The notes beneath the pieces were generated by a model. That model did no database searches. It was given only the letters and a program-made list of their open reading frames with translations, and was not told the DNA's origin. Position numbers and translations under genes: made by a program. From positions 2,672,001 to 2,736,000 of the forward strand of contig NZ_CP051293.1 in NCBI RefSeq assembly GCF_013170805.1: a DNA stretch of 64,000 nt. The letters run 5' to 3'. Of this stretch, positions 1-64,000 are shown in pieces (positions within the stretch are counted from its first letter, which is position 1; each line of letters starts with the position of its first letter). The stretch comes from Mesorhizobium sp. NZP2077. Its GTDB lineage: Bacteria > Pseudomonadota > Alphaproteobacteria > Rhizobiales > Rhizobiaceae.

Positions 1-44
1 GCTTCGACGCTGCACAGTGGAAATGACTGGGATTTGGTGGGTCG

Positions 45-2483
45 ATGCAGACACATGCGCGGGTGGTCGTTGTTGGCGGCGGGTGCGTTGGTGCGGGCAT
101 CCTTTACGGTCTGGCAAAGCGCGGCTGGACCGACGTCGCACTGCTCGAACGCACGCAGTTGACGGCCGGCTCGACCTGGCATGCGGCGGGCCTGGTCCCA
201 TCCTATGCCCGCAACATTAATATCGGCCGGATGATCAACAAGACCATCGAGATCTATGAGGGGCTCGAGGCCGAAACCGGGCAGCCTGTCGGATGGCACA
301 AATGCGGCCAGTTGCGCATCGCCAATTCCAGGGACCGGCTCGACGAGTACAAGAGCTATATGAGCGTCGCCGACGTCCAGGGCATGCGGGCGCATTTGCT
401 GTCGCCGGCGGAGGCGAGGGCGCTGTGCCCGCTTCTCGACAACAAGCATATGCTGGGCGCGCTTTATCATCCCGATGACGGCCATATCGCTCCGGCCGAC
501 GTGACCCATGCCATGGCCAAGGGCGCGCGGGATCTGGGCGCCAAGATCTACCTGAACACCGAGGTCACCGGCTTTCAGCGGACCGCTGCCGGCGAATGGC
601 GGGTCCAGACCAGCAAGGGCGACATCATTTCCGAGCATGTGGTCTGCGCAACCGGCAATTACGCGCGCCAGACCGGCGCGCTGCTCGGCCTCGACATCCC
701 CGCCATCCCGATCCTGCACCAGTACTGGATCACCGAGCCGGTGCCGGAGATCGTGGAGCGCAAGCGTGCGGGACGTCCCGAAATGCCGATCCTGCGCGAC
801 GAGGGTTTCGAGGGTTATCTGCGCGAGGAGGGCGACGGCTTCATGTTCGGCCCCTACGAGCGGACCGAACACCTCAAGCTGTTCGCCGAGGACGGCGTTC
901 CCGCCTGGTTCGGAGCCGATCTCGTCGAAGAGGATTTCGAGGCCGTGTCGTGGAATTGGGAGCAGGCAACGCAGCTTGTGCCGGCGCTGGGACGCGCCGG
1001 GATCAAGGCCAATGTCCGCGGTCCTTTCCAGATGACGGCGGACGAGCTTCCCCTGATGGGGCCGGCCTGGGGCCTGCCCAATGTGTGGCTGGCCGAGGGC
1101 GTGCCGGGCGGCATACTGTGGGGCGGCACGATCGGCTATTACCTGTCGGAGCGGATCGTCGAGGGCGGCAACAGCCTCGACACCTCCGATCTCGACCCAC
1201 GCCGCTTCGGCGACTACGCCAACAAGGCCTGGACGCGCGAGAAGGTCCGCGAGGCCTGGGGCACGCATGCGGAGCAGAAATACCCGGGACAGGACATGCC
1301 CGCCGCCCGACCGCAGAAGACCGCGCCATCCTACGCACGGCTGACCGAGCTCGGTGCGGTCTGGGGCGTTCTCAACGGCTGGGAGATGCCCAACTGGTTC
1401 GCGCCCAGGGGTGTCGAGGCCAAGGACCAGTATAGCTGGCGCTGGACCGCCAAGGGCGTGTTCGTCGGCGAGGAAGTGCAGGCCGTGCGCAACGCCGTCG
1501 GCCTGGTCGAGATGACGCCGATGACCAAGTTCGAAGTGTCGGGGCTAGGCGCGGCTATCTGGCTCGACAGGATCCTCGCCAACCGCTTGCCGGCGACCGG
1601 CCGGGCTGTGCTTGCGCATCACCTCGCGGCGGGAGGCGGCGTGCAGTCGGAATATATGGTGGCGCGCCTTGGTGAAGACAATTTCTATCTCATCTCGACG
1701 CCGCGCGCCGAACGCTGGAATTTCGACGATCTCTCAAAACTGCTTCCGGCCGATGGCAGCGTCGGCCTGAAGAACGTCACCAACGAGCGTGGCTGCTTCA
1801 CGGTCGTCGGGCCGAAGGCGCGCGACGTGCTCCAGCCCCTCACCGAGATCGACCTGTCGAACGGGGCCTTTCCCTGGTTCGGCGTGAAGACCGGTAGCGT
1901 GGCGCTTGCCAGCGACGTGCGGCTGCTGCGCGTCAACTATGAAGGCGAACTCGGATGGGAACTCTATCACCCAATAGCCTACCAGCGGCAATTGCTAGAC
2001 GCGATCCTGAGGGAGGGCGAGAAGCACGGCCTGCGGCTCGTCGGCCTGCATGCGCTGGAATCGCTGCGCCTGGAGAAATCCTACCGCGCCATGTACCGCG
2101 ACATGAACCCGGAGCTCAACGCGCTGGAGAGCGGGCTCGAACGCTTCATCCGCCTCGACAAGGGCGATTTCGTCGGGCGCGATGCGGTGCTGAAATACAG
2201 GGACAAAAACGACCAGCGCCGGTCGGTGACGCTCAGGATAGAGACCGACGGCGCCAGCACGCTTGCCAGCGAGGGCCTTTACATCGGCGGCGAGCTGGTC
2301 GGGCGCATCACATCGGGCGGCTATGGCTACACGCTCGGACATGATGTGGCGCTGGCGCTGCTGCCCGAACGTCTCAGCAAGCCCGGCACGAAGCTCGACG
2401 TGGCCATCCTGGGGGAATGGAAGACCGCTGAAGTCATCGCGGATTCGCCCTACGATCCCAGCTCGGCCAGGGCGCGGATGTAA
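45..2483 (+). CDS. FAD-dependent oxidoreductase fused to GcvT domain (dimethylglycine/sarcosine dehydrogenase type)
   Basis: An 812-residue two-domain enzyme. Residues 7-13 carry the Rossmann dinucleotide motif GGGCVGAG, typical of a DAO-type FAD domain that fills roughly the first 400 residues. The C-terminal half (about 430-800) is an aminomethyltransferase (GcvT/GCV_T_C) fold that would pass the one-carbon unit to tetrahydrofolate. The architecture is that of dimethylglycine or sarcosine dehydrogenases, which oxidatively demethylate N-methylated glycines in the cytoplasm; the exact substrate cannot be read from sequence. The ATG at 45 was chosen because the FAD motif follows within six residues. 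It stands alone in this window; anything upstream lies outside it. Confidence 0.85.
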   Translation: MQTHARVVVVGGGCVGAGILYGLAKRGWTDVALLERTQLTAGSTWHAAGLVPSYARNINIGRMINKTIEIYEGLEAETGQPVGWHKCGQLRIANSRDRLDEYKSYMSVADVQGMRAHLLSPAEARALCPLLDNKHMLGALYHPDDGHIAPADVTHAMAKGARDLGAKIYLNTEVTGFQRTAAGEWRVQTSKGDIISEHVVCATGNYARQTGALLGLDIPAIPILHQYWITEPVPEIVERKRAGRPEMPILRDEGFEGYLREEGDGFMFGPYERTEHLKLFAEDGVPAWFGADLVEEDFEAVSWNWEQATQLVPALGRAGIKANVRGPFQMTADELPLMGPAWGLPNVWLAEGVPGGILWGGTIGYYLSERIVEGGNSLDTSDLDPRRFGDYANKAWTREKVREAWGTHAEQKYPGQDMPAARPQKTAPSYARLTELGAVWGVLNGWEMPNWFAPRGVEAKDQYSWRWTAKGVFVGEEVQAVRNAVGLVEMTPMTKFEVSGLGAAIWLDRILANRLPATGRAVLAHHLAAGGGVQSEYMVARLGEDNFYLISTPRAERWNFDDLSKLLPADGSVGLKNVTNERGCFTVVGPKARDVLQPLTEIDLSNGAFPWFGVKTGSVALASDVRLLRVNYEGELGWELYHPIAYQRQLLDAILREGEKHGLRLVGLHALESLRLEKSYRAMYRDMNPELNALESGLERFIRLDKGDFVGRDAVLKYRDKNDQRRSVTLRIETDGASTLASEGLYIGGELVGRITSGGYGYTLGHDVALALLPERLSKPGTKLDVAILGEWKTAEVIADSPYDPSSARARM

Positions 2484-2667
2484 GGCGCATCTGGTATCAG
2501 GTGTTGCTGTTCCCGGTGCCGCAAAGCTTTCCCGGAACCAGGGCAAGATCGAAGTTCCTGGCTTAGATATGGTATTGTCGCCACCGGGCGCCGTGGCGGC
2601 TCTCGTGTAACTTGTTGGCAAAATCAATCGCTAGGATAATTTGAATTCTCAGTAGCAACGGATCGCA

Positions 2668-4097
2668 ATGACCATCACCCCGGCGCCAATCATCGTCCTC
2701 TTCCGAAACGATCTGCGGGTGTCGGATAACGGTGCGCTCGCGGCCGCCAGCGCCACAGGCAAACCCGTTGTGCCGCTGTTCATTCTTGACGAAGGGCAAC
2801 AGGATGCGCGTCCGGCAGGCGCCGCCAGCCGCTGGTGGCTTCACCATTCGCTTTCAGCGCTGGGAAATTCGCTCGGGCTACTGGGAGCACCGCTCGCCAT
2901 CCGGCAGGGGGCGACGAAAGAAATCGTCGCGGAGACAGCAAGGACTACTGGTGCTGACTCCGTCTTCTGGAACCGGCGATATACTCCCGTGAGCATCGCC
3001 GCCGACACGGCGCTGAAGTCCGAGTTACGCGCAGAGAGGTTTCAGGCAGAAAGCTTCGACGGCTTCCTGCTGCACGAGCCGTCTCGGCTCATGACGCGAT
3101 CGGGCGACTTCTACAAAGTGTTCACGCCCTTCTACAACCGGCTTGCGGAAGACGAATTTCGAGATCCGTTTGACGTGCCGACCTCGATTGTCGCGTGGCA
3201 GGGCAAGCTGACCTCAAACAAGCTCGATGAGTTCAAGCTTCTACCCAAAAGCCCTGATTGGTCGTCCGGCCTTGCCGAACGATGGCAGCCCGGTGAACAA
3301 GGCGCGGCAGACCGGTTGGCGACTTTTCTCGATGATCGGCTCGGCAATTATACCGATAGTCGGAACGTGCCCGGTGTCCAAGGGACCTCGGGGTTGTCAC
3401 CGCATCTCGCGCACGGCGAAATCACACCGTTCCAGATAATGGCGGCCTTGCGGCGCAGGCGCGGTGAAGGCGCACAGACCTTCCGTAAGGAACTCGCTTG
3501 GCGGGAGTTCTCATTCATCTGCTTTTCAATCGGCCAAAGCTGCAAATCGAAAATTTTCGGTCCGAGTTCGATGCATTCGATTGGAGAAGCGCGCCGGCGG
3601 CGCTCAGGGCGTGGCAGTCCGGGCGAACTGGCTATCCCATAGTGGACGCCGGAATGCGTGAACTCTGGCAGACCGGGTGGATGCACAATCGGGTCCGCAT
3701 GATCGCGGCGTCGTTCCTTGTCAAAGACCTTCTCATCGACTGGCGCGATGGCGAGGAATGGTTCTGGGATACGTTGGTGGATGCGGACGCTGCCAACAAT
3801 CCGGCCAGCTGGCAGTGGGTGGCCGGATCAGGCGCCGACGCCGCTCCTTATTTCCGGATTTTCAACCCGATACTTCAGGGTGAGAAATTCGATGCGGATG
3901 GCAGTTACGTCCGGCGCTATGTCCCGGAACTGGCAAAGCTGCCCGACCGGTATGTGCACCGCCCATGGGAAGCTCCCGCTTCAGTTCTGAAGGAGTGCGG
4001 AATCACCATCGGCGAGAATTACCCTTCGCCAATCGTGAACCATTCAGACGCCAGGGAGCGCGCGCTGGCCGCCTACCGCGAGACACGAAGCAATTAG
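2668..4097 (+). pseudogene. phr: deoxyribodipyrimidine photolyase with a single-base frameshift
   Basis: The N-terminal part (2668 to about 3513) reads as a photolyase antenna domain, starting MTITPAPIIVLFRNDLRVSD. It continues into the FAD-binding domain as far as ELAWREFS. The rest of the FAD domain (IHLLFNRPKLQIENF, GYPIVDAGMRELWQTGWMHNR, NNPASWQWVAGSGADAAPYFRIFNP) is in another frame, ending at 4097. The family pattern after REFS is one aromatic residue then H-L-L-F. Here only two bases (3514-3515) sit between the TCA and CAT codons, so one base is missing. Restoring it gives about 476 residues, the normal family length. All conserved motifs are otherwise intact, so the lesion is recent or a sequencing error. 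In other alphaproteobacteria photolyase belongs to the RpoE-ChrR singlet-oxygen regulon, and that pair lies next door. Confidence 0.88.
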
Positions 4098-4182
4098 GAT
4101 CAGTCGCGAACCATCCATCATTATTCGAGGCGAGGAATAGGTCGCGGCAACGTCCAGCAGAGCGGGGCATGGGCAGCGCTCG

Positions 4183-4803
4183 CTAAAGCCTGAGCAGTGG
4201 CTGTATGATGCGGCCAAGCCGGCTTTGAAGCACGATATTGCCCTGGAGTGCTACGATACAGATGCAAGGGTCGCCGTCACATACGGTCGGCTTGTGCTCC
4301 ATCGTCTCGTCGGCCTCGTCGAAGTCGCCAGGGCCATAGCGGCCGAACTGGTGTTCGAATGCGCCTTCAAGCACGCATGTCCATTCGTATCCGGTATGCT
4401 TGTGGTGTGGCAGCTTGGTTCCTGGCGCCGCCTTCAGCATGAACACCTTGATATTCGAGACTTCAGGCACCGACACCGAACGTTGGCGCACACCCGGCCC
4501 GACCCAACGCCATGGCCCAAGCTGGTAGCGGCCAAGTGGTTCTTCGGGCATCTTGTCAGGGGCAGCGGAGTTCTTCTCGATCAGGCGCAACACGTTGCGC
4601 AGCGCACCTGGCTCCAATGACACGGGTGTTGCCTGTTCAAGAAGCTCGCCACCGATCGCCTCGTACCCGCCCTCCTTGCGGCTGCAGGCGGCACACAAGG
4701 ACAGATGCATCGAAACGACAAGCCCGCGCGCTTCATCAAGCGTGCCGGAAGCAAAGGCCGCGAGGGTCTCGTCGGTCGGATGATGGGCAATGGCCTCAGT
4801 CAT
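4183..4803 (-). CDS. chrR: ChrR-family zinc anti-sigma factor with cupin domain
   Basis: A 206-residue protein with the two ChrR domains. The N-terminal zinc anti-sigma domain has an early His (7/8) and the HxxxCxxC motif at H33, C37, C40. The C-terminal cupin has H134, H136, E140 and H170, the same spacing as the cupin zinc ligands of Rhodobacter sphaeroides ChrR. By family knowledge it binds and silences the partner sigma factor and releases it on singlet-oxygen or peroxide stress. Its start overlaps the sigma stop in an ATGA (4800-4803), so the two are translationally coupled. It converges on the photolyase gene. Confidence 0.92.
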   Translation of the reverse strand: MTEAIAHHPTDETLAAFASGTLDEARGLVVSMHLSLCAACSRKEGGYEAIGGELLEQATPVSLEPGALRNVLRLIEKNSAAPDKMPEEPLGRYQLGPWRWVGPGVRQRSVSVPEVSNIKVFMLKAAPGTKLPHHKHTGYEWTCVLEGAFEHQFGRYGPGDFDEADETMEHKPTVCDGDPCICIVALQGNIVLQSRLGRIIQPLLRL

Positions 4804-5351
4804 TTCAGCTCACCAACTCTGTCTCTCAACCTTTGCAAGGCAAGCCTGATCCGCGACTTGACGGTGCCCAGCGGGATGCCGAGGAGATTTGCGATTTCGG
4901 CGTGTGCAAGGCCATCGAAGAATGAGAGGCGAATGACGCGCAACTGTTCATCCGGCAGTGCTACTATCGACGATCTGACATACGCCTCACGCTCGGCGAC
5001 GAGCAGTTGACTCTCAGGCTCGTCATTGTCTTGCTCTTCCAGCATGCCATCTTCCTCGGCCCATGTAGTGGCGCGGCCTTCGCGGCGACTCTCATCGACG
5101 CTGATATTGCGGGCGATCGCATAAACCCAAGCCGACGCAGTCGCTCGCTCGGGATCATATTGTGCAGCCTTGCGCCAAAGTTTGATCAATGTTTCCTGTG
5201 CCAGATCCTCTGCACGGTCACGACTTGCGCCGCGCCGTATCATCATCGCCTTGATGCGCGGCGCATAATGTTCGAACAGTTCCGCGAACGCGTCGCGATC
5301 CTGACTTGCCGCGACACGCCTGATCAGCCGGGCTGGATCGAATTCCACCAT
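4800..5351 (-). CDS. rpoE: ECF RNA polymerase sigma factor, RpoE/ECF11 type
   Basis: A 183-residue ECF sigma factor. Region 2 includes RAEDLAQETLIKLWRKA and SAWVYAIARNISVDESRR; region 4 includes LPDEQLRVIRLSFFDGLAHAEIANLLGIPLGTVKSRIRLALQRLR. Partner ChrR follows with an ATGA overlap, the ECF11 arrangement that controls the singlet-oxygen and photooxidative response. The frame stays open upstream to a GTG at 5426, but that codon lies next to the likely -10 box of its own promoter (5415-5442). ATG 5351 (MVEFDPARLIRRVAAS) is therefore preferred, leaving a leader of roughly 55 bases. Autoregulation is expected from that promoter. Confidence 0.9.
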   Translation of the reverse strand: MVEFDPARLIRRVAASQDRDAFAELFEHYAPRIKAMMIRRGASRDRAEDLAQETLIKLWRKAAQYDPERATASAWVYAIARNISVDESRREGRATTWAEEDGMLEEQDNDEPESQLLVAEREAYVRSSIVALPDEQLRVIRLSFFDGLAHAEIANLLGIPLGTVKSRIRLALQRLRDRVGELK

Positions 5352-5414
5352 CGTTCTGCTATACGCTCTATCCTGCTCCGGCTGGCAAGGCAGCGTTATG
5401 AGTTTCTCGACTCC

Positions 5415-5442
5415 ATTACGCACCACGCAGTCTTTTGGATCA
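5415..5442 (-). promoter_or_regulatory. putative RpoE-dependent promoter of rpoE-chrR
   Basis: On the minus strand TGATCC (5442-5437) is followed after 16 bases by CGTAAT (5420-5415). TGATC-type -35 boxes are known for RpoE of the ChrR class. The same architecture appears in the opposite orientation 69 bases away, which strengthens the call. No transcription start is measured; it would fall near 5408. Confidence 0.6.
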
Positions 5443-5510
5443 CTGATTTCATCCGCTTCTGACTTTCAGATCACTTTTGTTCGGCCAGCCATCCGTTTTT
5501 CAGCGAGTTG

Positions 5511-5538
5511 TGATCCATTTCGGTACGGCAACCGTATT
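5511..5538 (+). promoter_or_regulatory. putative RpoE-dependent promoter, divergent copy
   Basis: TGATCC (5511-5516), a 16-base spacer, then CGTATT (5533-5538). Spacing and boxes match the minus-strand site in front of rpoE. It points toward the unknown protein at 5674 and possibly the second sigma factor at 6591, making them candidate members of the RpoE regulon. Confidence 0.55.
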
Positions 5539-5673
5539 GAAACAGAGATAATCAGAACCCTGTGCTCCGATGGTAGCCCATCAGAAGGCAAGTATGCGTG
5601 GTGATCGCCAGAAGGTGTCGGCCGACGCCAGTTGGCGCACACTGGTCAAGAGTGCAAACGGAAGAGCCTGGAC

Positions 5674-6543
5674 ATGCCAAATGTTGTCTTGATCGTCGGC
5701 AGCGCACCAGATGCGGTTCGATGCGGAGATTGGCCCAGAGCGGCGTTTTCCTCGATTGTCGTCATAAACAATGCCTGGCGCGTGCGGCCTGACTGGGACT
5801 ACCTGATCCACCCTGACGATTTTCCCGATGACCGCCTGCCGAGCGATGAACGTTCCGGAATGGCTTCGATCATAAAGTCGAATGCCTTCGTCCCTGCCCA
5901 GAACGCATTCGGTGGGTTTGTGTATGCGGGCGGCACAATGGCCTTCACCGCTGCCTATTGGGCTCTGAAGGCCCTCAAGCCGGATGTGATGGCGTTCCTG
6001 GGTTGCGATATGATTTATCCCAAAAACGCGCCGACGCATTTCTATGGCGTTGGAACAGCTGACCCGCTGCGCGACGACGTGACATTGAGGGACTTGGAGG
6101 CGAAGTCTGGAAGGCTCTTCGCCAAAGCCCTGCGTTACGGAACAGTCTGTCTGAACCTTTCAAATCTTCCTGAAAGTCGTCTCGCCATACCGCGGGTGAC
6201 CCTGCGGTTTATCGAGCGACTTACCTCGGTTCGGATCAAAGCGCTCAAGGCGATGCTTGAAGGCGCCGTCGATCCGATTTCCATCGAGACCGCCGACACA
6301 CTCGAGGCTGAACTCGGGTATTTTGTTGAACATGGCAGATACTGGGAACACGCGTCGGATTTCGATGAAGCCGCGCTGGAGAAAATCGATCACCGCTGGC
6401 GTTCATCGGTAGACCAACTGCCAGCGTCGGTTGCTCCGAGCGACGCTTGCTGGGGACACGGTCGGGCGCGCAAGGCCGATATTGATCAACAAGAGCATCG
6501 GGTTAGTCGCGACGTCCCCTCTCATCCTGTCGAAGGCGCGTAG
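5674..6543 (+). CDS. conserved-type hypothetical protein, putative RpoE regulon member
   Basis: About 289 residues; no family is recognised with certainty. It opens MPNVVLIVGSAPDAV, a hydrophobic strand plus glycine-rich turn. Then comes VVINNAWRVRPDWDYLIHPDDFP and later FLGCDMIYPKN. This layout recalls nucleotide-sugar-binding or DUF115-like folds, but that is only a resemblance. There is no signal peptide or membrane segment. An in-frame ATG at 5632 is possible; 5674 was chosen because a GGAAG-type ribosome site lies just upstream and the strand-loop motif follows directly. It lies behind the RpoE-like promoter at 5511, and 47 bases before the ECF sigma gene, so the two may be co-transcribed. 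Confidence 0.65.
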   Translation: MPNVVLIVGSAPDAVRCGDWPRAAFSSIVVINNAWRVRPDWDYLIHPDDFPDDRLPSDERSGMASIIKSNAFVPAQNAFGGFVYAGGTMAFTAAYWALKALKPDVMAFLGCDMIYPKNAPTHFYGVGTADPLRDDVTLRDLEAKSGRLFAKALRYGTVCLNLSNLPESRLAIPRVTLRFIERLTSVRIKALKAMLEGAVDPISIETADTLEAELGYFVEHGRYWEHASDFDEAALEKIDHRWRSSVDQLPASVAPSDACWGHGRARKADIDQQEHRVSRDVPSHPVEGA

Positions 6544-6590
6544 GTCGAAGTGGCTGGAGGACAGGAGCCTCTTGGGAGGAGGGCGGCGTC

Positions 6591-7133
6591 ATGCTGACTC
6601 GAGACGAAATAACTAAGCTCATCTTGCGAACGAGCATGCGTGATCGGGCTGCGTTCGATCTACTCTACAAGCATACGTGCGCGAAATTGTTCGGTGTATG
6701 CCTGCGTATTTTGGGAGACAAAGGGGAAGCCGAGGAAGCGCTGCAAGAAGTCTACGTAAAGATATGGACCAAGGCTGATCGATATGCGGCCTCGGACCTC
6801 AGCCCTATCTCCTGGCTTGTAGCGGTTGCCCGTAATCATTCGATCGATCTTATCAGAGCGCGCCGCCCTCCAGCTGTCGACCTGGCGGCGGCGAGCGATA
6901 TAGCCGACACGACCCCGTGGGGCGAGGAATTGCTGATTGAAAGCGACCAGCAGGCCAGTGTTGCCCGATGCATCGACAGCTTGAGCAAGGACAAAGCCGC
7001 AGCGGTCAGGGGCGCGTATCAGGAGGGCGTCTCCTACGCAGAGCTTGCAAAGCGTCACAACGTGCCGCTCAACACAATGCGAACCTGGCTTCGGCATAGC
7101 CTGATCAAACTACGGGCGAGCTTTGAGGAATGA
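6591..7133 (+). CDS. ECF sigma factor, SigK-like, without adjacent anti-sigma gene
   Basis: A 180-residue ECF sigma factor. Region 2 has AFDLLYKHTCAKLFGVCLRILGDKGEAEEALQEVYVKIW, with SWLVAVARNHSIDLIRARR following. Region 4 has GVSYAELAKRHNVPLNTMRTWLRHSLIKLR. Start ATG 6591 has a strong GGGAGGAGGG site at 6574-6583. Relatives of this type are usually followed by a membrane anti-sigma gene of the RskA kind. Here the next gene is on the opposite strand and codes for an ABC ATPase, so the usual partner is missing locally. Control could be transcriptional, through the RpoE-like promoter at 5511. Confidence 0.85.
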   Translation: MLTRDEITKLILRTSMRDRAAFDLLYKHTCAKLFGVCLRILGDKGEAEEALQEVYVKIWTKADRYAASDLSPISWLVAVARNHSIDLIRARRPPAVDLAAASDIADTTPWGEELLIESDQQASVARCIDSLSKDKAAAVRGAYQEGVSYAELAKRHNVPLNTMRTWLRHSLIKLRASFEE

Positions 7134-7173
7134 CTTTAAGAATGGAGCCAGGGCGAGCTTGGCTGTCTTAAGG
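7134..7173. terminator. bidirectional terminator-like hairpin
   Basis: The ends 7134-7141 and 7166-7173 pair (CTTTAAGA with TCTTAAGG) and enclose a second stem AGCCA/TGGCT. It lies directly after the sigma stop codon and before the convergent ABC ATPase gene. Confidence 0.45.
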
Positions 7174-7252
7174 AGATCGTTGTTTGGGTGGACATGCTGA
7201 AGCTCCGGCTGTGGCCAAAAAGTCGGCATTCAGCTTCGTTGTTCGTCCGCTC

Positions 7253-8059
7253 CTACGCCGAGCCTGAGTTCGAAACACTCCTGGCCGACTTTGCCAGTTC
7301 CTGTTCCAGATCCACCAGTTCCTTGCCGCCCGCCATCAGATTGAGCAGCTGATCTCGGGTGATTTCGCCCTTGGCGTAGGTGCCGGTGCTTCTGCCGCGC
7401 TTCAGGAGCGTGAAGCGGTCGCCGACGACATAGGCGTGGTGAACGTTGTGGGAGATGAAGATGACGCCGATGCCGCGTGCCTTGGACTGCACGATGAGCT
7501 TCAGCACCACGGATGCCTGGTGGACGCCCAGCGCCGATGTCGGCTCGTCCAGGATCAGCACCTTGGCGCCGAAATAGACCGCACGCGCAATCGCCAGGCA
7601 TTGGCGTTCGCCGCCCGACAGCGTGCCGACCGGCTGTTCGGGATCGCGCAGCTGGATGCCCATCGCCGACATCTCGTCATAGGCGGTGCGGTTGGCGAAA
7701 TCGGCATCGAACTGGCTGATCGGCCCGAACTTGCGCATCGGCTCGCGCCCGAGGAAGAAGTTGCGCGCCACGCTCATCAGCGGCACAAGCGCCAGGTCCT
7801 GGTAGACGGTTGCAATGCCGCTGTCGCGCGTATCGGCGGGCGAGGCAAAGCGTGTCGGCTTGCCCTGCACGCGGATTTCGCCTTCGTCCGGCGTGTAGAC
7901 GCCCGACAGCGTCTTGATCAGCGTCGATTTGCCGGCGCCATTGTCGCCGAGCAGGCAATGCACCTCGCCGGGGCAGACATCGAAGGACACGTCCTTGAGT
8001 GCCACGACCGAGCCGAAATACTTGCTGACGGACTTCAGTTCGACATAGGGCTCGGCCAT
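7253..8059 (-). CDS. sugar-type ABC transporter ATP-binding protein (FrcA-like, single domain)
   Basis: A 268-residue ATPase with one nucleotide-binding domain: Walker [10 protein letters not shown], signature LSGGERQ, Walker [13 protein letters not shown], and the switch His in FISHN. Ribose-type ATPases usually carry two such domains; a single one is the FrcA arrangement. The ATG at 8059 ([15 protein letters not shown]) overlaps the permease stop by one base, so it is coupled to it. The frame is open further upstream, but only inside the permease gene. Together with the next two genes it forms an importer, here next to inositol/rhizopine-type enzymes, which suggests a cyclitol or related substrate. 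Confidence 0.88.
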
Positions 8060-9156
8060 CACCGGCTCCTCATGGCACGGTTGCGCACATAGCTGTTGAA
8101 CAGCACCGCGATGACCATCATGGCGCCCATGAACAGCTTGAACCAGTCGGTGTCGATGCCGGTGTAGAAAATTCCCATCTGCACGACGCCGAAGATCAGG
8201 GCGCCGAACATGGCGCCGATCGCCGATCCGTAGCCGCCGGTGAGCAGCGTGCCGCCGATGACGACGGCAATGATGGCCTCGAACTCCTTCTGCGTGCCGC
8301 GCAGCGTGTCGGCCGAGCCGGTGACCAGCACCTGGATCGCCGCGAACAGGGCAGCCGCGAGTGCCGTCATGACGAACAGCGTGATCTTGGTGCGCGCCAC
8401 CGGCACGCCGAGATTGCGCGCGGCATTGGCTTCGCCGCCGGCGGCGAAGATCCAGTTGCCGAAGCGGCTGCGCGTCAACAGCCAGGTGCAGGCCAGGGTC
8501 AGCACGATCCACCACACGATCGATACCGGAATGCCCGAGATCGAGGGCAGGCCGTCGGCCCGTTTGCCAATCAGGCCGATGTTCGAAAGCCAGGCGATCA
8601 GGCCGGAAAACACCTGTCCGGAGAACAGGCTGTTGAGCGGATCGTTCTGCGCCAGTTCGTGCACGCCCGACACCTGGGTCCGCCCTGATATGCCGCGTGT
8701 CAGGCCAAGGGTGAGGCCGCGCAGCATGAACAGGCTGCCGAGCGTCACGATGAAGGAGGGCAGTCCGGTCCTGACGACGGCCAGCCCGTTGAGCGCGCCG
8801 ATGCCGCCGCAGACGGCGAAGGTGAACAGCAGCGAAAGCCAGATCGGCCAGCCCCAGAACACGGCAGGGATAGCGATGAGGATGCCGGCAAAGCCGATCA
8901 TCGAGCCGACCGACAGGTCGAACTCGCCGGCGATCATCAGCAGGGCCACGGGGGCGGCGAGAATGCCAAGCTGGGCCGAGACTTCGAGGAAGTTGATGAT
9001 GCCCTTGGCACTGAACAGTCCCGTGCCCCCCGCCGTGATGGCGAAGAAGACGAAGACCAGAACGGTGCCGGCAGCCGCGCCAAGTTCCGGCCTGCTCAAC
9101 AGGCGGCTCAGGCGTGAGACGGACCGGACCCGCTCGTCGCGAATCTCTGAAACCAT
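8059..9156 (-). CDS. sugar-type ABC transporter permease
   Basis: A 365-residue RbsC/FrcC-family inner-membrane permease with many hydrophobic helices. The conserved permease loops are visible: [16 protein letters not shown] near residue 115, and [28 protein letters not shown] in the last third. It lies between the binding-protein gene and the ATPase gene, overlapping the latter by one base. A 155-base gap holding a repeat element separates it from the binding-protein gene. Confidence 0.88.
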
Positions 9157-9175
9157 TGCTGCGTGATCCTCACCT

Positions 9176-9272
9176 AGAGCCGTTCATCGTTTCACGGAAA
9201 CGCCGAACGGCTCTATCTCCTTGCTTGACGCAATTCCGGACGGAAAACCGTAAACACTTTTCCTGGAATTGC
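9176..9272. repeat. RIME-like palindromic repeat element
   Basis: Two adjacent inverted repeats. The first pairs AGAGCCGTTC (9176-9185) with GAACGGCTCT (9205-9214). The second runs from GCAATTCC (9230) to GGAATTGC (9272) around GGAAAACCG. The second module recurs at 57909-57952 and 57987-58027. Such palindromes are common intergenic repeats in rhizobia. Within the operon it may stabilise the upstream mRNA segment. Confidence 0.6.
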
Positions 9273-9311
9273 TTGAGTGAAGCGGCCGGGGCCGGACCCC
9301 GGCCGCAAGTA

Positions 9312-10268
9312 TTAGCGCTTGCCGAGTTTCGACAGCTCGATGACCGAGGCTGCGGTGTCCTTGGTGACGAAGCCGGGACCCGTCGGATAGTCGGCGATCG
9401 GCATGATCTTGTACTTCTTCCAGAGATCGAACATCGCGACCGGGATGTAGCCCATGGCATATTGCTGGGCGTCGATGCCCCACTCCATCTTGCCTGCGAC
9501 AACGGCCTGCAGGATCGTCGGCGAAAGATCGAACGTGCCGGTCTTCACCTTGCCCGCGAGGCCCAACTCGTCAAGCGCGGCCAGCGTCGGTTCGGCGCCG
9601 CGGGCGCCGACGGCGAGGATGAACTGTGTATCGGCATGAGCGGTCATGTAGGCGATCACGCGGTTCTTCATTTCGGTCGGGTCGATGACGCCGTTCATCA
9701 CCGGAACGTCGACGCCCAGACCCTTGGCAAAGCCGGCGCAGCGGTCGTCGAGGCTCGAATTGCCGACCTCATGGTTGGCGCAGACCGCCTTGGTGAGGCC
9801 GAGCACCTTGATGCGCTCGCCCGCCATGACGCCCGCCTGGAATTCATCCTGCCCCATGAACAGCAGGCCGCCAAGGTCATGGGTGAGCTTCGAGCCGCCG
9901 GAATCGATGACGATCACCGGGATGCCGGCGGCGACGGCGTTCTTGACTGGAGTTGAGAGGGCCGCCGCATCGGGGATCGAGACGACCATGCCGTCGGGCT
10001 TCGAGGCCGCGATGGCGTCGATCATCTGCCCCATCTTGGCCATGTCGAAGGTTTCGGGCGCCAGATATTCGGCCTTGACACCGAGCGTCTTGGCGGCATC
10101 GTCCATGCCGTTCTTGACGACCGACCAGTAGGGGTCGCCGCTCTGGCCGTGGGTGACGAACACCACCCGCGTTTCGTCGGCGGCCGCAAGGGTCGTGGCC
10201 GCCGCCATCATCGTGAAGCCGGCCAGCAGGCCGAGCGCAGGCTTTGCTAATTTCGCAAGCGAAAACAT
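9312..10268 (-). CDS. periplasmic sugar/cyclitol-binding protein of the ABC transporter
   Basis: A 318-residue type-I periplasmic binding protein (Peripla_BP_4 class). A signal peptide covers about the first 29 residues (MFSLAKLAKPALGLLAGFT, cleavage after an AxA-like stretch). The mature chain begins ETRVVFVTHGQSGDPYWSVV, the usual first strand and ligand loop. GIPVIVIDSGG and KTGTFDLSP are the later hinge strands. It occupies the MocB position in a moc-like cluster, but its sequence is not close to the published MocB as I recall it. The ligand is therefore inferred from context only. Confidence 0.85.
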   Translation of the reverse strand: MFSLAKLAKPALGLLAGFTMMAAATTLAAADETRVVFVTHGQSGDPYWSVVKNGMDDAAKTLGVKAEYLAPETFDMAKMGQMIDAIAASKPDGMVVSIPDAAALSTPVKNAVAAGIPVIVIDSGGSKLTHDLGGLLFMGQDEFQAGVMAGERIKVLGLTKAVCANHEVGNSSLDDRCAGFAKGLGVDVPVMNGVIDPTEMKNRVIAYMTAHADTQFILAVGARGAEPTLAALDELGLAGKVKTGTFDLSPTILQAVVAGKMEWGIDAQQYAMGYIPVAMFDLWKKYKIMPIADYPTGPGFVTKDTAASVIELSKLGKR

Positions 10269-10381
10269 AGAACCTCCTGTTTGTTTTCCGCCGCCGCAAT
10301 TACGGTCGGCGGTCCAGTTGCCCCTTCATTCCAGTCTCATTCATCAGCACTGGTTCCCCGGAGGCCGCATGGCGGCCTCGA

Positions 10382-11281
10382 TCATTCAATGACGTCAAAT
10401 CCGGCTTGCCGCGCCATGCGCGACAGGTTCTGGAATCCCATTGTCGCATAGGTCAGCGGATTGGCCTTGCTGGGATCCTGCTCGGCCTCGACGACCAGCC
10501 AGCCGCTGTAGCCATGGTCGGCCAGCACGCGCAAAATAGTGGGGTAGTCGATAGAACCGTCGCCGGGGACGGTGAAGATCCCTTCCATGACCGCACCCAT
10601 GAAACTCATGTCCTCGGCGCGGGCACGCTCGAGCACGGCCTCGCGGGCGTCCTTGCAATGCACATGCACGACGCGCTTGACCTGGGCCTTGATCAGGGCC
10701 AGCGGGTCGCCGCCCGAAAATATGGAGTGGCCGGTGTCGTAGAGCAGGCCGACCGCTTCGCCGGTGTGGCGCATCAGCAGGCCGACCTCAGCATCGGTCT
10801 CGACGATGGTCCCCATATGATGGTGAAAGGCCATGCGCACGCCGAAATCCGCCATCCGCTCTGCGAGCGCCGTCAGCTTGCGCCCATAGGCCGGCCATTC
10901 TTCCGCACTCAGTGCCGGGCGCTGCGAGATCGGCCCCCAGATGGCGTTGTGGCGCCCGCGCGAGGTGTCGGCATAGACGACATGGGTCGAGCCCATATCC
11001 TTCAAGAGCTGGAGATGCGGCATGATCGCATCCATCTCCGCATTGACGTCCTTCTCGTCGCAACGGCCGTCATACCAGCCGGAAATCACGGCAAGGCCAT
11101 AGCGCTGCATGATCGGCTTCAGTTCAGCCGACCGGCGCGGAAACTTGCCGCCAAGTTCAGTGCCGGCATAACCGGCCTGCCTGGTTTCGCTGAGACAGAC
11201 TTCAAGCGGCGTATCGCCGCCGAGTTCCGGCACGTCGTCGTTGGACCAGGTGATCGGATTGATGCCGATACGAACCTTCAC
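10382..11281 (-). CDS. MocC/IolE-like 2-keto-myo-inositol dehydratase family protein
   Basis: A 299-residue TIM-barrel protein of the IolE/MocC family (xylose-isomerase-like). It opens VKVRIGINPITWSNDDVPELGG, the family hallmark. Metal and active-site segments include AFHHHMGTIVET, LLYDTGHSIF, RVVHVHCKD and LVVEAEQD. IolE dehydrates 2-keto-myo-inositol; MocC is its rhizopine-pathway relative. The GTG at 11281 is the start, since it overlaps the dehydrogenase stop in GTGA (11278-11281) and gives the family N-terminus; a longer reading would run into the neighbour. Context (MocA-like dehydrogenase and MocR-like regulator) favours inosamine or inositol breakdown. Confidence 0.82.
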   Translation of the reverse strand: MKVRIGINPITWSNDDVPELGGDTPLEVCLSETRQAGYAGTELGGKFPRRSAELKPIMQRYGLAVISGWYDGRCDEKDVNAEMDAIMPHLQLLKDMGSTHVVYADTSRGRHNAIWGPISQRPALSAEEWPAYGRKLTALAERMADFGVRMAFHHHMGTIVETDAEVGLLMRHTGEAVGLLYDTGHSIFSGGDPLALIKAQVKRVVHVHCKDAREAVLERARAEDMSFMGAVMEGIFTVPGDGSIDYPTILRVLADHGYSGWLVVEAEQDPSKANPLTYATMGFQNLSRMARQAGFDVIE

Positions 11282-12390
11282 GGGCGAACTCCTGATTGCT
11301 GGGCAAGGTGATGGCGGGCGAGGCCGGCCAGCAGCGTCATATCGCGGCGGGCATGCTCGGCGGTATTGCGCACGGCTGAGCCTTCGACGATCGCCGACCA
11401 GAACCCTTTGAGCTCCTCGACGAATGCCTCTTCGTAGCCACTGCGGATGTCGCGGCCGGAAAGCGTATGGCCGTCGCCGGTGCGCAGCGTCAGCCGCGTC
11501 GGCTGGTGGTTGAGATAGGGCGAGGGGAATTCCAGCTCGAGCGAAGCGTCGTCGAAGTAGAGCGTGATGCGCTCGCGATAATCGGGCAGCGCCGGAGTGG
11601 CGATGTGGACCATGTTCCACAGCGCCTGGCCGCCGAGCAGCCGCACGGAACCTTGGCCGCCTTCGCCTTTGGCGAAGAGCGAGGCGCCGACGATTTCACC
11701 ATCGGCGACACCGAGCGCATCGAGCAAGCCATGGACAGCGTTGACGTCATGCACGATCGACGAACAATAGGCGCCGACAAAGCCGCGAAAGGCGTCGGGA
11801 TCGTCCAGCCCCGGCACCGCGCGCGCCACCTGCTCGTGCTGCCTGGCTTCGGTCGAGGCAATCAACCCCGCCGCGACGTCGTCACCCCGGCAAGTGGAGG
11901 CGTGCCGGATGAAGGGCCAGGCATCGGGATCGTTGACCTCGACCGAAATGTAGCGAAGTGTGTGCGCCGTGCCGGGCAGCATTTTCAGTGCGGCCTCGTA
12001 GCTCGGGTCGAAACGCTTCATATAGCCGACCTGGAGTACCTTTCCGGCGCGATCCCTGGCGGCGATCAATTCGTCGATGTCGCCGGCACTGTAGCAAAGC
12101 GGCTTTTCGCAGAAGACGTGCAGGCCCCTGGCGAATGCCGCGAGGCTTTGTTCGCGGTGCAGCGCATCCGGCGAGGCGATGACCACGGCGTCAAGCGGCA
12201 TGGCGAGCAGCGCGTCGAGATCGGCGAATGTTTCAAGGCCGAATTCTTCGCCGACAAAGGCGCGGACTTTTCGCGAAGGGTCGTAGAGGCCACCGATCTT
12301 GAACTGCCGGTGCAGCTTGAGCAGGTTCGGGATGTGCTCGACCTGAGCGACACCGCCCGCACCGATCACGCCCACCCTTATGCACTGCAT
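11278..12390 (-). CDS. MocA-like Gfo/Idh/MocA family NAD(P)-dependent dehydrogenase
   Basis: A 370-residue oxidoreductase. The Rossmann motif VGVIGAGGVAQVEH lies at the start, and EKPL (in VFCEKPLCYSAGD) is the conserved EKP motif. The family oxidises cyclitols and sugars; in the moc pathway MocA acts on scyllo-inosamine-type compounds. ATG 12390 (MQCIRVGVIG) was chosen since the nucleotide-binding strand begins at once. The GTGA overlap with the MocC-like gene shows operon coupling. It is divergent from the MocR-like regulator, with a 97-base promoter gap. It appears longer than the classical Sinorhizobium MocA, so orthology is not certain. Confidence 0.8.
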   Translation of the reverse strand: MQCIRVGVIGAGGVAQVEHIPNLLKLHRQFKIGGLYDPSRKVRAFVGEEFGLETFADLDALLAMPLDAVVIASPDALHREQSLAAFARGLHVFCEKPLCYSAGDIDELIAARDRAGKVLQVGYMKRFDPSYEAALKMLPGTAHTLRYISVEVNDPDAWPFIRHASTCRGDDVAAGLIASTEARQHEQVARAVPGLDDPDAFRGFVGAYCSSIVHDVNAVHGLLDALGVADGEIVGASLFAKGEGGQGSVRLLGGQALWNMVHIATPALPDYRERITLYFDDASLELEFPSPYLNHQPTRLTLRTGDGHTLSGRDIRSGYEEAFVEELKGFWSAIVEGSAVRNTAEHARRDMTLLAGLARHHLAQQSGVRP

Positions 12391-12487
12391 CGGCCAGCCC
12401 CATCTGAACTCGAACGCTTTTTTCTTGAGCCTAAGACTGCTTTGGTTCCATTGTGAGAGCCAGATCCGATTGATTTTTGGGAACCAG

Positions 12488-13957
12488 ATGAAGACCAGTT
12501 TTCCCGTCGACGGCATTGCGCTCGATCGCGACAGTCGTGCCAATCTGCACCGGCAGCTCTATGTCCAGTTGCGGGGCCTGATCGAACGGCGCGTGCTGCC
12601 GAGCGGCCACGCACTGCCCTCGACACGGGTCATGGCGCGGGATCTGAATGTTGGTCGCAACACGGTGATTGCCGCTTGCGACCAGCTGGCGCTGGAGGGG
12701 TATCTCGCCATACGGCCACGCAGACCCTCCGTGGTGATGGACCTGCCGACCCGTTCAGTGGCGGCGGAAGATGTATTGGTCGAAGACGCCAATCCGATAT
12801 CTCGGCGCGGGCAGACGATGCTTGCCCAACCCTATCATCATGGCCGGCCTGGCATGCTGGCCTTTCATCCCGGCATGCCGGACCCGGACAATTTTCCGTT
12901 CAACACCTGGTCGAAACTGCTCAGCCGCCGCGCAAAATTCGCGCATATCGATCTTTTCGGCACCTATCACGTCAAAGGCTATCCACCGCTTTGCGAGGCG
13001 ATAGCGCGTTATCTCACCGCCTCGCGCGGCGTGAAATGTACGCCTGAGCAGATCGTCGTCACCAATGGCGCGCAGTCGGCGTTCGACCTCCTGGCCCGGC
13101 TGCTGATCGATGACGGCGACACGGTGTGGATGGAGGAGCCGGGCTATTACGGCGCCGGGTCGGCCTTTGTCTCGGCCGGGGCGAAACTGGCGCCGCTGCG
13201 CGTCAGCAATACCGGCTGGAACCTTGATCCGCCGCCTGTCATTCCGCGCATGATCTTCGTGACGCCCTCCTGCCATCACCCGCTCGGCATCACCATGCCG
13301 ATGGAGCAGCGGCTCAATCTGCTGCACATGGCCGAGACCTGGCGTTCGTGGATCATCGAGGATGACTATGATGGCGAATACCGTTTTCAGGGACAGCCGA
13401 TTCCGGCACTGCAAGGCATCGGCGCGTCAGACCGTGTGGTCTATGTCGGGACCTTCGCCAAGATCCTGTTCCCGGCCATGCGCCTCGGCTTCATGGTGGC
13501 GCCCAAGGCGATAGACCATACGATCGTCTCGGCGCTGAGCGTGAGCGGCCAGTTCGCTCCCCTGCTGACCCAGGCAGCACTGGCGGATTTCATGAATGAG
13601 GGGCACTTCACCCGCCATCTCAGGCGCATGCGGCGTCTCTATGCGGAGAGGCGGCAGTTCTTCCTGGAAAGCGCGCAACGGCATCTCGGAGAATGGCTGG
13701 AATTCCATGCCACCGAATCCGGCATCCAGGTCGTCGGCATTTTCCGCGGAAGATGCAGCGACAGGGCGGTTGCCGAGGCGGCGCTCCAGCAGGGCATCAA
13801 CGTCTCGGCGCTGTCGATCCAGTACCGTCACGGCACGGAGCAGAACGGTCTCGTCATGGGCTTTGCGGCCGCCGATGCGCAGACGACTGAGAAGACGATG
13901 CAGAAGTTTCGCGCCGTACTGCAAAGCCATTTTTCCCGCACGAACGATCCCGGATAA
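12488..13957 (+). CDS. MocR-family regulator (GntR HTH + class-I aminotransferase domain)
   Basis: A 489-residue protein with a GntR winged helix (about residues 15-85, ALPSTRVMARDLNVGRNTVI) joined to a fold-type-I aminotransferase domain (about 120-480). The PLP lysine is K325 in YVGTFAKILFPAMRLGF, and IIEDDYDGEYRF carries the cofactor-contacting Asp. MocR is the founding member of this family and came from a rhizopine catabolism locus. Here the gene is divergent from MocA/MocC-like genes, as expected for their regulator. ATG 12488 gives the normal N-terminus; the frame remains open upstream without homology. Confidence 0.85.
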   Translation: MKTSFPVDGIALDRDSRANLHRQLYVQLRGLIERRVLPSGHALPSTRVMARDLNVGRNTVIAACDQLALEGYLAIRPRRPSVVMDLPTRSVAAEDVLVEDANPISRRGQTMLAQPYHHGRPGMLAFHPGMPDPDNFPFNTWSKLLSRRAKFAHIDLFGTYHVKGYPPLCEAIARYLTASRGVKCTPEQIVVTNGAQSAFDLLARLLIDDGDTVWMEEPGYYGAGSAFVSAGAKLAPLRVSNTGWNLDPPPVIPRMIFVTPSCHHPLGITMPMEQRLNLLHMAETWRSWIIEDDYDGEYRFQGQPIPALQGIGASDRVVYVGTFAKILFPAMRLGFMVAPKAIDHTIVSALSVSGQFAPLLTQAALADFMNEGHFTRHLRRMRRLYAERRQFFLESAQRHLGEWLEFHATESGIQVVGIFRGRCSDRAVAEAALQQGINVSALSIQYRHGTEQNGLVMGFAAADAQTTEKTMQKFRAVLQSHFSRTNDPG

Positions 13958-14017
13958 ATCCCGGGATCATTCGTTGTCGTGAAGCGTGCTGTCAGGGATG
14001 GACCGTTTGCCGTCACC

Positions 14018-14476
14018 TCAGATCGGCAGTTCCGACGTGTATTTGATCGTCCAGCTGGGCACATCGGTCTTGACGTTCTGGACACCCTTGATGCGGCTCA
14101 GATGCTCCGACTGGAAGCGGCGATAGTCGTTGATATCGGCCGCCACCACGCGCACCATGGCATCGCAGTCGCCGAGCATCAGATAGCATTCCATCACTTG
14201 CGGCAGCTTGGCCACTTCGGTGGCGAAGTGCTCGATCGTGTCCTCGTCCTGCGTCTTCAGCCAGATCCGGGTGAAGAAGGTGAGGCCCTTGCCTATGCTG
14301 GCCGGATTGAGCACGGCGACATAGCGGTCGATGACGCCGGCTTCCTCCAAAAGCTTCACGCGCCGCAGGCAAGGCGAGGCCGACAGGCCGACCTCGTTGG
14401 CCAGATCGTTGTTGGCCATGCGGCCGTCGCGCTGCAGCGCCCGCAGGATGCGCCTGTCGATGTCGTCAAGCTTCAT
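14018..14476 (-). CDS. Lrp/AsnC-family transcriptional regulator
   Basis: About 152 residues. An AsnC helix-turn-helix (MKLDDIDRRILRALQRDGRMANNDLANEVGLSASPCLRRVKLLEEAGVI) precedes a RAM ligand-binding domain (about 70-150). ATG 14476 is the family start; ATG 14491 is an alternative. It is divergent from the azlCD exporter genes with about 170 bases between, so it most likely senses an amino acid and controls that exporter, as Lrp-type regulators often do. Confidence 0.88.
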   Translation of the reverse strand: MKLDDIDRRILRALQRDGRMANNDLANEVGLSASPCLRRVKLLEEAGVIDRYVAVLNPASIGKGLTFFTRIWLKTQDEDTIEHFATEVAKLPQVMECYLMLGDCDAMVRVVAADINDYRRFQSEHLSRIKGVQNVKTDVPSWTIKYTSELPI

Positions 14477-14648
14477 GGTGCTGAATTCCATCTTTTCAAC
14501 GTATTGCGGCATTGGATGCCAAAATAGCGGCAAATACAACAATCTTCGCTACCAAATTGCGAGGCCAACTTTATATGGTTGCGTCGACACCATCACCATC
14601 TGAAGCCTAACCGGAAACGGTGGCCACGAGGCCAGCCTGTGGAAAATC

Positions 14649-15389
14649 ATGAGCGTTTCTGAAGCAACATTGCCCGAGGCGATCGACGGCGGATCGGGTT
14701 CGGAGTTCCGGCGCGGGGTCACCTCGTGCTTGCCGGTCCTGCTCGGCACCATCCCCTATGCGCTGGTGCTAGGCGCGCAGGCAACGCAGAAAGGTCTCAG
14801 CGCCGTCGAACTGCCTCTGATGACCGGATTGAATTTTGCCGGCGGTTCGGAGTTCGCGGCCATCCAACTCTGGACGTCGCCGCCGCACATCGCGCTCATC
14901 GTCGCCATCACCTTTCTGGTCAACAGCCGTCACTTCCTGATGGGGGCAGCCCTTGCGCCATTCCTGGGGCATTTGCCGCAGCGCAAGGTGTTTCCGGCAC
15001 TGTTCTTCCTCTGCGACGAAAGCTGGGCGCTCGGCCTGGCCGACGCCAAGCAGCGCGCCAGCGCCGGCATCACCCCTGCCTTCAGCCTGCGCTACTATAT
15101 GGGCGCGGCACTGGCGATGTACCTGGCCTGGGTGGGTTTTACGGCGGCGGGCGCGCTGCTTGGCCCGATGCTCGGCGATGTCCAGCACTACGGTTTCGAC
15201 ATGGCGTTTCCGGCCGTCTTCCTGGTGCTGATGCGCGGCATGTGGAAGGGGGTGGCGGCGGCGCGGCCCTGGCTGGTCAGCCTGGGGGTCGCCGCCCTTG
15301 TCTGTCTCTTCGTTCCCGGCGCCTGGTATGTCGCGGCGGGCGCGGTGTCGGGGCTCGCGGCTGCCTGGCTGATGGCAGGTGACGCATGA
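14649..15389 (+). CDS. azlC: AzlC family branched-chain amino acid export protein
   Basis: A 246-residue inner-membrane protein, the large subunit of an AzlCD-type exporter. Family features include GTIPYALVLGAQATQKGLS, the GSEFAAIQLW segment and LVNSRHFLMGAAL. Several hydrophobic helices span the chain. Its stop overlaps the azlD start in ATGA (15386-15389), so the two subunits are made together. The divergent Lrp-type regulator suggests induction by amino acid excess. Confidence 0.9.
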   Translation: MSVSEATLPEAIDGGSGSEFRRGVTSCLPVLLGTIPYALVLGAQATQKGLSAVELPLMTGLNFAGGSEFAAIQLWTSPPHIALIVAITFLVNSRHFLMGAALAPFLGHLPQRKVFPALFFLCDESWALGLADAKQRASAGITPAFSLRYYMGAALAMYLAWVGFTAAGALLGPMLGDVQHYGFDMAFPAVFLVLMRGMWKGVAAARPWLVSLGVAALVCLFVPGAWYVAAGAVSGLAAAWLMAGDA

Positions 15390-15685
15390 TCGATCCGACA
15401 ACCCTTCTCACCATCGTACTGATGGCAGGGGTCACCTATCTCACCCGGATCGGCGGCTATGTGGTGCTGCGCAACCGCGTGCTCAGCGCGCGTGCCACGG
15501 CGGTGATGGAGGCGGCGCCGGGCTGCGTGCTGATCTCGGTCATCGCGCCGGCCTTCGTGTCGAGACATCCGGCCGATCTCTTGGCGCTGGCCATCACCTT
15601 CGTTGCCGCGACACGGCTGTCCATGCTGCCGACCGTTTTGATCGGAATCGCTTCGGCAGGCTTGCTCAGGCATTTCCTCGGCTGA
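15386..15685 (+). CDS. azlD: AzlD family branched-chain amino acid export subunit
   Basis: A 99-residue membrane protein with three to four hydrophobic helices. It starts MIDPTTLLTIVLMAGVTYLTRIGGYVVL, the AzlD pattern with TRxxG. It is translationally coupled to azlC and followed directly by a strong hairpin terminator. Confidence 0.9.
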   Translation: MIDPTTLLTIVLMAGVTYLTRIGGYVVLRNRVLSARATAVMEAAPGCVLISVIAPAFVSRHPADLLALAITFVAATRLSMLPTVLIGIASAGLLRHFLG

Positions 15686-15691
15686 AACGAA

Positions 15692-15718
15692 AAAGGCAGG
15701 CGTCAGGCGCCTGCCTTT
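15692..15718. terminator. bidirectional Rho-independent terminator
   Basis: A perfect 11-bp stem: AAAGGCAGGCG (15692-15702) pairs with CGCCTGCCTTT (15708-15718) around a five-base loop. A-rich and T-rich flanks serve both the azlCD (+) and azoreductase (-) transcripts, which converge here. Confidence 0.8.
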
Positions 15719-15739
15719 CAGTTCAGATGATCGAGAGCC

Positions 15740-16372
15740 TTACGCAGCCGCAGCGACCTGCTGGCTGGCCACCACGGCGTCGACCTTGGCGGTCGCCTTG
15801 GCGAGCGCGGCGGCCACCGCGTCAGGGCCCATGCCAACGCCTTCGATGCGGATGACGTCGACATCGGTCATGCCGAGGAAGCCGAGCACGCCGCGCAGAT
15901 AGGGGATGGCGTGATCGAACTGCACGGCCGCGCCTTCGGAATAGATGCCGCCCGAAGCCAGCACGATGTAAACCTTCTTGCCGGTGACGAGGCCCTTGGG
16001 GCCGCTTTCGCCATAGGCGAAGCTCTTGCCGGAGCGGGCGATGTGATCGACCCACGACTTCAGCGTCGAGGAGATGTTGAAGTTGATGAAGCCGGTGGCG
16101 AGGATCACCGTGTCGGCGGCGAACAGTTCGTCGAGCACGGCGTCGGAGACGCCGACAACCTCAGCCTGGCGCGGGGTGCGGGCTTCAGCCGGCGTGTAGA
16201 TGCCGGTGGAATAGTCCGCATCGATATGCGGCAGCGGGTTGGCGACGAGGTCACGCACGACGAGCGTGTTCGACGGATCGGCGGCGACGAGCTTTTCGGC
16301 GAATTCGGTGGCGATGCGGGTCGAGTGCGAGGCAGCGCCGCGTGGGCTCGAAGTTACGAGAAGAATGGACAT
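15740..16372 (-). CDS. azoR: FMN-dependent NADH-azoreductase
   Basis: A 210-residue flavodoxin-like quinone/azo reductase of the AzoR family. It starts MSILLVTSSPRGAASHSTRIA (phosphate-binding loop of the FMN site). FINFNISSTLKSWVDHIARSGKSFAYGESGPKGLVTGKK is the family core. It reduces quinones and azo compounds with NADH in the cytoplasm. A divergent LysR gene begins 110 bases upstream and is the probable regulator. Confidence 0.9.
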   Translation of the reverse strand: MSILLVTSSPRGAASHSTRIATEFAEKLVAADPSNTLVVRDLVANPLPHIDADYSTGIYTPAEARTPRQAEVVGVSDAVLDELFAADTVILATGFINFNISSTLKSWVDHIARSGKSFAYGESGPKGLVTGKKVYIVLASGGIYSEGAAVQFDHAIPYLRGVLGFLGMTDVDVIRIEGVGMGPDAVAAALAKATAKVDAVVASQQVAAAA

Positions 16373-16482
16373 AGCGGGTCTCTCCAGTGGGAATTGAATT
16401 GTCCCGCCACATATGGGGCTATCGATCCATCAGATAAACTGGTATATTCTCTATACGATCCATCTATAAAATAGATACGCTG

Positions 16483-17442
16483 ATGCAGCCTAACCCGACC
16501 CTCGACCAGCTTCAGATATTTGTCGCCGTTGCCGATACAGGCAGCTTCTCGGCCGCCGGCCGCAAGCTCAACCGGGCGCAGTCCGTCATCAGCTACGGCA
16601 TCGCCAATCTCGAGGCGCAGCTTGGCCTGAAACTGTTCGAACGCGAAGGCACGCGCGAGCCGCAGCTGACCGAGATCGGCCGGGCGATGCTGGAAGATGC
16701 AAGGCGCATGATCGGCGTGCTGCAGCGCATCCGCTCGCGCGTCGACGGTCATCATCAGGGGCTGGAGGCCGAGGTCGCGCTGTCGGTCGACTCAGCATTG
16801 CCCTCGCCGGTGCTGGTGCGGGTGCTGAAGGCGTTCGAGGCACAGTTTCCGACCGTGATGCTGCGCCTGCATATCGGTACGCTCGGCCTGATTCCCGATC
16901 ATGTCGTGAGCGGGCAGGCCGATCTCGGCATTGGCGGCCTGCTGGGTGAGGTCAACGACATTCACCTCGTGCGCATCGGCTTCATGTCGATCGTGCTGGC
17001 TGCCGCGCCCACCCACCCGCTGGCGCTGCTGCCGAAACCGGTGGCGATCGAGGATGCGCGCGAGCACACCCAGCTTGTCGTCACCGACCAATCCGAACGC
17101 ACCAAGGGACGCGACTTCGGCGTCTTCGCCTACCGCACCTGGCGGCTGACGGACGTCCGCACCAAGCATATTCTGATGCGCGAGGGGCTGGGCTGGGGCG
17201 GGCTGCCGCGCTGGCTGATATCAGACGACCTGGCCACTGGCCGCCTGGTGGAACTCGACCTCGAACCTTTTAGCGAGGTGCGCTCGCCGATGTTTGCCAT
17301 GTACCGTAACGACAGCACCCCGAAGCCGGCGGCGGCCTGGCTGATCGAACGGTTCAAGCGCGGGCTCGGCTGCTTCAACGAGTTCGAGCCGGGCGACGTG
17401 CCTGAGGAAGAGCCGGAGACAGCCCATCTATCAGCGCCATGA
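16483..17442 (+). CDS. LysR-family transcriptional regulator
   Basis: A 319-residue LTTR. The N-terminal winged helix is TLDQLQIFVAVADTGSFSAAGRKLNRAQSVISYGIANLEAQLGLKLFER, followed by a substrate-binding domain (about 95-300). It is divergent from the azoreductase gene, the usual layout for a regulator and its target. Its last 68 bases overlap the 3' end of the convergent TetR gene. Confidence 0.9.
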   Translation: MQPNPTLDQLQIFVAVADTGSFSAAGRKLNRAQSVISYGIANLEAQLGLKLFEREGTREPQLTEIGRAMLEDARRMIGVLQRIRSRVDGHHQGLEAEVALSVDSALPSPVLVRVLKAFEAQFPTVMLRLHIGTLGLIPDHVVSGQADLGIGGLLGEVNDIHLVRIGFMSIVLAAAPTHPLALLPKPVAIEDAREHTQLVVTDQSERTKGRDFGVFAYRTWRLTDVRTKHILMREGLGWGGLPRWLISDDLATGRLVELDLEPFSEVRSPMFAMYRNDSTPKPAAAWLIERFKRGLGCFNEFEPGDVPEEEPETAHLSAP

Positions 17443-18001
17443 GCACTGCGCGATAGTCCTCGGCCGAGGCGCCGGCCTCGATGGCGAGTGCGGCGCGGTC
17501 GAAGGCGGAGGCTAGCAGCGCGGTGAGCGCTTCCGCCGGCAACCTCGTCATCCTATTGGCGCGCATCGCCGCGACTAGGCCCTCGCGCAGCGAGCGGCTG
17601 CCGTGGCGGTTGTCGATCGCATCCATGGCGGCGCGGCCAAGCACGGCAGGGCCATCAAGCAGCAACAGCCGCGTGCGGCCGGGCGCGCGCATGGCGGCGA
17701 GATAGGCGTCGGAGCCGGCGATGAGCGCATCGCGGGCTTCGAGCGAGGGTGGCGAAGCGCGGTCGATCTCTTCCGCCACCGCCTGCGCCTCCTGCTCGAC
17801 CACGGCGGCAAACAGCGCCTGCTTGTCGGCAAAATGGTGATAGAGCGCGCCGCGCGTCACGCCGGCCGCAGTGACGATCTCCGGCGTGCCGGTCTCGGCA
17901 TAGGATTTTTGCGTGAACAGTTTTCGCGCCGCCGCGATCAGGTCGGCGCGCGTCGCCTCGGTGCGGTCGCGGTTGGAACGGCGCGCGGAGTCCTGTTGCA
18001 T
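17375..18001 (-). CDS. TetR-family transcriptional regulator
   Basis: A 208-residue repressor. The helix-turn-helix is [50 protein letters not shown]. The C-terminal ligand domain resembles those of TetR proteins found beside VOC/glyoxalase genes. It is divergent from the VOC gene at 18068. The 66-base gap between them holds two copies of a 15-bp palindrome, so it very likely represses both itself and that gene. Confidence 0.9.
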
Positions 18002-18002
18002 A

Positions 18003-18045
18003 CATGCAGCCTGTATGTTAATTCAATTTACATACAGACTGTATG
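18003..18045. promoter_or_regulatory. twin palindromic operator for the TetR regulator
   Basis: CATACAGACTGTATG (18031-18045) is a perfect palindrome around one base. CATGCAGCCTGTATG (18003-18017) is a copy with one arm mismatch. Centres are 28 bp apart, between the divergent TetR and VOC genes. Confidence 0.75.
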
Positions 18046-18067
18046 CTATGCCCAGGGAGAAAGAAAG

Positions 18068-18493
18068 ATGAAGACCACGAGCTATTACCCGGTGCTGATG
18101 ACCGGCGACGTCGCCGGCACGGCCGCATTCTACGTCAGGCATTTCGGCTTCCAGCCGCTGTTTGAAAGCGACTGGTACGTGCACCTGCAGTCGGTCGACA
18201 ACAAGCGCGTCAATCTCGGCATCGTCCAGGGCGACCACGAGACAATCCCGCAAGAGGGGCGGGGGCGCACGTCGGGCCTGCTGATCAATTTCGAGGTCCG
18301 CGATCCCGACGCGGTCTATGAGCGGATCCTTGCCGCCGGCCTGCCGGTGCTGCGAACGCTGCGCGACGAGCCCTTCGGCCAGCGCCATTTCATCACCAGG
18401 GATCCCAACGGCGTGCTGATCGATGTCATCAAGCCGATCCCGCCCAGCGAGGCGTTTCTGGCGCAGTATGCGGAGGGTGTTGCAGGGGTCTGA
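18068..18493 (+). CDS. VOC/glyoxalase-superfamily protein
   Basis: A 141-residue single-domain VOC protein (bleomycin-resistance/glyoxalase fold). It has [21 protein letters not shown] in the first module and [17 protein letters not shown] in the second. ATG 18068 follows a GGGAGAAAG ribosome site; the frame is open upstream only as antisense of the TetR gene. The substrate is unknown; control by the divergent TetR protein suggests a role in handling a small electrophile or drug. Confidence 0.85.
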
Positions 18494-18502
18494 ATAGAAA
18501 CC

Positions 18503-19453
18503 TCAGCTCGCCCTTGCCAACGGCGTCACCGTCACCTGGCTGACGCCAGTGCGACGCACCACCGTGCACAGCGTTTCGCGGCCGATGCGCTCGGCGTCGA
18601 GCATGCGCACGAGGTCGTCGACACCGGTGACCGGGCGGCCATCTATTGCCGCGATGATGTCGCCTTCCTTCAAGCCGGCATTGGCAGCCGGGCCTTCCTT
18701 CTCGACGCTGCGCAGCCGCACCGCGGTGCTGGTCGACACCTGCGACAGAAGGGCGGCGCGGCGCGGCAGATTGGTGGTGTCGGCCGAAACGCCGATGAAG
18801 GCGCGGCGCACGCGGCCGAAGCGGATGATTTCCGAAATGACGAAATTGGCGGTATTGGAGGCGACGGCGAAGGCGATGCCTTGCGCGCCATGGATCATGG
18901 CGGTGTTGACACCGATGACCTCGCCGGCCGACGACACCAGCGGCCCGCCGGAATTGCCGGGGTTGAGCGCCGCATCGGTCTGGATGACGTCGTCGATCAG
19001 CCGCCCAGTCGAGGCGCGCATCGAGCGGCCGAGCGCCGACACCACGCCAGAGGTCACCGTCCATTCGAAGCCGAGCGGATTGCCGATGGCGATGGCGATC
19101 TGGCCGCGCCGCAGCCGCTTGGAATCGCCCAGTGGCGCGACATCGGCAAAACTGCCGTCGGCGCGCACCAGTGCAATGTCTGTGTCGGGATCGCGGCCGA
19201 GCACGCGGCCCTCGCTGGAGGCGCCGTCCGGCATCGAGACGCGGACCGTCTTGGCTTCACCGACGACATGGAAATTGGTGACGACCAGCCCGTCCGGTGC
19301 GATGACGAATCCTGACCCATGGCCGCCCTGGCCGCCAATACGCTCGATGCGGCAGACGGCGGGACCGATGCGGTCGACGGCATCGGCCACCGTCATCGAA
19401 TAGGCGTCGAGCAATGTATCGTCGGGTTCTAACTTGGCGGCGGCGAGGGCCAT
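18503..19453 (-). CDS. HtrA/DegP-like trypsin-type serine protease with PDZ domain
   Basis: A 316-residue S1C protease. The catalytic triad is visible as H62 (VVTNFHVV), D92 (DPDTDIALV) and S168 (NPGNSGGPLV). A PDZ domain follows from about residue 220 (GPAANAGLKEGDIIAAIDGRPV). No signal peptide or anchor is present, unlike periplasmic DegP, so it may act in the cytoplasm. It is divergent from a homologue lacking all three triad residues (19622-20494). Confidence 0.88.
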   Translation of the reverse strand: MALAAAKLEPDDTLLDAYSMTVADAVDRIGPAVCRIERIGGQGGHGSGFVIAPDGLVVTNFHVVGEAKTVRVSMPDGASSEGRVLGRDPDTDIALVRADGSFADVAPLGDSKRLRRGQIAIAIGNPLGFEWTVTSGVVSALGRSMRASTGRLIDDVIQTDAALNPGNSGGPLVSSAGEVIGVNTAMIHGAQGIAFAVASNTANFVISEIIRFGRVRRAFIGVSADTTNLPRRAALLSQVSTSTAVRLRSVEKEGPAANAGLKEGDIIAAIDGRPVTGVDDLVRMLDAERIGRETLCTVVRRTGVSQVTVTPLARAS

Positions 19454-19621
19454 GATCAGGCTCCGTGTTTTCGGGCGTAATGATGACTATATGTGCGGAG
19501 CGGCCGGAACCGCCGCGACCTGACCAGATGGCCAGTCAAACCAGCAACTAGCCGTCAGGCGAGTACCTGCGGGCGCGCTGCCGAGCGATATCTGGGGCAT
19601 GAGAAAACCCAGGAGATATTC

Positions 19622-20494
19622 ATGAGCGACTTCAATCTGAATGCATTTTCGCAAGCGATCGCCGATCTCGCGGCACAAGCGGCGCCGGCAACGGCGAGCT
19701 TCGCCACGCATCACCATCGCACGGCAAGCGCCTTCCATTGGGGCGACGGCTATTTCGTCACCGCCGAGGAGGCTGTCGAGGCCGGCGAGGAGATCGAACT
19801 GACGCTGGCTTCGGGCGAGACGGCGAAAGCCGAGCTGGTCGGCCGCGATCCTTCGACGGGTGTCGCCTTGCTGAAGCCCGCGGATGCGGGCACCGCGCCT
19901 GTCCTTGCCAAGGCTGATGCGGTACGGCCAGGCAATATCGCCATCGCCATCGGCAACAGCCGGGGCTCGGCGCTGGCTGTGTCGGGCTCGGTCGGCGAAG
20001 TCGGCCCGGCCTGGCGCTCGATGCGCGGCGGCACCATCGACCGGCGCATCAATCTCGCCGTCGGCGCGGGCGGCCGCTTCGAGGGCGGTCCGGTGCTCGA
20101 TGCCACCGGCGCGCTGATCGGCATGCTGTTGTTCGGACCGCGTGGCCGGGCGCTGGTCATGCCCTATGAGACGATCGAGCGGGCGGTGGCGACGCTGCGC
20201 GAAAAGGGCCATGTCGCGCGCGGCTATCTCGGCGCCGGCCTGCATCCGGTGCGTGACCGTGACGCGCGCGGTGCGATGGTGATGAGCCTCGACGACAACG
20301 GCCCGGCCAAGGCCGCTGGCCTGTCGCTGGGCGATATCATCGTGGCGTGGAACGGCGAGGCGGTGCATGGTCCGCGCGACCTGATCCGCAGGCTCGGGCC
20401 GGACAGTGCGGGCGTCTCTGTAACCCTTGGCGTGGTGCGCGGCGGCGAACAGCGCGATGTTGCGTTGACCATCGGCGAGAAGCCGCTGAGCTGA
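19622..20494 (+). CDS. HtrA-like pseudoprotease with PDZ domain (catalytic triad lost)
   Basis: A 290-residue homologue of the neighbouring protease. Aligning by eye: VTNFHVV becomes VTAEEAV (His to Glu50), DPDTDIALV becomes DPSTGVALL (Asp to Gly80), and PGNSGGPLV becomes GRFEGGPVL (Ser to Glu154). The PDZ part is intact (NGPAKAAGLSLGDIIVAWNGEAV). The fold is kept but it cannot cleave peptides, so a binding, adaptor or decoy role is likely. ATG 19622 follows a CAGGAGAT-type site. It runs 8 bases upstream of a LuxR-type gene, probably one operon. Confidence 0.85.
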   Translation: MSDFNLNAFSQAIADLAAQAAPATASFATHHHRTASAFHWGDGYFVTAEEAVEAGEEIELTLASGETAKAELVGRDPSTGVALLKPADAGTAPVLAKADAVRPGNIAIAIGNSRGSALAVSGSVGEVGPAWRSMRGGTIDRRINLAVGAGGRFEGGPVLDATGALIGMLLFGPRGRALVMPYETIERAVATLREKGHVARGYLGAGLHPVRDRDARGAMVMSLDDNGPAKAAGLSLGDIIVAWNGEAVHGPRDLIRRLGPDSAGVSVTLGVVRGGEQRDVALTIGEKPLS

Positions 20495-20502
20495 GAGGAT
20501 CG

Positions 20503-21222
20503 ATGGAAAGCGACACGCTGACAAGGCTAGACGTGGTTGGGCCGGACGTGGTTGGCCCAGACGTGGTTGGGCCGGACGTGGCCGGCGGCGAACGCCAGCT
20601 TGTGGTGCTGATCGCACTGCGCGACGCCGCGCGCGCCGAGCGCTTGTCGGCCTCGCTTGCCATGGCGGACGATCTGCTTCCGGTCGTGGCCGGCGGCGGG
20701 GTCGCCGATGTCGCGGTCATCGATGACGCTGTTGCCAACAGCACGGCCTGGGTCGATCGGGTGAGGGCTGGCCATACTCCGCCCCCACAGGTTCTGCTCT
20801 CCGGGCGCGCTATCCGGCCAGAAGGCCAGGTGTTCGCCGTGCTGCCGCTCACCGCGGATGCAACTTTGATCGCGGCCGCCGTCAGATTGGCGGCGGCCGG
20901 CTACCGGGTGTCCAGCGAAGGGGATCGCCATGGCGATTTCGATCGCGGTGAGGCGGCCAATGGGGCTGGAAGCCACAGTGGGCTGTTCGGCGAGGAGCCG
21001 CTCGATGACGGCTCCGCCGCCCGGCCCGCGCTGTCACCGCGCGAGGCGGAAGTGCTGGCGCTGCTGGCCGAAGGCGCGCCCAACAAGGTGATTGCGCGGC
21101 GGCTCAATATTTCCGTGCACACGGCGAAATTCCACGTCGCCGCGATCCTGATCAAGCTGGGGGCCGCCAACCGCACCGACGCCATTGCGATTGCAATGCG
21201 GCAGGGGCTGGTGTTGGTTTAG
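20503..21222 (+). CDS. LuxR-type HTH regulator with degenerate receiver-like N-terminus
   Basis: A 239-residue protein. The C-terminal LuxR/GerE helix-turn-helix is LSPREAEVLALLAEGAPNKVIARRLNISVHTAKFHVAAILIKLGAANRTDAIAIA. The N-terminal 150 residues keep a receiver-like alternation (LIALRD, VVAGGGVADVAVID) without clear phospho-acceptor context. Residues 10-29 are a short tandem repeat (VVGPD) encoded by 15-bp repeats at 20530-20589. It starts 8 bases after the pseudoprotease, so both are likely co-transcribed. Confidence 0.82.
   Translation: MESDTLTRLDVVGPDVVGPDVVGPDVAGGERQLVVLIALRDAARAERLSASLAMADDLLPVVAGGGVADVAVIDDAVANSTAWVDRVRAGHTPPPQVLLSGRAIRPEGQVFAVLPLTADATLIAAAVRLAAAGYRVSSEGDRHGDFDRGEAANGAGSHSGLFGEEPLDDGSAARPALSPREAEVLALLAEGAPNKVIARRLNISVHTAKFHVAAILIKLGAANRTDAIAIAMRQGLVLV
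20530..20589 (+). repeat. 15-bp coding tandem repeat (about four copies)
   Basis: GACGTGGTTGGGCCG at 20530 and 20560, with a variant at 20545 and a diverged fourth copy at 20575. It encodes VVGPD repeats near the N-terminus of the LuxR-type protein. In-frame copy-number change is possible. Confidence 0.8.
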
Positions 21223-21324
21223 CCTACGCTGCGTAACCCACATCCTGACGTCTCGGGCCTTGCGCTATGGTCGCCTGCCGCGCAAAGGTTCGCGCCTGCC
21301 ATGCTGCGAGGGAGGCGCAAGGAA

Positions 21325-22191
21325 ATGTCGCTCAAGGGAAAGACGCTGTTCATCTCCGGCGGGTCGCGCGGCATCGGTCTGGCGATCGCGCTGCGGGCAG
21401 CACGCGACGGCGCCAATGTGACGATCGCCGCCAAGACCGCCGAGCCGCATCCGAAGCTGCCGGGCACGATCTACACCGCCGCTGAAGAGATCGAAAAGGC
21501 CGGCGGCAAGGCGCTGCCCATGCTGTGCGACATCCGCGAGGAGGCGCAGGTCGCCGAGGCTGTCGGCAAGACGGTTGAAAAATTCGGCGGCATCGACATC
21601 TGTGTCAACAATGCCAGCGCCATCCAGCTCACCGGCACGCTGGAGACCGACATGAAGCGCTACGACCTGATGCATCAGATCAACACGCGTGGCACCTTCC
21701 TGGTCTCCAAAATGTGCATTCCGCACCTGAAGTTGGCGCAAAATCCTCACATCCTGAATCTGGCGCCGCCGCTCGACATGAAGGCCAAATGGTTCAAGAA
21801 CCATGTCGCCTACACCATGGCCAAGTTCGGCATGTCGATGTGCACGCTGGGCATGAGCGCGGAGTTCGCCAAGGACGGCATCGCGGTCAATTCGCTGTGG
21901 CCGATCTCGACGATCGACACGGCGGCGGTGCGCAACCTTCTGGGCGGCGCCACCGTTGCAGCAATGAGCCGCTCGCCCGACATCATGGCCGATGCCGCGC
22001 ATGCCATCTTCATGCGGCCGTCGCGCGAAACAACAGGCAATTTCTACATCGACGAGGAAGTGCTGCGCGCCGAGGGCGTCAGCGACTTTTCGGTCTATTC
22101 ACCAGGCGCGACCGGGCCGCTGGCCGGCGACTTTTTCGTGCCCGACGAGGTGTTTGCCAATTCTGATACGAAGGTCAAAAGCATTTACTGA
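21325..22191 (+). CDS. SDR-family oxidoreductase (HSDL2-like)
   Basis: A 288-residue short-chain dehydrogenase. The cofactor motif is SGGSRGIG. NNAS is the structural motif, HILNLAPPLDMKAKWF the HSDL2-like segment, and YTMAK the catalytic Tyr/Lys pair. The active-site Ser position is occupied by the LNLAPP stretch, as in HSDL2-type proteins, so the substrate is uncertain (possibly fatty or acyl compounds). ATG 21325 was preferred to 21301 because MSLKGKTLFISGG is the family N-terminus. No operon partner is evident. Confidence 0.85.
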   Translation: MSLKGKTLFISGGSRGIGLAIALRAARDGANVTIAAKTAEPHPKLPGTIYTAAEEIEKAGGKALPMLCDIREEAQVAEAVGKTVEKFGGIDICVNNASAIQLTGTLETDMKRYDLMHQINTRGTFLVSKMCIPHLKLAQNPHILNLAPPLDMKAKWFKNHVAYTMAKFGMSMCTLGMSAEFAKDGIAVNSLWPISTIDTAAVRNLLGGATVAAMSRSPDIMADAAHAIFMRPSRETTGNFYIDEEVLRAEGVSDFSVYSPGATGPLAGDFFVPDEVFANSDTKVKSIY

Positions 22192-22201
22192 CGGGAATCA
22201 C

Positions 22202-22356
22202 GCCCTGCCGGCGCTGCCCCTCATCCGCCTGCCGGCACAGCGCTTCGCTATGGCTCCGAGCGTTCGTCGCTTCAATTGACAAATCATTGTCGATTGACCC
22301 GCCTTTGGCGGGACGCTTCTCACCTCCCCGTATAGTGACGGGGGAAGAAAAGCTGC
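22202..22356. repeat. rhizobial intergenic repeat with palindromes
   Basis: The stretch contains CTGCCCCTCATCCGCCTGCC and, near its end, CTCCCCGTATAGTGACGGGGG. Both are pieces of an intergenic repeat common in rhizobial genomes. It lies between two convergent genes and may also act in termination. Confidence 0.5.
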
Positions 22357-22357
22357 T

Positions 22358-22876
22358 TCATTCCTCACCCTTCTTGCCTTTGCTCAGGCCCATCAGCCGG
22401 TCGATATAGGCCAGCATCAGCGCCGAGACGACGAAGGCAAGGTGGATGATGGTCAACCACATCAGCTGTTCGGTCGTGTAGGAGGACGAGTTCAGGAACA
22501 CCTGCAGGAGGTGGATGGACGAGATGGCGACGATGGTCGAGGCGACCTTGACCTTCAGCGAACCGACATCGATCGTGCCCAGCCAGTGCACGCCGCCGCC
22601 ATCCTGGTCGTCGAAACGGCTGACGAAGTTTTCGTAGCCCGAGATGATGACCATCACCACCAGCGACGCGACCAAGGCCGCATCGATAAGGCCGAGCATC
22701 TTCAGGATGGTGTCGGTGTCGCCGAGCGTGAAGGCCACGGTGACGAACTCGTAGAGCTTCTTGCCGAAGGAAAGTGCATAGATGGCCAGCGCCACGCCCA
22801 GCCCGAGATAGAAGACGACCAGCAGCCAGCGCGAGGCGAGGATGATCGATTCGATGGCGAGTTCGAGACGCTTCAT
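22358..22876 (-). CDS. UPF0114 family membrane protein
   Basis: A 172-residue inner-membrane protein of the UPF0114 (YqhA) family. It opens MKRLELAIESIILASRWLLVVFYLGLGVALAIYA. ISGYENFVSRFDD and WLGTIDVGSLKVKVASTIVAISSIHLLQVF are the family signatures. Four hydrophobic helices are evident. ATG 22876 was chosen on the conserved N-terminus; the frame is open further upstream with no homology. Function is unknown. Confidence 0.88.
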   Translation of the reverse strand: MKRLELAIESIILASRWLLVVFYLGLGVALAIYALSFGKKLYEFVTVAFTLGDTDTILKMLGLIDAALVASLVVMVIISGYENFVSRFDDQDGGGVHWLGTIDVGSLKVKVASTIVAISSIHLLQVFLNSSSYTTEQLMWLTIIHLAFVVSALMLAYIDRLMGLSKGKKGEE

Positions 22877-22959
22877 AGGCTGGTTCCGCTTGGTTCTCAT
22901 ATTCGGAGTGGACCGTATTTCGTCCACGCTGCTCCCGTTTGCAAGATAAATTGGGCAGC

Positions 22960-22988
22960 AAAAACCCCGCCGGAGGGGGCCGGCGGGG
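22960..22988 (-). terminator. Rho-independent terminator
   Basis: CCCCGCCGG (22965-22973) pairs with CCGGCGGGG (22980-22988). Read on the minus strand, the stem is followed by a run of T. It would end transcripts coming from the OmpA-family gene or from a small RNA in 22990-23160. Confidence 0.75.
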
Positions 22989-22989
22989 C

Positions 22990-23160
22990 TCAATGCATCC
23001 CGCTGGAGTCGGGATGGGGCAGGGAACGCCCAGACCAAAATCTGGGGTGCGCGAGCCCGCGATTCAATGAGCCGGCTCTAATGCCCGTACAAATCTTGTT
23101 GACCGAGCGCTTGTGGTCCGCACTGCGTCCCACCCCGGTTGACCGGGATGGGACTTGCTT
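22990..23160 (-). ncRNA. candidate small structured RNA between OmpA-family and UPF0114 genes
   Basis: On the minus strand this 170-base stretch has consecutive hairpins. One is near-perfect, GTCCCATCCCGGT with ACCGGGGTGGGAC (about 23127-23156). Others are CCCAGA/TCTGGG and ATCCCG/CGGGAT, ending in the terminator at 22960-22988. No protein is plausible. It could be a processed 3' end, a leader or a stand-alone small RNA; I cannot match it to a named family. Confidence 0.3.
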
Positions 23161-23205
23161 GCCGACTTGATTCCAGAAGCCACTTCAAGCCCCTGGAAAG
23201 CCAAG

Positions 23206-25509
23206 TCAATTGTTGCTGGCGACAGGCGCCACCAGCGAGGTGATGCGGCGGATCGCGACACGCCGGTTCTCGCGGTTGGGTGCCGAGGTGTTCACCTTCA
23301 GATACTCCTCACCATAGCCCTGCGTCGTCAGGTTCTCAGGCGGGATGCCGAACGCATTGGTCAGCGCTTCGGCGACCGCTTCGGCGCGGCGGTCCGACAG
23401 AGCAAGATTTGCCTCCGGCGTGCCGACGGCGTCGGTGTGGCCCTCGATCAGGAAGGTCTCGGCCGGGTTCTTCTTCAGCAGCTTCTCCATGGCGTCGGCG
23501 ACACCCTGGAGCTTCTGCACTTCGGTGTCGGAGATAGAGGACGAGCCGAATTCGAAGTTCAGCGTGTCGAGGTCGACGCGGCGTGCGATGTCGCGCACGC
23601 GTGCCGAACGCTTGACCTCGTCGATCGAGTAGAGACGCTGGACCCTCTCGACCGGAGGCTGGTCGAGGAAGGTGTAGTAGTCGTCCGGGCTCTCGACGTC
23701 CTCGGAATTGAGGATGTAGTCACGGCGCGGAATGGTCAGCCGCATTGGCGGCAGGTCGTCGCCGGGATCGCGCCAGTCGCCCTCATCCTGATAGTCCTGC
23801 TCGTCGACATAGCTGAGCACATATTCGCGGCCATCGGGCGTGATGCGCGAGCGCCGGATGACGTCGCCGTAACGGTTGCGGATGGTGACGATCTGGACGC
23901 CGTTGCCGCGCTCTACGGTCTCGCGGGTGCGGCCCTGCGGCAGATCCTCGTAATAGACATCCTTGGCGCCGCGGTTCATGCGCGGTCCGTCATTGCTCTG
24001 GACGATCGTCTGGCCGCCGAGCTGGATGATGACGCGGTCGCCGATCTCCTTGAGCACGTCGACGCCCTTGGGGCGGCGGCGGTCGCGGATGTTCTCGTCA
24101 GGTGCGCGATCGAGGCGCTTGCCTTTTTCCTCGGTCACCGGGACGAGCTTTTCAGGCTTTATTTGCTGCTGGGCGGCCTTGTCGTCGGCTGGCGGTGGAC
24201 CCTGATCGACAGGAGCGACCGCAGGCTTCTGGCCTTGATCGCCGCCCTGCTGGGCATTCTGGCCACCCTGCTGCTCGCCATTCTGCTGGCCGTTCTTGTC
24301 GCCATGCTTGCGGCCGCCGCCTTTGCGCTCGGCGTCCTTCTGGCTGTCGAGGAGGGGGGCCGCGTTCTTGTCCGCGGGTGCTTCGCCCTGGACGGGTGCT
24401 GCCTTGCCGCCATTGGCAGGCTGTTCACCGGTAGCCGGCTTCTGGTCATTGGCAGGCTGTTCACCTGTCGCGGGCTGCTTGCCTGTCTGCGGCTGCTCGC
24501 CCGTGGCCGGTTGGTTGCCATTCGCGGGCTGTTCACCCACCGGCTTCTTGCCGTGCTTCTTTGTCTTGTCCTGGGGCTGTTCGCCCTGGACCGGCGGCTG
24601 TTCGCCGGCAGGAGCGGGTTCAACCTTCGGCGTCGTTGCTTCGCCGGCAGGAGCTTCCTTCGGCGTCGGCGCGGCTTCCGGCGTTACCGTCGGGGTTTGC
24701 TCAGCAGGCGCCGCTTTCTGCTGGTCCTGCTTGTGTTTCTTGCCCGGCTTGACCGGCTGGTTGTCGTTGGCGGGTGCAGCCTGGCCAGCCGGGACCCCTC
24801 CTGCTGGCGCCTGCTCGGTCTGCTGCTGCTGGTCGCGCTTTTTCTTGCGCGGCTGCTGCTGGTCGGTTGCGGGAGCGGCTTCGCCTGCTGGCGCCTGCTC
24901 GGTCTGCTGCTGCTGGTCGCGCTTTTTCTTGCGCGGCTGCTGCTGGTCGGTTGCAGGAGCGGCTTCGCCGGCTGGCGCCTGCTCGATCTGCTGCTGCTGA
25001 TCGCGCTTTTTCTTGCGCGGCTGCTGCTGGTCGGTTGCGGGGGCGGCTTCGCCGGCTGGTGCCTGCTCGGTCTGCTGCTGCTGATCGCGCTTCTTCCTGC
25101 GCGGCTGCTGCTGGTCGGTTGCGGGAGCGGCTTCGCCGGCTGGCGCCTGCTCCGTTTGCTGCTGTTGGTTGTGCTTCTTGCGCGGCTGCTGCTCGCCTTG
25201 CGCAGGTTGCTCTGCAGGCGCCTGTTCAGTCTGCGGCTGCTGGTCACGCTTCTTGCGCGGCTGCTGCTCACCTTGTGCTGGTTGCTCCGCCTGGGCGGGC
25301 TGCTCCTGCTTTCTCTTCCCTTGCTTCTGCGCGCAGGCTTCGGCCGATTCGCCCTCGGCGCAAGCGGCTTGCGCCAAAGTGAACGGGGCTGACGTGCGCT
25401 GGGCTGGGCCGAATGCGGCATTGCCTTGCAGCGGGTACGCGCCCAACGGCGCGGATGCCATCAACAGGCCAAGTGCGGTGCCTGCCAGAATCCGTGGTTG
25501 GCGTTTCAT
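23206..25509 (-). CDS. large OmpA-family envelope protein with Q/K/P-rich tandem repeats
   Basis: A 767-residue protein. A signal peptide (MKRQPRILAGTALGLLMASAPL) is followed by a low-complexity region from about residue 50 to 430. That region has five or so 28-residue repeats of the type DQQQQTEQAPAGEAAPATDQ. A hydrophilic middle segment follows (RVIIQLGGQTIVQSNDGPRM). The C-terminal OmpA peptidoglycan-binding domain has FLIEGHTDAVGTPEANLALSDRRAEAVAEAL. It probably spans or lines the periplasm, anchoring the outer membrane to the wall. Start ATG 25509 has GGAGAG upstream; a longer frame to 25731 lacks the leader peptide. The repeats are prone to copy-number change. Confidence 0.85.
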   Translation of the reverse strand: MKRQPRILAGTALGLLMASAPLGAYPLQGNAAFGPAQRTSAPFTLAQAACAEGESAEACAQKQGKRKQEQPAQAEQPAQGEQQPRKKRDQQPQTEQAPAEQPAQGEQQPRKKHNQQQQTEQAPAGEAAPATDQQQPRRKKRDQQQQTEQAPAGEAAPATDQQQPRKKKRDQQQQIEQAPAGEAAPATDQQQPRKKKRDQQQQTEQAPAGEAAPATDQQQPRKKKRDQQQQTEQAPAGGVPAGQAAPANDNQPVKPGKKHKQDQQKAAPAEQTPTVTPEAAPTPKEAPAGEATTPKVEPAPAGEQPPVQGEQPQDKTKKHGKKPVGEQPANGNQPATGEQPQTGKQPATGEQPANDQKPATGEQPANGGKAAPVQGEAPADKNAAPLLDSQKDAERKGGGRKHGDKNGQQNGEQQGGQNAQQGGDQGQKPAVAPVDQGPPPADDKAAQQQIKPEKLVPVTEEKGKRLDRAPDENIRDRRRPKGVDVLKEIGDRVIIQLGGQTIVQSNDGPRMNRGAKDVYYEDLPQGRTRETVERGNGVQIVTIRNRYGDVIRRSRITPDGREYVLSYVDEQDYQDEGDWRDPGDDLPPMRLTIPRRDYILNSEDVESPDDYYTFLDQPPVERVQRLYSIDEVKRSARVRDIARRVDLDTLNFEFGSSSISDTEVQKLQGVADAMEKLLKKNPAETFLIEGHTDAVGTPEANLALSDRRAEAVAEALTNAFGIPPENLTTQGYGEEYLKVNTSAPNRENRRVAIRRITSLVAPVASNN
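24805..25230 (-). repeat. 84-bp coding tandem repeats in the OmpA-family gene
   Basis: Nearly identical 84-bp units start about 24805 and 24889 and continue to about 25140, then decay. They encode 28-residue Q-, K- and A-rich repeats. The strand bias also creates a long open frame on the plus strand, which is an artefact. Confidence 0.8.
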
Positions 25510-25706
25510 CGAAAACTCTCCTTGTGGGGTCCCATCCTTGCCGAAACCGTTCTTAGCCCGATTGGTTCCAGTTTGCTTGGGATAGATGCCGTACGGGGCG
25601 ATTGGCCGGCCTTTTGAAGGCAACTTCGTGTCTTTCGGCCGGGTTGCGGCCCGTTTCAACAGTTGCCGCGCTTGACCTCGGCGGCGGCCGGGGCCACATC
25701 CCCAGG

Positions 25707-26153
25707 ATGGAAACGCCATTCTGGAAAACAAAGACGCTGGAAGCGATGAGCCCGGCCGAATGGGAATCGCTTTGCGACGGCTGTGGCAAATGCTGCCTGT
25801 CGAAGCTCGAGGACGAGGATACCGGCGAGATTTACTGGACCAGCGTCGGCTGCCGGTTGTTCGATGGGCAGACCTGCCGCTGCTCCGACTACGCCAACCG
25901 GCTGGCGCGCGTCCCCGATTGCGTCGGGCTGACGCCGCAGAATGTGCGCACCATCAGCTGGCTGCCCAGCACCTGCGCGTACCGGCTGGTGGCCGAGGGC
26001 CGCGACCTCTATTGGTGGCATCGGCTGGTGTCGGGCAGCGCCGAGACCGTGCACGAGGCCGGCATCTCGATGCGCGGCCGGGTCAAGGCGAGCGAGACCG
26101 AGCTGGCCGAGCCTGAGGATTATTTTGATTATATGCTGGACGACGAGCCGTAA
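25707..26153 (+). CDS. YcgN family (UPF0260) cysteine cluster protein
   Basis: A 148-residue cytoplasmic protein. Its eight-cysteine pattern is [20 protein letters not shown], then [16 protein letters not shown], then a later C in RVPDC and STCAYRL. This is the YcgN/UPF0260 cluster expected to bind a metal. ATG 25707 matches the family N-terminus ([20 protein letters not shown]). It is divergent from the OmpA-family gene. Function is unknown. Confidence 0.9.
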
Positions 26154-26294
26154 GGCCAGCGTTACACCATTGCCCATCCGCGACATGAACCGCAGATGAA
26201 CGGCGGGTTCGTAAACAGTTCAGGCAGGCAGGTGCATTCTCCCTGCATCGGTTTCACGAGGACGGGCGCAAGCCCGCAACAAGGAGAGAGAACA

Positions 26295-26675
26295 ATGTAC
26301 AACAAGATCAAGACGGCAGCCCTTTCGGCGCTGGTCGGCCTCGGCACGCTGGCGGCCATTCCCGCCCACGCCGACAGCCTCTATCTCGGCTTCGGCAACA
26401 ACCAGGATCCGCGCTTCGGCGTCTATGCCGGCGATGACGGCTATCGCCACCGCCGTGACGAGCGTCGCGACGACTGGCGCGACGGACGTGGTGATGGCTG
26501 GCGGCGCGGCTGTTCGCCGGACCGCGCCCTCGACAAGGCCGAGCGCATGGGCCTTTACCGCGCCCGCATCGTCGACGTCAACCGCCGCACGGTCAAGGTC
26601 ATGGGCCGCCAGGATGGCGACCGCGTCGTCATCGTGTTCGCCAATGAGCGCGGTTGCCCGGTCATCTACCGCTGA
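26295..26675 (+). CDS. small secreted basic protein, unknown function
   Basis: A 126-residue protein with a clear signal peptide (MYNKIKTAALSALVGLGTLAAIPAHA). The mature part has an Arg/Asp-rich hydrophilic stretch (DGYRHRRDERRDDWRDGRGD). It is followed by a compact C-terminal unit (CSPDRALDKAERMGLYRARIVDVNRRTVKVMGRQ ... NERGCPVIYR) with two cysteines that could pair. Such small periplasmic proteins are common in rhizobia. ATG 26295 follows AAGGAGAG. No partner is evident. Confidence 0.8.
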   Translation: MYNKIKTAALSALVGLGTLAAIPAHADSLYLGFGNNQDPRFGVYAGDDGYRHRRDERRDDWRDGRGDGWRRGCSPDRALDKAERMGLYRARIVDVNRRTVKVMGRQDGDRVVIVFANERGCPVIYR

Positions 26676-26811
26676 GGTTTGCGGCATCATCTTCAGCGGA
26701 GATGAGCCTGTAGACATGACCCCTAAGAGGGTCAGTCTGGAGACAGGACCTTCTGCGAAGGTCGGTCTGGAGTATCGGAGCCCCCGTCCCATCGGACGGG
26801 TGCGGCTCAAC

Positions 26812-26845
26812 AAAAACCCCGCGGGAGCGATCCTGCGGGGTTTTT
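26812..26845. terminator. strong bidirectional Rho-independent terminator
   Basis: AAAAACCCCGC at 26812 pairs with GCGGGGTTTTT ending at 26845 around a short loop. It serves the small secreted protein gene (+) and the SIMPL gene (-). Confidence 0.85.
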
Positions 26846-26913
26846 CATGCCCGGCATTTGCCGAAGGAGTTATGCGTGGCCGAGCAAAGGGTCGACCACG
26901 CATCATCCGAGCC

Positions 26914-27627
26914 TTACTTCAGTTCGAAGGTGACGGTGACCTGGACGTTGTAGGCGTTCTCGCCGGCTTGCGTCGGCACTGCCGCGCCGGCGGCGGCGTC
27001 GAAGGCCTTGGCGTTGATCGCCATCGGCGGCGGGGCGATGTTCTGGTCGGAGATCTCCAGCACCCGGCCAATGCTCACGCCGGCGGCTTCCGCAAGCGTC
27101 TTGGCCTTGGCGATTGCGTTGGCCACCGCTTTCTTGCGGGCCGCGTCGATGGTCGCCTCCGGGCTGTCGTTGGTGAAGGAGATGCCACCACCCTGATTGA
27201 CGCCGAGCGAGACAGCCTTGTCGAGTATCTCGCCCGTCTTGTCGATGTCGCGCACCCGCACCGCAAGCGTGTTGGTCACCTGGTAGGCGACAAGCTCGGC
27301 GTCCTGGCTGCCATCGGGCTTGTTGGTGTAGTTGTAGCGCGGGTTGATCTGGATGCCTGCCGTCTGCAGGTCGCGATCCTTGATGCCGGCCGCCTTCATC
27401 GCCGCGATCACGGCGGCCATGGCGTCGTTGTTGGCGTCGAGCGCCGCGCGCGCCGTCTTGGCCTCGCGCATCACGCTGAGCGACAGCAATGCGAGGTCCG
27501 GAGGGACGGTCGCTTCGCCTTCACCCGAAACAATGATGCGGGCGGGCGTCGGCGAATCGGCGGCTCCAGCCATCGCCGGAAAAGCGATTGCAGCGGCGAG
27601 CGCGAGGGGCAAAAGATGTTTGGTCAT
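26914..27627 (-). CDS. SIMPL domain (DUF541) periplasmic protein
   Basis: A 237-residue exported protein with signal peptide MTKHLLPLALAAAIAFPAMAGA. The SIMPL domain follows: RIIVSGEGEATVPPDLALLSLSV, DLQTAGIQINPRYNYT, YQVTNTLAVRVRDIDKTGEILDKAV. Its family is linked to oxidative-stress tolerance and envelope functions, with no defined reaction. It lies just upstream of, and divergent to, tRNA-Ile. Confidence 0.9.
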   Translation of the reverse strand: MTKHLLPLALAAAIAFPAMAGAADSPTPARIIVSGEGEATVPPDLALLSLSVMREAKTARAALDANNDAMAAVIAAMKAAGIKDRDLQTAGIQINPRYNYTNKPDGSQDAELVAYQVTNTLAVRVRDIDKTGEILDKAVSLGVNQGGGISFTNDSPEATIDAARKKAVANAIAKAKTLAEAAGVSIGRVLEISDQNIAPPPMAINAKAFDAAAGAAVPTQAGENAYNVQVTVTFELK

Positions 27628-27761
27628 GAAAATCTCCTTGGTCTGCGATCCAGTCGCAAGGGTCGCGTAGAGCGCGATTATGGGTTGATTTGGGCGATCC
27701 GCGAAAGCCTGGCGGGAAAGCCTTGTGCCGCGAAGCGAAAAACATTAATCCAGCCCGCGTG

Positions 27762-27837
27762 GGGCCTGTAGCTCAATGGTTAGAGCCGGCGGCTCATAAC
27801 CGCTTGGTTGGGGGTTCGAGTCCCTCCGGGCCCACCA
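27762..27837 (+). tRNA. tRNA-Ile (CAU anticodon, lysidine-modified type)
   Basis: A 76-base cloverleaf including encoded CCA. The acceptor stem GGGCCTG pairs with CGGGCCC. The anticodon loop is CTCATAA (anticodon CAT). The arm GGCGGCTCATAACCGCTTGGT is the signature of the minor isoleucine tRNA whose C34 becomes lysidine, rather than of methionine tRNA. Its 3' half is the integration target of the adjacent recombinase. Confidence 0.93.
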
Positions 27838-29021
27838 TTATCGTTATTTATCAATGTGTTATAGGGTGGTTCGCCACGAGGTTCGCCAACAGGTTCGCCA
27901 AGCATCGGCTTGCGCGTGACCAGCCGCACGACTCGATCCATCCCCTGGACCGCCAGCCGTACCTGCGATGCCTCGCGCGAATAGAGCTCCGCATGATCGA
28001 TATCGTCGTGACCGAGGACGTCCATCATCTGCCTGGTGGAGGCCTCGGCCTCCGCCAGATAAACACCGAGGGATTTCCTCAAACCATGCAGGGTAAGGCC
28101 CTTCGGAAGACCGGCAAGCTTGCACCAATGCGCCATCATTCCAGTCAAGGACTTGGCGGAGAAGGGCTCCCCATAGGCGTTGACCAAGACGGTCTCGCCG
28201 CGCCTGTCAGCCGCATCCAGGATCTCGGACAGCATCGGTGTGATCGGCACGAAAAGCCGCTTGCCGCCCGTTCGTCCCTTGTTCTTGCCCTGAACGATAT
28301 CAAACCCGTCGAAGTGACGCTCGACGCCATCGATGAAGACACGGCGGGTGACCCTCTGATCCCAGCGCAGGCCTGCTACGTCGCCGCGGCGGTTGCCCAG
28401 CCAAAGCGCCAGTCCGTAGCAAGTGCGTGCCGCCGTGCCGAGCTGCCAACGGTTTTCAAATTGCGCCATCGCCTCGCGCGACCATGCTTTCCAACCAACA
28501 TAGGCGGGCCGCCACTCGACTGCCGCGGTGGGGTCGATTTCAATCCAATCTTGCCGCAGTGCGACATAGACCAGCTTGCGTATGCCCACCAGCAGGTGCT
28601 TGGCCTTATGGGGTGTGGCGATGAAGCGGCCAAGAAGCTCTTCAATATGGATACGTCTAAGGTTCTTAACCGGTACGTCGCGCCAGATCAGTGGGTGATC
28701 TGGGACCACCCGCAGTTCTAGAAATTCTTCAATCAGCCGCTTGTTCTTGCGTTTGCTAGCTTCGTCAAGTGACAGCCACTTGACCGAGATCTTCAACCGT
28801 TGAAAGGCCGCTCCAAATGTGCCTGGCAGGGCGGCTCCGGGCATTTGGACGACGGGGGCCTTGGGGACTTTCCGGCCTTCGACCGCTGCCTGGTACGCGT
28901 CCTTGAATCCCGGCTGATTGGGAGCAGGCAGACTGACCAAACGCTCCTTCGTCCGATAGCGCCAGCGTAGTTTTCCATGGCGATCGGTGTAGGAGGACAG
29001 GCCGGGATATTTGTCGGTCAT
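27780..29021 (-). CDS. int: tyrosine recombinase/integrase
   Basis: A 413-residue site-specific recombinase. The catalytic set is visible: R212 (GNRRGDVAGLRW), H312 and R315 (LHGLRKS), H338 (LGHDDIDH) and Y347 (ELYSREA). The last 20 or so codons are the antisense of tRNA-Ile, and the stop lies inside the tRNA, so the gene ends at the attachment site. This is the classic position of an ICE or island integrase. The excisionase-like gene lies 12 bases upstream and is transcribed the same way. Confidence 0.92.
   Translation of the reverse strand: MTDKYPGLSSYTDRHGKLRWRYRTKERLVSLPAPNQPGFKDAYQAAVEGRKVPKAPVVQMPGAALPGTFGAAFQRLKISVKWLSLDEASKRKNKRLIEEFLELRVVPDHPLIWRDVPVKNLRRIHIEELLGRFIATPHKAKHLLVGIRKLVYVALRQDWIEIDPTAAVEWRPAYVGWKAWSREAMAQFENRWQLGTAARTCYGLALWLGNRRGDVAGLRWDQRVTRRVFIDGVERHFDGFDIVQGKNKGRTGGKRLFVPITPMLSEILDAADRRGETVLVNAYGEPFSAKSLTGMMAHWCKLAGLPKGLTLHGLRKSLGVYLAEAEASTRQMMDVLGHDDIDHAELYSREASQVRLAVQGMDRVVRLVTRKPMLGEPVGEPRGEPPYNTLINNDNGGPGGTRTPNQAVMSRRL
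27822..27838 (+). other. candidate attL core at the tRNA-Ile 3' end
   Basis: CCCTCCGGGCCCACCAT matches 54704-54720 at 16 of 17 positions (14 consecutive) in the same orientation. The recombinase gene begins right here. A 17-bp 3'-end core is the size known for the Mesorhizobium symbiosis ICE at a phenylalanine tRNA. Confidence 0.55.
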
Positions 29022-29033
29022 GGCAGAATGAAT

Positions 29034-29282
29034 CTATTCCCTGCGGTGATTCCCTTGCAACAGGAAGTCGACGATATTCTCATCATCGTCTCCAGGTAGT
29101 TCGGCAAACGCCGCTTCGAGTTTAAGGCGATCCCAAATCACGCGGCCGTCAACTTTCTTCGGCTTCGGCATGCGGCGGTCAGCAACCATCTGGTCGAATT
29201 TGGTTATGCCCACGCCAACATATCGGGCCGCTTCTTCGCGTGAGAGACCCCGAGGAGGATAGGAAAGGGTGTCGCTTTTCAT
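29034..29282 (-). CDS. AlpA/excisionase-like DNA-binding protein
   Basis: An 82-residue protein with a MerR/AlpA-type helix-turn-helix (LSREEAARYVGVGITKFDQMVADRRMPKPKKVDGRVIWDRLKLEAAFAELP). Such small proteins next to integrases act as recombination directionality factors or control integrase expression. It probably forms an operon with the integrase (12-base gap). Confidence 0.82.
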   Translation of the reverse strand: MKSDTLSYPPRGLSREEAARYVGVGITKFDQMVADRRMPKPKKVDGRVIWDRLKLEAAFAELPGDDDENIVDFLLQGNHRRE

Positions 29283-29739
29283 GATCGCGCTGCCAAATGC
29301 GCCCGTCCTTGTGAGCGGGCTTCCATTCAGAGATCAAGATCTGGATTGTATCAGCCACAGCCGGAAGGGATCCGATCAAACTGTGCGGCGAATTGCGGTC
29401 AGGGCGTATAAATGGGATGGTTGCTCATCGCCGAGTGGGCGTACTGGGAATTGACCGTCGGAAACGCAGCGACGGCCGACACCGACACCGATCGTTTTCG
29501 ATCCGGCGCCCTTCGCCGGGGGCGGTCGGTCCCGCATCCCGCCTGGCGGCGGCGCTATGCTGATGCTCCTTCGGCCGCCCTGTTGAACCGGTCTCAGGGC
29601 CACGAACGTGCTCCAGCACCGAACTGACTTGGTCGCAATGACGGACATTTCGGTGCTTCCGCTTTGTACGCCGTTTTTCATTTGGTCGGGAGAGCAGGGG
29701 CTCTCCCGACGGAGAGTTAGAGGATGGGGCGGGTTTTTC
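29283..29739. other. non-coding stretch of the integrated element
   Basis: About 460 bases without a convincing gene; short open frames here have no recognisable features. It holds a terminator-like hairpin, GTCGGGAGAG (29685-29694) with CTCTCCCGAC (29701-29710). It may be the scar of lost mobile-element genes. Confidence 0.4.
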
Positions 29740-29790
29740 GCGACGGGTTGAAAGCGGAAGGAGAGGCCTTCGGCGCCCGTCGCGGAGAAC
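29740..29790 (+). promoter_or_regulatory. stem-loop leader in front of ardC
   Basis: GCGACGGG (29740-29747) pairs with CCCGTCGC (29776-29783). The enclosed loop contains GAGAGGCCTTCGGCG, and GGAGAA follows as ribosome site before ATG 29795. A related leader precedes the parB/repA hybrid (30965-31019), so this is a repeated 5' regulatory module. Confidence 0.5.
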
Positions 29791-29794
29791 CGCG

Positions 29795-30757
29795 ATGTCT
29801 GTCCGGACCAATCGAACTCATCCCGTCGCCGACCGCTCGAACCTCTACGACGAGATCACCGGCAAGATAATTGCCGAGCTGGAAGCGGGTCGTTTTCCCT
29901 GGGTTCAGCCATGGGGGACTTCCGCCGCAAACGCATCGCTTTCCCTGCCGAAAAATGCCAGCACGCACCGCGCGTATAGCGGGATCAACGTGCTGATCCT
30001 CTGGGGCGCTGTCGTTGAACGCGGGTTCCCAATGCAGAGTTGGATAACCTATCGACAGGCTTTCGCGCTCGGCGGGAATGTTCGTAGAGGCGAGCGCGGG
30101 ACAACGGTCGTTTACGCCGATCGTTTTGTCCCGGATCACGAGAAGAAGCGCGCTCGCGAAACGGGCGAGGATGCTCAAGCCATCCCGTTCCTCAAGCGCT
30201 TCACCGTTTTCAACATCCAGCAATGTGAAGGGCTACCTGACGAAGTCACAGCCTCGGCCCCCCTGTCGGTGGCAAGCCCGATTGAACCGCGGGTCGAGGC
30301 GCTGATCAAGGCCACCGGTATCGACTTCCATATTGGCGGCGACAGGGCGTTCTACGCGCCGGCCCACGATTACATACAGGTGCCTCCGCCCCAAGCTTAC
30401 TTCGAGCCGATCAATTGGCATCGGACAGCCTTGCATGAGCTCGGTCATGCAACCGGCCACAGTTCACGCCTGGACCGCAAATTATCCGGCTCTACCGCCT
30501 CCAGGAAGTATGCGTTCGAAGAGCTCGTGGCAGAAATCAACGCGGCGTTCTGCTGCGCAGCCCTGGGCATCGTCCCCACGGTTCGGCATGCGGACTATAT
30601 CGGCTCATGGCTAGAGGTTCTGCGCGAGGACAATCGCGCCATCGTCCGTGCCGCCAGCCAGGCCAGCAAGGCGGCCGACTGGCTTCTCGGCCACCTGCCG
30701 GTGGAGGCCGAAGCATCCGTCGGGCTGGACGCAGGCAACGATAGATGCGCGGCATGA
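29795..30757 (+). CDS. ardC: ArdC-family antirestriction/ssDNA-binding metalloprotease-like protein
   Basis: A 320-residue protein with both ArdC parts. The N-terminal single-strand DNA-binding domain is NLYDEITGKIIAELEAGRFPWVQPW ... AYSGINVLILWGAV. The C-terminal zincin-like domain carries HELGHATGH (HExxH). ArdC protects incoming conjugative DNA from host restriction. It is typical cargo of rhizobial plasmids and ICEs, and supports the view that 27.8-32.7 kb is the backbone of a transferable element. Confidence 0.9.
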   Translation: MSVRTNRTHPVADRSNLYDEITGKIIAELEAGRFPWVQPWGTSAANASLSLPKNASTHRAYSGINVLILWGAVVERGFPMQSWITYRQAFALGGNVRRGERGTTVVYADRFVPDHEKKRARETGEDAQAIPFLKRFTVFNIQQCEGLPDEVTASAPLSVASPIEPRVEALIKATGIDFHIGGDRAFYAPAHDYIQVPPPQAYFEPINWHRTALHELGHATGHSSRLDRKLSGSTASRKYAFEELVAEINAAFCCAALGIVPTVRHADYIGSWLEVLREDNRAIVRAASQASKAADWLLGHLPVEAEASVGLDAGNDRCAA

Positions 30758-30964
30758 CCTTCGCTGGCTCGAACAGCGCATGCGCCGTCCCGCCGATCGG
30801 CATAGCCATCAGGTGCCAGCCGCACTTCGTCGATCCGCTTCAACAATCGGTTCATGTGGAGACAAGGTTCAGGCCGACATGCCTTCAGCGTGTACGCCCG
30901 GCTGTCGATCAACGGTGTGTCGGATCGTGCAGGCAAGGAGAGGGAGAGGGTTGGAGGGGTCTTG

Positions 30965-31019
30965 TGACGGGCTCAAGGCTGAGAGAGAGGCTCTCGGCGG
31001 CCCGTCGCGGAGAAGTTCA
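30965..31019 (+). promoter_or_regulatory. stem-loop leader in front of the parB/repA hybrid
   Basis: TGACGGG (30965-30971) and CCCGTCG (31001-31007) pair around a loop with GAGAGGCTCTCGGCG. CGGAGAA follows before ATG 31020. Layout and sequence match the ardC leader, including distance to the start codon. Confidence 0.5.
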
Positions 31020-31631
31020 ATGACCACTGCCGTCCAAAAGATCACGCTATCGTCCTCGCGCGATATCCCTTTCAACAAGCTGGTGCTCGGCCAGTCCAAT
31101 GTGCGTCGCATCAAGGATGACGCGCTGATTCTGACCATCGACCGGGCCTATTTCGGGCTGACCGGCGGGCTGGATCGGTGGCTCTATCGGCTGGTTCGCA
31201 AGCATGGCGGACGCCAGCGCGCTGGCTGGCGTTTCGACATCCGGCATCTGCATCAAAAGTCCGGCAGCCTGTCGCCGCTCAAGCGCTTCGCCTTCGAGCT
31301 GCGTGACATCGTGCGCCGCCAACCCTTGCCGGGATATCTGCTGTTCACGGAAGTCGAAGCCAGCGGCCGTGTGCTGCTGGCGTTCGAACCGGCGCCCGCG
31401 CCTGTTGACGGGATCGTGCCATCGGGAACCCGAACTATCGTGCCATCGGGAACCGCATCCTCGTGCTTTCGGGAACCGCGATCGGCCTTAAGGGACGAGC
31501 CCGCAACGGAAAATCGCGCTCTTAACTTAGAGTCTAACTCTCAATCTAACAGTCTTGCGCGCAAGCCGCGGACTGGCGGTGGGGAGCAGAAGCGGCGGTG
31601 CGTTGGGCGGCGCCAGGGAGACGACACATGA
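31020..31631 (+). pseudogene. in-frame hybrid of a ParB-like start and a RepA replication initiator remainder
   Basis: Residues 1 to about 33 (MTTAVQKITLSSSRDIPFNK, then LVLGQSNVRRIK) read as the start of a plasmid/ICE ParB-like protein. From about residue 34 the chain changes to the C-terminal half of a RepA-type initiator (LTIDRAYFGLTGGLDRWLYRLVRKHGGRQRAGWRFDIRHLHQKSGSLSPLKRFAFELRDIVRRQPLPGY). The missing ParB remainder and RepA N-terminus point to an internal deletion that happened to join in frame. The tail after about 125 is low in homology. It overlaps the DUF2840 start in ATGA (31628-31631). It is unlikely to act as either parent protein. Confidence 0.7.
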
Positions 31632-32119
31632 CGTCGTCTACCCCATCGACGCCCCGCGGCGACCTCACGACGGTCGAGCTGATCTGGATCGAGAAGCGGA
31701 TCGAGCATCGCATCCGCTTCGGACGTGCTGCCCATGAGACGATCATCGACAAGCGGCGCCGCGTCGTCGGATTTGCGCCGGGCAATGTTTTTGCGTTCAT
31801 GCGCTGGGCGGCGAATGACTTTGGCACCGTCGTTTCGCGCATCGACATCGTGCGCGCGGTGTTGCCCGCTGAACCTTATCAGACGCTGCCTTACATCCGG
31901 CCAGGCGGCGAGATCCTGCTCAAGATCGCAGGCTGGGACAAGGTTGAGCGGGTTCTCCAAGTGATCGATGCGATCGAAGCGATCGGTCTCGATCCGGTGG
32001 AAGCCGCACCGGACTATTGGCGTCAGACCCACAACCGTCTCATTGCCGGCGCAACGCCGCGTGCCTATTCGCTCGAGCAGCATCGGGCCTTTCTGTTGCG
32101 CAAGCGGGTGACAACATGA
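31628..32119 (+). CDS. DUF2840 domain-containing protein
   Basis: A 163-residue protein matching the DUF2840 family found in rhizobial conjugative elements between repA and traF (LTTVELIWIEKRIEHRIRFGRAAHETIIDKRRRVVGFAPGNVFAFMRWAANDFGTV). It overlaps its neighbours by four bases on each side (31628-31631 and 32116-32119), so the three genes are one translational unit. Function is unknown; its context is conjugation or plasmid maintenance. Confidence 0.82.
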   Translation: MTSSTPSTPRGDLTTVELIWIEKRIEHRIRFGRAAHETIIDKRRRVVGFAPGNVFAFMRWAANDFGTVVSRIDIVRAVLPAEPYQTLPYIRPGGEILLKIAGWDKVERVLQVIDAIEAIGLDPVEAAPDYWRQTHNRLIAGATPRAYSLEQHRAFLLRKRVTT

Positions 32120-32661
32120 GCCGCGCCGACTGCATAGCCGCAGCGCTTGCGGCCGTCGTCGCGACGGTCGCTCCGGCTGTGGTGAAGATGCCGCCGCTGC
32201 TGCTGTGGAATGCATCGGCCAGCGCGCCGCTTGGGCTCTATGCGATCAGGAAAATGGCCGTACCAACGGCTGGCGCGCTCGCCGTCATCGAACCGCCAGA
32301 CAAGGTCGCCCGGTTCGCCGCCAAGCGCGGCTACCTTCCGCTCGGCGTGCCGATGCTGAAGCACATCGAGGGACTTCCTGGGCAGCAAGTCTGCCGCCTC
32401 AGTCGCGTCATCACGGTGAACGGGCTTGCGGTGGGTGCTGCACTGGAGCGCGACCGCAAGGGGCGCCCGCTGCCTAAATGGCAGGGCTGCCGCATCATCG
32501 CCGCCGCCGAAATCTTCGTCATGAACCGGAAGGTCGGGGACAGTCTCGACGGCCGCTATTTCGGCCCGTTCCCGGCGAGCTCGATCGTCGGGGCAGCGCT
32601 GCCGCTGCCGGTCCACTTTCAAGCAGACATGTTTTCGCTCGGTGCTTCGGGTGCAAGTTGA
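32116..32661 (+). CDS. traF: TraF-type S26 signal peptidase (conjugal transfer)
   Basis: A 181-residue S26-family peptidase. An N-terminal hydrophobic helix is followed by the Ser region (LLWNASASAPLGLYAI) and the Lys region (PMLKHIEGLPGQQVC). The late box is MNRKVGDSLDGRYFGPFP. TraF matures or cyclises the mating-pilus subunit. Here it is the last gene of a short element backbone: no pilin, relaxase or type IV secretion genes follow. The element therefore looks non-autonomous. Confidence 0.87.
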   Translation: MSRADCIAAALAAVVATVAPAVVKMPPLLLWNASASAPLGLYAIRKMAVPTAGALAVIEPPDKVARFAAKRGYLPLGVPMLKHIEGLPGQQVCRLSRVITVNGLAVGAALERDRKGRPLPKWQGCRIIAAAEIFVMNRKVGDSLDGRYFGPFPASSIVGAALPLPVHFQADMFSLGASGAS

Positions 32662-32723
32662 AGCACTAATGGACCGGTGCATGTTTTCTCTCAGGTTCGC
32701 AGTTTACCAACCCAACGCCACAG

Positions 32724-34058
32724 TCAACTGCGAAGACCGTCACGGATGGACGAGAAATAGCGGTCGGTTCCTACCTGCCCGCCCTTCAGCGCAACCTCCA
32801 GCCCGTCAATCGCTTTGACGTGCGAATGAGCAACGCAAAGGGGGGAACCAGGCGAGGCGGGCAGCGGCATCCTAACCGTCAGCGCATCGACGCCCATCTG
32901 TCCCAGCGCATGGCTTGACGTGTCACCGCCGGCAACGACCACGCGCCGCAAGCTCTGCTCGTCAGTCAATTGGCGCAGCAGCGCCCCAAGGCCGCGGCCA
33001 AGCTTGTGGCGGGCGCCTTCCTGCCGGTCGATTTCCACACCCCTGTCGGCTGCAGGGCCAAGCGCGGTGTAGAGGATGACGCTTCGTCCGGCTTGCAGGC
33101 TGGCGCGGCCGCTTGCCGCCGCACGCGTGATCGCCTGCTCCGAAGCCTCCGAAACCAGTTCGACAGGATCGACCTCAATGCCGTCGAAGCCGTCGCTCAG
33201 GGCATGGCGGATCTGTCGTTCGGTGGTTGGCGAGCAACTGCCCGACACGACGGCGATCCGGTCGGCGGCGCCCGGCGGCGTGAAGCCTGGTCCGGCGCCG
33301 ACGATGTCATTCGACGCCCATTCGGCCAGCAACGCATACTCGATGCCGGACGAGCCGGCGACAAAAGAGCCGCCCGGCTTTCGCATGCGCCAGATCTCTT
33401 TGCCCGCAAGGGCCTGGGTCTCCCGGCTGTCGACGTCCACAAGCACGATGGCCGTGCCATTGTCCACGAAGCGATCGAATGCCTGCGACCGCTGCTTCGA
33501 CTGCAGAGTCGCAAGGTCGATCAACCCCGACGTGAGATCCGTCTGCCGCGACAGATGGATCAGCAGGTCCGATTCATCCATCGGCGTCGTCGGGTGGTGG
33601 CTCATCACCGGATGGCGGTCGATGCGGAAATATTGGTCGCGATAGGCCGCGAACAGATGGCCGAAGGCGGTGTAGCGCTTGAGCTCCGGCGCGCCGAGCA
33701 GCAGCGGCACGCTATCCTGTTTGAAGACCTCGCGGCCAATCTCGATCGCCCGCCCGATGCTGCCGATCGTCGGGCTGGAATCGAAGGTCGAACAGACCTT
33801 GTAGTGGCAGATTTCGGCTTTCAGCGTGTTCAGCCAGGCGAAGGCGTCGCGCAGATGCGTGTCCATCCAGTGCGGCGTCTCGCTGCGGCTGGTGCCGGCC
33901 AATCCGACCGCCTGGCAATGCTTGAACTGCGCAAGCAGAGCCTCGTCCGGCTGCCTCATGAACAGCACCGTCGGCACGCCGCCGAGCTCCAGCGCTTCCA
34001 TGACGTCGGTCGAGCCGGTGAGGTCGTCGCCATAATAGCTGAGCAGCAGGCTCTGCAT
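32724..34058 (-). CDS. oiaK: four-carbon acid sugar kinase family (DUF1537), likely 3-oxo-isoapionate kinase
   Basis: A 444-residue kinase of the DUF1537 family. The N-terminal substrate domain opens YYGDDLTGSTDVMEALELGGV. The C-terminal nucleotide domain includes VVSGSCSPTTERQIRHAL and VVAGGDTSSHALGQMGVDAL (GGDTS motif). The gene starts four bases after the RuBisCO-like protein gene. In published D-apionate pathways OiaK phosphorylates 3-oxo-isoapionate, giving the substrate of the RuBisCO-like enzyme. The pairing, plus ApnO/ApnL/ApsD in the same region, makes this assignment better than other DUF1537 kinases (erythronate, threonate). Confidence 0.82.
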   Translation of the reverse strand: MQSLLLSYYGDDLTGSTDVMEALELGGVPTVLFMRQPDEALLAQFKHCQAVGLAGTSRSETPHWMDTHLRDAFAWLNTLKAEICHYKVCSTFDSSPTIGSIGRAIEIGREVFKQDSVPLLLGAPELKRYTAFGHLFAAYRDQYFRIDRHPVMSHHPTTPMDESDLLIHLSRQTDLTSGLIDLATLQSKQRSQAFDRFVDNGTAIVLVDVDSRETQALAGKEIWRMRKPGGSFVAGSSGIEYALLAEWASNDIVGAGPGFTPPGAADRIAVVSGSCSPTTERQIRHALSDGFDGIEVDPVELVSEASEQAITRAAASGRASLQAGRSVILYTALGPAADRGVEIDRQEGARHKLGRGLGALLRQLTDEQSLRRVVVAGGDTSSHALGQMGVDALTVRMPLPASPGSPLCVAHSHVKAIDGLEVALKGGQVGTDRYFSSIRDGLRS

Positions 34059-34062
34059 GACT

Positions 34063-35313
34063 TCAGGCCGCCTTGCCGTCGCCGAACTTTTCGATCGACC
34101 GTGCCAGTTCGGGGTGGTTCAGGGCGAAGTTCGCCAACGGGATGCCGTCGACCGCCGCTTGCCAGGCTTGCTGGACGGCGCGCACGCCGGCGCCTGGCCC
34201 GTCCGGATGGCTGACTATGCCGCCGCCGCAGAGATAGAGCAGGTCGACCGTCCGGCCGGTTCGTTCGTAGGTCTCGGGCGCCTGTCCGCCCCACTGGCCG
34301 GAACCTGCGACCGGCAGCGCGCAATCATCAGGTGAAAAGATCGGCGTCGTCACTGCCTTGAAGGATTCGATGAAGGATGCATCCGACTCCCAGTATTTCG
34401 AGGCGATGCCGTTGATCTGGAACTGGTCGACACCGAGCAATCGCCAGAACTGCTGCCAGACCTTGAAATCCATGCCGAGGCCGGGGTGACGGGTGAGAAT
34501 GTCCCAGCCATTGCGATGGGCGTGCAGCACCAAGCTGGAGCGTTTTCTTAAGTAGGCCATGCCGCCGAAGCCGATGGAGTTGATGTTGACCACCGCGCAA
34601 TTGCCGCCGGCCTTCGCCACCAGATCGTGGTTGCGCATCATCTCGTCCGGGTCGGCATGCGAGATGCCGAAAGCATACATGACCTTCTTGCCGGTCTTCT
34701 GCTCGTGGTCGAGGATGAGTGGCATGATCGCCTTGACCCGTTCCGCCAAGGGCGAATAGGCCGGGCTCATCAGCTTCTCATCGTCCTTGATGAAATCGAC
34801 GCCGGCGGCGATCAGTTCTGCCACCATCGCGGCCGTCTCGGGTGGCCGCAAGCCCAGCGCCGGCTTGACGATGGTGCCGATGATGGGTCGGCCCTCGACG
34901 CCGGTCAGCCTGCGGCTGCCGGCCACACCGAATTGCGGGCCTGGATGAGCGCCCTTGAATTGTTGCGGCAGCTTCATGTCGACGATGCGGATGCCCGACA
35001 GGCCCTTGATCGAATAGGTGCCGCCGATGGCGATGGTCATCAGCGCCGAAAGATCGGTGCCGATCGCATCGAACGGAAATGCGATGTCGGCATCGGCGCG
35101 CTTGAAAGGTCCCGAGCCGGCCTCGGGAATGGACGGCTGCTCGGCATCAGGCAGATGCCGGATCGCCAGCACGCGCGCCGCCACCCTGGCCTTCAGTTCC
35201 TCGGTCTCGCCGGGCAAAGCCACGAAGGTGCCGGTCGACTGGTCGCTGGCGATCTTGGCCGCCAGCGCCTCGATGCCTTCAGACGTTTCGATGCGATAGG
35301 TGAGGGTGATCAT
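34063..35313 (-). CDS. RuBisCO-like protein (OiaX/OiaT type, 3-oxo-isoapionate-4-phosphate metabolism)
   Basis: A 416-residue form IV RuBisCO homologue. Active-site segments are visible: IVKPALGL, the carbamate/metal motif GVDFIKDDE, HAHR, and the loop-6-like GIASKYW. The segment DQFQING differs from true RuBisCO. In apionate pathways such enzymes either decarboxylate 3-oxo-isoapionate 4-phosphate (OiaX) or split it hydrolytically (OiaT). No erythrulose-phosphate isomerases lie nearby, which leans toward OiaT but is not proof. ATG 35313 (MITLTYRIETSEG) fits the family. The gene heads a two-gene operon with the kinase, behind a CTGGTATRAT site. Confidence 0.85.
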   Translation of the reverse strand: MITLTYRIETSEGIEALAAKIASDQSTGTFVALPGETEELKARVAARVLAIRHLPDAEQPSIPEAGSGPFKRADADIAFPFDAIGTDLSALMTIAIGGTYSIKGLSGIRIVDMKLPQQFKGAHPGPQFGVAGSRRLTGVEGRPIIGTIVKPALGLRPPETAAMVAELIAAGVDFIKDDEKLMSPAYSPLAERVKAIMPLILDHEQKTGKKVMYAFGISHADPDEMMRNHDLVAKAGGNCAVVNINSIGFGGMAYLRKRSSLVLHAHRNGWDILTRHPGLGMDFKVWQQFWRLLGVDQFQINGIASKYWESDASFIESFKAVTTPIFSPDDCALPVAGSGQWGGQAPETYERTGRTVDLLYLCGGGIVSHPDGPGAGVRAVQQAWQAAVDGIPLANFALNHPELARSIEKFGDGKAA

Positions 35314-35366
35314 GGTCCGCTGTCTCAAGCCCAGGCGTTCGAAAAAGATTCACCGATGCTCGAAAT

Positions 35367-35381
35367 CTGGTATAATGAGTA
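35367..35381 (+). promoter_or_regulatory. NanR-like operator site A
   Basis: CTGGTATAATGAGTA, between the RuBisCO-like protein operon and the divergent regulator gene. It shares the CTGGTATRAT core with sites at 43583, 44563 and 49303. GGTATA is the half-site recognised by Escherichia coli NanR. Confidence 0.6.
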
Positions 35382-35498
35382 CATAAGTATTGCAAGACAT
35401 ATCCGGCTGGAAGTTTCGGGCGGGTCGACCGACGGCAATTTCCGGGAATTGTGGCGGCAGTGTTAGATAGGGCCGGGCCAAGGGAGTGATTCGCGACG

Positions 35499-36212
35499 AT
35501 GAACCGTTCGGAACCGATTGTGCGGCGCAAGCTTTCCGACGAGGTCTTCTTGCGGCTGAAGCGCCTGATCACCAGCGGAGAATTGATGCCGGGCGACGAC
35601 ATGCCCTCGGAGCGCGAATTGATGGAGCGTTTCGAGGTCGGCCGGCCGGCGATCCGCGAGGCGATGCAGGCGCTGAGCAATATGGGCCTCGTCGCCATCT
35701 CCCATGGCGAACGCGCCAAGGTGCTGCAGCTGACCGCCAAGTCGATCATCAAGCAGGTCGATGGCGCGGCCAAGATCATCCTGTCGTCATCGAAGGACAC
35801 GCTGGAGCACCTGAAGACCGCGCGCATCTTCTTCGAGCGCGGCATGGTCCGGGAAGCCGCCGAGAAGGCCACCGCCGAAGACGTGCAGCGGCTCAGGGCC
35901 ACCGTTGCCGAACAGCGCGGCTTTCGCGGCGACTCGGAAGCCTTCATCTCGGCCGACATGAAATTCCATACCCAGATCGCGGCGATCTCCGGTAACCCGA
36001 TCTATGTCGCCGTCAGCGAGGCCATGCTTGGCTGGCTTAAGGAATATCACACCGAAATGCTGATCTGGACCGGCAAGGAACAGTTCACGCTGACCGAGCA
36101 CGAAGAGATCATCGGCCGCATCGAGAAGAAGGATGCCGACGGCGCCGAGAAGGCGATGATCAAGCATCTCGAACGTTCGCGCGCCCTCTATGTGATGAAC
36201 TCCGAGAAGTAA
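35499..36212 (+). CDS. NanR-like GntR/FCD family transcriptional regulator
   Basis: A 237-residue regulator. The GntR winged helix is MPSERELMERFEVGRPAIREAMQALSNMGLVAISHGERAKV, closely patterned like NanR. An FCD ligand domain follows, with metal-site candidates at D and H in SADMKFHTQIAAISGNPIYVAV and later H. It is divergent from the kinase/RuBisCO-like operon, and its 3' end is three bases from apnL (convergent). Four GGTAT-containing sites at the promoters of the surrounding operons are its probable targets. The inducer would be an apionate-pathway intermediate. Confidence 0.85.
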   Translation: MNRSEPIVRRKLSDEVFLRLKRLITSGELMPGDDMPSERELMERFEVGRPAIREAMQALSNMGLVAISHGERAKVLQLTAKSIIKQVDGAAKIILSSSKDTLEHLKTARIFFERGMVREAAEKATAEDVQRLRATVAEQRGFRGDSEAFISADMKFHTQIAAISGNPIYVAVSEAMLGWLKEYHTEMLIWTGKEQFTLTEHEEIIGRIEKKDADGAEKAMIKHLERSRALYVMNSEK

Positions 36213-36215
36213 CGT

Positions 36216-38054
36216 TCAGCCGACCCGAGTGATCGCGTAAGGCGTCATCACGAGATGGCCTCGGCCAAGCGCTGAAAGGTCGACCGGCACGTCGTTCGCG
36301 GTCAGGTTCGCCAGCCACATGACTGTCTTGCCCGAGGCAGGGCGCCCGGCCAGCGCCAGCACCTTGGTCTCGTCGCTGGTTTTCGCCGCAACATGTGCGA
36401 GGCCGGCCATTTCGCAAAGCCCCATGATGGCCTGAAAGATCGGCCGGGGTGATCCTTCCGCGACGGGTTCCCCGGATGTCGCGAGCACGCCAAAGGGCCC
36501 TGCGAAGCCGGAGAGGATCAGCAGTTCCAGCCCGCCCGGTGCGACGCGCGCGGCATAGCCGATCGTCCATGCGGCCGCGAACAGGCCGGCATGGCGAGGA
36601 TCGCGGTCGGCCATGGCAATGCGATGGCCATGCGGATTGGGCTTGGTCGCGCCGCCATAGGGGTTCTGGCGCATGGCAATCGTCGACGGGCCGATGCGGT
36701 AGGGTTTTGTCCCGAAGATCGCCCGTGCCGACTGGATGATGAACGGCAACGCCTCCAGCGACTGCATGAGGCTGAGATCGTCGGCGGCGTGCACGATCGG
36801 GCAGGTGCAATGGGTGATGAAGTCGAGCAGGTCCGCTGGCACGCGCTTGCGGTTGAGCTCGGTGAAGTAGCTGAACATGCCGCCGCCGAGGCAAATGTCG
36901 GGGAAGGCTCGCCGCGAGGCGGCATAGACGTCTTCGAGCGACGGGCATTCAGGCCACGTGCTGCCCGGCGGCGTCGACTGCCGGTCGACCGAAGGCGAGA
37001 CAGCGATAGCCGAGAGTTTCAGCCCTGCCTGGCGCACCATGCCGGGGACGGCTGAAAGTTCAGCTTCGAGGTCGCCCCCGCCGGCAACGACGCATTCAAG
37101 CGTCGTCCGCGCCGGGTAGGCTGCAGCGAGCCGGGCAAAAGAGCGCAAGGCGTCGAGCCCGTGGCCGCGCGTCGGATCGTAGTGAAACAGCAGCTGTTGC
37201 GGGCCAAGCGTCGACAGCAGCGGCAGGTTCGCCAGCGCCGTCTCGATATCGTCCGGATAGATGACCACGCCGACATCTGGCAGTGCCGGACCGGGTTCGC
37301 CGAGTTCAACGCGAACAGGTTCGCCGACCACGGCGGCAGCCGGCGTTTTGCCTTCACCGGTGATGCGCAGGCTGATCGTCTGGCGATTGGGCTCGCCGCC
37401 TGGCAGCACATAGGGCCATGGCAATGCCAGCGGCCGCACATAGGTCTTGTAGGAGGCGTCGGACCAGTTGCGCTGGTCTTCCATTTCGAATGTGTCGCCT
37501 TCCATCCGGCATTCGGCGCTGACGCCGGGACGCACTTCATGCGTGATCGCGCGCAGATCCTTGAAAGGCTGCCAGGGGTCGATCAGCAGCGGAAGCTTGG
37601 TCGCCACCACGCTGCCGTCCGTATGCTCGACCGTCACCGGGCTTCCAGCGAGGCCGGCGATCGGATGCAGGACGCAGAAGCCGCAGCGATTGGTTTCGAA
37701 ATCGCTTTCGGGAAGGGCGCTGACATCGAAGACCAGTTCGCCGCTGGCAGTGCCTTTGATGGTGGCGCGGAAGCCGAGCCGGCTTGCGTCCGGCCCCGCG
37801 CAGCTTGCCGAATAGCTGACCGAGAAGGCGTCAGCGCCCTGGTCGATGACCAGGTCGGTCAGTTCAGGCTCGTAGGTGCCCCAGTCGCGGTCGCGCACGA
37901 TATAGGCGATGGCACGCAGCACTTCGATGCCGCCATGGCGGACGGTGCGCAGATTGCCGTTGACGAAGTCGGCGCTGAGCGGGCCGGCGCTGAGCCGGAC
38001 TGGTTCGGCCTCTGCCGCACGTGTGCCGCAAAGGAGAAAGCGATCCGCCGTCAT
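36216..38054 (-). CDS. apnL: D-apionate lactonase-like protein
   Basis: A 612-residue protein matching the ApnL type, which opens D-apionolactone to D-apionate after oxidation of D-apiose. It starts MTADRFLLCGTRAAEAEPVRLSAGPLSADFVNGNLRTVRHGGIEVLRAI. The middle holds SDASYKTYVRPLALPWPYVLPGGEPNRQTI and the later half a barrel-like fold (LLFHYDPTRGHG, FPDICLGGGMFSYFTELNRKR). No signal peptide is seen. Its ATG overlaps the ApsD-like dehydrogenase stop in ATGA (38051-38054). Assignment rests on my memory of the family plus strong gene context. Confidence 0.78.
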   Translation of the reverse strand: MTADRFLLCGTRAAEAEPVRLSAGPLSADFVNGNLRTVRHGGIEVLRAIAYIVRDRDWGTYEPELTDLVIDQGADAFSVSYSASCAGPDASRLGFRATIKGTASGELVFDVSALPESDFETNRCGFCVLHPIAGLAGSPVTVEHTDGSVVATKLPLLIDPWQPFKDLRAITHEVRPGVSAECRMEGDTFEMEDQRNWSDASYKTYVRPLALPWPYVLPGGEPNRQTISLRITGEGKTPAAAVVGEPVRVELGEPGPALPDVGVVIYPDDIETALANLPLLSTLGPQQLLFHYDPTRGHGLDALRSFARLAAAYPARTTLECVVAGGGDLEAELSAVPGMVRQAGLKLSAIAVSPSVDRQSTPPGSTWPECPSLEDVYAASRRAFPDICLGGGMFSYFTELNRKRVPADLLDFITHCTCPIVHAADDLSLMQSLEALPFIIQSARAIFGTKPYRIGPSTIAMRQNPYGGATKPNPHGHRIAMADRDPRHAGLFAAAWTIGYAARVAPGGLELLILSGFAGPFGVLATSGEPVAEGSPRPIFQAIMGLCEMAGLAHVAAKTSDETKVLALAGRPASGKTVMWLANLTANDVPVDLSALGRGHLVMTPYAITRVG

Positions 38055-39085
38055 TTCAGCAGGTCGTCGATCTGCACCGGTTCGCGGCTCGCCGCACCGG
38101 CATAGGCCGCCTCGACCAGCGCGAAGGTCTTGAGGTTGTCGGCGCCCGAGGTCGCAGGCTCGGTTCCCTTCGCCAGGCAGTCGACCCAGTGCTGCTGGAT
38201 CGCCAGCACGCTTTCCTGGATGTTGTGCCATGGCCGCGATGCCCAGGGCAGAAGCGGCGGCGAGATGTCGGTGACCGTTGTGCCGCCCTTGCCGGTGACG
38301 GTGAGCTGGTATCCCTGCGCCAGCCGCAGGGTCCCGTCGCTGCCGTCGATCTCGATCAGCGTTTCGGGAAACGGCTCGACGGCAAGCCGCGTCGCATAGC
38401 TGCAATCGACCACCGAAATGGCGCCGCTCTTGTGATCCATCAGCATGGTGGCGACATCCTCGCCGACGATGGCCGGATTGATGCGAGCGGTGCGGGCGGT
38501 GAGGGTCGAGACGTCGCCCAGCAGGAAACGCGCAATGTCGAGGATATGGATGCCGAGATCCTCGATGATGAAGCGCTTTCCCGTCGCCAGATAGGGCTGG
38601 CCGGAAAACACGTCATAGGCGGAGCGGAAGGAGATGCGCCCGAAGAAGGGCGTGCCGATCTCGCCGCTGTCGAGCACGGCGCGCACCGCCTGGATAGGCG
38701 ACTGCCAGCGGAAATTCTCATGCACCATCAGCGGCACGCCGGCCTCGGCGCAGGCCGCGACCATCGCCTGGGCGTCGGCCAGCGTCGGCGCGAACGGCTT
38801 CTGGCAGATCACCGGGACACGGTGCCGCGCCGCCAGCTCAACCAGCGCTCGATGGCTAGGCACGGTGGTGGCGATATCGACGAAATCCAGACGTTCACCG
38901 GTAAGGAGTTCTGCGGCGTCGGTATAGCGCCGGGCGATACCGAACTGGTCGCCGACGATCCGCAGCCGTTCCGGGTCGCGGTCGCAGATGGCGACGATCG
39001 AGGCGCCCTCCATGTCGCGCCAGGCATGCATCTGGTTGACGGCAAAGAAGCCGCAACCGATCAGTGCTCCCCGCAGTCCCGTCAT
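38051..39085 (-). CDS. apsD: Gfo/Idh/MocA dehydrogenase, likely D-apiose dehydrogenase
   Basis: A 344-residue oxidoreductase with Rossmann start GALIGCGFFAVNQMHAW and the conserved QKPFAP (EKP position, Glu replaced by Gln). ENFRWQSPIQAVRAVL and EDLGIHILDIARFLLGD form the substrate side. D-apiose dehydrogenase (ApsD) is of this family and feeds ApnL, the next gene with an ATGA overlap. ATG 39085 is preferred; the TTG at 39091 is possible. It follows the permease gene closely in the same operon. Confidence 0.8.
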   Translation of the reverse strand: MTGLRGALIGCGFFAVNQMHAWRDMEGASIVAICDRDPERLRIVGDQFGIARRYTDAAELLTGERLDFVDIATTVPSHRALVELAARHRVPVICQKPFAPTLADAQAMVAACAEAGVPLMVHENFRWQSPIQAVRAVLDSGEIGTPFFGRISFRSAYDVFSGQPYLATGKRFIIEDLGIHILDIARFLLGDVSTLTARTARINPAIVGEDVATMLMDHKSGAISVVDCSYATRLAVEPFPETLIEIDGSDGTLRLAQGYQLTVTGKGGTTVTDISPPLLPWASRPWHNIQESVLAIQQHWVDCLAKGTEPATSGADNLKTFALVEAAYAGAASREPVQIDDLLK

Positions 39086-39087
39086 GA

Positions 39088-40152
39088 TCAACCCGCCTTT
39101 GCCATCTGCATCAGGGTGACGCGCTGCTGAAGCCGGCGCTGTGCCTGGTCGACAACCACGGCGACGATGATGACCAGGCCCTTGATCACCATTTGCCAGA
39201 ACGAGCTCACCCCCATCATCACCAGCCCGTCCGAAAGAATGCCGATGACGAAGGCGCCGACGATGGTGCCGCCGATCGTGCCGCGACCGCCCGACATCGA
39301 GGTGCCGCCAAGCACCGCCGCCGCGATGGCGTTAAGCTCGAAGCTCTCGCCCGTCGCCGGATGCGAGGCCATCAGCTCGGACGAGATGATCAGGCCGACG
39401 ATCGCCGCGCAGAAACCGGAGAACATGTAGACGAACATCTTCACCATGTTGACACGGACGCCCGAAATTCGCGACGCCCGTTCGTTGCCGCCGACCGCGA
39501 AGATACGGCGGCCGAGCGGCGTGTATTTGGCGAGATAGGCCGCCGCCAGCGCCACCACGATCAGGATCCAGATCGCTACCGGCAGGCCGAGCAACCGGCC
39601 GGCGCCGAGGAAGCCGAAGCCGGTCGTGCCGAGCTCCGGCTTGCCGACCAGGTTGGGGAAGGTGCGGCCATCCGACGACAGCAGCGCCAGTCCGCGCGCG
39701 ACATAGAGCACGCCGAGCGTGGCGATGAACGGCGCGACGTTCAGCCTGGTGATCAGCAATCCGTTGACGGCGCCGATCGCTATGCCGACCGCCAGCGTGA
39801 TCAGCGCGATCTCGAAGACGTTGAAATAGATGGTGTAGCCGATCTGCAGGTCGATGCCGTTGAGCACAAGATAGCCGGCCACCATGCCGCACAGGCCGAC
39901 GATCGAGCCGACCGACAGGTCGATGCCGCCGGTGATGATGACGAAGGTCATACCCATGGCGAGGAAGGCGTTGAGCGCCACATGTTTGGCCATCAGGATC
40001 AGGTTCGCCGCCGACAGGAAGTTCGGCGCCGCGATGGAGAAGAACACCAGCACGGCGATCAGCGCGATGAAGGTTCGGAGCTTCATCAGCGTCAGCAACG
40101 AGGAGCCGCTGGAAGCGGAGGGGGCAGCCGCCTTGGCCGGAATGTCAGTCAT
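39088..40152 (-). CDS. RbsC-type ABC transporter permease (apiose/apionate locus)
   Basis: A roughly 354-residue inner-membrane permease. Ribose-family loops: FVIITGGIDLSVGSIVGL, FAVGGNERASRISGVRV, AIAAAVLGGTSMSGGRGTIGGTIVGAFVIGIL. Eight or more hydrophobic helices are evident. It belongs to the importer formed with the ATPase at 40181 and binding protein at 42420, in one operon ending with the ApsD and ApnL genes. The start is ATG 40152; ATG 40158 is a close alternative. Confidence 0.87.
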   Translation of the reverse strand: MTDIPAKAAAPSASSGSSLLTLMKLRTFIALIAVLVFFSIAAPNFLSAANLILMAKHVALNAFLAMGMTFVIITGGIDLSVGSIVGLCGMVAGYLVLNGIDLQIGYTIYFNVFEIALITLAVGIAIGAVNGLLITRLNVAPFIATLGVLYVARGLALLSSDGRTFPNLVGKPELGTTGFGFLGAGRLLGLPVAIWILIVVALAAAYLAKYTPLGRRIFAVGGNERASRISGVRVNMVKMFVYMFSGFCAAIVGLIISSELMASHPATGESFELNAIAAAVLGGTSMSGGRGTIGGTIVGAFVIGILSDGLVMMGVSSFWQMVIKGLVIIVAVVVDQAQRRLQQRVTLMQMAKAG

Positions 40153-40180
40153 GGGCATCAGTCTCCGTATGCGGGACCGG

Positions 40181-41701
40181 TCAGTGGCCAAATGCCGAGG
40201 CCGCGACGAGGGCTGCCTCCGTCGCCTCGGCGCGATCGAACATGCCGGTCAGTTTTCCATTGCTCATCACCGCGATGCGGTCGGACAGGGCCATGACCTC
40301 GTCGAGATCGGAAGTCGCAAAGAGAATCCCCAATCCGTCGCGGGACAGTCTGCGCATGGTGCGGAAGACGTCGGCCTTGGCGCCGACATCGATGCCGCGG
40401 CTGGGCTCGTCCATCAACAGCACCTTCGGCCCGGTGAGCAGCGCCTTGCCGATCACCACCTTCTGCTGGTTGCCGCCGGACAGCGACGAGACTTCCTGCG
40501 CCGGGTCAGCGACCTTGATCGCCAGCTCCCGCACCATTTGCGTCACCGCCTGCCGTTCGGCACTGCCTCGGATGTGGAACAGGGTGACGAAGCGCGACAG
40601 GCTGGCCAATGTCAGGTTGCTGGCGACGGAGAGGATCGACACCAGCCCTTCGCGCTGGCGATCTTCGGGGATCAGCGCCAGGCCGCGCCGGATGCGCCGC
40701 GTCGTGTCGCGCTCACGCACCTCCTTGCCGGCGATGAAGATCGCGCCGGTGGCTTGGCCGTGGCGGCCCATGATGCAGTCGAACAATTCGCTGCGTCCGG
40801 CGCCCATCAGGCCATAGATACCGAGGATCTCGCCGGCGCGCAGCGACAGCGAAACATGATCGACCGCCAGCCCGCCAGTCGCGCGCGGCAGGCAGATGTC
40901 CTCGGCGCGGAATATCTCCTCGCCCGGGACATGGCCGTCAGCCTTGGCGAAATCCTTGGCGTCGGAGCCGATCATCTGCCGAACGATCCACTGCGTGTCG
41001 ACGTTTTTCATCTCCTCCTGGCCGGTGATGCGGCCGTCGCGCAACACGGTGATGTAGTCGCCGATGCGGATCAGCTCCTCCAGCCGGTGCGAGATGTAGA
41101 CGATGGCGACGCCGCGCGCCTTGAGGTCGGCGATCACCTTGAACAGGATCTCGACTTCCGCCGCACTCAGCGCCGAGGTCGGCTCGTCCATGATCAGGAT
41201 GCGCGCGTCGAGCGAGACGGCCTTGGCGATCTCGACCAGTTGTTGCTGGCCGATGCGCAGATCCTCGACCAGCATGTCCGGCCGGATACCGGCTTCGAGC
41301 CGATCGAGGAATTCGCCGGCCCGCCGCTCCTGCTCCTTGCGGTCGATCTTGCGGAACCGGTTGGTGATCTCGCGCGTAGCAAAAATGTTCTCGGCAACCG
41401 TCATGTTGCCGAACAGGTTCAACTCCTGGAACACCATGCCGATGCCACGGTTCACTGCGTCACCCGAGGAGGAGAAGGAGACCTCGTTGCCGTCGAGGAG
41501 GATGCGGCCGGCTGTCGGCTGCTCGACGCCGGCGATGATCTTCATCAGCGTCGATTTGCCGGCGCCGTTTTCGCCAACCAGCACATTGACCGCGCCTTTG
41601 CGCACCTCGAAATTGGCCTGCTTGACCGCGACGGTGCCGGCATAGACTTTCGAGACGTCTTCCAGCTTCAGGATGATGTCGTGACCGGCCGCCGTGCTCA
41701 T
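40181..41701 (-). CDS. RbsA-type ABC transporter ATP-binding protein, two nucleotide-binding domains
   Basis: A 506-residue duplicated ATPase. Domain 1 has Walker A GENGAGKST and Walker B ILIMDEPTSAL. Domain 2 has GLMGAGRSE (a degenerate Walker A, usual in this family), signature LSGGNQQK and VLLMDEPSRGID. Start ATG 41701 (MSTAAGHDIILKLEDVSKVYAG) overlaps the DUF2291 stop in ATGA. It energises the same importer as the neighbouring permease and binding protein. Confidence 0.9.
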   Translation of the reverse strand: MSTAAGHDIILKLEDVSKVYAGTVAVKQANFEVRKGAVNVLVGENGAGKSTLMKIIAGVEQPTAGRILLDGNEVSFSSSGDAVNRGIGMVFQELNLFGNMTVAENIFATREITNRFRKIDRKEQERRAGEFLDRLEAGIRPDMLVEDLRIGQQQLVEIAKAVSLDARILIMDEPTSALSAAEVEILFKVIADLKARGVAIVYISHRLEELIRIGDYITVLRDGRITGQEEMKNVDTQWIVRQMIGSDAKDFAKADGHVPGEEIFRAEDICLPRATGGLAVDHVSLSLRAGEILGIYGLMGAGRSELFDCIMGRHGQATGAIFIAGKEVRERDTTRRIRRGLALIPEDRQREGLVSILSVASNLTLASLSRFVTLFHIRGSAERQAVTQMVRELAIKVADPAQEVSSLSGGNQQKVVIGKALLTGPKVLLMDEPSRGIDVGAKADVFRTMRRLSRDGLGILFATSDLDEVMALSDRIAVMSNGKLTGMFDRAEATEAALVAASAFGH

Positions 41702-42351
41702 GGCTTCGGCCCGATCTCGGCCTCCGCCGGGGTCACCAATGGCAGGTCCTGGCCGCCTTCGATCGTGTAGGCGCCGAGCACCTTGGCGGCGCGTCCTTCC
41801 AGCGCCTCGCGTGGCAGTTTGGACAGCACGGTCTTGTCGGCATAGGCATTGAACGCCTTGCCGAACTGGGCGAAGTCGATCTGGTTGGTGAAGTCGTTGA
41901 ACTGGACGAAGTCGAGGCTGTCGCGCAGTGCGGTTCCGCGTATCGCCGGCCCGATCTGGACGCGCGCGTCCGCCTTGCCGTCGCCGTCGACGTCGATATC
42001 GATCGTTGCCGCGCGCGACTGCGTGTTGGCGGCGATGATCTTGCCCTCGACGCGGACCGCGAAGGTCCACGGCGAATTCGTCTGTTTATTGGGATTGCCG
42101 TATTTGACGCCGGCTGCAGCCTGATCTGTCTTTGCCAGTGCATGGACCTCGGCGAACGGCCCGGCCTTTTTCTGCAGGTAGGAGATGACCTTCGCCACCC
42201 AGATATCCTCGATCATCTTGTCCGGGTTGAAGCCGGACGCATTGGCGCCGTCTTGCGCGGAGGGCGTCGGCAGGATCTTGCAGGCGCTGAGGCTAAGGCC
42301 GGCGAGCGCGACAAGGGTCAGCCAGGTCAATTTCTTCGGCATCGCGGTCAA
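41698..42351 (-). CDS. DUF2291 lipoprotein associated with sugar ABC transporter
   Basis: A 217-residue exported lipoprotein with lipobox LSAC after a short hydrophobic segment (KKLTWLTLVALAGLSLSAC). The remainder (SPWTFAVRVEGKIIAANTQSRAATIDIDVDGDGKADARVQIGP) matches DUF2291, a family found in rhizobial ribose-type ABC operons. An ATGA overlap links it to the ATPase. Its role is unknown, possibly a periplasmic accessory to uptake. Confidence 0.85.
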   Translation of the reverse strand: MTAMPKKLTWLTLVALAGLSLSACKILPTPSAQDGANASGFNPDKMIEDIWVAKVISYLQKKAGPFAEVHALAKTDQAAAGVKYGNPNKQTNSPWTFAVRVEGKIIAANTQSRAATIDIDVDGDGKADARVQIGPAIRGTALRDSLDFVQFNDFTNQIDFAQFGKAFNAYADKTVLSKLPREALEGRAAKVLGAYTIEGGQDLPLVTPAEAEIGPKP

Positions 42352-42419
42352 GCATCCCAGGGAAATGGAGACGAGGGACGAACTCTAGGTTCGCCCCTCG
42401 CGGATTGCATTGCGCCGGC

Positions 42420-43574
<1,155 letters not shown>

Positions 43575-43582
43575 TTAGCCAA

Positions 43583-43597
43583 CTGGTATGATGAGTC
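43583..43597 (+). promoter_or_regulatory. NanR-like operator site B
   Basis: CTGGTATGATGAGTC, upstream of the apiose/apionate transporter operon (reading minus). One-base variant of the CTGGTATAATGAGT core at site A. Confidence 0.6.
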
Positions 43598-43680
43598 AAT
43601 CACTAATTCAGGTGATCTGTATCTGAGCGTTCGGCGTTTCTTTCCTCTCCCCCAACGAGAGGAGGGAAGACGGAGCCGCT

Positions 43681-44508
43681 TCAAGTGATGCGCTGGATGC
43701 TGGCGGCGATCTCTTCCGGTTCGAAGACCCGCTTCCAGTCGTCGCGCATCAGCACCGGCTTGCCGAATTCGATGGCCTTGTTGCAGGCATCGGAGAACAC
43801 GCCCTTGGTCTCGCCGAAGATGACGGCCCCGAGCACATTCATATGGCCGAGCAGGAAATCGAGTGCGGCCTGCCGGTCGACGCCACGCGCCACGACCTCT
43901 TCGAGGGCTTCCTTCATGACGACGAGCAGCGAAGCGCACACCGTCTCCGAAAGGCCAGGCTCGAGCAGCGCCATGTGCTCGACCGTGACGCGGTGCGAGC
44001 GCATCACCGGTGCCCAGATGATCTGGGCGATCTTCTCGCCCTTGGCGTAGTCCTCCTCCGGCCCTTGCATCAGCGCGCTGACGAAATGCTGCTTGGCTTT
44101 GACGCCGCCGAAAAAGTCCTTCTTGGCGGCCATGTCGGTCTCGTCGTTGAAGATCGGCGGATGGCAGGGATGGGTGACGAAATAGGTAAGATCGGGACGA
44201 TCAGGCAGATGCCCGGCAAAGGGTGCCGCCGCGTCGAGCACCACCACCATCGTGCCTGGCGCCAGCTTGCTTTCGATGCTCGCCGCCACCTTGCCGATAT
44301 GCGTGTCGGGAACGGCAAGGATCACGACATCGGCGCCGTCGAGTGCGGCGTCGGCGCTGACCGTGTCAAAGCCCAGGCCCGACTTCAGCCGCTCGCGACC
44401 GGCTTCGCTGACCTCGACATGGCGTATCGTGTAGGGCGATCCGCGAAAATTGGTCGACAGGCGGTAGCCCATTTTCCCGCCAGCCCCGAACAGCGCAATC
44501 GTCGTCAT
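43681..44508 (-). CDS. apnO: D-apionate oxidoisomerase-like protein
   Basis: A 275-residue NAD-dependent protein with Rossmann start MTTIALFGAGGKMGYRLSTN. The C-terminal helical domain resembles phosphogluconate/hydroxyacid dehydrogenases (KEALEEVVARGVDRQAALDFLLGHMNVLGAVIFGE). THPCHPPIFNDETDMAAKKDFFGG is distinctive. ApnO converts D-apionate to 3-oxo-isoapionate, the missing step between ApnL and the OiaK-type kinase. It has its own promoter region with operator site C and stands between the two importer operons. Confidence 0.82.
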   Translation of the reverse strand: MTTIALFGAGGKMGYRLSTNFRGSPYTIRHVEVSEAGRERLKSGLGFDTVSADAALDGADVVILAVPDTHIGKVAASIESKLAPGTMVVVLDAAAPFAGHLPDRPDLTYFVTHPCHPPIFNDETDMAAKKDFFGGVKAKQHFVSALMQGPEEDYAKGEKIAQIIWAPVMRSHRVTVEHMALLEPGLSETVCASLLVVMKEALEEVVARGVDRQAALDFLLGHMNVLGAVIFGETKGVFSDACNKAIEFGKPVLMRDDWKRVFEPEEIAASIQRIT

Positions 44509-44562
44509 GTATCCGTTACTCCCGATCTCAAACGATGGCCGCGCCGATCGTCATGTTATTAA

Positions 44563-44577
44563 CTGGTATAATCACTC
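44563..44577 (+). promoter_or_regulatory. NanR-like operator site C
   Basis: CTGGTATAATCACTC, about 55 bases upstream of the apnO start codon (gene on the minus strand). Confidence 0.6.
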
Positions 44578-44618
44578 TACCATGATTTGGCGATTTGAAC
44601 AGTGCCCCGCTGACAGTC

Positions 44619-45644
44619 TCATGCCGGCTGGTCTCCGGCCGGCAGCGCAGAATCGTCGCCGCCGCGTGCCGGCTCGACCGGTGCTCGCCGCGTCATAGCC
44701 TGTCGTCCGGCAAGCGCGAGAACGAAGATGACGACGATGCCTTGCACGATGTCCTGGACGCCCGGAGGCAGGCCGATGATCTGCATCGTGGTGACGATCA
44801 GGATCAAAAGGATGCTGGCGAACAGGGTGCCGACAGCGGTTGCCGCGCCGCCGAAGATCAGCGTTCCGCCGAGCACCACCGCGGCGATCGACTGCAGGAG
44901 GTAGGGCTGGCCCATTTCGAGGAAGGCGCCGCCGATATAGGCGCCGAGCAGCAGGCCATCGAGCGAGGCCAGCACCGACGAGATGATGAAGGCCGCGGCG
45001 ATCACCCGGCCGTTGTTGATGGCGGCGAGCCGGGCGGCCGCGCGGTTCTGGCCGACCGCCGACAGCAGCTGCCCGAACACAGTGTAGCGCAGCACGAAGG
45101 AGGCGGCCATCACGCCAAGAATGGCAATGATGGCCATGATCGGAACACCCGAAATGCGGCCCGTCGCCAGACCCTTCAGCGCCGGGCTGACGGCAAAGCC
45201 GGAAATTGCCTTGTTCGACAGCAGCGTCGCGGTCGCCAGCACATAGCCGGTCGCGAGCGTCGCGATGATCGCCGGAATACCGAGGCCGACGACGAGCAGT
45301 GAATTGAGCAGCCCGACCGCGAGGCCGAGCAGGAGGGCAGCGGCGACGCCAATCGCAAGGTTGGCATCCTGGCCCTTGATGGTGAGCAGCGCGACGAAGG
45401 CGCTGAGCGTGATCACCGAAGCGACGGAGAGGTCGATGTTGCCGCGCCCCGTCGTCACCACGAGCATCTGGCCGATGCCGACGACCGTCAGGAACGAGGC
45501 CGACAAGATGATGCCCGACAGGCTGGAGAGGCTGAAGCGGTTGGTGACCACCGAAAGCACCAGCCAGAGCAGGAGCACGCCGATCGCCGCCCAGATCCAG
45601 CGGTTCCTCTGCGCCCAGAACGTGAAGGCGGACAGCGCGTTCAT
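44619..45644 (-). CDS. RbsC-type ABC transporter permease (second importer)
   Basis: A 341-residue permease. TTGRGNIDLSVASVITLSAFVAL and AAVVLGGTLIFGGAATAVGTLFASILLILIVTTMQIIGLPPGVQDI are the family loops. Its ATG (45644) overlaps the stop of the upstream ATPase-permease fusion in ATGA. With the permease half of that fusion it would make a heterodimeric membrane channel. Confidence 0.87.
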   Translation of the reverse strand: MNALSAFTFWAQRNRWIWAAIGVLLLWLVLSVVTNRFSLSSLSGIILSASFLTVVGIGQMLVVTTGRGNIDLSVASVITLSAFVALLTIKGQDANLAIGVAAALLLGLAVGLLNSLLVVGLGIPAIIATLATGYVLATATLLSNKAISGFAVSPALKGLATGRISGVPIMAIIAILGVMAASFVLRYTVFGQLLSAVGQNRAAARLAAINNGRVIAAAFIISSVLASLDGLLLGAYIGGAFLEMGQPYLLQSIAAVVLGGTLIFGGAATAVGTLFASILLILIVTTMQIIGLPPGVQDIVQGIVVIFVLALAGRQAMTRRAPVEPARGGDDSALPAGDQPA

Positions 45645-48124
45645 TGTTCGCTCCTGCGGTCGGCGGTCAGGCTGCGCAGTGTCAAGAGCGCGATCAGGAT
45701 CAGGCCTTGCGTCGCGGCGTTGAAGTCGCTGCTGACATTGAGCGTTCCAAGCAGCGCGCCGATCAGCGACAGCGTCACCGCGCCGGCGATGGCGCCGACC
45801 GGCGAGACGATGCCGCCGAGCAGCGAGCAGCCGCCCATCACCACGGCGGCGACGCTGAGCAGCGTGAACGAATTGCCGGAATTGATGTCGCTCGCCGTGT
45901 TGATCGCCGTCAGCGACAGGCCGGCGGCCGCCGCGAACAGCCCGGCGATCAGATACCGCACCAGGGCATAGCGCGTCGGCGACCATCCCGAGCGGATCAT
46001 GGCGACGGGGTTGTTGCCGAAGCCGCGCAGCACCACGCCAAGCGGCAGCCGGTCGATCACCAACACCACCAGGGCGACCGCCGCGATGAGGATGATCGAT
46101 GTTGGCAGGAAGTCGAGCGACCAGCCGAACAGCGCCGTCAGCCATTCCGGACTGGCGCCGCCCGGCGTCGGCTGCAGCGCATAGCCCAGCCCCACCCAGA
46201 TGAAGGACGCGCCGAGCGTGACGACGATGGCCGGGATTTTTCGCGCCTGGATAAGGCCACCGAGACCGGCATAGGCAACGACCGCGGCCAAAAGCGCCAG
46301 CGCGCCAAGGTATGGCTGATCGTAGAGCAGCGTGGCGCTGAGCACGCTGACCAGGCCGGCGAAGGCGCCGACGCCGAGATCGATTTCGCTGCCGCCGACG
46401 ATGAACATCTGCGCCGCCGTCACCAGCACCAGCGACAGTGCCGGCATCAGCAGCAGATCGAGGCCGAAGATCGAGGCGACGGCGGGATTGGCCGAGATCA
46501 TCACGGCGAGCACGGCGGCAAGGCCGATGAACGGCGCTGCATTGACCAGCTTGCGGCCGAGTCCGGCTGCGGCGGCATCCTTGTGGCCGGCGCCGGCCAG
46601 CCTGTCCGTCGGCTGGGTGAAAGAGGCGCCGACAACGGCCGATTCGGTGATCGCTTCGCCTGAGAGTTCCCGCACGATACGCCCGCCGGCAAAGACCAGC
46701 ACGCGGTCGCAGGCCAGCAGTTCGGCGTCCTCGGTCGTGTGCCAGACAAGTGTCCGTCCGCTGCGCGCGATGTCGTTACAGAGCCGGTAGAAATCCTGCT
46801 TGGTGGCGATGTCGACGCCGCGCGTCGGATCATCGAGCAGGATGATCGGCGTGTCGGCGACGAGCGCGCGGGCAACCAGCGCCTTCTGCTGGTTGCCGCC
46901 GCTGAGCTCGGTGACATTGGAACCGAAGCGCCTTTCGTCGAGCCGCAACTTGCTGGCCGCGCCGGCGGCCGTGTCGCGGTTGCCGCGATCGGAAACCAGG
47001 CTGAGTGCCGGGCGGCGGGCCAGTGCGCCGATGCTGATGTTTCCAAGCACGCTCCACAGCGGGAACACGCCTTCCTTCTGCCGGTCTCCGGCGATGAAGC
47101 TGGCCTGCGCATGTCTCGTGACCGCCGCGCTCTGCTTGCGGTCGGGCCTGAAGATGGCGTGCAGCAGCTCCTTCTGGCCGCTCCCTTCGAGGCCCGCCAG
47201 CCCGACGATCTCGCCGCGCACAATGTCGATGTCGTGGCCGAGCTCTGCCGTCAGCGCGCCGGAGAGCCGCACCAGCACGTCCTGGGCCGAGGCAGCGGCG
47301 ACGGCGTGCTGATGCACCGGATTGGCATCGCCGCCCATCAACTGCACCAACTTGCCGATCGAGGCGTCCGCGACGTGGCCCCGCCATGCGGTGCGTCCGT
47401 TGCGCAGCACCACGATCTCGGCGGCGATGTCGATGATCTCCTGCAGCTTGTGGCTGATGAAGATGAAGGCAAGCCCGGCCTGTGCCCGTTCACGGACGAA
47501 GGCGCGCAACTGTTTCGAGCGGTCGAGATCGAGCGAGGATGTCGGCTCGTCGAGCACGATCAGCTTGACGCCGGGCGTCGCCGCGGCGCGGGCGATCTCG
47601 ACCATCTGCCGTTCGGCAATGGAGAGGTGGCCGACCTCGGCGTCGGCATCGATGGCGTTGCCGGGGAAAACCGCGTCCAGCGCCTCGCGAGCGCGAGCCC
47701 GATAGAGCGCGCGCCAGCCGGGCCGGCTGGCCGCGTCGCCGGGGGTTTCCAGAAAGAAGTTCTCGGCGACCGACAGGTTGGCGCAGAGCGACAGCTCCTG
47801 ATGCACCATGCGGATGCCGCGCCGCTGCGCTTCGCCGGTGCCGTAGTCGCTGAAGTCAAGCTCCTCGCCGGCGAAGGAAATGGAGCCCAGCGTTGGCCAC
47901 ATCGCGCCGCACAGGATGCGCATCAACGTCGATTTTCCCGCGCCGTTGCCGCCGACCAGCCCGATCACGCAGCCGGCGGCGACGGAGAGGTCGATTCCGG
48001 CATTGGCGAGGGTCGGTCCAAAACTCTTGGTTATTCCGGTGAGCGTGACGACGCTTGGCCGGATAGGGGCGGCGCGCGCCGCGGCTGCGGCGCTGTCCTG
48101 TTCGGCAACGGCAAGCTGGGACAT
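45641..48124 (-). CDS. fused ABC transporter: two ATPase domains plus permease in one chain
   Basis: An 827-residue protein. ATPase domain 1 has GGNGAGKST and LIVLDEPTSSLD. ATPase domain 2 (about 280-500) has GLEGSGQKE, LSGGNQQKA and IILLDDPTRGVD. From about 535 on it is an RbsC-type permease (GGSEIDLGVGAFAGLVSVLSATLLY, AVVMGGCSLLGGIVSPVGAIAGAVTLSLIGALLGTL). Normally these are separate genes. There is no stop or frameshift at the junction, so the fusion is genuine in this sequence. Walker A of domain 2 is degenerate, as usual in the family. The binding-protein gene precedes it and a second permease follows. Confidence 0.88.
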   Translation of the reverse strand: MSQLAVAEQDSAAAAARAAPIRPSVVTLTGITKSFGPTLANAGIDLSVAAGCVIGLVGGNGAGKSTLMRILCGAMWPTLGSISFAGEELDFSDYGTGEAQRRGIRMVHQELSLCANLSVAENFFLETPGDAASRPGWRALYRARAREALDAVFPGNAIDADAEVGHLSIAERQMVEIARAAATPGVKLIVLDEPTSSLDLDRSKQLRAFVRERAQAGLAFIFISHKLQEIIDIAAEIVVLRNGRTAWRGHVADASIGKLVQLMGGDANPVHQHAVAAASAQDVLVRLSGALTAELGHDIDIVRGEIVGLAGLEGSGQKELLHAIFRPDRKQSAAVTRHAQASFIAGDRQKEGVFPLWSVLGNISIGALARRPALSLVSDRGNRDTAAGAASKLRLDERRFGSNVTELSGGNQQKALVARALVADTPIILLDDPTRGVDIATKQDFYRLCNDIARSGRTLVWHTTEDAELLACDRVLVFAGGRIVRELSGEAITESAVVGASFTQPTDRLAGAGHKDAAAAGLGRKLVNAAPFIGLAAVLAVMISANPAVASIFGLDLLLMPALSLVLVTAAQMFIVGGSEIDLGVGAFAGLVSVLSATLLYDQPYLGALALLAAVVAYAGLGGLIQARKIPAIVVTLGASFIWVGLGYALQPTPGGASPEWLTALFGWSLDFLPTSIILIAAVALVVLVIDRLPLGVVLRGFGNNPVAMIRSGWSPTRYALVRYLIAGLFAAAAGLSLTAINTASDINSGNSFTLLSVAAVVMGGCSLLGGIVSPVGAIAGAVTLSLIGALLGTLNVSSDFNAATQGLILIALLTLRSLTADRRSEQ

Positions 48125-48198
48125 TCGTCCTCCGTTTCTTCGATCGCCAGCGTCGGGCGCAGCCTTGCGGCGGCGCCCGATCGGTAGAGCTGGTGGTG

Positions 48199-49221
48199 TT
48201 ACTTGCTCAGCAGGTTCTGCTTCACCCAGTCCAGCGAGTAGCTCGGACTGATGATCTGGCCGCCCGGCAGCTTCGCATAGTCCTTGAGGTTGCTGGCATC
48301 GACCGTAGCCACCGGCATGATCATCAGCTTGGGCGCCTTGGCGCCCTTCAGCAGCGACAGGCCGAGCCAGAAGGCGGCGCCGCCGATGCCCGGCGTGGTG
48401 TTCATCGACACGGTCTGGTAGCCATTCTTGGCATTCTCGTCAGCCCACCATTTGACGAAGTCGGTGCCGCCGCCGCCCTCGATGATCGGCATCTTGCCGG
48501 CGTAGTCGCCGCCATATTGGACGAAGGCCTGCGCAATGCCGACGTCGTCGCTGCCACCCTGGCCGAGCACGGCGTCGACATGCGGCAGCGAGGGCAGCAC
48601 GTTGGCGATCGCCGCCTGCGCCACCGAGGCGGTCGCCTGGCCATAGACGGTAGCAACCACCTTGATGTCAGGGTACTTCGCCAACACCGACTGCTGCGCG
48701 TTGAACATGTCGTTGTCGGGCGCCGAGCCCTTGACGCCGCGCACCTGCAGGACGTTGCCCTTGCCGCCGAGCATCTTGAAGACCGCTTCGGCCTGGGTGG
48801 CCTTGTAGCCCTTGAAGTCGAAATTAAGCTGGTAGTTGCAGGGCGCCGAGGCCACAGAATCGAAGGAGATGACGATGATGCCGGCCTTGCAGGCTTTTTC
48901 GATGATGCCGTTGACCGCTGTTTCCGAGGCGGCGTCGACAGCGAGCACGTCGACCTTCTTGAGGATCAGTTCTGCGATCTGGCTATTCTGCTGCGCGACG
49001 GAGCCGTCGCCGTTCATGACGATATAATCGGCGATCTGCCCGGCGGCCTTGGCTTCCTTGGCCGAGGCTTCGAATGCTTCCACCATCTGATGCCGCCAGG
49101 TGTTGCCGTAATAGGCGTTGGCGAGCGCGATGACCGGCGCGTCCGAAGACGCCATTGCCGGCATCACCGTAGCGCCCACCATCGCAGCGCCGGCGAGCGC
49201 CGCCACAGTTGCAAATCTCAT
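48199..49221 (-). CDS. periplasmic binding protein of the second importer
   Basis: A 340-residue exported protein. ATG 49221 gives the signal peptide MRFATVAALAGAAMVGATVM, cleaved around AMASS. The mature start APVIALANAYYGNTWRHQMVEAFEASAKEAKAAG and VFKMLGGKGNVLQVRGVKGSAPDNDM are type-I binding-protein features. An upstream start at 49290 would bury the signal peptide. It is first in the operon with the fused ABC protein, and operator site D lies about 80 bases upstream, placing it in the apionate regulon. The ligand is unknown. Confidence 0.86.
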   Translation of the reverse strand: MRFATVAALAGAAMVGATVMPAMASSDAPVIALANAYYGNTWRHQMVEAFEASAKEAKAAGQIADYIVMNGDGSVAQQNSQIAELILKKVDVLAVDAASETAVNGIIEKACKAGIIVISFDSVASAPCNYQLNFDFKGYKATQAEAVFKMLGGKGNVLQVRGVKGSAPDNDMFNAQQSVLAKYPDIKVVATVYGQATASVAQAAIANVLPSLPHVDAVLGQGGSDDVGIAQAFVQYGGDYAGKMPIIEGGGGTDFVKWWADENAKNGYQTVSMNTTPGIGGAAFWLGLSLLKGAKAPKLMIMPVATVDASNLKDYAKLPGGQIISPSYSLDWVKQNLLSK

Positions 49222-49302
49222 GGTATTTCCTCCCAAAAACACGATCGGCTTGGCTGCCACACTTGAGCAAAGCGCAACCCGTTGGGACACGCTATGTCAG
49301 GT

Positions 49303-49316
49303 ACATATTATACCAG
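49303..49316 (-). promoter_or_regulatory. NanR-like operator site D
   Basis: On the minus strand CTGGTATAATATGT, preceded by GGTATG, so two GGTAT-type half-sites lie in tandem 8 bases apart, as in Escherichia coli NanR operators. It sits in front of the second importer operon. Confidence 0.6.
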
Positions 49317-49750
49317 CATACCAAATAGGCAAGCGCTTTGCTGGCTACGCGGGTCGCCGGCTGAGCAAGCGTGGGCCCACCAATCCCGTTGAATTGGCAT
49401 GTCGTCTGGTTCCGACAGCCCCGGACCCCGAGGGTTAGGTCGAGACTTCCAAGCCTCCATGCGAACCGTCCGCTATCGCCATCCCGAAATCGCGGAGCTG
49501 CCAGTCGCTTTCGTGCCGATCAAGGGCTGTTTCTAGCCGTCTGAAAGGAGCCGGACTTACTTGGTGAACTGAAATGACGACGTGCCATGTCACGACCGCT
49601 TTATTCTCACCCACTTGCCCACGTGACGAACAATCTCGGATGGCCCCTTGAAGTCGGGAAGGAAGGAGGTGATTTGTCGGATCGGATATACCCAATAGCC
49701 GCCGGTCGTGCGGAAAACGGTCGTTTCCGGGCACAAACACTGCTCTCACC
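49317..49750. other. non-coding or degraded stretch
   Basis: About 430 bases without a recognisable gene. A short minus-strand open frame at 49435-49749 has no homology that I can see. The segment holds GGGCCCACCA at 49373-49382, identical to the last ten bases of tRNA-Ile, and may be a recombination junction. Confidence 0.35.
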
Positions 49751-50653
49751 TTATTTGCCGATATAAGCCGCCAGTTCGTCAGGCGTCCCCATTGGGAAGG
49801 CCTCCTTGAGATAGTTCAGAAACGCTGACACCCGAGCGCTCAGGAGCCGCTTGGACGGGTAGAGCGTCCAAAGGACAATGTCAGGTCCGTCGACCTCGCC
49901 CCATTCTACCAGCGTGCCGTCTGCGAGATCGTGGCTCACGAGCGACAAAGGTAGGCGGCCGGCGCCAACGCCGGCTCGCACCGCGTCCCGGACCATGACA
50001 AGGGATGTTAGCGCCAGAACGGGCTCGATCATAATTTGGGTCGGGCCGGTGGCGGTCATCACTTGCCAGGTCAGTCGATCGCTCGCCGATCGTACGACGG
50101 CGAGCGCTGTCGTGTTCCCCGTCGGCCGGGCGAGACCCGGGCTAGCGGCGACCACCAGTCGATCGTGCAGGAACGCCCGCCCGACAAGGGTCTCATCCGG
50201 ATTCGGGTTTACTCGGATCACCAGATCAAACCCCTCCTCGATCATATCCACAGCGCGGTCTTCCGTGGAGACCTCAAGCCGGACTTCCGGGTACTTCAGC
50301 GCAAAACCGGCGGCGATCTTGCCCATTGCGGTTTGAGAAAAAAGCAATGGTGCACTTATCCGCAGTTTGCCTCGCGGCTTCTGTCCGCCCGAGGCAATCG
50401 CTGCAGCGGTTTCGTCCAGTTCGGTCAGCAAATGGCCTGCCCGTTCGTAGAGCGCCCGCCCTTCCTCGGTCAGTTTGAGTGTCCGCGCGCCACGCTCGAC
50501 AAGTCGCAATCCCAGGCCAGCCTCAAGTTCTGCCACCCGTCGCGACAAAGTCGCCTTGGGGCGAGTGGCGGCCCGTGCTGCACGGCCGAAGCCGCCGTGG
50601 CGGGCCACGAGCACGAAATCCGCGAGAGCCAGCAAATCCATCTGTTCCACCAA
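49751..50653 (-). CDS. LysR-family transcriptional regulator
   Basis: A 300-residue LTTR (ATG 50641 is an alternative start). The winged helix is MDLLALADFVLVARHGGFGRAARAATRPKATLSRRVAELEAGLGLRLVER. The effector domain belongs to the CrgA-like class (GKLRISAPLLFSQTAMGKIAAGFALKYPEVRLEV). It is divergent from the NAD(P)-binding protein gene at 50763 and likely controls it. Confidence 0.9.
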   Translation of the reverse strand: MVEQMDLLALADFVLVARHGGFGRAARAATRPKATLSRRVAELEAGLGLRLVERGARTLKLTEEGRALYERAGHLLTELDETAAAIASGGQKPRGKLRISAPLLFSQTAMGKIAAGFALKYPEVRLEVSTEDRAVDMIEEGFDLVIRVNPNPDETLVGRAFLHDRLVVAASPGLARPTGNTTALAVVRSASDRLTWQVMTATGPTQIMIEPVLALTSLVMVRDAVRAGVGAGRLPLSLVSHDLADGTLVEWGEVDGPDIVLWTLYPSKRLLSARVSAFLNYLKEAFPMGTPDELAAYIGK

Positions 50654-50762
50654 TGGGACGTTGTGTCCAATATTAGCGTCTATCGCATCGTCTGTGAACC
50701 ACTCATATTCACGACAACAACCTACCCAACTGCAAACGTCTCACCCAACGAGGAACAAAGCC

Positions 50763-51431
50763 ATGACCAAGTCCACAAACGACAAACCCCACGCCCCGCA
50801 GACCAAAATATTGGTTTTGGGGGCGACGGGGCCGACTGGCCGTCTCATCGTCAGCCAGGCATTGGCACTCGGATATGAGGTGACGGCACTGGTCCGATCC
50901 CCCAAAAAAGCGGCGGAGATGAAGGGCGTTCGGCTTGTTGTCGGCGACGCCCGCGATGAGAAGACCCTACGCCAGGCCGTCAGCGGGCAGGATGCCGTCA
51001 TCAGTGCCCTGGGCACTCCGGCCAGCCCGTTCAAGCAGGTGACGCTGCTCTCGACCGCGACCCGCGCGCTCGTCAAGGCAATGAAGACGGAACGCATCTC
51101 GCGCCTGATCACCATCACCGGGATGGGCGCGGGCGACAGCGCCGGCCATGGCGGGTTCCTGTTCGATAACGTGATTTTCCCGCTGCTCCTGCGCAACGTC
51201 TATGCGGACAAGAACCGGCAGGAAGCCGTCATCCGTGAGTCCGATCTCGATTGGACTATCATCCGGCCATCCGTTTTGAACAAAAAGGCGGGACGCGGCA
51301 ATGTCCGCACTCTAACCGATCTGTCCGGCCTCCATGGCGGGACCATCTCGCGGGAAGACGTTGCGAAATTTGTCCTCGACCAGGTGCATAGCGACGCCTG
51401 GCGGCATCGTTCGCCACTGATTACGTGGTGA
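50763..51431 (+). CDS. NAD(P)-binding SDR-like protein (NAD(P)H-binding domain)
   Basis: A 222-residue atypical SDR. LGATGPTGRLIVSQALALGYEVTALVRSPKKA is the nucleotide-binding start. DAVISALGTP, RISRLITITGMGAGDS and SDLDWTIIRPSVL are as in biliverdin-reductase-B/NmrA-like proteins. These use NAD(P)H to reduce flavins or quinones, or act as redox sensors. ATG 50763 was chosen on the conserved first strand. The adjacent divergent LysR gene is the likely regulator. Confidence 0.85.
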   Translation: MTKSTNDKPHAPQTKILVLGATGPTGRLIVSQALALGYEVTALVRSPKKAAEMKGVRLVVGDARDEKTLRQAVSGQDAVISALGTPASPFKQVTLLSTATRALVKAMKTERISRLITITGMGAGDSAGHGGFLFDNVIFPLLLRNVYADKNRQEAVIRESDLDWTIIRPSVLNKKAGRGNVRTLTDLSGLHGGTISREDVAKFVLDQVHSDAWRHRSPLITW

Positions 51432-51437
51432 AGCCCG

Positions 51438-51711
51438 TCACGCCCCATCGTCAAACCAGCGGCGGTTGCCGGCAACCCGTTGGCGCATAAAGTCGACGAG
51501 GGCTCGTGCAGCCGGGCTGCGTTCCTTGCCGACAGGCTAGACTGACATCGACGGCTGGACCGCTCCAGTCGGGCAGAACGCGAACGAGATTGCCGGCCTC
51601 GATCTCAGGCGCGGCCATATATCTCGCCGTAGCGGCGATCCCAGCCCTGTTCAGCACCATGCGATCTATTGCTTTGGGATCGTTGGCGGTGAGCCGAGCG
51701 GACCGGTGCAA
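51438..51711 (-). pseudogene. LysR regulator C-terminal remnant, frameshifted
   Basis: The open frame from 51711 carries a recognisable LTTR effector-domain end (GIAATARYMAAPEIEAGNLVRVLPDWSGPAVDVSL). It then loses homology; the frame shifted by one base continues with KERSPAARALVDFMRQRVAGN to a stop at 51438. No N-terminal helix-turn-helix is found upstream. It is a decayed fragment. Confidence 0.65.
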
Positions 51712-52160
51712 CCTATGAAGCCACTTCTCGAGTGAGCGCGTCCGCGGCCGCTGGCGCCATTGCGGATCTGACGGCTACGCTCGAGGCGAAGATCCTGCGA
51801 TGTCCGCGAAGCTCGAAACAATGCTGGAGCGTGTCGATGTCGTAGCGACCGTCCATCGGCGGACCTGTCAGTCGAATGACATGCAGCGTTTCGACGTCTC
51901 CGCTTTCGCCGGAGATCTCGTGAGCGACGTCATCGGTATCAGCGGGCGCACGGACGCTACCCTGGTCGCCATGTTCCCTGCCAATTCTTGCCATCCCGGA
52001 AGCCGGATCCGCAGCACTCGACGCTGCCGCTTCATTCCTCCGACCAAGGCTCCTATCGTTCCACCAGTGAGACGGTACGTCTATATCTGTCATCTATTGG
52101 GTATGAATTTGGGCCGTTAGATTGTTACCAGACTTAAACAACCAACCAGGAGTAGCCTCT
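51712..52160. other. no intact gene recognised
   Basis: About 450 bases. A minus-strand open frame (51713-52093) has no clear family. The stretch may contain the eroded front part of the LysR remnant. The promoter for 52161 must lie at its right end. Confidence 0.35.
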
Positions 52161-53024
52161 ATGACCATCCTCGTAACTGGCGCGACCGGCAATGTAGGCC
52201 GCAACGTTGTCGAACAACTAGTGAACCGTGGCGCCGACGTGCGCGTTCTGGTTCGCGACCCGTCCAAGGCCAATTTCCCGGCCGGCGTCGAAGTCGCCCA
52301 AGGCGACCTGCTCGACGTCGACGCGCTGCGTAGCGCCTTCTCGGGCGTGTCCACGCTGTTCCTGCTGAACGGGGTAGTGGCCGACGAATATACCCAGGCG
52401 CTCGTCGCCTTGGCCGTTGCTCGCGAAGGCGGCATCGAGCGGATTGTCTATCTCTCGGTGATCCACAGCGACATCTACGTGAACGTGCCGCACTTCGCGG
52501 GCAAGTTCGGCGTCGAGCGGATGATCGAGCAGATGGGCCTCAACGCCACCATCCTGCGCCCGGCCTACTTCATGGACAACGACATCACCGTCAAGGACGT
52601 GATCACCGCCTACGGCATCTACCCCATGCCGATCGGCAGCAAGGGCCTTGCCATGATCGACGCCCGCGACGTTGGCGAGATCGCTGCGATCGAGCTTATC
52701 CGCCGCGAGCGGTCGTCCACGCCGCTCCCGCTCAACCGCATCAACCTGGTCGGCCCGGATACGCTGACGGGCGCCGATGCCGCGGCGATCTGGACGGACG
52801 TCCTCGGCCGCCCGATCGCCTACCCCGGCGATGACACCGCGGGATTTGAGCAGAACCTGCGACAGTTCATGCCGAGCTGGATGGCGCTCGACATGCGGCT
52901 GATGGCCGAGCGCTTCTTGACCGACGGCATGGTCCCGGACGCCGGCGATGTCGATCGGCTGACCACTCTGCTGGGCCGCCCGCTGCGCTCGTACCGCGAC
53001 TACGCCGCTCAGATCGCTGCCTGA
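52161..53024 (+). CDS. NmrA-family NAD(P)-binding protein
   Basis: A 287-residue atypical SDR starting MTILVTGATGNVGRNVVEQLVNRGADVRVLVRDPSKA, with LRPAYFMDNDITVKDVI typical of NmrA/HSCARG-like proteins. The C-terminal part is a ligand-binding lobe (YPGDDTAGFEQNLRQFMPSWMALDMRLMAERFLTDG). It starts after an AGGAG site. It leads a likely three-gene unit with a DUF1857 protein and an Old Yellow Enzyme. Confidence 0.87.
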   Translation: MTILVTGATGNVGRNVVEQLVNRGADVRVLVRDPSKANFPAGVEVAQGDLLDVDALRSAFSGVSTLFLLNGVVADEYTQALVALAVAREGGIERIVYLSVIHSDIYVNVPHFAGKFGVERMIEQMGLNATILRPAYFMDNDITVKDVITAYGIYPMPIGSKGLAMIDARDVGEIAAIELIRRERSSTPLPLNRINLVGPDTLTGADAAAIWTDVLGRPIAYPGDDTAGFEQNLRQFMPSWMALDMRLMAERFLTDGMVPDAGDVDRLTTLLGRPLRSYRDYAAQIAA

Positions 53025-53061
53025 GCGCTGCTGTCCACAACGCCCAATCAAGGAACAGACT

Positions 53062-53538
53062 ATGGTCTACTCAACCGCAACCGTTCCGGTGAACCCCGCC
53101 GGCGAGACCACACTCACGCGCGAACAGGTCTGGAAGGGCCTTGAGCTGAAGGCGCGTGACGCGCGCCTGTTCCTCCCGCCCGGCCTCTGCACGCGCTGCG
53201 ACGTCGTGGAAGAGAGCGCGACCCACTTCGTGCGCGAAGCCACGATCGCCGGCGCCGAGCTCCGCGAAATCATCACCCTTGAGCCGCAAGGCAAGATCAC
53301 CTTCTTGCAGGCGACCGGCCCACGCGAAGGCGCGATCATCAACGAGCTGTTCGAGGATGATGCCGGCGAGCTGCAGCTCAAGTTCTATTGCTACATCGGT
53401 CTTCGCGGCAAGGAGCCGAATGGCCCCGAGGAGCAGGCTGAGCAGACGCAGTTCGATAGCGAGGAGAAGGGTTACAAATCCGCCCTGCTGTCGACGCTGA
53501 AACGCACCCGCGAGCTGCTTGCCGCAGGCAGACTCTGA
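53062..53538 (+). CDS. DUF1857 (AtaL-like SRPBCC) family protein
   Basis: A 158-residue protein of the DUF1857/AtaL group in the SRPBCC ligand-binding superfamily (LTREQVWKGLELKARDARLFLPPGLCTRCDVVEES, IITLEPQGKITFLQATGP, GYKSALLSTLKRTRELL). No catalytic motif is evident; such proteins bind hydrophobic ligands. It lies 37 bases after the NmrA-like gene and 42 before the alkene reductase gene, suggesting one small operon. Confidence 0.82.
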   Translation: MVYSTATVPVNPAGETTLTREQVWKGLELKARDARLFLPPGLCTRCDVVEESATHFVREATIAGAELREIITLEPQGKITFLQATGPREGAIINELFEDDAGELQLKFYCYIGLRGKEPNGPEEQAEQTQFDSEEKGYKSALLSTLKRTRELLAAGRL

Positions 53539-53580
53539 TCCTCAGCCCCCTCAACAAATCCAACAACCACGAGAAAACAC

Positions 53581-54648
53581 ATGACCTATGTCTGGTCCAC
53601 TTTCAAACTCGGCAACCTGCAACTGCCGCATCGCCTCGCCATGGCGCCGATGACCCGAAGCCGGGCTAAGCCTGACGGAACACCCGGTGATCTGGCTCCC
53701 GAGTATTACGCACAGCGCGCCACGATGGGTCTTCTGATCACCGAGGGCACCCAGCCGTCCGAAGACGGGCAGGGGTATCTGGCCACGCCCGGGATCTACA
53801 ACGACAATCACGTGGCAGGGTGGCGGAAAGTTGCCGACGCCGTCCATGAGGCGGGCGGTCGTCTGTTCATCCAGCTCATGCATGTCGGCCGCAGATCCCA
53901 TCCGGAAAACACGCCGCACCATCGCCAGCCTGTTGCGCCTTCGGCGATTGCCTCCGGTGAAAACATGTTCACGGTTAAAGGCATGCTGCCGGTTCCGGAA
54001 CCGCGCGAGCTCACAACCGCTGAAGTTCGGCAGACCATCGCCGATTTCGCAAACGCCGCCAAGCGCTCGATCGAAGCGGGGGCCGACGGCGTCGAAGTTC
54101 ACGGCGCGAACGGGTATCTGGTGCACCAGTTTCTTGCGCCGAACGCGAACAAGCGCACCGACGAATTCGGTGGTTCTCTTGAGAACCGCGCACGGTTCGC
54201 GATTGAGGTGGTTCAAGCGATCGTCGATGCGGTCGGAGCCGACAAGACGGCGATCCGGCTGTCGCCGGGACTACCTACGGGCAGCATCGCCGAAGGCAAC
54301 GCGAACGACGATCTCTACCGTTACCTGGCGGCCGAGTTTCATAAGATCGGGATTGCCTATCTGCATATCCTCCATATCGGCAATGAAGCGCTCTTGGCGG
54401 ACATCCGGGAGGCTTTCGGCGGGGTCTTGATCGTCAATCGGCCGGGCCGCTCGCGCGAGCAGGTCGGGGCCGATGTTGCCGCCGGGGTTGCCGACATGGA
54501 AGCTCTAGGCGCCATGGCGCTTGCGAACCCGGATCTGGTCACACGTCTCAAAGAGGGCGCGCCATTGAACGAGCCGCGGCCGGCACTGTTCTATGCCGGG
54601 GGCGGGGCTGAAGGCTACATCGACTATCCCGCTCTTTATCCCGCCTGA
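53581..54648 (+). CDS. Old Yellow Enzyme family alkene reductase
   Basis: A 355-residue FMN oxidoreductase of the OYE/NemA class. Signature segments: LPHRLAMAPMTRSRAKPDG, LLITEGTQPSEDGQGY, FIQLMHVGRRSHPENTPHH, DGVEVHGANGYLVHQFLAPNANKRTDEFGGSLENRARFAIEV. It reduces activated alkenes and nitro compounds with NAD(P)H. It ends just before a 12-bp hairpin terminator. Confidence 0.92.
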   Translation: MTYVWSTFKLGNLQLPHRLAMAPMTRSRAKPDGTPGDLAPEYYAQRATMGLLITEGTQPSEDGQGYLATPGIYNDNHVAGWRKVADAVHEAGGRLFIQLMHVGRRSHPENTPHHRQPVAPSAIASGENMFTVKGMLPVPEPRELTTAEVRQTIADFANAAKRSIEAGADGVEVHGANGYLVHQFLAPNANKRTDEFGGSLENRARFAIEVVQAIVDAVGADKTAIRLSPGLPTGSIAEGNANDDLYRYLAAEFHKIGIAYLHILHIGNEALLADIREAFGGVLIVNRPGRSREQVGADVAAGVADMEALGAMALANPDLVTRLKEGAPLNEPRPALFYAGGGAEGYIDYPALYPA

Positions 54649-54654
54649 TTTCAC

Positions 54655-54685
54655 GACGCGGGCGAGACGCAAACTCGCCCGCGTC
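54655..54685 (+). terminator. hairpin terminator after the alkene reductase gene
   Basis: GACGCGGGCGAG (54655-54666) pairs perfectly with CTCGCCCGCGTC (54674-54685); a TTTT run follows at 54694. Confidence 0.65.
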
Positions 54686-54703
54686 CGCAACGATTTTAAT
54701 ACG

Positions 54704-54720
54704 CCCTCCGGGCCCACAAT
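54704..54720 (+). other. candidate attR core (copy of the tRNA-Ile 3' end)
   Basis: CCCTCCGGGCCCACAAT equals 27822-27838 except one base, same orientation, 26.9 kb away. It sits in the gap between the element-type genes and the LacI-controlled polyol locus. Confidence 0.5.
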
Positions 54721-54837
54721 GCCGGCTGGCTGAAATCATCTGGGAAAGCTCTCCGCCTCAGAGCGCCGGCGCCCTCTGGAGATCACCATGCGGTTGATTT
54801 CACCAGACCGGGCGCCCGGTGCGCATTCCGTGCAAAT

Positions 54838-55863
54838 TCAGGCCGAGCTTCGCAGCATCAGTTCGGCGTTGAGCAGAATGCGCCCGCTTTCGCGTTTCGC
54901 CGCCTTTTCATCCAGCCGCGCCAGCAGCAGCTCGATGGCCATTCGACCGATCTCGTTGTAGTTCTGCGCGACCGTCGTGATCGGAGGGCAGGCGTAGCGC
55001 GACAATGGATGGTCGTCGTGTCCGGCAACCCGCAGGTCGCAATCCGCGCCATGGCCGACCTTCAGGCCGAGCTGGAACGCGGCGCCGATCACGCCGAAGG
55101 CAACACGGTCGTTGGCGCAAAGCACCGTCTTCGTCGGGAACCCTTGCGCCTGCAGGATGCGAAGCGCTTCGTCAAAGCCGAATTTTTCGAAATCCCATGA
55201 TCTGATGTCGGCGACGGGCACGATTTCTGGCGCCATCTTGAACTGCTGCATGGCCTCGACATAGGCGTCCTGGCGTGCCGAGGCGTTGTTGTTGACGAGC
55301 GGCATGGCGAAGTAGCAGGGGGGCTCGCCAGACCTGCAGAGATAGTCGACGATGAGCCTGAAGCTCTGCCTGTTGTCGGTGCCGACGAACGAGGAGGTCT
55401 CATCAAGCGGCGAGTCGACATAGATCAGCGGGATGCTCGATCCGAGTTCGGCCAGGATCCTGTGGTGCGACTGCACGCCGAGCGGCGCGATGATGGCGCC
55501 GGCGATGTTCATCGATCGGAAGGTCTGGATCGCCTGGTCTTCCATTTCGGGGCGACCGTCGGAGGAGAGCACGAACGCCAGGAAGCCGGCTTCATTGGCG
55601 ATCGTCTCGATGCGGCGCGTCAGCGCCATGTAGAACGGATCCGTCGAATTCGGGATGATGACGCCCAGTATGTTGCTGCGGCGGCGATTGAGATTGACGG
55701 CGAACATGCTCGGTCGGAAGTCGGACTTCTTCAGCGCGGCCTCGATCGCGCTGCGGGTGTTTTGCCTCACCGAACCGGGATCGTTGAAATATTTGGAAAC
55801 CGTCGTGCGGGACAGACCGACAAAGGCGGAAAAATCCTCCATCGTTCTTATCGTCTTCGCCAT
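54838..55863 (-). CDS. LacI-family transcriptional regulator
   Basis: A 341-residue repressor. The LacI helix-turn-helix is TMEDFSAFVGLSRTTVSKYFNDPGSVRQNTRSAIEAALKKSDFRPS, followed by a periplasmic-binding-like effector domain (ILGVIIPNSTDPFYMALTRRIETIANEAGF ... VLCANDRVAFGVIGAAF). It is the first gene beyond the candidate attR and the likely regulator of the galactitol/altritol genes that follow. Confidence 0.9.
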   Translation of the reverse strand: MAKTIRTMEDFSAFVGLSRTTVSKYFNDPGSVRQNTRSAIEAALKKSDFRPSMFAVNLNRRRSNILGVIIPNSTDPFYMALTRRIETIANEAGFLAFVLSSDGRPEMEDQAIQTFRSMNIAGAIIAPLGVQSHHRILAELGSSIPLIYVDSPLDETSSFVGTDNRQSFRLIVDYLCRSGEPPCYFAMPLVNNNASARQDAYVEAMQQFKMAPEIVPVADIRSWDFEKFGFDEALRILQAQGFPTKTVLCANDRVAFGVIGAAFQLGLKVGHGADCDLRVAGHDDHPLSRYACPPITTVAQNYNEIGRMAIELLLARLDEKAAKRESGRILLNAELMLRSSA

Positions 55864-55990
55864 CCATGGCCCCCTGTTTGAACCCGCCGTCTCGACCTTC
55901 TACTTGAGTCACCTATTTGCGCAAAGCCGGAGGGTTTTTCTCCCGGGTGCGCAAACGATCGGCCAGCAAGCGGAAGCCGCATGGCCCGGT

Positions 55991-57004
55991 CTAGGCTTGC
56001 GCGGAGAACTGCACCTTCATCGTCGTTGGGTCGCCGCTGCTCTTGGCAAAGAACGGCAGCAATTGCGACAGCGGCAACTGATGGCTGACAAGCCGCGCCA
56101 TCGTGCCGTCGTCGCGTTTGAGGATATCGAGCGCCTGCGGGATGTTGCGGTTCAACGAATGCGAACCGGCCAGCTTGATCTGCCGGCGGAAGATTTCGAA
56201 CGGCGCGACCGAGATCCTGGCATCGGGCGCGCAGACGCCGAAGACCAGTGCCGTGCCGCCATCGGCGGTGAAGCCGATCATGCCTTCGACCACCTTGGCG
56301 ACGCCGGTGGCGTCGGCGACGAAATCGAAGCCGCGCGCCCGCGCCGACAGTGCCTGCGATCCGGACATCAACGGTTCCAGCCCGAGCGCCTCGGCGAAGG
56401 CCAGGCGCTGTTCGCTGATGTCGGCGACCGCCACGCTTGCCACGCCCTTGGCCCTGAGCGACAGCGCCAGAAGCAGGCCGATCGGCCCGGCGCCGAAGAC
56501 CAGCGCATTGCCGGGTATGCTCTTGCCGGCCTCGACGCCTGCGGCACCGAGCCCGTTGAGGACACAGGCGAGCGGCTCGGCAAGGGCCGCCGTATCGAAG
56601 GCAAGATCGCCGATGCCATGCAGATGGTCGACGGCAACCACGCTGAATTCGGCGAAGCCGCCATTTTCGGTGACGCCGTAGGCCTTCAGGCTGGCGCACA
56701 GATTGGTCAGGCCTTTCCGGCAGGCGGCGCAGTGGCCGCACGGTATGTTGGGATCGACGGCAACCCTGTCGCCCGGCTTGACGGTGGTGACATCGTCGAC
56801 GACCGCCTCGACCGTGCCGGCATATTCGTGGCCGGGGACCAGGGGAAACGCACCTTCGCCGTAGCGGCCATGCAGCACCTCGATGTCGGTATGGCAAAGG
56901 CCGGCGGCGCGGACGCGCACCAAAGCGTGTCCAGGCTTGACCTTTGGCAACTCCAGATCCGCCATGCCGGCGACGCCCGCAGCGGTAAATCGGATGGCCT
57001 TCAT
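55991..57004 (-). CDS. zinc-dependent alcohol dehydrogenase, polyol type
   Basis: A 337-residue MDR-family dehydrogenase. The catalytic zinc region is LCHTDIEVLHGRYGEGAFPLVPGHEYAGTV, the structural zinc cysteines are CGHCAACRKGLTNLC, and the cofactor loop is VFGAGPIGLLLALSLRAKG. In a published Agrobacterium galactitol/D-altritol locus an enzyme of this class oxidises D-altritol. Its neighbour SDR fits the galactitol step, so that role is plausible here. It lies 40 bases downstream of the SDR in the same direction. Confidence 0.85.
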   Translation of the reverse strand: MKAIRFTAAGVAGMADLELPKVKPGHALVRVRAAGLCHTDIEVLHGRYGEGAFPLVPGHEYAGTVEAVVDDVTTVKPGDRVAVDPNIPCGHCAACRKGLTNLCASLKAYGVTENGGFAEFSVVAVDHLHGIGDLAFDTAALAEPLACVLNGLGAAGVEAGKSIPGNALVFGAGPIGLLLALSLRAKGVASVAVADISEQRLAFAEALGLEPLMSGSQALSARARGFDFVADATGVAKVVEGMIGFTADGGTALVFGVCAPDARISVAPFEIFRRQIKLAGSHSLNRNIPQALDILKRDDGTMARLVSHQLPLSQLLPFFAKSSGDPTTMKVQFSAQA

Positions 57005-57044
57005 TGCAGTCTCCCTTGTCCTGGCAGCTAAGGCTTGGCGCGCG

Positions 57045-57815
57045 TCAGCTCATCCAGTTGCCGCCATCGACATTATAGGTTTGCGCCAAGATGTAGTCGC
57101 TGTCGGACGAGGCGAGGAACACTGCAAGCCCGGCAATATCCTCGGGGTTGGCGAAGCGGCCGATCGGCACGGACTTGGCCACCGCCGCCTTCTTCTCACC
57201 GGGATTCAGGCCCTCCCAGCGGGCGAAGTGAGCGTCGACGACCTCCCAGTGTTCGCCGTCGACGACGCCGGGCGCGATGGCGTTGACGTTGATGCCATGC
57301 TTGACCAGCGCTAGTGCCGCCGACTGCGTGGCCGAGATGATCGCTGCCTTGGAGGCGCAATAAAGCGTCACCAGCGCCTCGCCGCGGCGGCCGGCCTGGC
57401 TTGCCATGTTGATGATCTTGCCGCCGCGACCGCGCTTGATCATCAGATTGGCCACCGCCTTCATCATGAACAGCGGCCCCTTGAGATTGATGTCGAAGAC
57501 CTTGTCGTAGCTCGCTTCGGTGATGTCGGTGATCGGTGCCATGTCGAAGATGGCGGCGTTGTTGACAAGGATATCGATGCCGCCGGACGTGCGGTCGACT
57601 TCCGCCGCCACCTTCTCGATCGCATCGAGGTCGGTGACATCGAGTTTGACGGCGCTGGCCGCCGAGCCGATCGCGGCGGCGGCCCGCGTCGCGCGGTCGA
57701 TATCGATATCGGCAATCACCACGTTGGCGCCTTCGCGCACGAAAGCTTGCGCGAAGCCGAGGCCAATGCCGCGCGCGCCGCCGGTGATCAGGGCCGTCTT
57801 GCTCTTCAGTTTCAT
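57045..57815 (-). CDS. SDR polyol dehydrogenase (galactitol 2-dehydrogenase-like)
   Basis: A 256-residue classical SDR. TGGARGIG is the cofactor motif, NNAA the structural motif, INMASQAGRRGEALVTLYCASKAA holds catalytic Ser, Tyr and Lys, and DGEHWEVVDAHFARWEGL is the substrate loop. The whole chain strongly resembles the SmoS/galactitol 2-dehydrogenase group of Agrobacterium. It would convert a hexitol to the ketose that enters via the PfkB kinase. A paired direct repeat upstream (57844-57873) may be its operator. Confidence 0.86.
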   Translation of the reverse strand: MKLKSKTALITGGARGIGLGFAQAFVREGANVVIADIDIDRATRAAAAIGSAASAVKLDVTDLDAIEKVAAEVDRTSGGIDILVNNAAIFDMAPITDITEASYDKVFDINLKGPLFMMKAVANLMIKRGRGGKIINMASQAGRRGEALVTLYCASKAAIISATQSAALALVKHGINVNAIAPGVVDGEHWEVVDAHFARWEGLNPGEKKAAVAKSVPIGRFANPEDIAGLAVFLASSDSDYILAQTYNVDGGNWMS

Positions 57816-57843
57816 ATTCGGTTCCAGCCTTTCGCGACTGTTA

Positions 57844-57873
57844 GAAACGACATTTGGTCGAAACGATATTTGG
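57844..57873 (-). promoter_or_regulatory. paired direct repeat upstream of the polyol dehydrogenase operon
   Basis: GAAACGACATTTGG (57844-57857) and GAAACGATATTTGG (57860-57873), 16-base period, one mismatch, 29 bases upstream of the SDR start. It could bind the nearby LacI-family protein. Confidence 0.4.
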
Positions 57874-57908
57874 CGCCTGCCGGCGGATGCGTGGCGGCGT
57901 CTTCTCAG

Positions 57909-58027
57909 GCAATTCCTGTGGGAAAACCGTTACACGCTTTTCGCCAGATTGCTGCGAGGAACGCACGGACCTGCCGATTGCTCACACAATTCCGGGGAAA
58001 ACCGCACCGCAATTTTCCTGGAGTTGC
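57909..58027. repeat. two RIME-like palindromic modules
   Basis: GCAATTCC...GGAAAACCG...AGATTGC (57909-57952) and CAATTCC...GGAAAACCG...GGAGTTGC (57987-58027) are relatives of the module at 9230-9272. They fill most of the gap between the SDR and binding-protein genes. The rest of 57816-58143 shows only a further GC-rich hairpin near 58050. Confidence 0.55.
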
Positions 58028-58143
58028 CTCGGCGGATCCGTGCATCCTCCCGGCCCGCTGCAACGGGAGGTATGGCGGGCCGGGATCGCCAGGAGGCGGC
58101 GCACATTCCGCCCCCTGGTCTAGGTCGTGTGGCTCGAGCCCAC

Positions 58144-59463
58144 CTATTTGATGTAGCCCGCTTCCGTCATCGTCTTCTCCACGGCGGTCTGGGCGCCGTT
58201 GAGCGCATCATCGACCGACTGCTGACCGGTCACCGCAGCGGCAATCGCCTGGCCGACATCAGTTCCAATGCCCTGGAATTCGGGGATGGCGACGAACTGG
58301 ATGCCGGTGTAGGGAACCGGATCCTTGGTCTGCTTGGTCGGGTCGGCGGATTCGATCGCGGCAAGGACCGTCGCGGCGAAGGGCGCCGCCTTCTGGTAGT
58401 CGGCGCTGGCATAGGTCGACTTGCGCGTTCCCGGAGGTGCCGCGACCCAGCCTTCGGTCTCGCCGACGCGCTGAACATAGGCTTTCGAGGTCGCCCATTT
58501 GACGAAGGATTTGGCCACATCCGCCTTTTTGGTCGAGGTCGGGATGGCGAGGCTCCATGCCCAGCCCCAGGCCGAACCGTTTGGCGTGACCGCCACCGGC
58601 GCCTTGGCGAAGGCAACCTTGTCGGCGACCTTGCTTTGCTTGGGATCATAGACGCGACCCGCGGCGGACGTGGCGTCGATCCACATGGCGCAATGGCCGG
58701 AGGCGAACAAGGTCTGGTTCTCGTTGAAGCCGTTGGAGCTTATTCCCGGAGGTCCATCCTTCTTCATCGTGTCGACATACCAGCCGATCGCCTTCTTCCA
58801 CTCATCCGAATTGAGCTGCGGCTTCCAGTCCATATCGAACCAGCGGCCGCCGAAGGTGTTCACCAGCGTGCCGACGAAGGCCATGTTCTCGCCCCAGCCC
58901 GGCTTGCCGCGCAGGCACAGGCCGTATTGCTCCTTCGACTTGTCGGTGAGCTTGTCGGCGAATTCCGTGATCTGGTCATAGGTCGGCTGCTCCGGCATCT
59001 TGAGGCCGGCGGCGTCGAACAGATCCTTGCGGTAGAGTGTGAACGAGCTTTCGGCGTAGAAGGGCACGGCATAGAGCTTGCCGTCGACCGTCAGGCCGCT
59101 GCGTACCGGCGCGATCAGGTCGTCATAATCGTAGTCGTCGCCGAGATCGTTGAGCGATGTCAGCCAGCCGCTCTTGCCCCAGATCGGCGTCTCATAGCCG
59201 CCGATCGTCATCACGTCGAACTGGCCGCCCTTGGTGGCGATGTCGGTGGTGACCCGCTCGCGCAGCACGTTTTCCTCGAGCACCACCCAGTTTACCTTGT
59301 TTCCTGTCGCCTTCTCCCATTCGGGCGACAGCTTCTGCATGATGATCATGTCGCCATTGTTGACTGTCGCAACCGTGATCTCCTCGGACAGGGCAGCACT
59401 TGCCGCCAGTGCCGAAACGGCGGCCGACAGGCCAAGAATTCCGATACGCTTACCGATAGGCAT
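58144..59463 (-). CDS. extracellular solute-binding protein, polyol/SmoE type, without adjacent permeases
   Basis: A 439-residue family-1 binding protein. ATG 59463 yields the signal peptide MPIGKRIGILGLSAAVSALA, cleaved near ALSEE. The mature start ITVATVNNGDMIIMQKLSPEWEKATGNKVNWVVLEENVLRERVTTDIATKGGQFDVMTIGGYETP is typical of sorbitol/mannitol binding proteins. Permease and ATPase genes usually follow in the operon. Here the next genes are dehydrogenases, so the importer is incomplete locally. It is divergent from the PfkB kinase gene, sharing a 10-bp repeat in the promoter gap. Confidence 0.87.
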   Translation of the reverse strand: MPIGKRIGILGLSAAVSALAASAALSEEITVATVNNGDMIIMQKLSPEWEKATGNKVNWVVLEENVLRERVTTDIATKGGQFDVMTIGGYETPIWGKSGWLTSLNDLGDDYDYDDLIAPVRSGLTVDGKLYAVPFYAESSFTLYRKDLFDAAGLKMPEQPTYDQITEFADKLTDKSKEQYGLCLRGKPGWGENMAFVGTLVNTFGGRWFDMDWKPQLNSDEWKKAIGWYVDTMKKDGPPGISSNGFNENQTLFASGHCAMWIDATSAAGRVYDPKQSKVADKVAFAKAPVAVTPNGSAWGWAWSLAIPTSTKKADVAKSFVKWATSKAYVQRVGETEGWVAAPPGTRKSTYASADYQKAAPFAATVLAAIESADPTKQTKDPVPYTGIQFVAIPEFQGIGTDVGQAIAAAVTGQQSVDDALNGAQTAVEKTMTEAGYIK

Positions 59464-59501
59464 TTCGTCTCCTCCTTTACGAATGCGCATGTGTAAGTGG
59501 A

Positions 59502-59654
59502 CATGCGTATACATTTTATTGCGCTACGGAAAAGCCGAGTCAAGTGCATCGTAGACGGATTCTGGCCCTGTGCCTGCGCTCTGCATGCGATGGCTCGTCA
59601 TTCAACGTGACAAGGAAGACCGCATGCGGCGCAAACTAAATGGTCATGCGTATA
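59502..59654. promoter_or_regulatory. repeated CATGCGTATA sites between divergent genes
   Basis: CATGCGTATA at 59502-59511 and 59645-59654, within the 301-base gap between the binding-protein (-) and kinase (+) genes. A related GCGCATGTG lies beside the first. These are candidate operators for a shared regulator; nothing else is evident in the gap. Confidence 0.45.
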
Positions 59655-59764
59655 GTTTTTGTTGACTTCAACCTCACTCCGATTTACCTCGGCTGCGGAC
59701 AGGCACTATCGTGCAGTCGGTGCGCCATGACCGGCGTCCGGCTGGGGGAGAAGGAATTGCAGCA

Positions 59765-60745
59765 ATGAGCCGCCGAAGGGAGATCGCCTCCGAAGCCGCG
59801 GGGCCGACGATTACCGCCGGCGAAATCCTGGTCGAGATCATGGCGACGGACCCCGGCCTGGGTTTTCTCGAACCGCTGACGCTGGTCGGGCCATTCCCCA
59901 GCGGCGCGCCGGCCATCTTCATCGATCAGGTGGCAAGACTGGACGGCGGCGCCGGGCTCATCGGCTGCGTCGGCCGCGACGATTTTGGAACGATCAACCT
60001 GGATAGGCTGAGACGCGACGGCGTCGACGTCTCGGCCGTCTCGGTCAGCGACCGCTACCCCACGGGAAGCGCGTTCGTGCGCTACAGGCCCGACGGCGGC
60101 CGGGATTTCGTCTACAACATCGCCGAATCCGCCGCCGGGCAGATCCGTCTCACCGACGCGGCGCGCGAGCTGGCGGACAGGGCCGGCCATCTGCATGTCA
60201 TGGGCTCGACCTTGTCGGTGGCCGGGCTGAAGGAGATCGTCGCCTATGCCTTGAAATCGGTGCGGGCTCGTGGTGGCTCGACCTCTTTCGATCCGAATAT
60301 GCGCAAGGAGCTGATCGACGGCGCCGACGGCGCGCAATTCTCAGCGCTGGTCGACGATGCCGATCTGTTGTTGCCCTCCGGCGACGAGCTGCTTGCCGCC
60401 GCCGGGGTCGATGACGAATGCCAGGCGGTGAAGGCGTTGTTTGCCAGGGGTGTCGGCGAGATCGTGCTGAAGCGTGGGGCCGCCGGCTCGTCCTGGTTCG
60501 GCGCCGACGGCGCCAGGATCGATTGTGCCGGCTTTCGGGTCGACGAAGTCGCCCCGACCGGCGCCGGCGACTGTTTCGGCGCGACCTATCTCACCTGCCG
60601 ACGCAAGGGCATGGAGCCGGCCAAGGCGCTGTTTTATGCCAATGCCGCCGGCGCCCGCAATGTCACGCGGCGCGGGCCCATGGAAGGCACCGCCGGCTTC
60701 GATGTGCTGGACAGCTTCGTCGCCGGGACGCAGAGGGCGACATGA
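59765..60745 (+). CDS. PfkB-family sugar kinase (ketohexose/tagatose kinase type)
   Basis: A 326-residue ribokinase-family kinase. The N-terminal GG region is [12 protein letters not shown] ... [21 protein letters not shown], and the ATP/active-site motif is [14 protein letters not shown] (catalytic Asp in GAGD). In the Agrobacterium galactitol/altritol pathway a PfkB protein phosphorylates D-tagatose. ATG 59765 ([10 protein letters not shown]) was chosen over 59711 on context. Its stop overlaps the start of the GatZ-like gene (ATGA, 60742-60745), so they act in sequence. Confidence 0.86.
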
Positions 60746-62019
60746 CGACCAACCCGCTCGCAGGCCTCGCCACCGCGCACAGAAACGGGTCGCCCTACGG
60801 CATCACCTCGATCTGCTCGGCCCATCCGCTGGTGATCCAGACGGCCATCCGGCGCGCCGTCAGGGACAAGGAAAGCAGCCTGCTGATCGAGGCGACCTGC
60901 AATCAGGTCAACCAGTTCGGCGGCTACACCGGGATGACCCCGGACCTGTTCATCGCCTTCGTGCATGAGATCGCCAGCAAGGAAGGGCTCGATCCCCGGC
61001 GCATCATCTTTGGCGGCGATCATCTGGGACCGAACCCGTGGCGCACGGAGCCGGCAGCACAGGCGATGAGCAAGGCCGAAGCCATGGTCACCGCCTATGT
61101 CTGGGCCGGCTTCAGCAAGATCCATCTCGACGCGTCGATGGGTTGTGCCGGCGAGCCGGCGGCCCTCGACGACGAGGCCATCGCGACACGGGCCGCGCGG
61201 CTGGCCAAGGCAGCCGAAAAGGCGGCCCGCGACATGGGTGGCGCCTTGCCGGTCTACATCATCGGCACCGAGGTTCCTGCTCCGGGCGGCGTCGATCACA
61301 CGATCAGCGACCTGAAGCCCACCGAGGCGGCGGCGGCGCGGCGCACCATTGAGGTTCATCGCGAGATCTTTGCCCGGGAAGGGCTGTCGGAAGCATTTGG
61401 CCGCGTCATCGCCGTGGTGGTGCAGCCGGGCGTCGAGTTCGGCAGCCAGAACGTCGCCGCCTACAGACCCGAGGCATCGAAGCCGCTGACCGGTTTGCTC
61501 GACGAGGAACCGTCCCTCGTCTACGAGGCGCATTCCACCGACTACCAGAGCCGCGCGGCGCTGACCGCCCTTGTCGGCAACGGCTTTCCGATCCTTAAAG
61601 TGGGTCCAGGCCTGACCTTTGCGCTGCGCGAGGCGCTTTACGGGCTCGACCTGATCGCGTCCGAAATGATCGCGGACTATGGCGACAGGTCGCTTGCCCG
61701 CACGATGGAACGCGTGATGCTGGCCGCTCCCGGCCATTGGCACGGCCATTATCACGGCAATGAAGCCGATCGTTATCTGCAGCGGCACTACAGCTACAGC
61801 GACCGCATTCGCTATTATTGGAGCAACCCAACGGCCAGCGTTGCCGTCGGCCGCCTGCGTGAGGCGCTTGCCGGCGTTGCCATTCCCGAAACGCTGATGC
61901 GGCAATTCCTGCCGACGCTGCCGTCCGGGCTTGGACCGGCCGGCAATCCCGAGGCCATTCTTCACGCGGCGATCGGCCAGGTGCTGGCCGACTACGACGC
62001 AGCTTGCCGCACCGTCTGA
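60742..62019 (+). CDS. GatZ/KbaZ-family protein (tagatose-6-phosphate epimerase or aldolase subunit)
   Basis: A 425-residue barrel protein of the GatZ/KbaZ family. Hallmarks: [75 protein letters not shown] and [20 protein letters not shown]. Historically it was called the non-catalytic subunit of tagatose-1,6-bisphosphate aldolase. In Agrobacterium a homologue is a D-tagatose-6-phosphate 4-epimerase. The lack of a GatY/KbaY partner here favours the epimerase role, which would feed fructose 6-phosphate to central metabolism. Confidence 0.86.
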
Positions 62020-62227
62020 ACCCGTTGCAACGTCGCTGGAGAGGCGCATCCGCCTCGACTGCGCCGGAACCGAGATGATCCTCGTGCCGGGGACCGCATC
62101 CAATGACGCGGCGCCTCCATCTTTACATAGGCTTCCATTCGACCGGAAAGTCTAACGGCGCGTCACGGCCGCCGAAGAACGGTTCGCATTCAGCGTCAAA
62201 AAGACGAAGCGGGATTGCGCCGCAAAA

Positions 62228-62257
62228 GCTCTTGTTGTACGAACGTTCAACAAGAGC
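62228..62257. promoter_or_regulatory. 30-bp palindrome upstream of the hydrolase gene
   Basis: GCTCTTGTTG (62228-62237) and CAACAAGAGC (62248-62257) are a perfect inverted repeat; the centre TACGAACGTT is itself nearly symmetric. It ends 17 bases before the hydrolase start, so it is either an operator or a terminator of the kinase operon. No T-run follows, which favours an operator. Confidence 0.5.
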
Positions 62258-62274
62258 ATTTGCGGGTACCTGCC

Positions 62275-64000
62275 GTGGTACGAACCGAGTTTCCCTTTGC
62301 CGTCGAAACCGTCGATCCGCTGTGGATCACGCTGGCCGACGGCACCCGCATTGCCGCGACGCTGTGGCGTCCGCGCACCGTGGACAAGGTGCCTATTATC
62401 ATCGAGATGGTGCCCTATCGCCGCCGTGACGGCACCGTGGCGCGTGACATCGACATCCATCCCTGGCTCGCCGGGCACGGCATTGCTTGCGCCCGTATAG
62501 ACATTCGCGGCAGCGGCGATTCCGACGGCGACCTGGCCGACGAATATCTGCCGCGCGAGCAGCAAGACGCCTGCGAAATCATCGCCCATCTCGCGGCTCA
62601 GCCCTGGTGCAATGGCAATGTCGGCATGACCGGCATTTCCTGGGGCGGGTTCAACGCGCTGCAGGTCGCGGCGCGCCGGCCGCCGGCCTTGAAGGCTATC
62701 ATCGCCAACTGCGCTACCGACGACCGCTACGCCGACGACATCCACTATATGGGCGGCGCGCTGCTCACCGAGCAGGAGATGTGGTCGAACTTCATGCTGG
62801 TGAAGAAGGCGATGGCGCCCGACCCGCAGATCGTCGGCGACGCCTGGCGCGCCATGTGGCTGAGCCGCCTTGCGGCGACGAGTTCGCTCTCGGAAGTGTG
62901 GCTCGCGCACCAGCGCCGCGACGATTATTGGCGGCAGGGTTCCGTCTGCGAGGATCATTCCGCGATCGAATGCGCCGTCATGGCCGTCTGCGGCTGGGAG
63001 GACAGCTATTCGAACTTCGTGCCGCGCCTGCTCGAGCATCTGCCGGGACCGAAGCTCGGCATTGTCGGTCCGTGGTCGCATGCCTATCCCTGCCGCGGCG
63101 CGCCGGGTCCGTTGATCGGCTATCTGCAGGAGGCGCTGCGCTGGTGGCGCCACTGGCTCTGCGGCGAAGACACCGGCATCATGGACGAGCCGCTCTACCG
63201 TGTCTGGGTCACCGGCGAAGAACGGCCGCAACCTTTTTACCTGCCCGATCATGCCGGCAGCTGGGCTGCCGAGGATCAGTGGCCGTCGCCGCGCGTCGAG
63301 CGCCGCGCTCTGCATCTGAATGCCGCCGGGTTGAGCAGCGAACCGGCGCCGGGACCGACACTTTCCGTTTGCTCGCCCGGCACCGCCGGCCGCGACTGTG
63401 GCCGCTGGGGCGGCTATGGCGGCTCCTGTCCGGACATGCCCATCGACCAGCGCCGCGAGGACGGCATGGCGCTTTGCTTCGACACAGCCGCGCTCGACGA
63501 AGACATCACATTGCTCGGCGCGCCTGAACTGGACCTGCTCGTCACTGTCGACCAGCCGCATGTCAATCTCGCGGCCCGGCTCTGCGATGTCTATCCCGAT
63601 GGCACGTCAGCGCTGATGACCTACGGCGTGCTCAACCTCAGCCATCGCGAGAGCCATGAGCATCCGGCGCCGTGTCCGGTTGGGACGCCTTTCCGCGTCA
63701 AGCTGAAGCTCAACGATTTCGCCCGCATTGTGCCCAAGGGACATCGCATCCGGCTGGCGCTGGCCAACCAGCACTGGCCGATCCTTTGGCCGCAGCCGCA
63801 TTTGTCGACGCTGTCGGTCTTGAGCGGCGACAGCACGGTCATGCTTCCTGTGCGCCCGCCGTCGGCTCGCGACCGCGACGTCCGCTTCGAGCCTGCCGAA
63901 ACCGCGCCGCCGTTTCCGACAACGACATTGGACGAGGGTTTTGATCGCCGCATCGTCACCGACGATGTCGGCTCTGGCGTGCAGACCATCGCGCTGACCT
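62275..64000 (+). CDS. CocE/NonD family alpha/beta-hydrolase (X-Pro peptidase S15 type), cut by window end
   Basis: The frame runs from GTG 62275 to the window edge without a stop (at least 575 codons). It begins VRTEFPFAVETVDPLWITLADGTRIAATLWRP. The nucleophile elbow is GISWGGFNALQ, and the other catalytic residues lie in CGWEDSYSNF (Asp) and GPWSHAYP (His). A C-terminal jelly-roll domain starts near LDLLVTVDQPHVNLAARLCDVYPDG. The family cleaves acyl esters or X-Pro peptides. A GTG start is inferred; no ATG fits upstream of the first conserved strand. Confidence 0.83.
   Translation, partial: MVRTEFPFAVETVDPLWITLADGTRIAATLWRPRTVDKVPIIIEMVPYRRRDGTVARDIDIHPWLAGHGIACARIDIRGSGDSDGDLADEYLPREQQDACEIIAHLAAQPWCNGNVGMTGISWGGFNALQVAARRPPALKAIIANCATDDRYADDIHYMGGALLTEQEMWSNFMLVKKAMAPDPQIVGDAWRAMWLSRLAATSSLSEVWLAHQRRDDYWRQGSVCEDHSAIECAVMAVCGWEDSYSNFVPRLLEHLPGPKLGIVGPWSHAYPCRGAPGPLIGYLQEALRWWRHWLCGEDTGIMDEPLYRVWVTGEERPQPFYLPDHAGSWAAEDQWPSPRVERRALHLNAAGLSSEPAPGPTLSVCSPGTAGRDCGRWGGYGGSCPDMPIDQRREDGMALCFDTAALDEDITLLGAPELDLLVTVDQPHVNLAARLCDVYPDGTSALMTYGVLNLSHRESHEHPAPCPVGTPFRVKLKLNDFARIVPKGHRIRLALANQHWPILWPQPHLSTLSVLSGDSTVMLPVRPPSARDRDVRFEPAETAPPFPTTTLDEGFDRRIVTDDVGSGVQTIALT

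What the first reader, a model, noticed from the sequence alone, without database searches (positions are those of the whole stretch)
27762..54720. 26.9-kb island at tRNA-Ile(CAU) with recombinase and near-exact 17-bp att repeat
Seen: the recombinase ends inside the tRNA, and CCCTCCGGGCCCACCAT (27822-27838) recurs with one mismatch at 54704-54720 in direct orientation. ICE-type genes (excisionase-like, ArdC, RepA part, DUF2840, TraF) follow the recombinase, and metabolic cargo fills the rest. Known: a 17-bp tRNA 3'-end core is used by the Mesorhizobium symbiosis ICE. Inferred: the whole interval is one mobile catabolic island that has lost most transfer genes.
Basis: partly seen in the sequence, partly recalled or inferred. 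Interest (0 to 1): 0.8.

Follow-up and report, generated by a model that had tools for sequence, protein, structure and literature searches.

The report
Composite stranded ICE island at tRNA-Ile(CAU)
In a Mesorhizobium soil bacterium, the leftover integration end of a conjugative element and its matching attachment site bracket a block of metabolic genes beside a tRNA gene; it is a new example of a known kind of genomic island, built from pieces that sister species carry elsewhere.

Summary
A tyrosine recombinase gene (27780-29021) ends inside a CAU tRNA, and the 17-bp core at 27822-27838 recurs with one mismatch at 54704-54720. The flanking arms match those of other att junctions, so this is a genuine attL/attR pair. 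The site is, by inference, the tRNA-Met(a) hotspot known for Mesorhizobium ICEs.

The interval is a composite. About 4.8 kb is the integrase end of an ICE; it stops inside traF, which in WSM2075 continues into a relaxase and coupling protein whose relatives I did not find in 264 kb here. About 22 kb of cargo follows: a D-apionate block (70 of 118 scored genomes, own included) and two further modules, all found in relatives away from this integrase. The cargo abuts a truncated attR arm.

The variable zone does not end at 54720. A tagatose-type cassette follows (54838-62010), and homology to six relatives resumes at 62156-62198.

Most likely it is a transfer-defective, perhaps immobile, ICE-derived island. 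Excision would probably leave this single-copy tRNA ending in CAA instead of CCA. No empty site was found and excision was not observed.

The parts
27762..27837 (+). CAU tRNA (ARAGORN Met; probably tRNA-Ile2), target of integration
   Evidence: one match of the 222-base query containing it in the own genome
27780..29021 (-). tyrosine recombinase, 413 aa, 3' end inside the tRNA
   Evidence: relatives in 71 of 146 genomes at E 1e-40 or better, own included
27822..27838 (+). attL core, 17 bp
27839..27856 (+). right arm of attL, TATCGTTATTTATCAATG, shared with many other junctions
29034..29282 (-). 82-aa excisionase-like ORF, conserved with the integrase
   Evidence: (sub-threshold)
29795..30757 (+). 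ArdC-type antirestriction protein
31077..31631 (+). repA remnant, aa 168-351 of the 351-aa WSM2075 RepA
31598..32119 (+). DUF2840 protein
32017..32661 (+). traF with foreign 3' end; joint between ICE and cargo at about 32606
32606..49517 (.). D-apionate block: OiaK-like, OiaX, GntR, ApnL, Gfo/Idh, two sugar ABC transporters, PGDH_C dehydrogenase
49676..51701 (.). LysR / NmrA-like module, 95-96% identical to stretches in G045 and G027
51787..54691 (+). NmrA-like, AtaL-like and OYE genes, 95.9% identical to G024
54688..54703 (+). inner 16 bp of the attR arm; outer part replaced by cargo sequence
54704..54720 (+). attR core, one mismatch (CCA to CAA)
54838..62010 (.). cassette outside the att pair: LacI, ADH, SDR, SBP, PfkB, AgaZ/GatZ-type aldolase subunit
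62156..64000 (.). start of sequence colinear with several relatives

Best explanation
The interval is the integrase end of a Mesorhizobium ICE inserted at the tRNA-Met(a)/tRNA-Ile2(CAU) site. Its interior, from the 3' end of traF onward including relaxase and coupling protein, was lost and replaced by about 22 kb of metabolic modules that also occur in the genus without this element. Integrase, small excisionase-like gene and both cores remain, so excision as a 26,882-bp circle is conceivable, but transfer would need help in trans. Shown: the att pair, the joint in traF, the truncated repA, no relatives of the WSM2075 relaxase and coupling protein in 264 kb, and cargo elsewhere in relatives. 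Inferred: the order of events, how the modules were captured, and the present inability to transfer and perhaps to excise.
For: Core and arm evidence. In M. opportunistum WSM2075 the related copy runs RepA, DUF2840, TraF, transglycosylase, RlxS-like relaxase, TraG; DNA homology to it stops at 32606 where homology to the G041 apionate block starts. RepA lacks its first 167 aa, and RlxS, transglycosylase and T4CP queries give no hit at E 1e-3 in 264 kb. Cargo lies elsewhere in relatives. The 51787-54691 module is 95.9% identical to G024 against 90.0% for the backbone.
Against: No relative shows an intermediate stage or an empty site. The apionate block lies within roughly 70-130 kb downstream of the tRNA flank on the same contig in G115, G006, G112 and G047, so an old presence in this zone is not excluded. 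Only relatives of three WSM2075 transfer proteins were sought; MOBF and MOBQ relaxases were not. Part of the genome could supply helpers in trans. The excisionase call is weak.
Confidence: 0.74

Rival explanations
1. One mobile catabolic island that transferred as a unit, perhaps mobilised in trans by another ICE.
For: Integrase with a full open frame and 94-97% identical relatives, small excisionase-like gene, both cores.
Against: No other genome of 146 shows the whole set; the cargo blocks sit in many genomes without the integrase; the attR arm has lost its outer part.
Confidence: 0.18
2. Two layers at one hotspot: an old insertion whose right part is the 54838-62010 cassette, with the window's element inserted later between tRNA and that part.
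For: In G135 the same cassette and 54820-87 kb follow a longer series with cores at 1274, 13409 and 63480, the last with a remnant of this integrase type. Compatible with the best explanation.
Against: No third core was found in 264 kb of the own sequence at up to 3 mismatches in the part scanned (204 kb); the cassette may have come by another route.
Confidence: 0.06
3. Chance repeat: the 54704 match is not an att site.
For: At up to 3 mismatches shuffles reach two hits in 3 of 100.
Against: Expectation 0.0002 per strand at up to 1 mismatch, and the neighbouring arm matches independently.
Confidence: 0.02

Closest known systems
Element of M. opportunistum WSM2075 with a 97% identical integrase (G038, 2.86 Mb)
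   Same: 94.4% DNA identity over 27822-29866 and 92.3% over 31115-32606
   Different: Has full RepA, TraF, an RlxS-like relaxase and TraG; lies at a core junction outside the tRNA; its apionate block is at 5.9 Mb
ICEMsp-CA8 beside met-tRNA (PMC9973854, passages seen)
   Same: CA8 carries an 85% identical integrase at this tRNA (L169); that this is the integrase of the published ICE is inferred
   Different: Published as an ICE with a trb gene cluster; none was found here by the three queries used
Tripartite ICEs with IntM at met-tRNA (ICEMcSym1271; PMC5882170 and PMC8627217, passages seen)
   Same: Same tRNA; recombinase with small excisionase gene upstream
ICEMlSymR7A (PMC5882170, passage seen)
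   Same: 17-bp core at a tRNA 3' end
   Different: Target is phe-tRNA; symbiosis genes and full transfer set

Membership tests
tRNA-integrated genomic island (tyrosine recombinase type) | recombinase beside tRNA, direct repeat of the tRNA 3' end at the far side | tested here: met
tRNA-integrated genomic island (tyrosine recombinase type) | empty site in relatives | tested here: inconclusive
   variable sequence follows the tRNA in the 20 relatives fetched; no empty site found
Autonomous ICE of the ICEMlSymR7A kind | relaxase RlxS and coupling protein TraG | tested here: not met
   no hit at E 1e-3 in 264 kb with WSM2075 proteins
Autonomous ICE of the ICEMlSymR7A kind | trb cluster, rdfS, fseA | not tested
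   no query was made; the annotated genes leave little room between the att sites
IME | own relaxase (MOBF or MOBQ) or oriT | not tested
   no such gene among the ORFs scanned with Pfam; no dedicated search
Tripartite ICE region (IntM) | IntM-group integrase with the guaA and phe-tRNA partners | tested here: inconclusive
   integrase only 46% identical to the one at this tRNA in WSM1271; partner sites not examined
D-apionate catabolic operon | ApnL, OiaX and OiaK | tested here: met
   ApnL 913.5 bits (cut-off 750), OiaX 776.1 (700) above; OiaK best family but 470.4, below its cut-off 700

The most novel reading that the evidence does not exclude
The island is held in place by the tRNA it occupies. 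The chromosome-side core has drifted from CCA to CAA and the outer attR arm is gone, so excision would either fail or leave this single-copy CAU tRNA gene without its encoded CCA end: an island kept by a tRNA cost, with no toxin involved.
Probability: 0.18. Interest if true: 0.6.

Novelty: new member of a known kind. Interest (0 to 1): 0.36.

Why it matters
It shows, at base resolution, an ICE end reused as the frame for metabolic modules: one joint inside traF and another inside the attR arm. It also warns that a recombinase plus a direct repeat does not prove that everything between them travelled together, since the cargo blocks here occur in many genomes of the genus without the element. 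The same tRNA zone holds different modules in different species (apionate and tagatose-type blocks here, the cluster of locus L218 in G017 and G025), which makes it a good place to study how resident operons enter and leave integration hotspots.

Tried and rejected
Right border of the variable zone at 54.72 kb: rejected, because homology resumes at 62156-62198 in six relatives. Raffinose-type cluster beside this tRNA in WSM2073 as the true right flank: rejected; it is at 6.70 Mb in the own genome, and of the genomes compared only WSM2073, WSM2075 and WSM1271 have it close to the tRNA in the strand and distance seen. Empty native apionate locus in the own genome: sought with the two G024 flanks. 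One flank cluster is at 6.113-6.119 Mb, but what follows there is colinear with the tRNA zone of G017, and the other flank has no match, so no scar can be claimed. Recent plasmid source: the 15 best rows of 516 plasmid records are Rhizobium plasmids at 77-79% identity over 36% of the query and no record covers 80%; 27 records have a best place at 99% or more which I did not look at. Chance repeat: rejected. Literature: two searches on apionate/OiaX (listings only) showed no paper on this island; that is no proof of absence. The RNA fold of the tRNA gave a non-cloverleaf minimum and was not used.
Full report
What is there. The window lies in a genome of 7.69 Mb in two contigs. Of 34 loci with integrase relatives in named genomes, 30 are labelled Mesorhizobium. 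A CAU tRNA lies at 27762-27837. The integrase ORF 27780-29021 on the minus strand stops inside it, and an 82-aa ORF, 29034-29282, lies directly upstream of the integrase. The 17-bp core is present twice, exact at 27822-27838 and with one mismatch at 54704-54720; at up to one mismatch the expectation is 0.0002 per strand, although at up to three mismatches 3 of 100 shuffles give two hits.

The att pair is real. In the loci fetched I found 29 distinct core junctions outside the tRNA, the window's included. Leaving out the window's own and one that failed a simple core filter, 27 give a left-arm consensus AATAAAATCAACGATTTTAACACG; seven or so of the 27 do not resemble it. The window's arm, CGCGTCCGCAACGATTTTAATACG, agrees at 15 of its last 18 positions, and no other of the 63,960 windows scores as high. 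Its outer eight bases agree with the consensus at none, so that part has been replaced. The right arm at the tRNA, TATCGTTATTTATCAATG, is shared with many of the junctions.

The recombination module. Of 146 genomes of the genus, own included, 71 match the integrase at E 1e-40 or better. Of the 29 relative loci L058-L086, 15 have homology running into the tRNA body, 13 begin at the core only, and one begins at 27889. Homology ends at 29268-29290 in 14, at 29418-29428 in 8, earlier in 5 and later in 2 (G138 to 30001, WSM2075 to 29866). So the integrase and the small ORF travel as a unit and what follows varies.

The ICE remnant. G038 has a contig of 6,884,444 bases, the published length of M. 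opportunistum WSM2075 (PMC4062634, abstract and passages). Its copy has, after about 28 kb of other DNA, a 351-aa RepA, DUF2840, TraF, a transglycosylase-like ORF (named by eye), a relaxase whose best family is RlxS (582.5 bits, below the cut-off of 850) and TraG (above cut-off). The window keeps aa 168-351 of that RepA and aa 1-204 of 214 of TraF. DNA homology to WSM2075 stops at 32606, and homology to the apionate block of G041 starts at 32606. The joint is therefore inside traF, whose last codons come from the cargo side. With the WSM2075 relaxase, transglycosylase-like and coupling proteins as queries, nothing was found at E 1e-3 in 264 kb around the site.

The cargo. 32.6-49.5 kb carries ApnL (913.5 bits, cut-off 750), OiaX (776.1, cut-off 700), an OiaK-like kinase (470.4, below its cut-off 700), a GntR-type regulator, dehydrogenases and two sugar ABC transporters. 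The stretch 32700-43640 matches in 70 of 118 scored genomes, own included; 28 had candidates but were not scored. The stretch 43640-54700 matches in 93 of 146, many by short parts only. In the own genome the only match listed is this one. Comparing by eye, the block lies about 70, 98, 122 and 128 kb downstream of the tRNA flank in G115, G006, G112 and G047, in mixed orientation; in the other genomes with both it is on another contig or at least 0.7 Mb away. The parts 49676-51701 and 51787-54691 are 95-96% identical to stretches elsewhere in G045, G027 and G024, against a weighted 90.0% for 37 blocks of G024 right of 62 kb (range 71.7-94.1). These modules were therefore probably exchanged more recently. 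The last one ends at about 54691, inside the attR arm.

The zone is larger than the att pair. Beyond 54720 follows the cassette 54838-62010. Thirty other genomes have E=0 matches to its first 3 kb. In G135 it lies 110 kb after the tRNA and in G129 about 0.38 Mb after it on the other strand; in the other complete genomes it is at least 1.9 Mb away and in drafts on another contig. Homology to relatives resumes at 62156-62198 in G024, G017 and G010, which have the tRNA upstream on the same contig, and in G007, G013 and G027, whose tRNA is on another contig; it resumes at about 76.7 kb in G118, G019 and G109. The stretch from 62190 has strong matches in 36 of 146 genomes and is not near the tRNA in all of them, so 62.16 kb is a border for this sub-clade only. 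A marker 206 kb from the tRNA has the same orientation to it in 13 of 16 relatives compared, at 214-734 kb; in G051 it is 2.25 Mb away, in G129 the match is partial at about 0.23 Mb, and in G093 it is weak.

How it probably works. Recombination between the cores would give a circle of 26,882 bp; predicted attP and attB are printed. This was not observed. If the crossover lies left of core position 15, the excised chromosome's tRNA would end in CAA. All 65 occurrences of this tRNA end in the fetched loci, which are not independent, encode CCA, and the own-genome search with a query containing the whole tRNA gave one match. RNase Z and the CCA-adding enzyme might repair such an end (recalled), so the lock is a hypothesis.

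Known systems. PMC8627217 (abstract and passages) delineated 56 ICEs and 24 IMEs at 16 sites in 41 Mesorhizobium genomes and names tRNA-Met, with tRNA-Met(a) as a tripartite site. PMC9973854 (passages) places ICEMsp-CA8 beside met-tRNA; CA8 has an 85% identical integrase at this tRNA. That our CAU tRNA is their tRNA-Met(a) is inferred from these two cases.

Verdict. A genuine att-bounded, transfer-defective ICE remnant at a known hotspot, carrying modules common in the genus: a new member of a known kind, with unusually clear joints.

Noticed in passing
54650-54690: A strong GC hairpin (GACGCGGGCGAG / CTCGCCCGCGTC, by eye) after the OYE gene sits directly against the attR arm; probably the terminator of the cargo.
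   Followed up: no
L024-L025 (window coordinates 123777-125350, beyond the window): Self-offset matches with G135 at steps of about 408 bases suggest a tandem repeat.
   Followed up: no
L017, L018, L021 (WSM2075, WSM2073, WSM1271), first 9.3 kb after the tRNA: 98-99% identical beside this tRNA, dropping to about 89% after 9.3 kb, as expected of one shared ICE region.
   Followed up: partly
G135:C2 about 4871980 (position 63480 of the joined stretch): Core junction with both arms and a 73% identical remnant (aa 356-400) of this integrase type.
   Followed up: partly
G076 and G071 (L058, L062): tRNA plus integrase without the SIMPL gene beside it that flanks the tRNA elsewhere; the SIMPL match lies far away in G076 and on another contig in G071.
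   Followed up: no
L221 (own contig 1, 6117000-6124000): 7 kb colinear at 89.5% with the tRNA zone of G017, so another block that sits in the zone in one species and elsewhere in another.
   Followed up: partly
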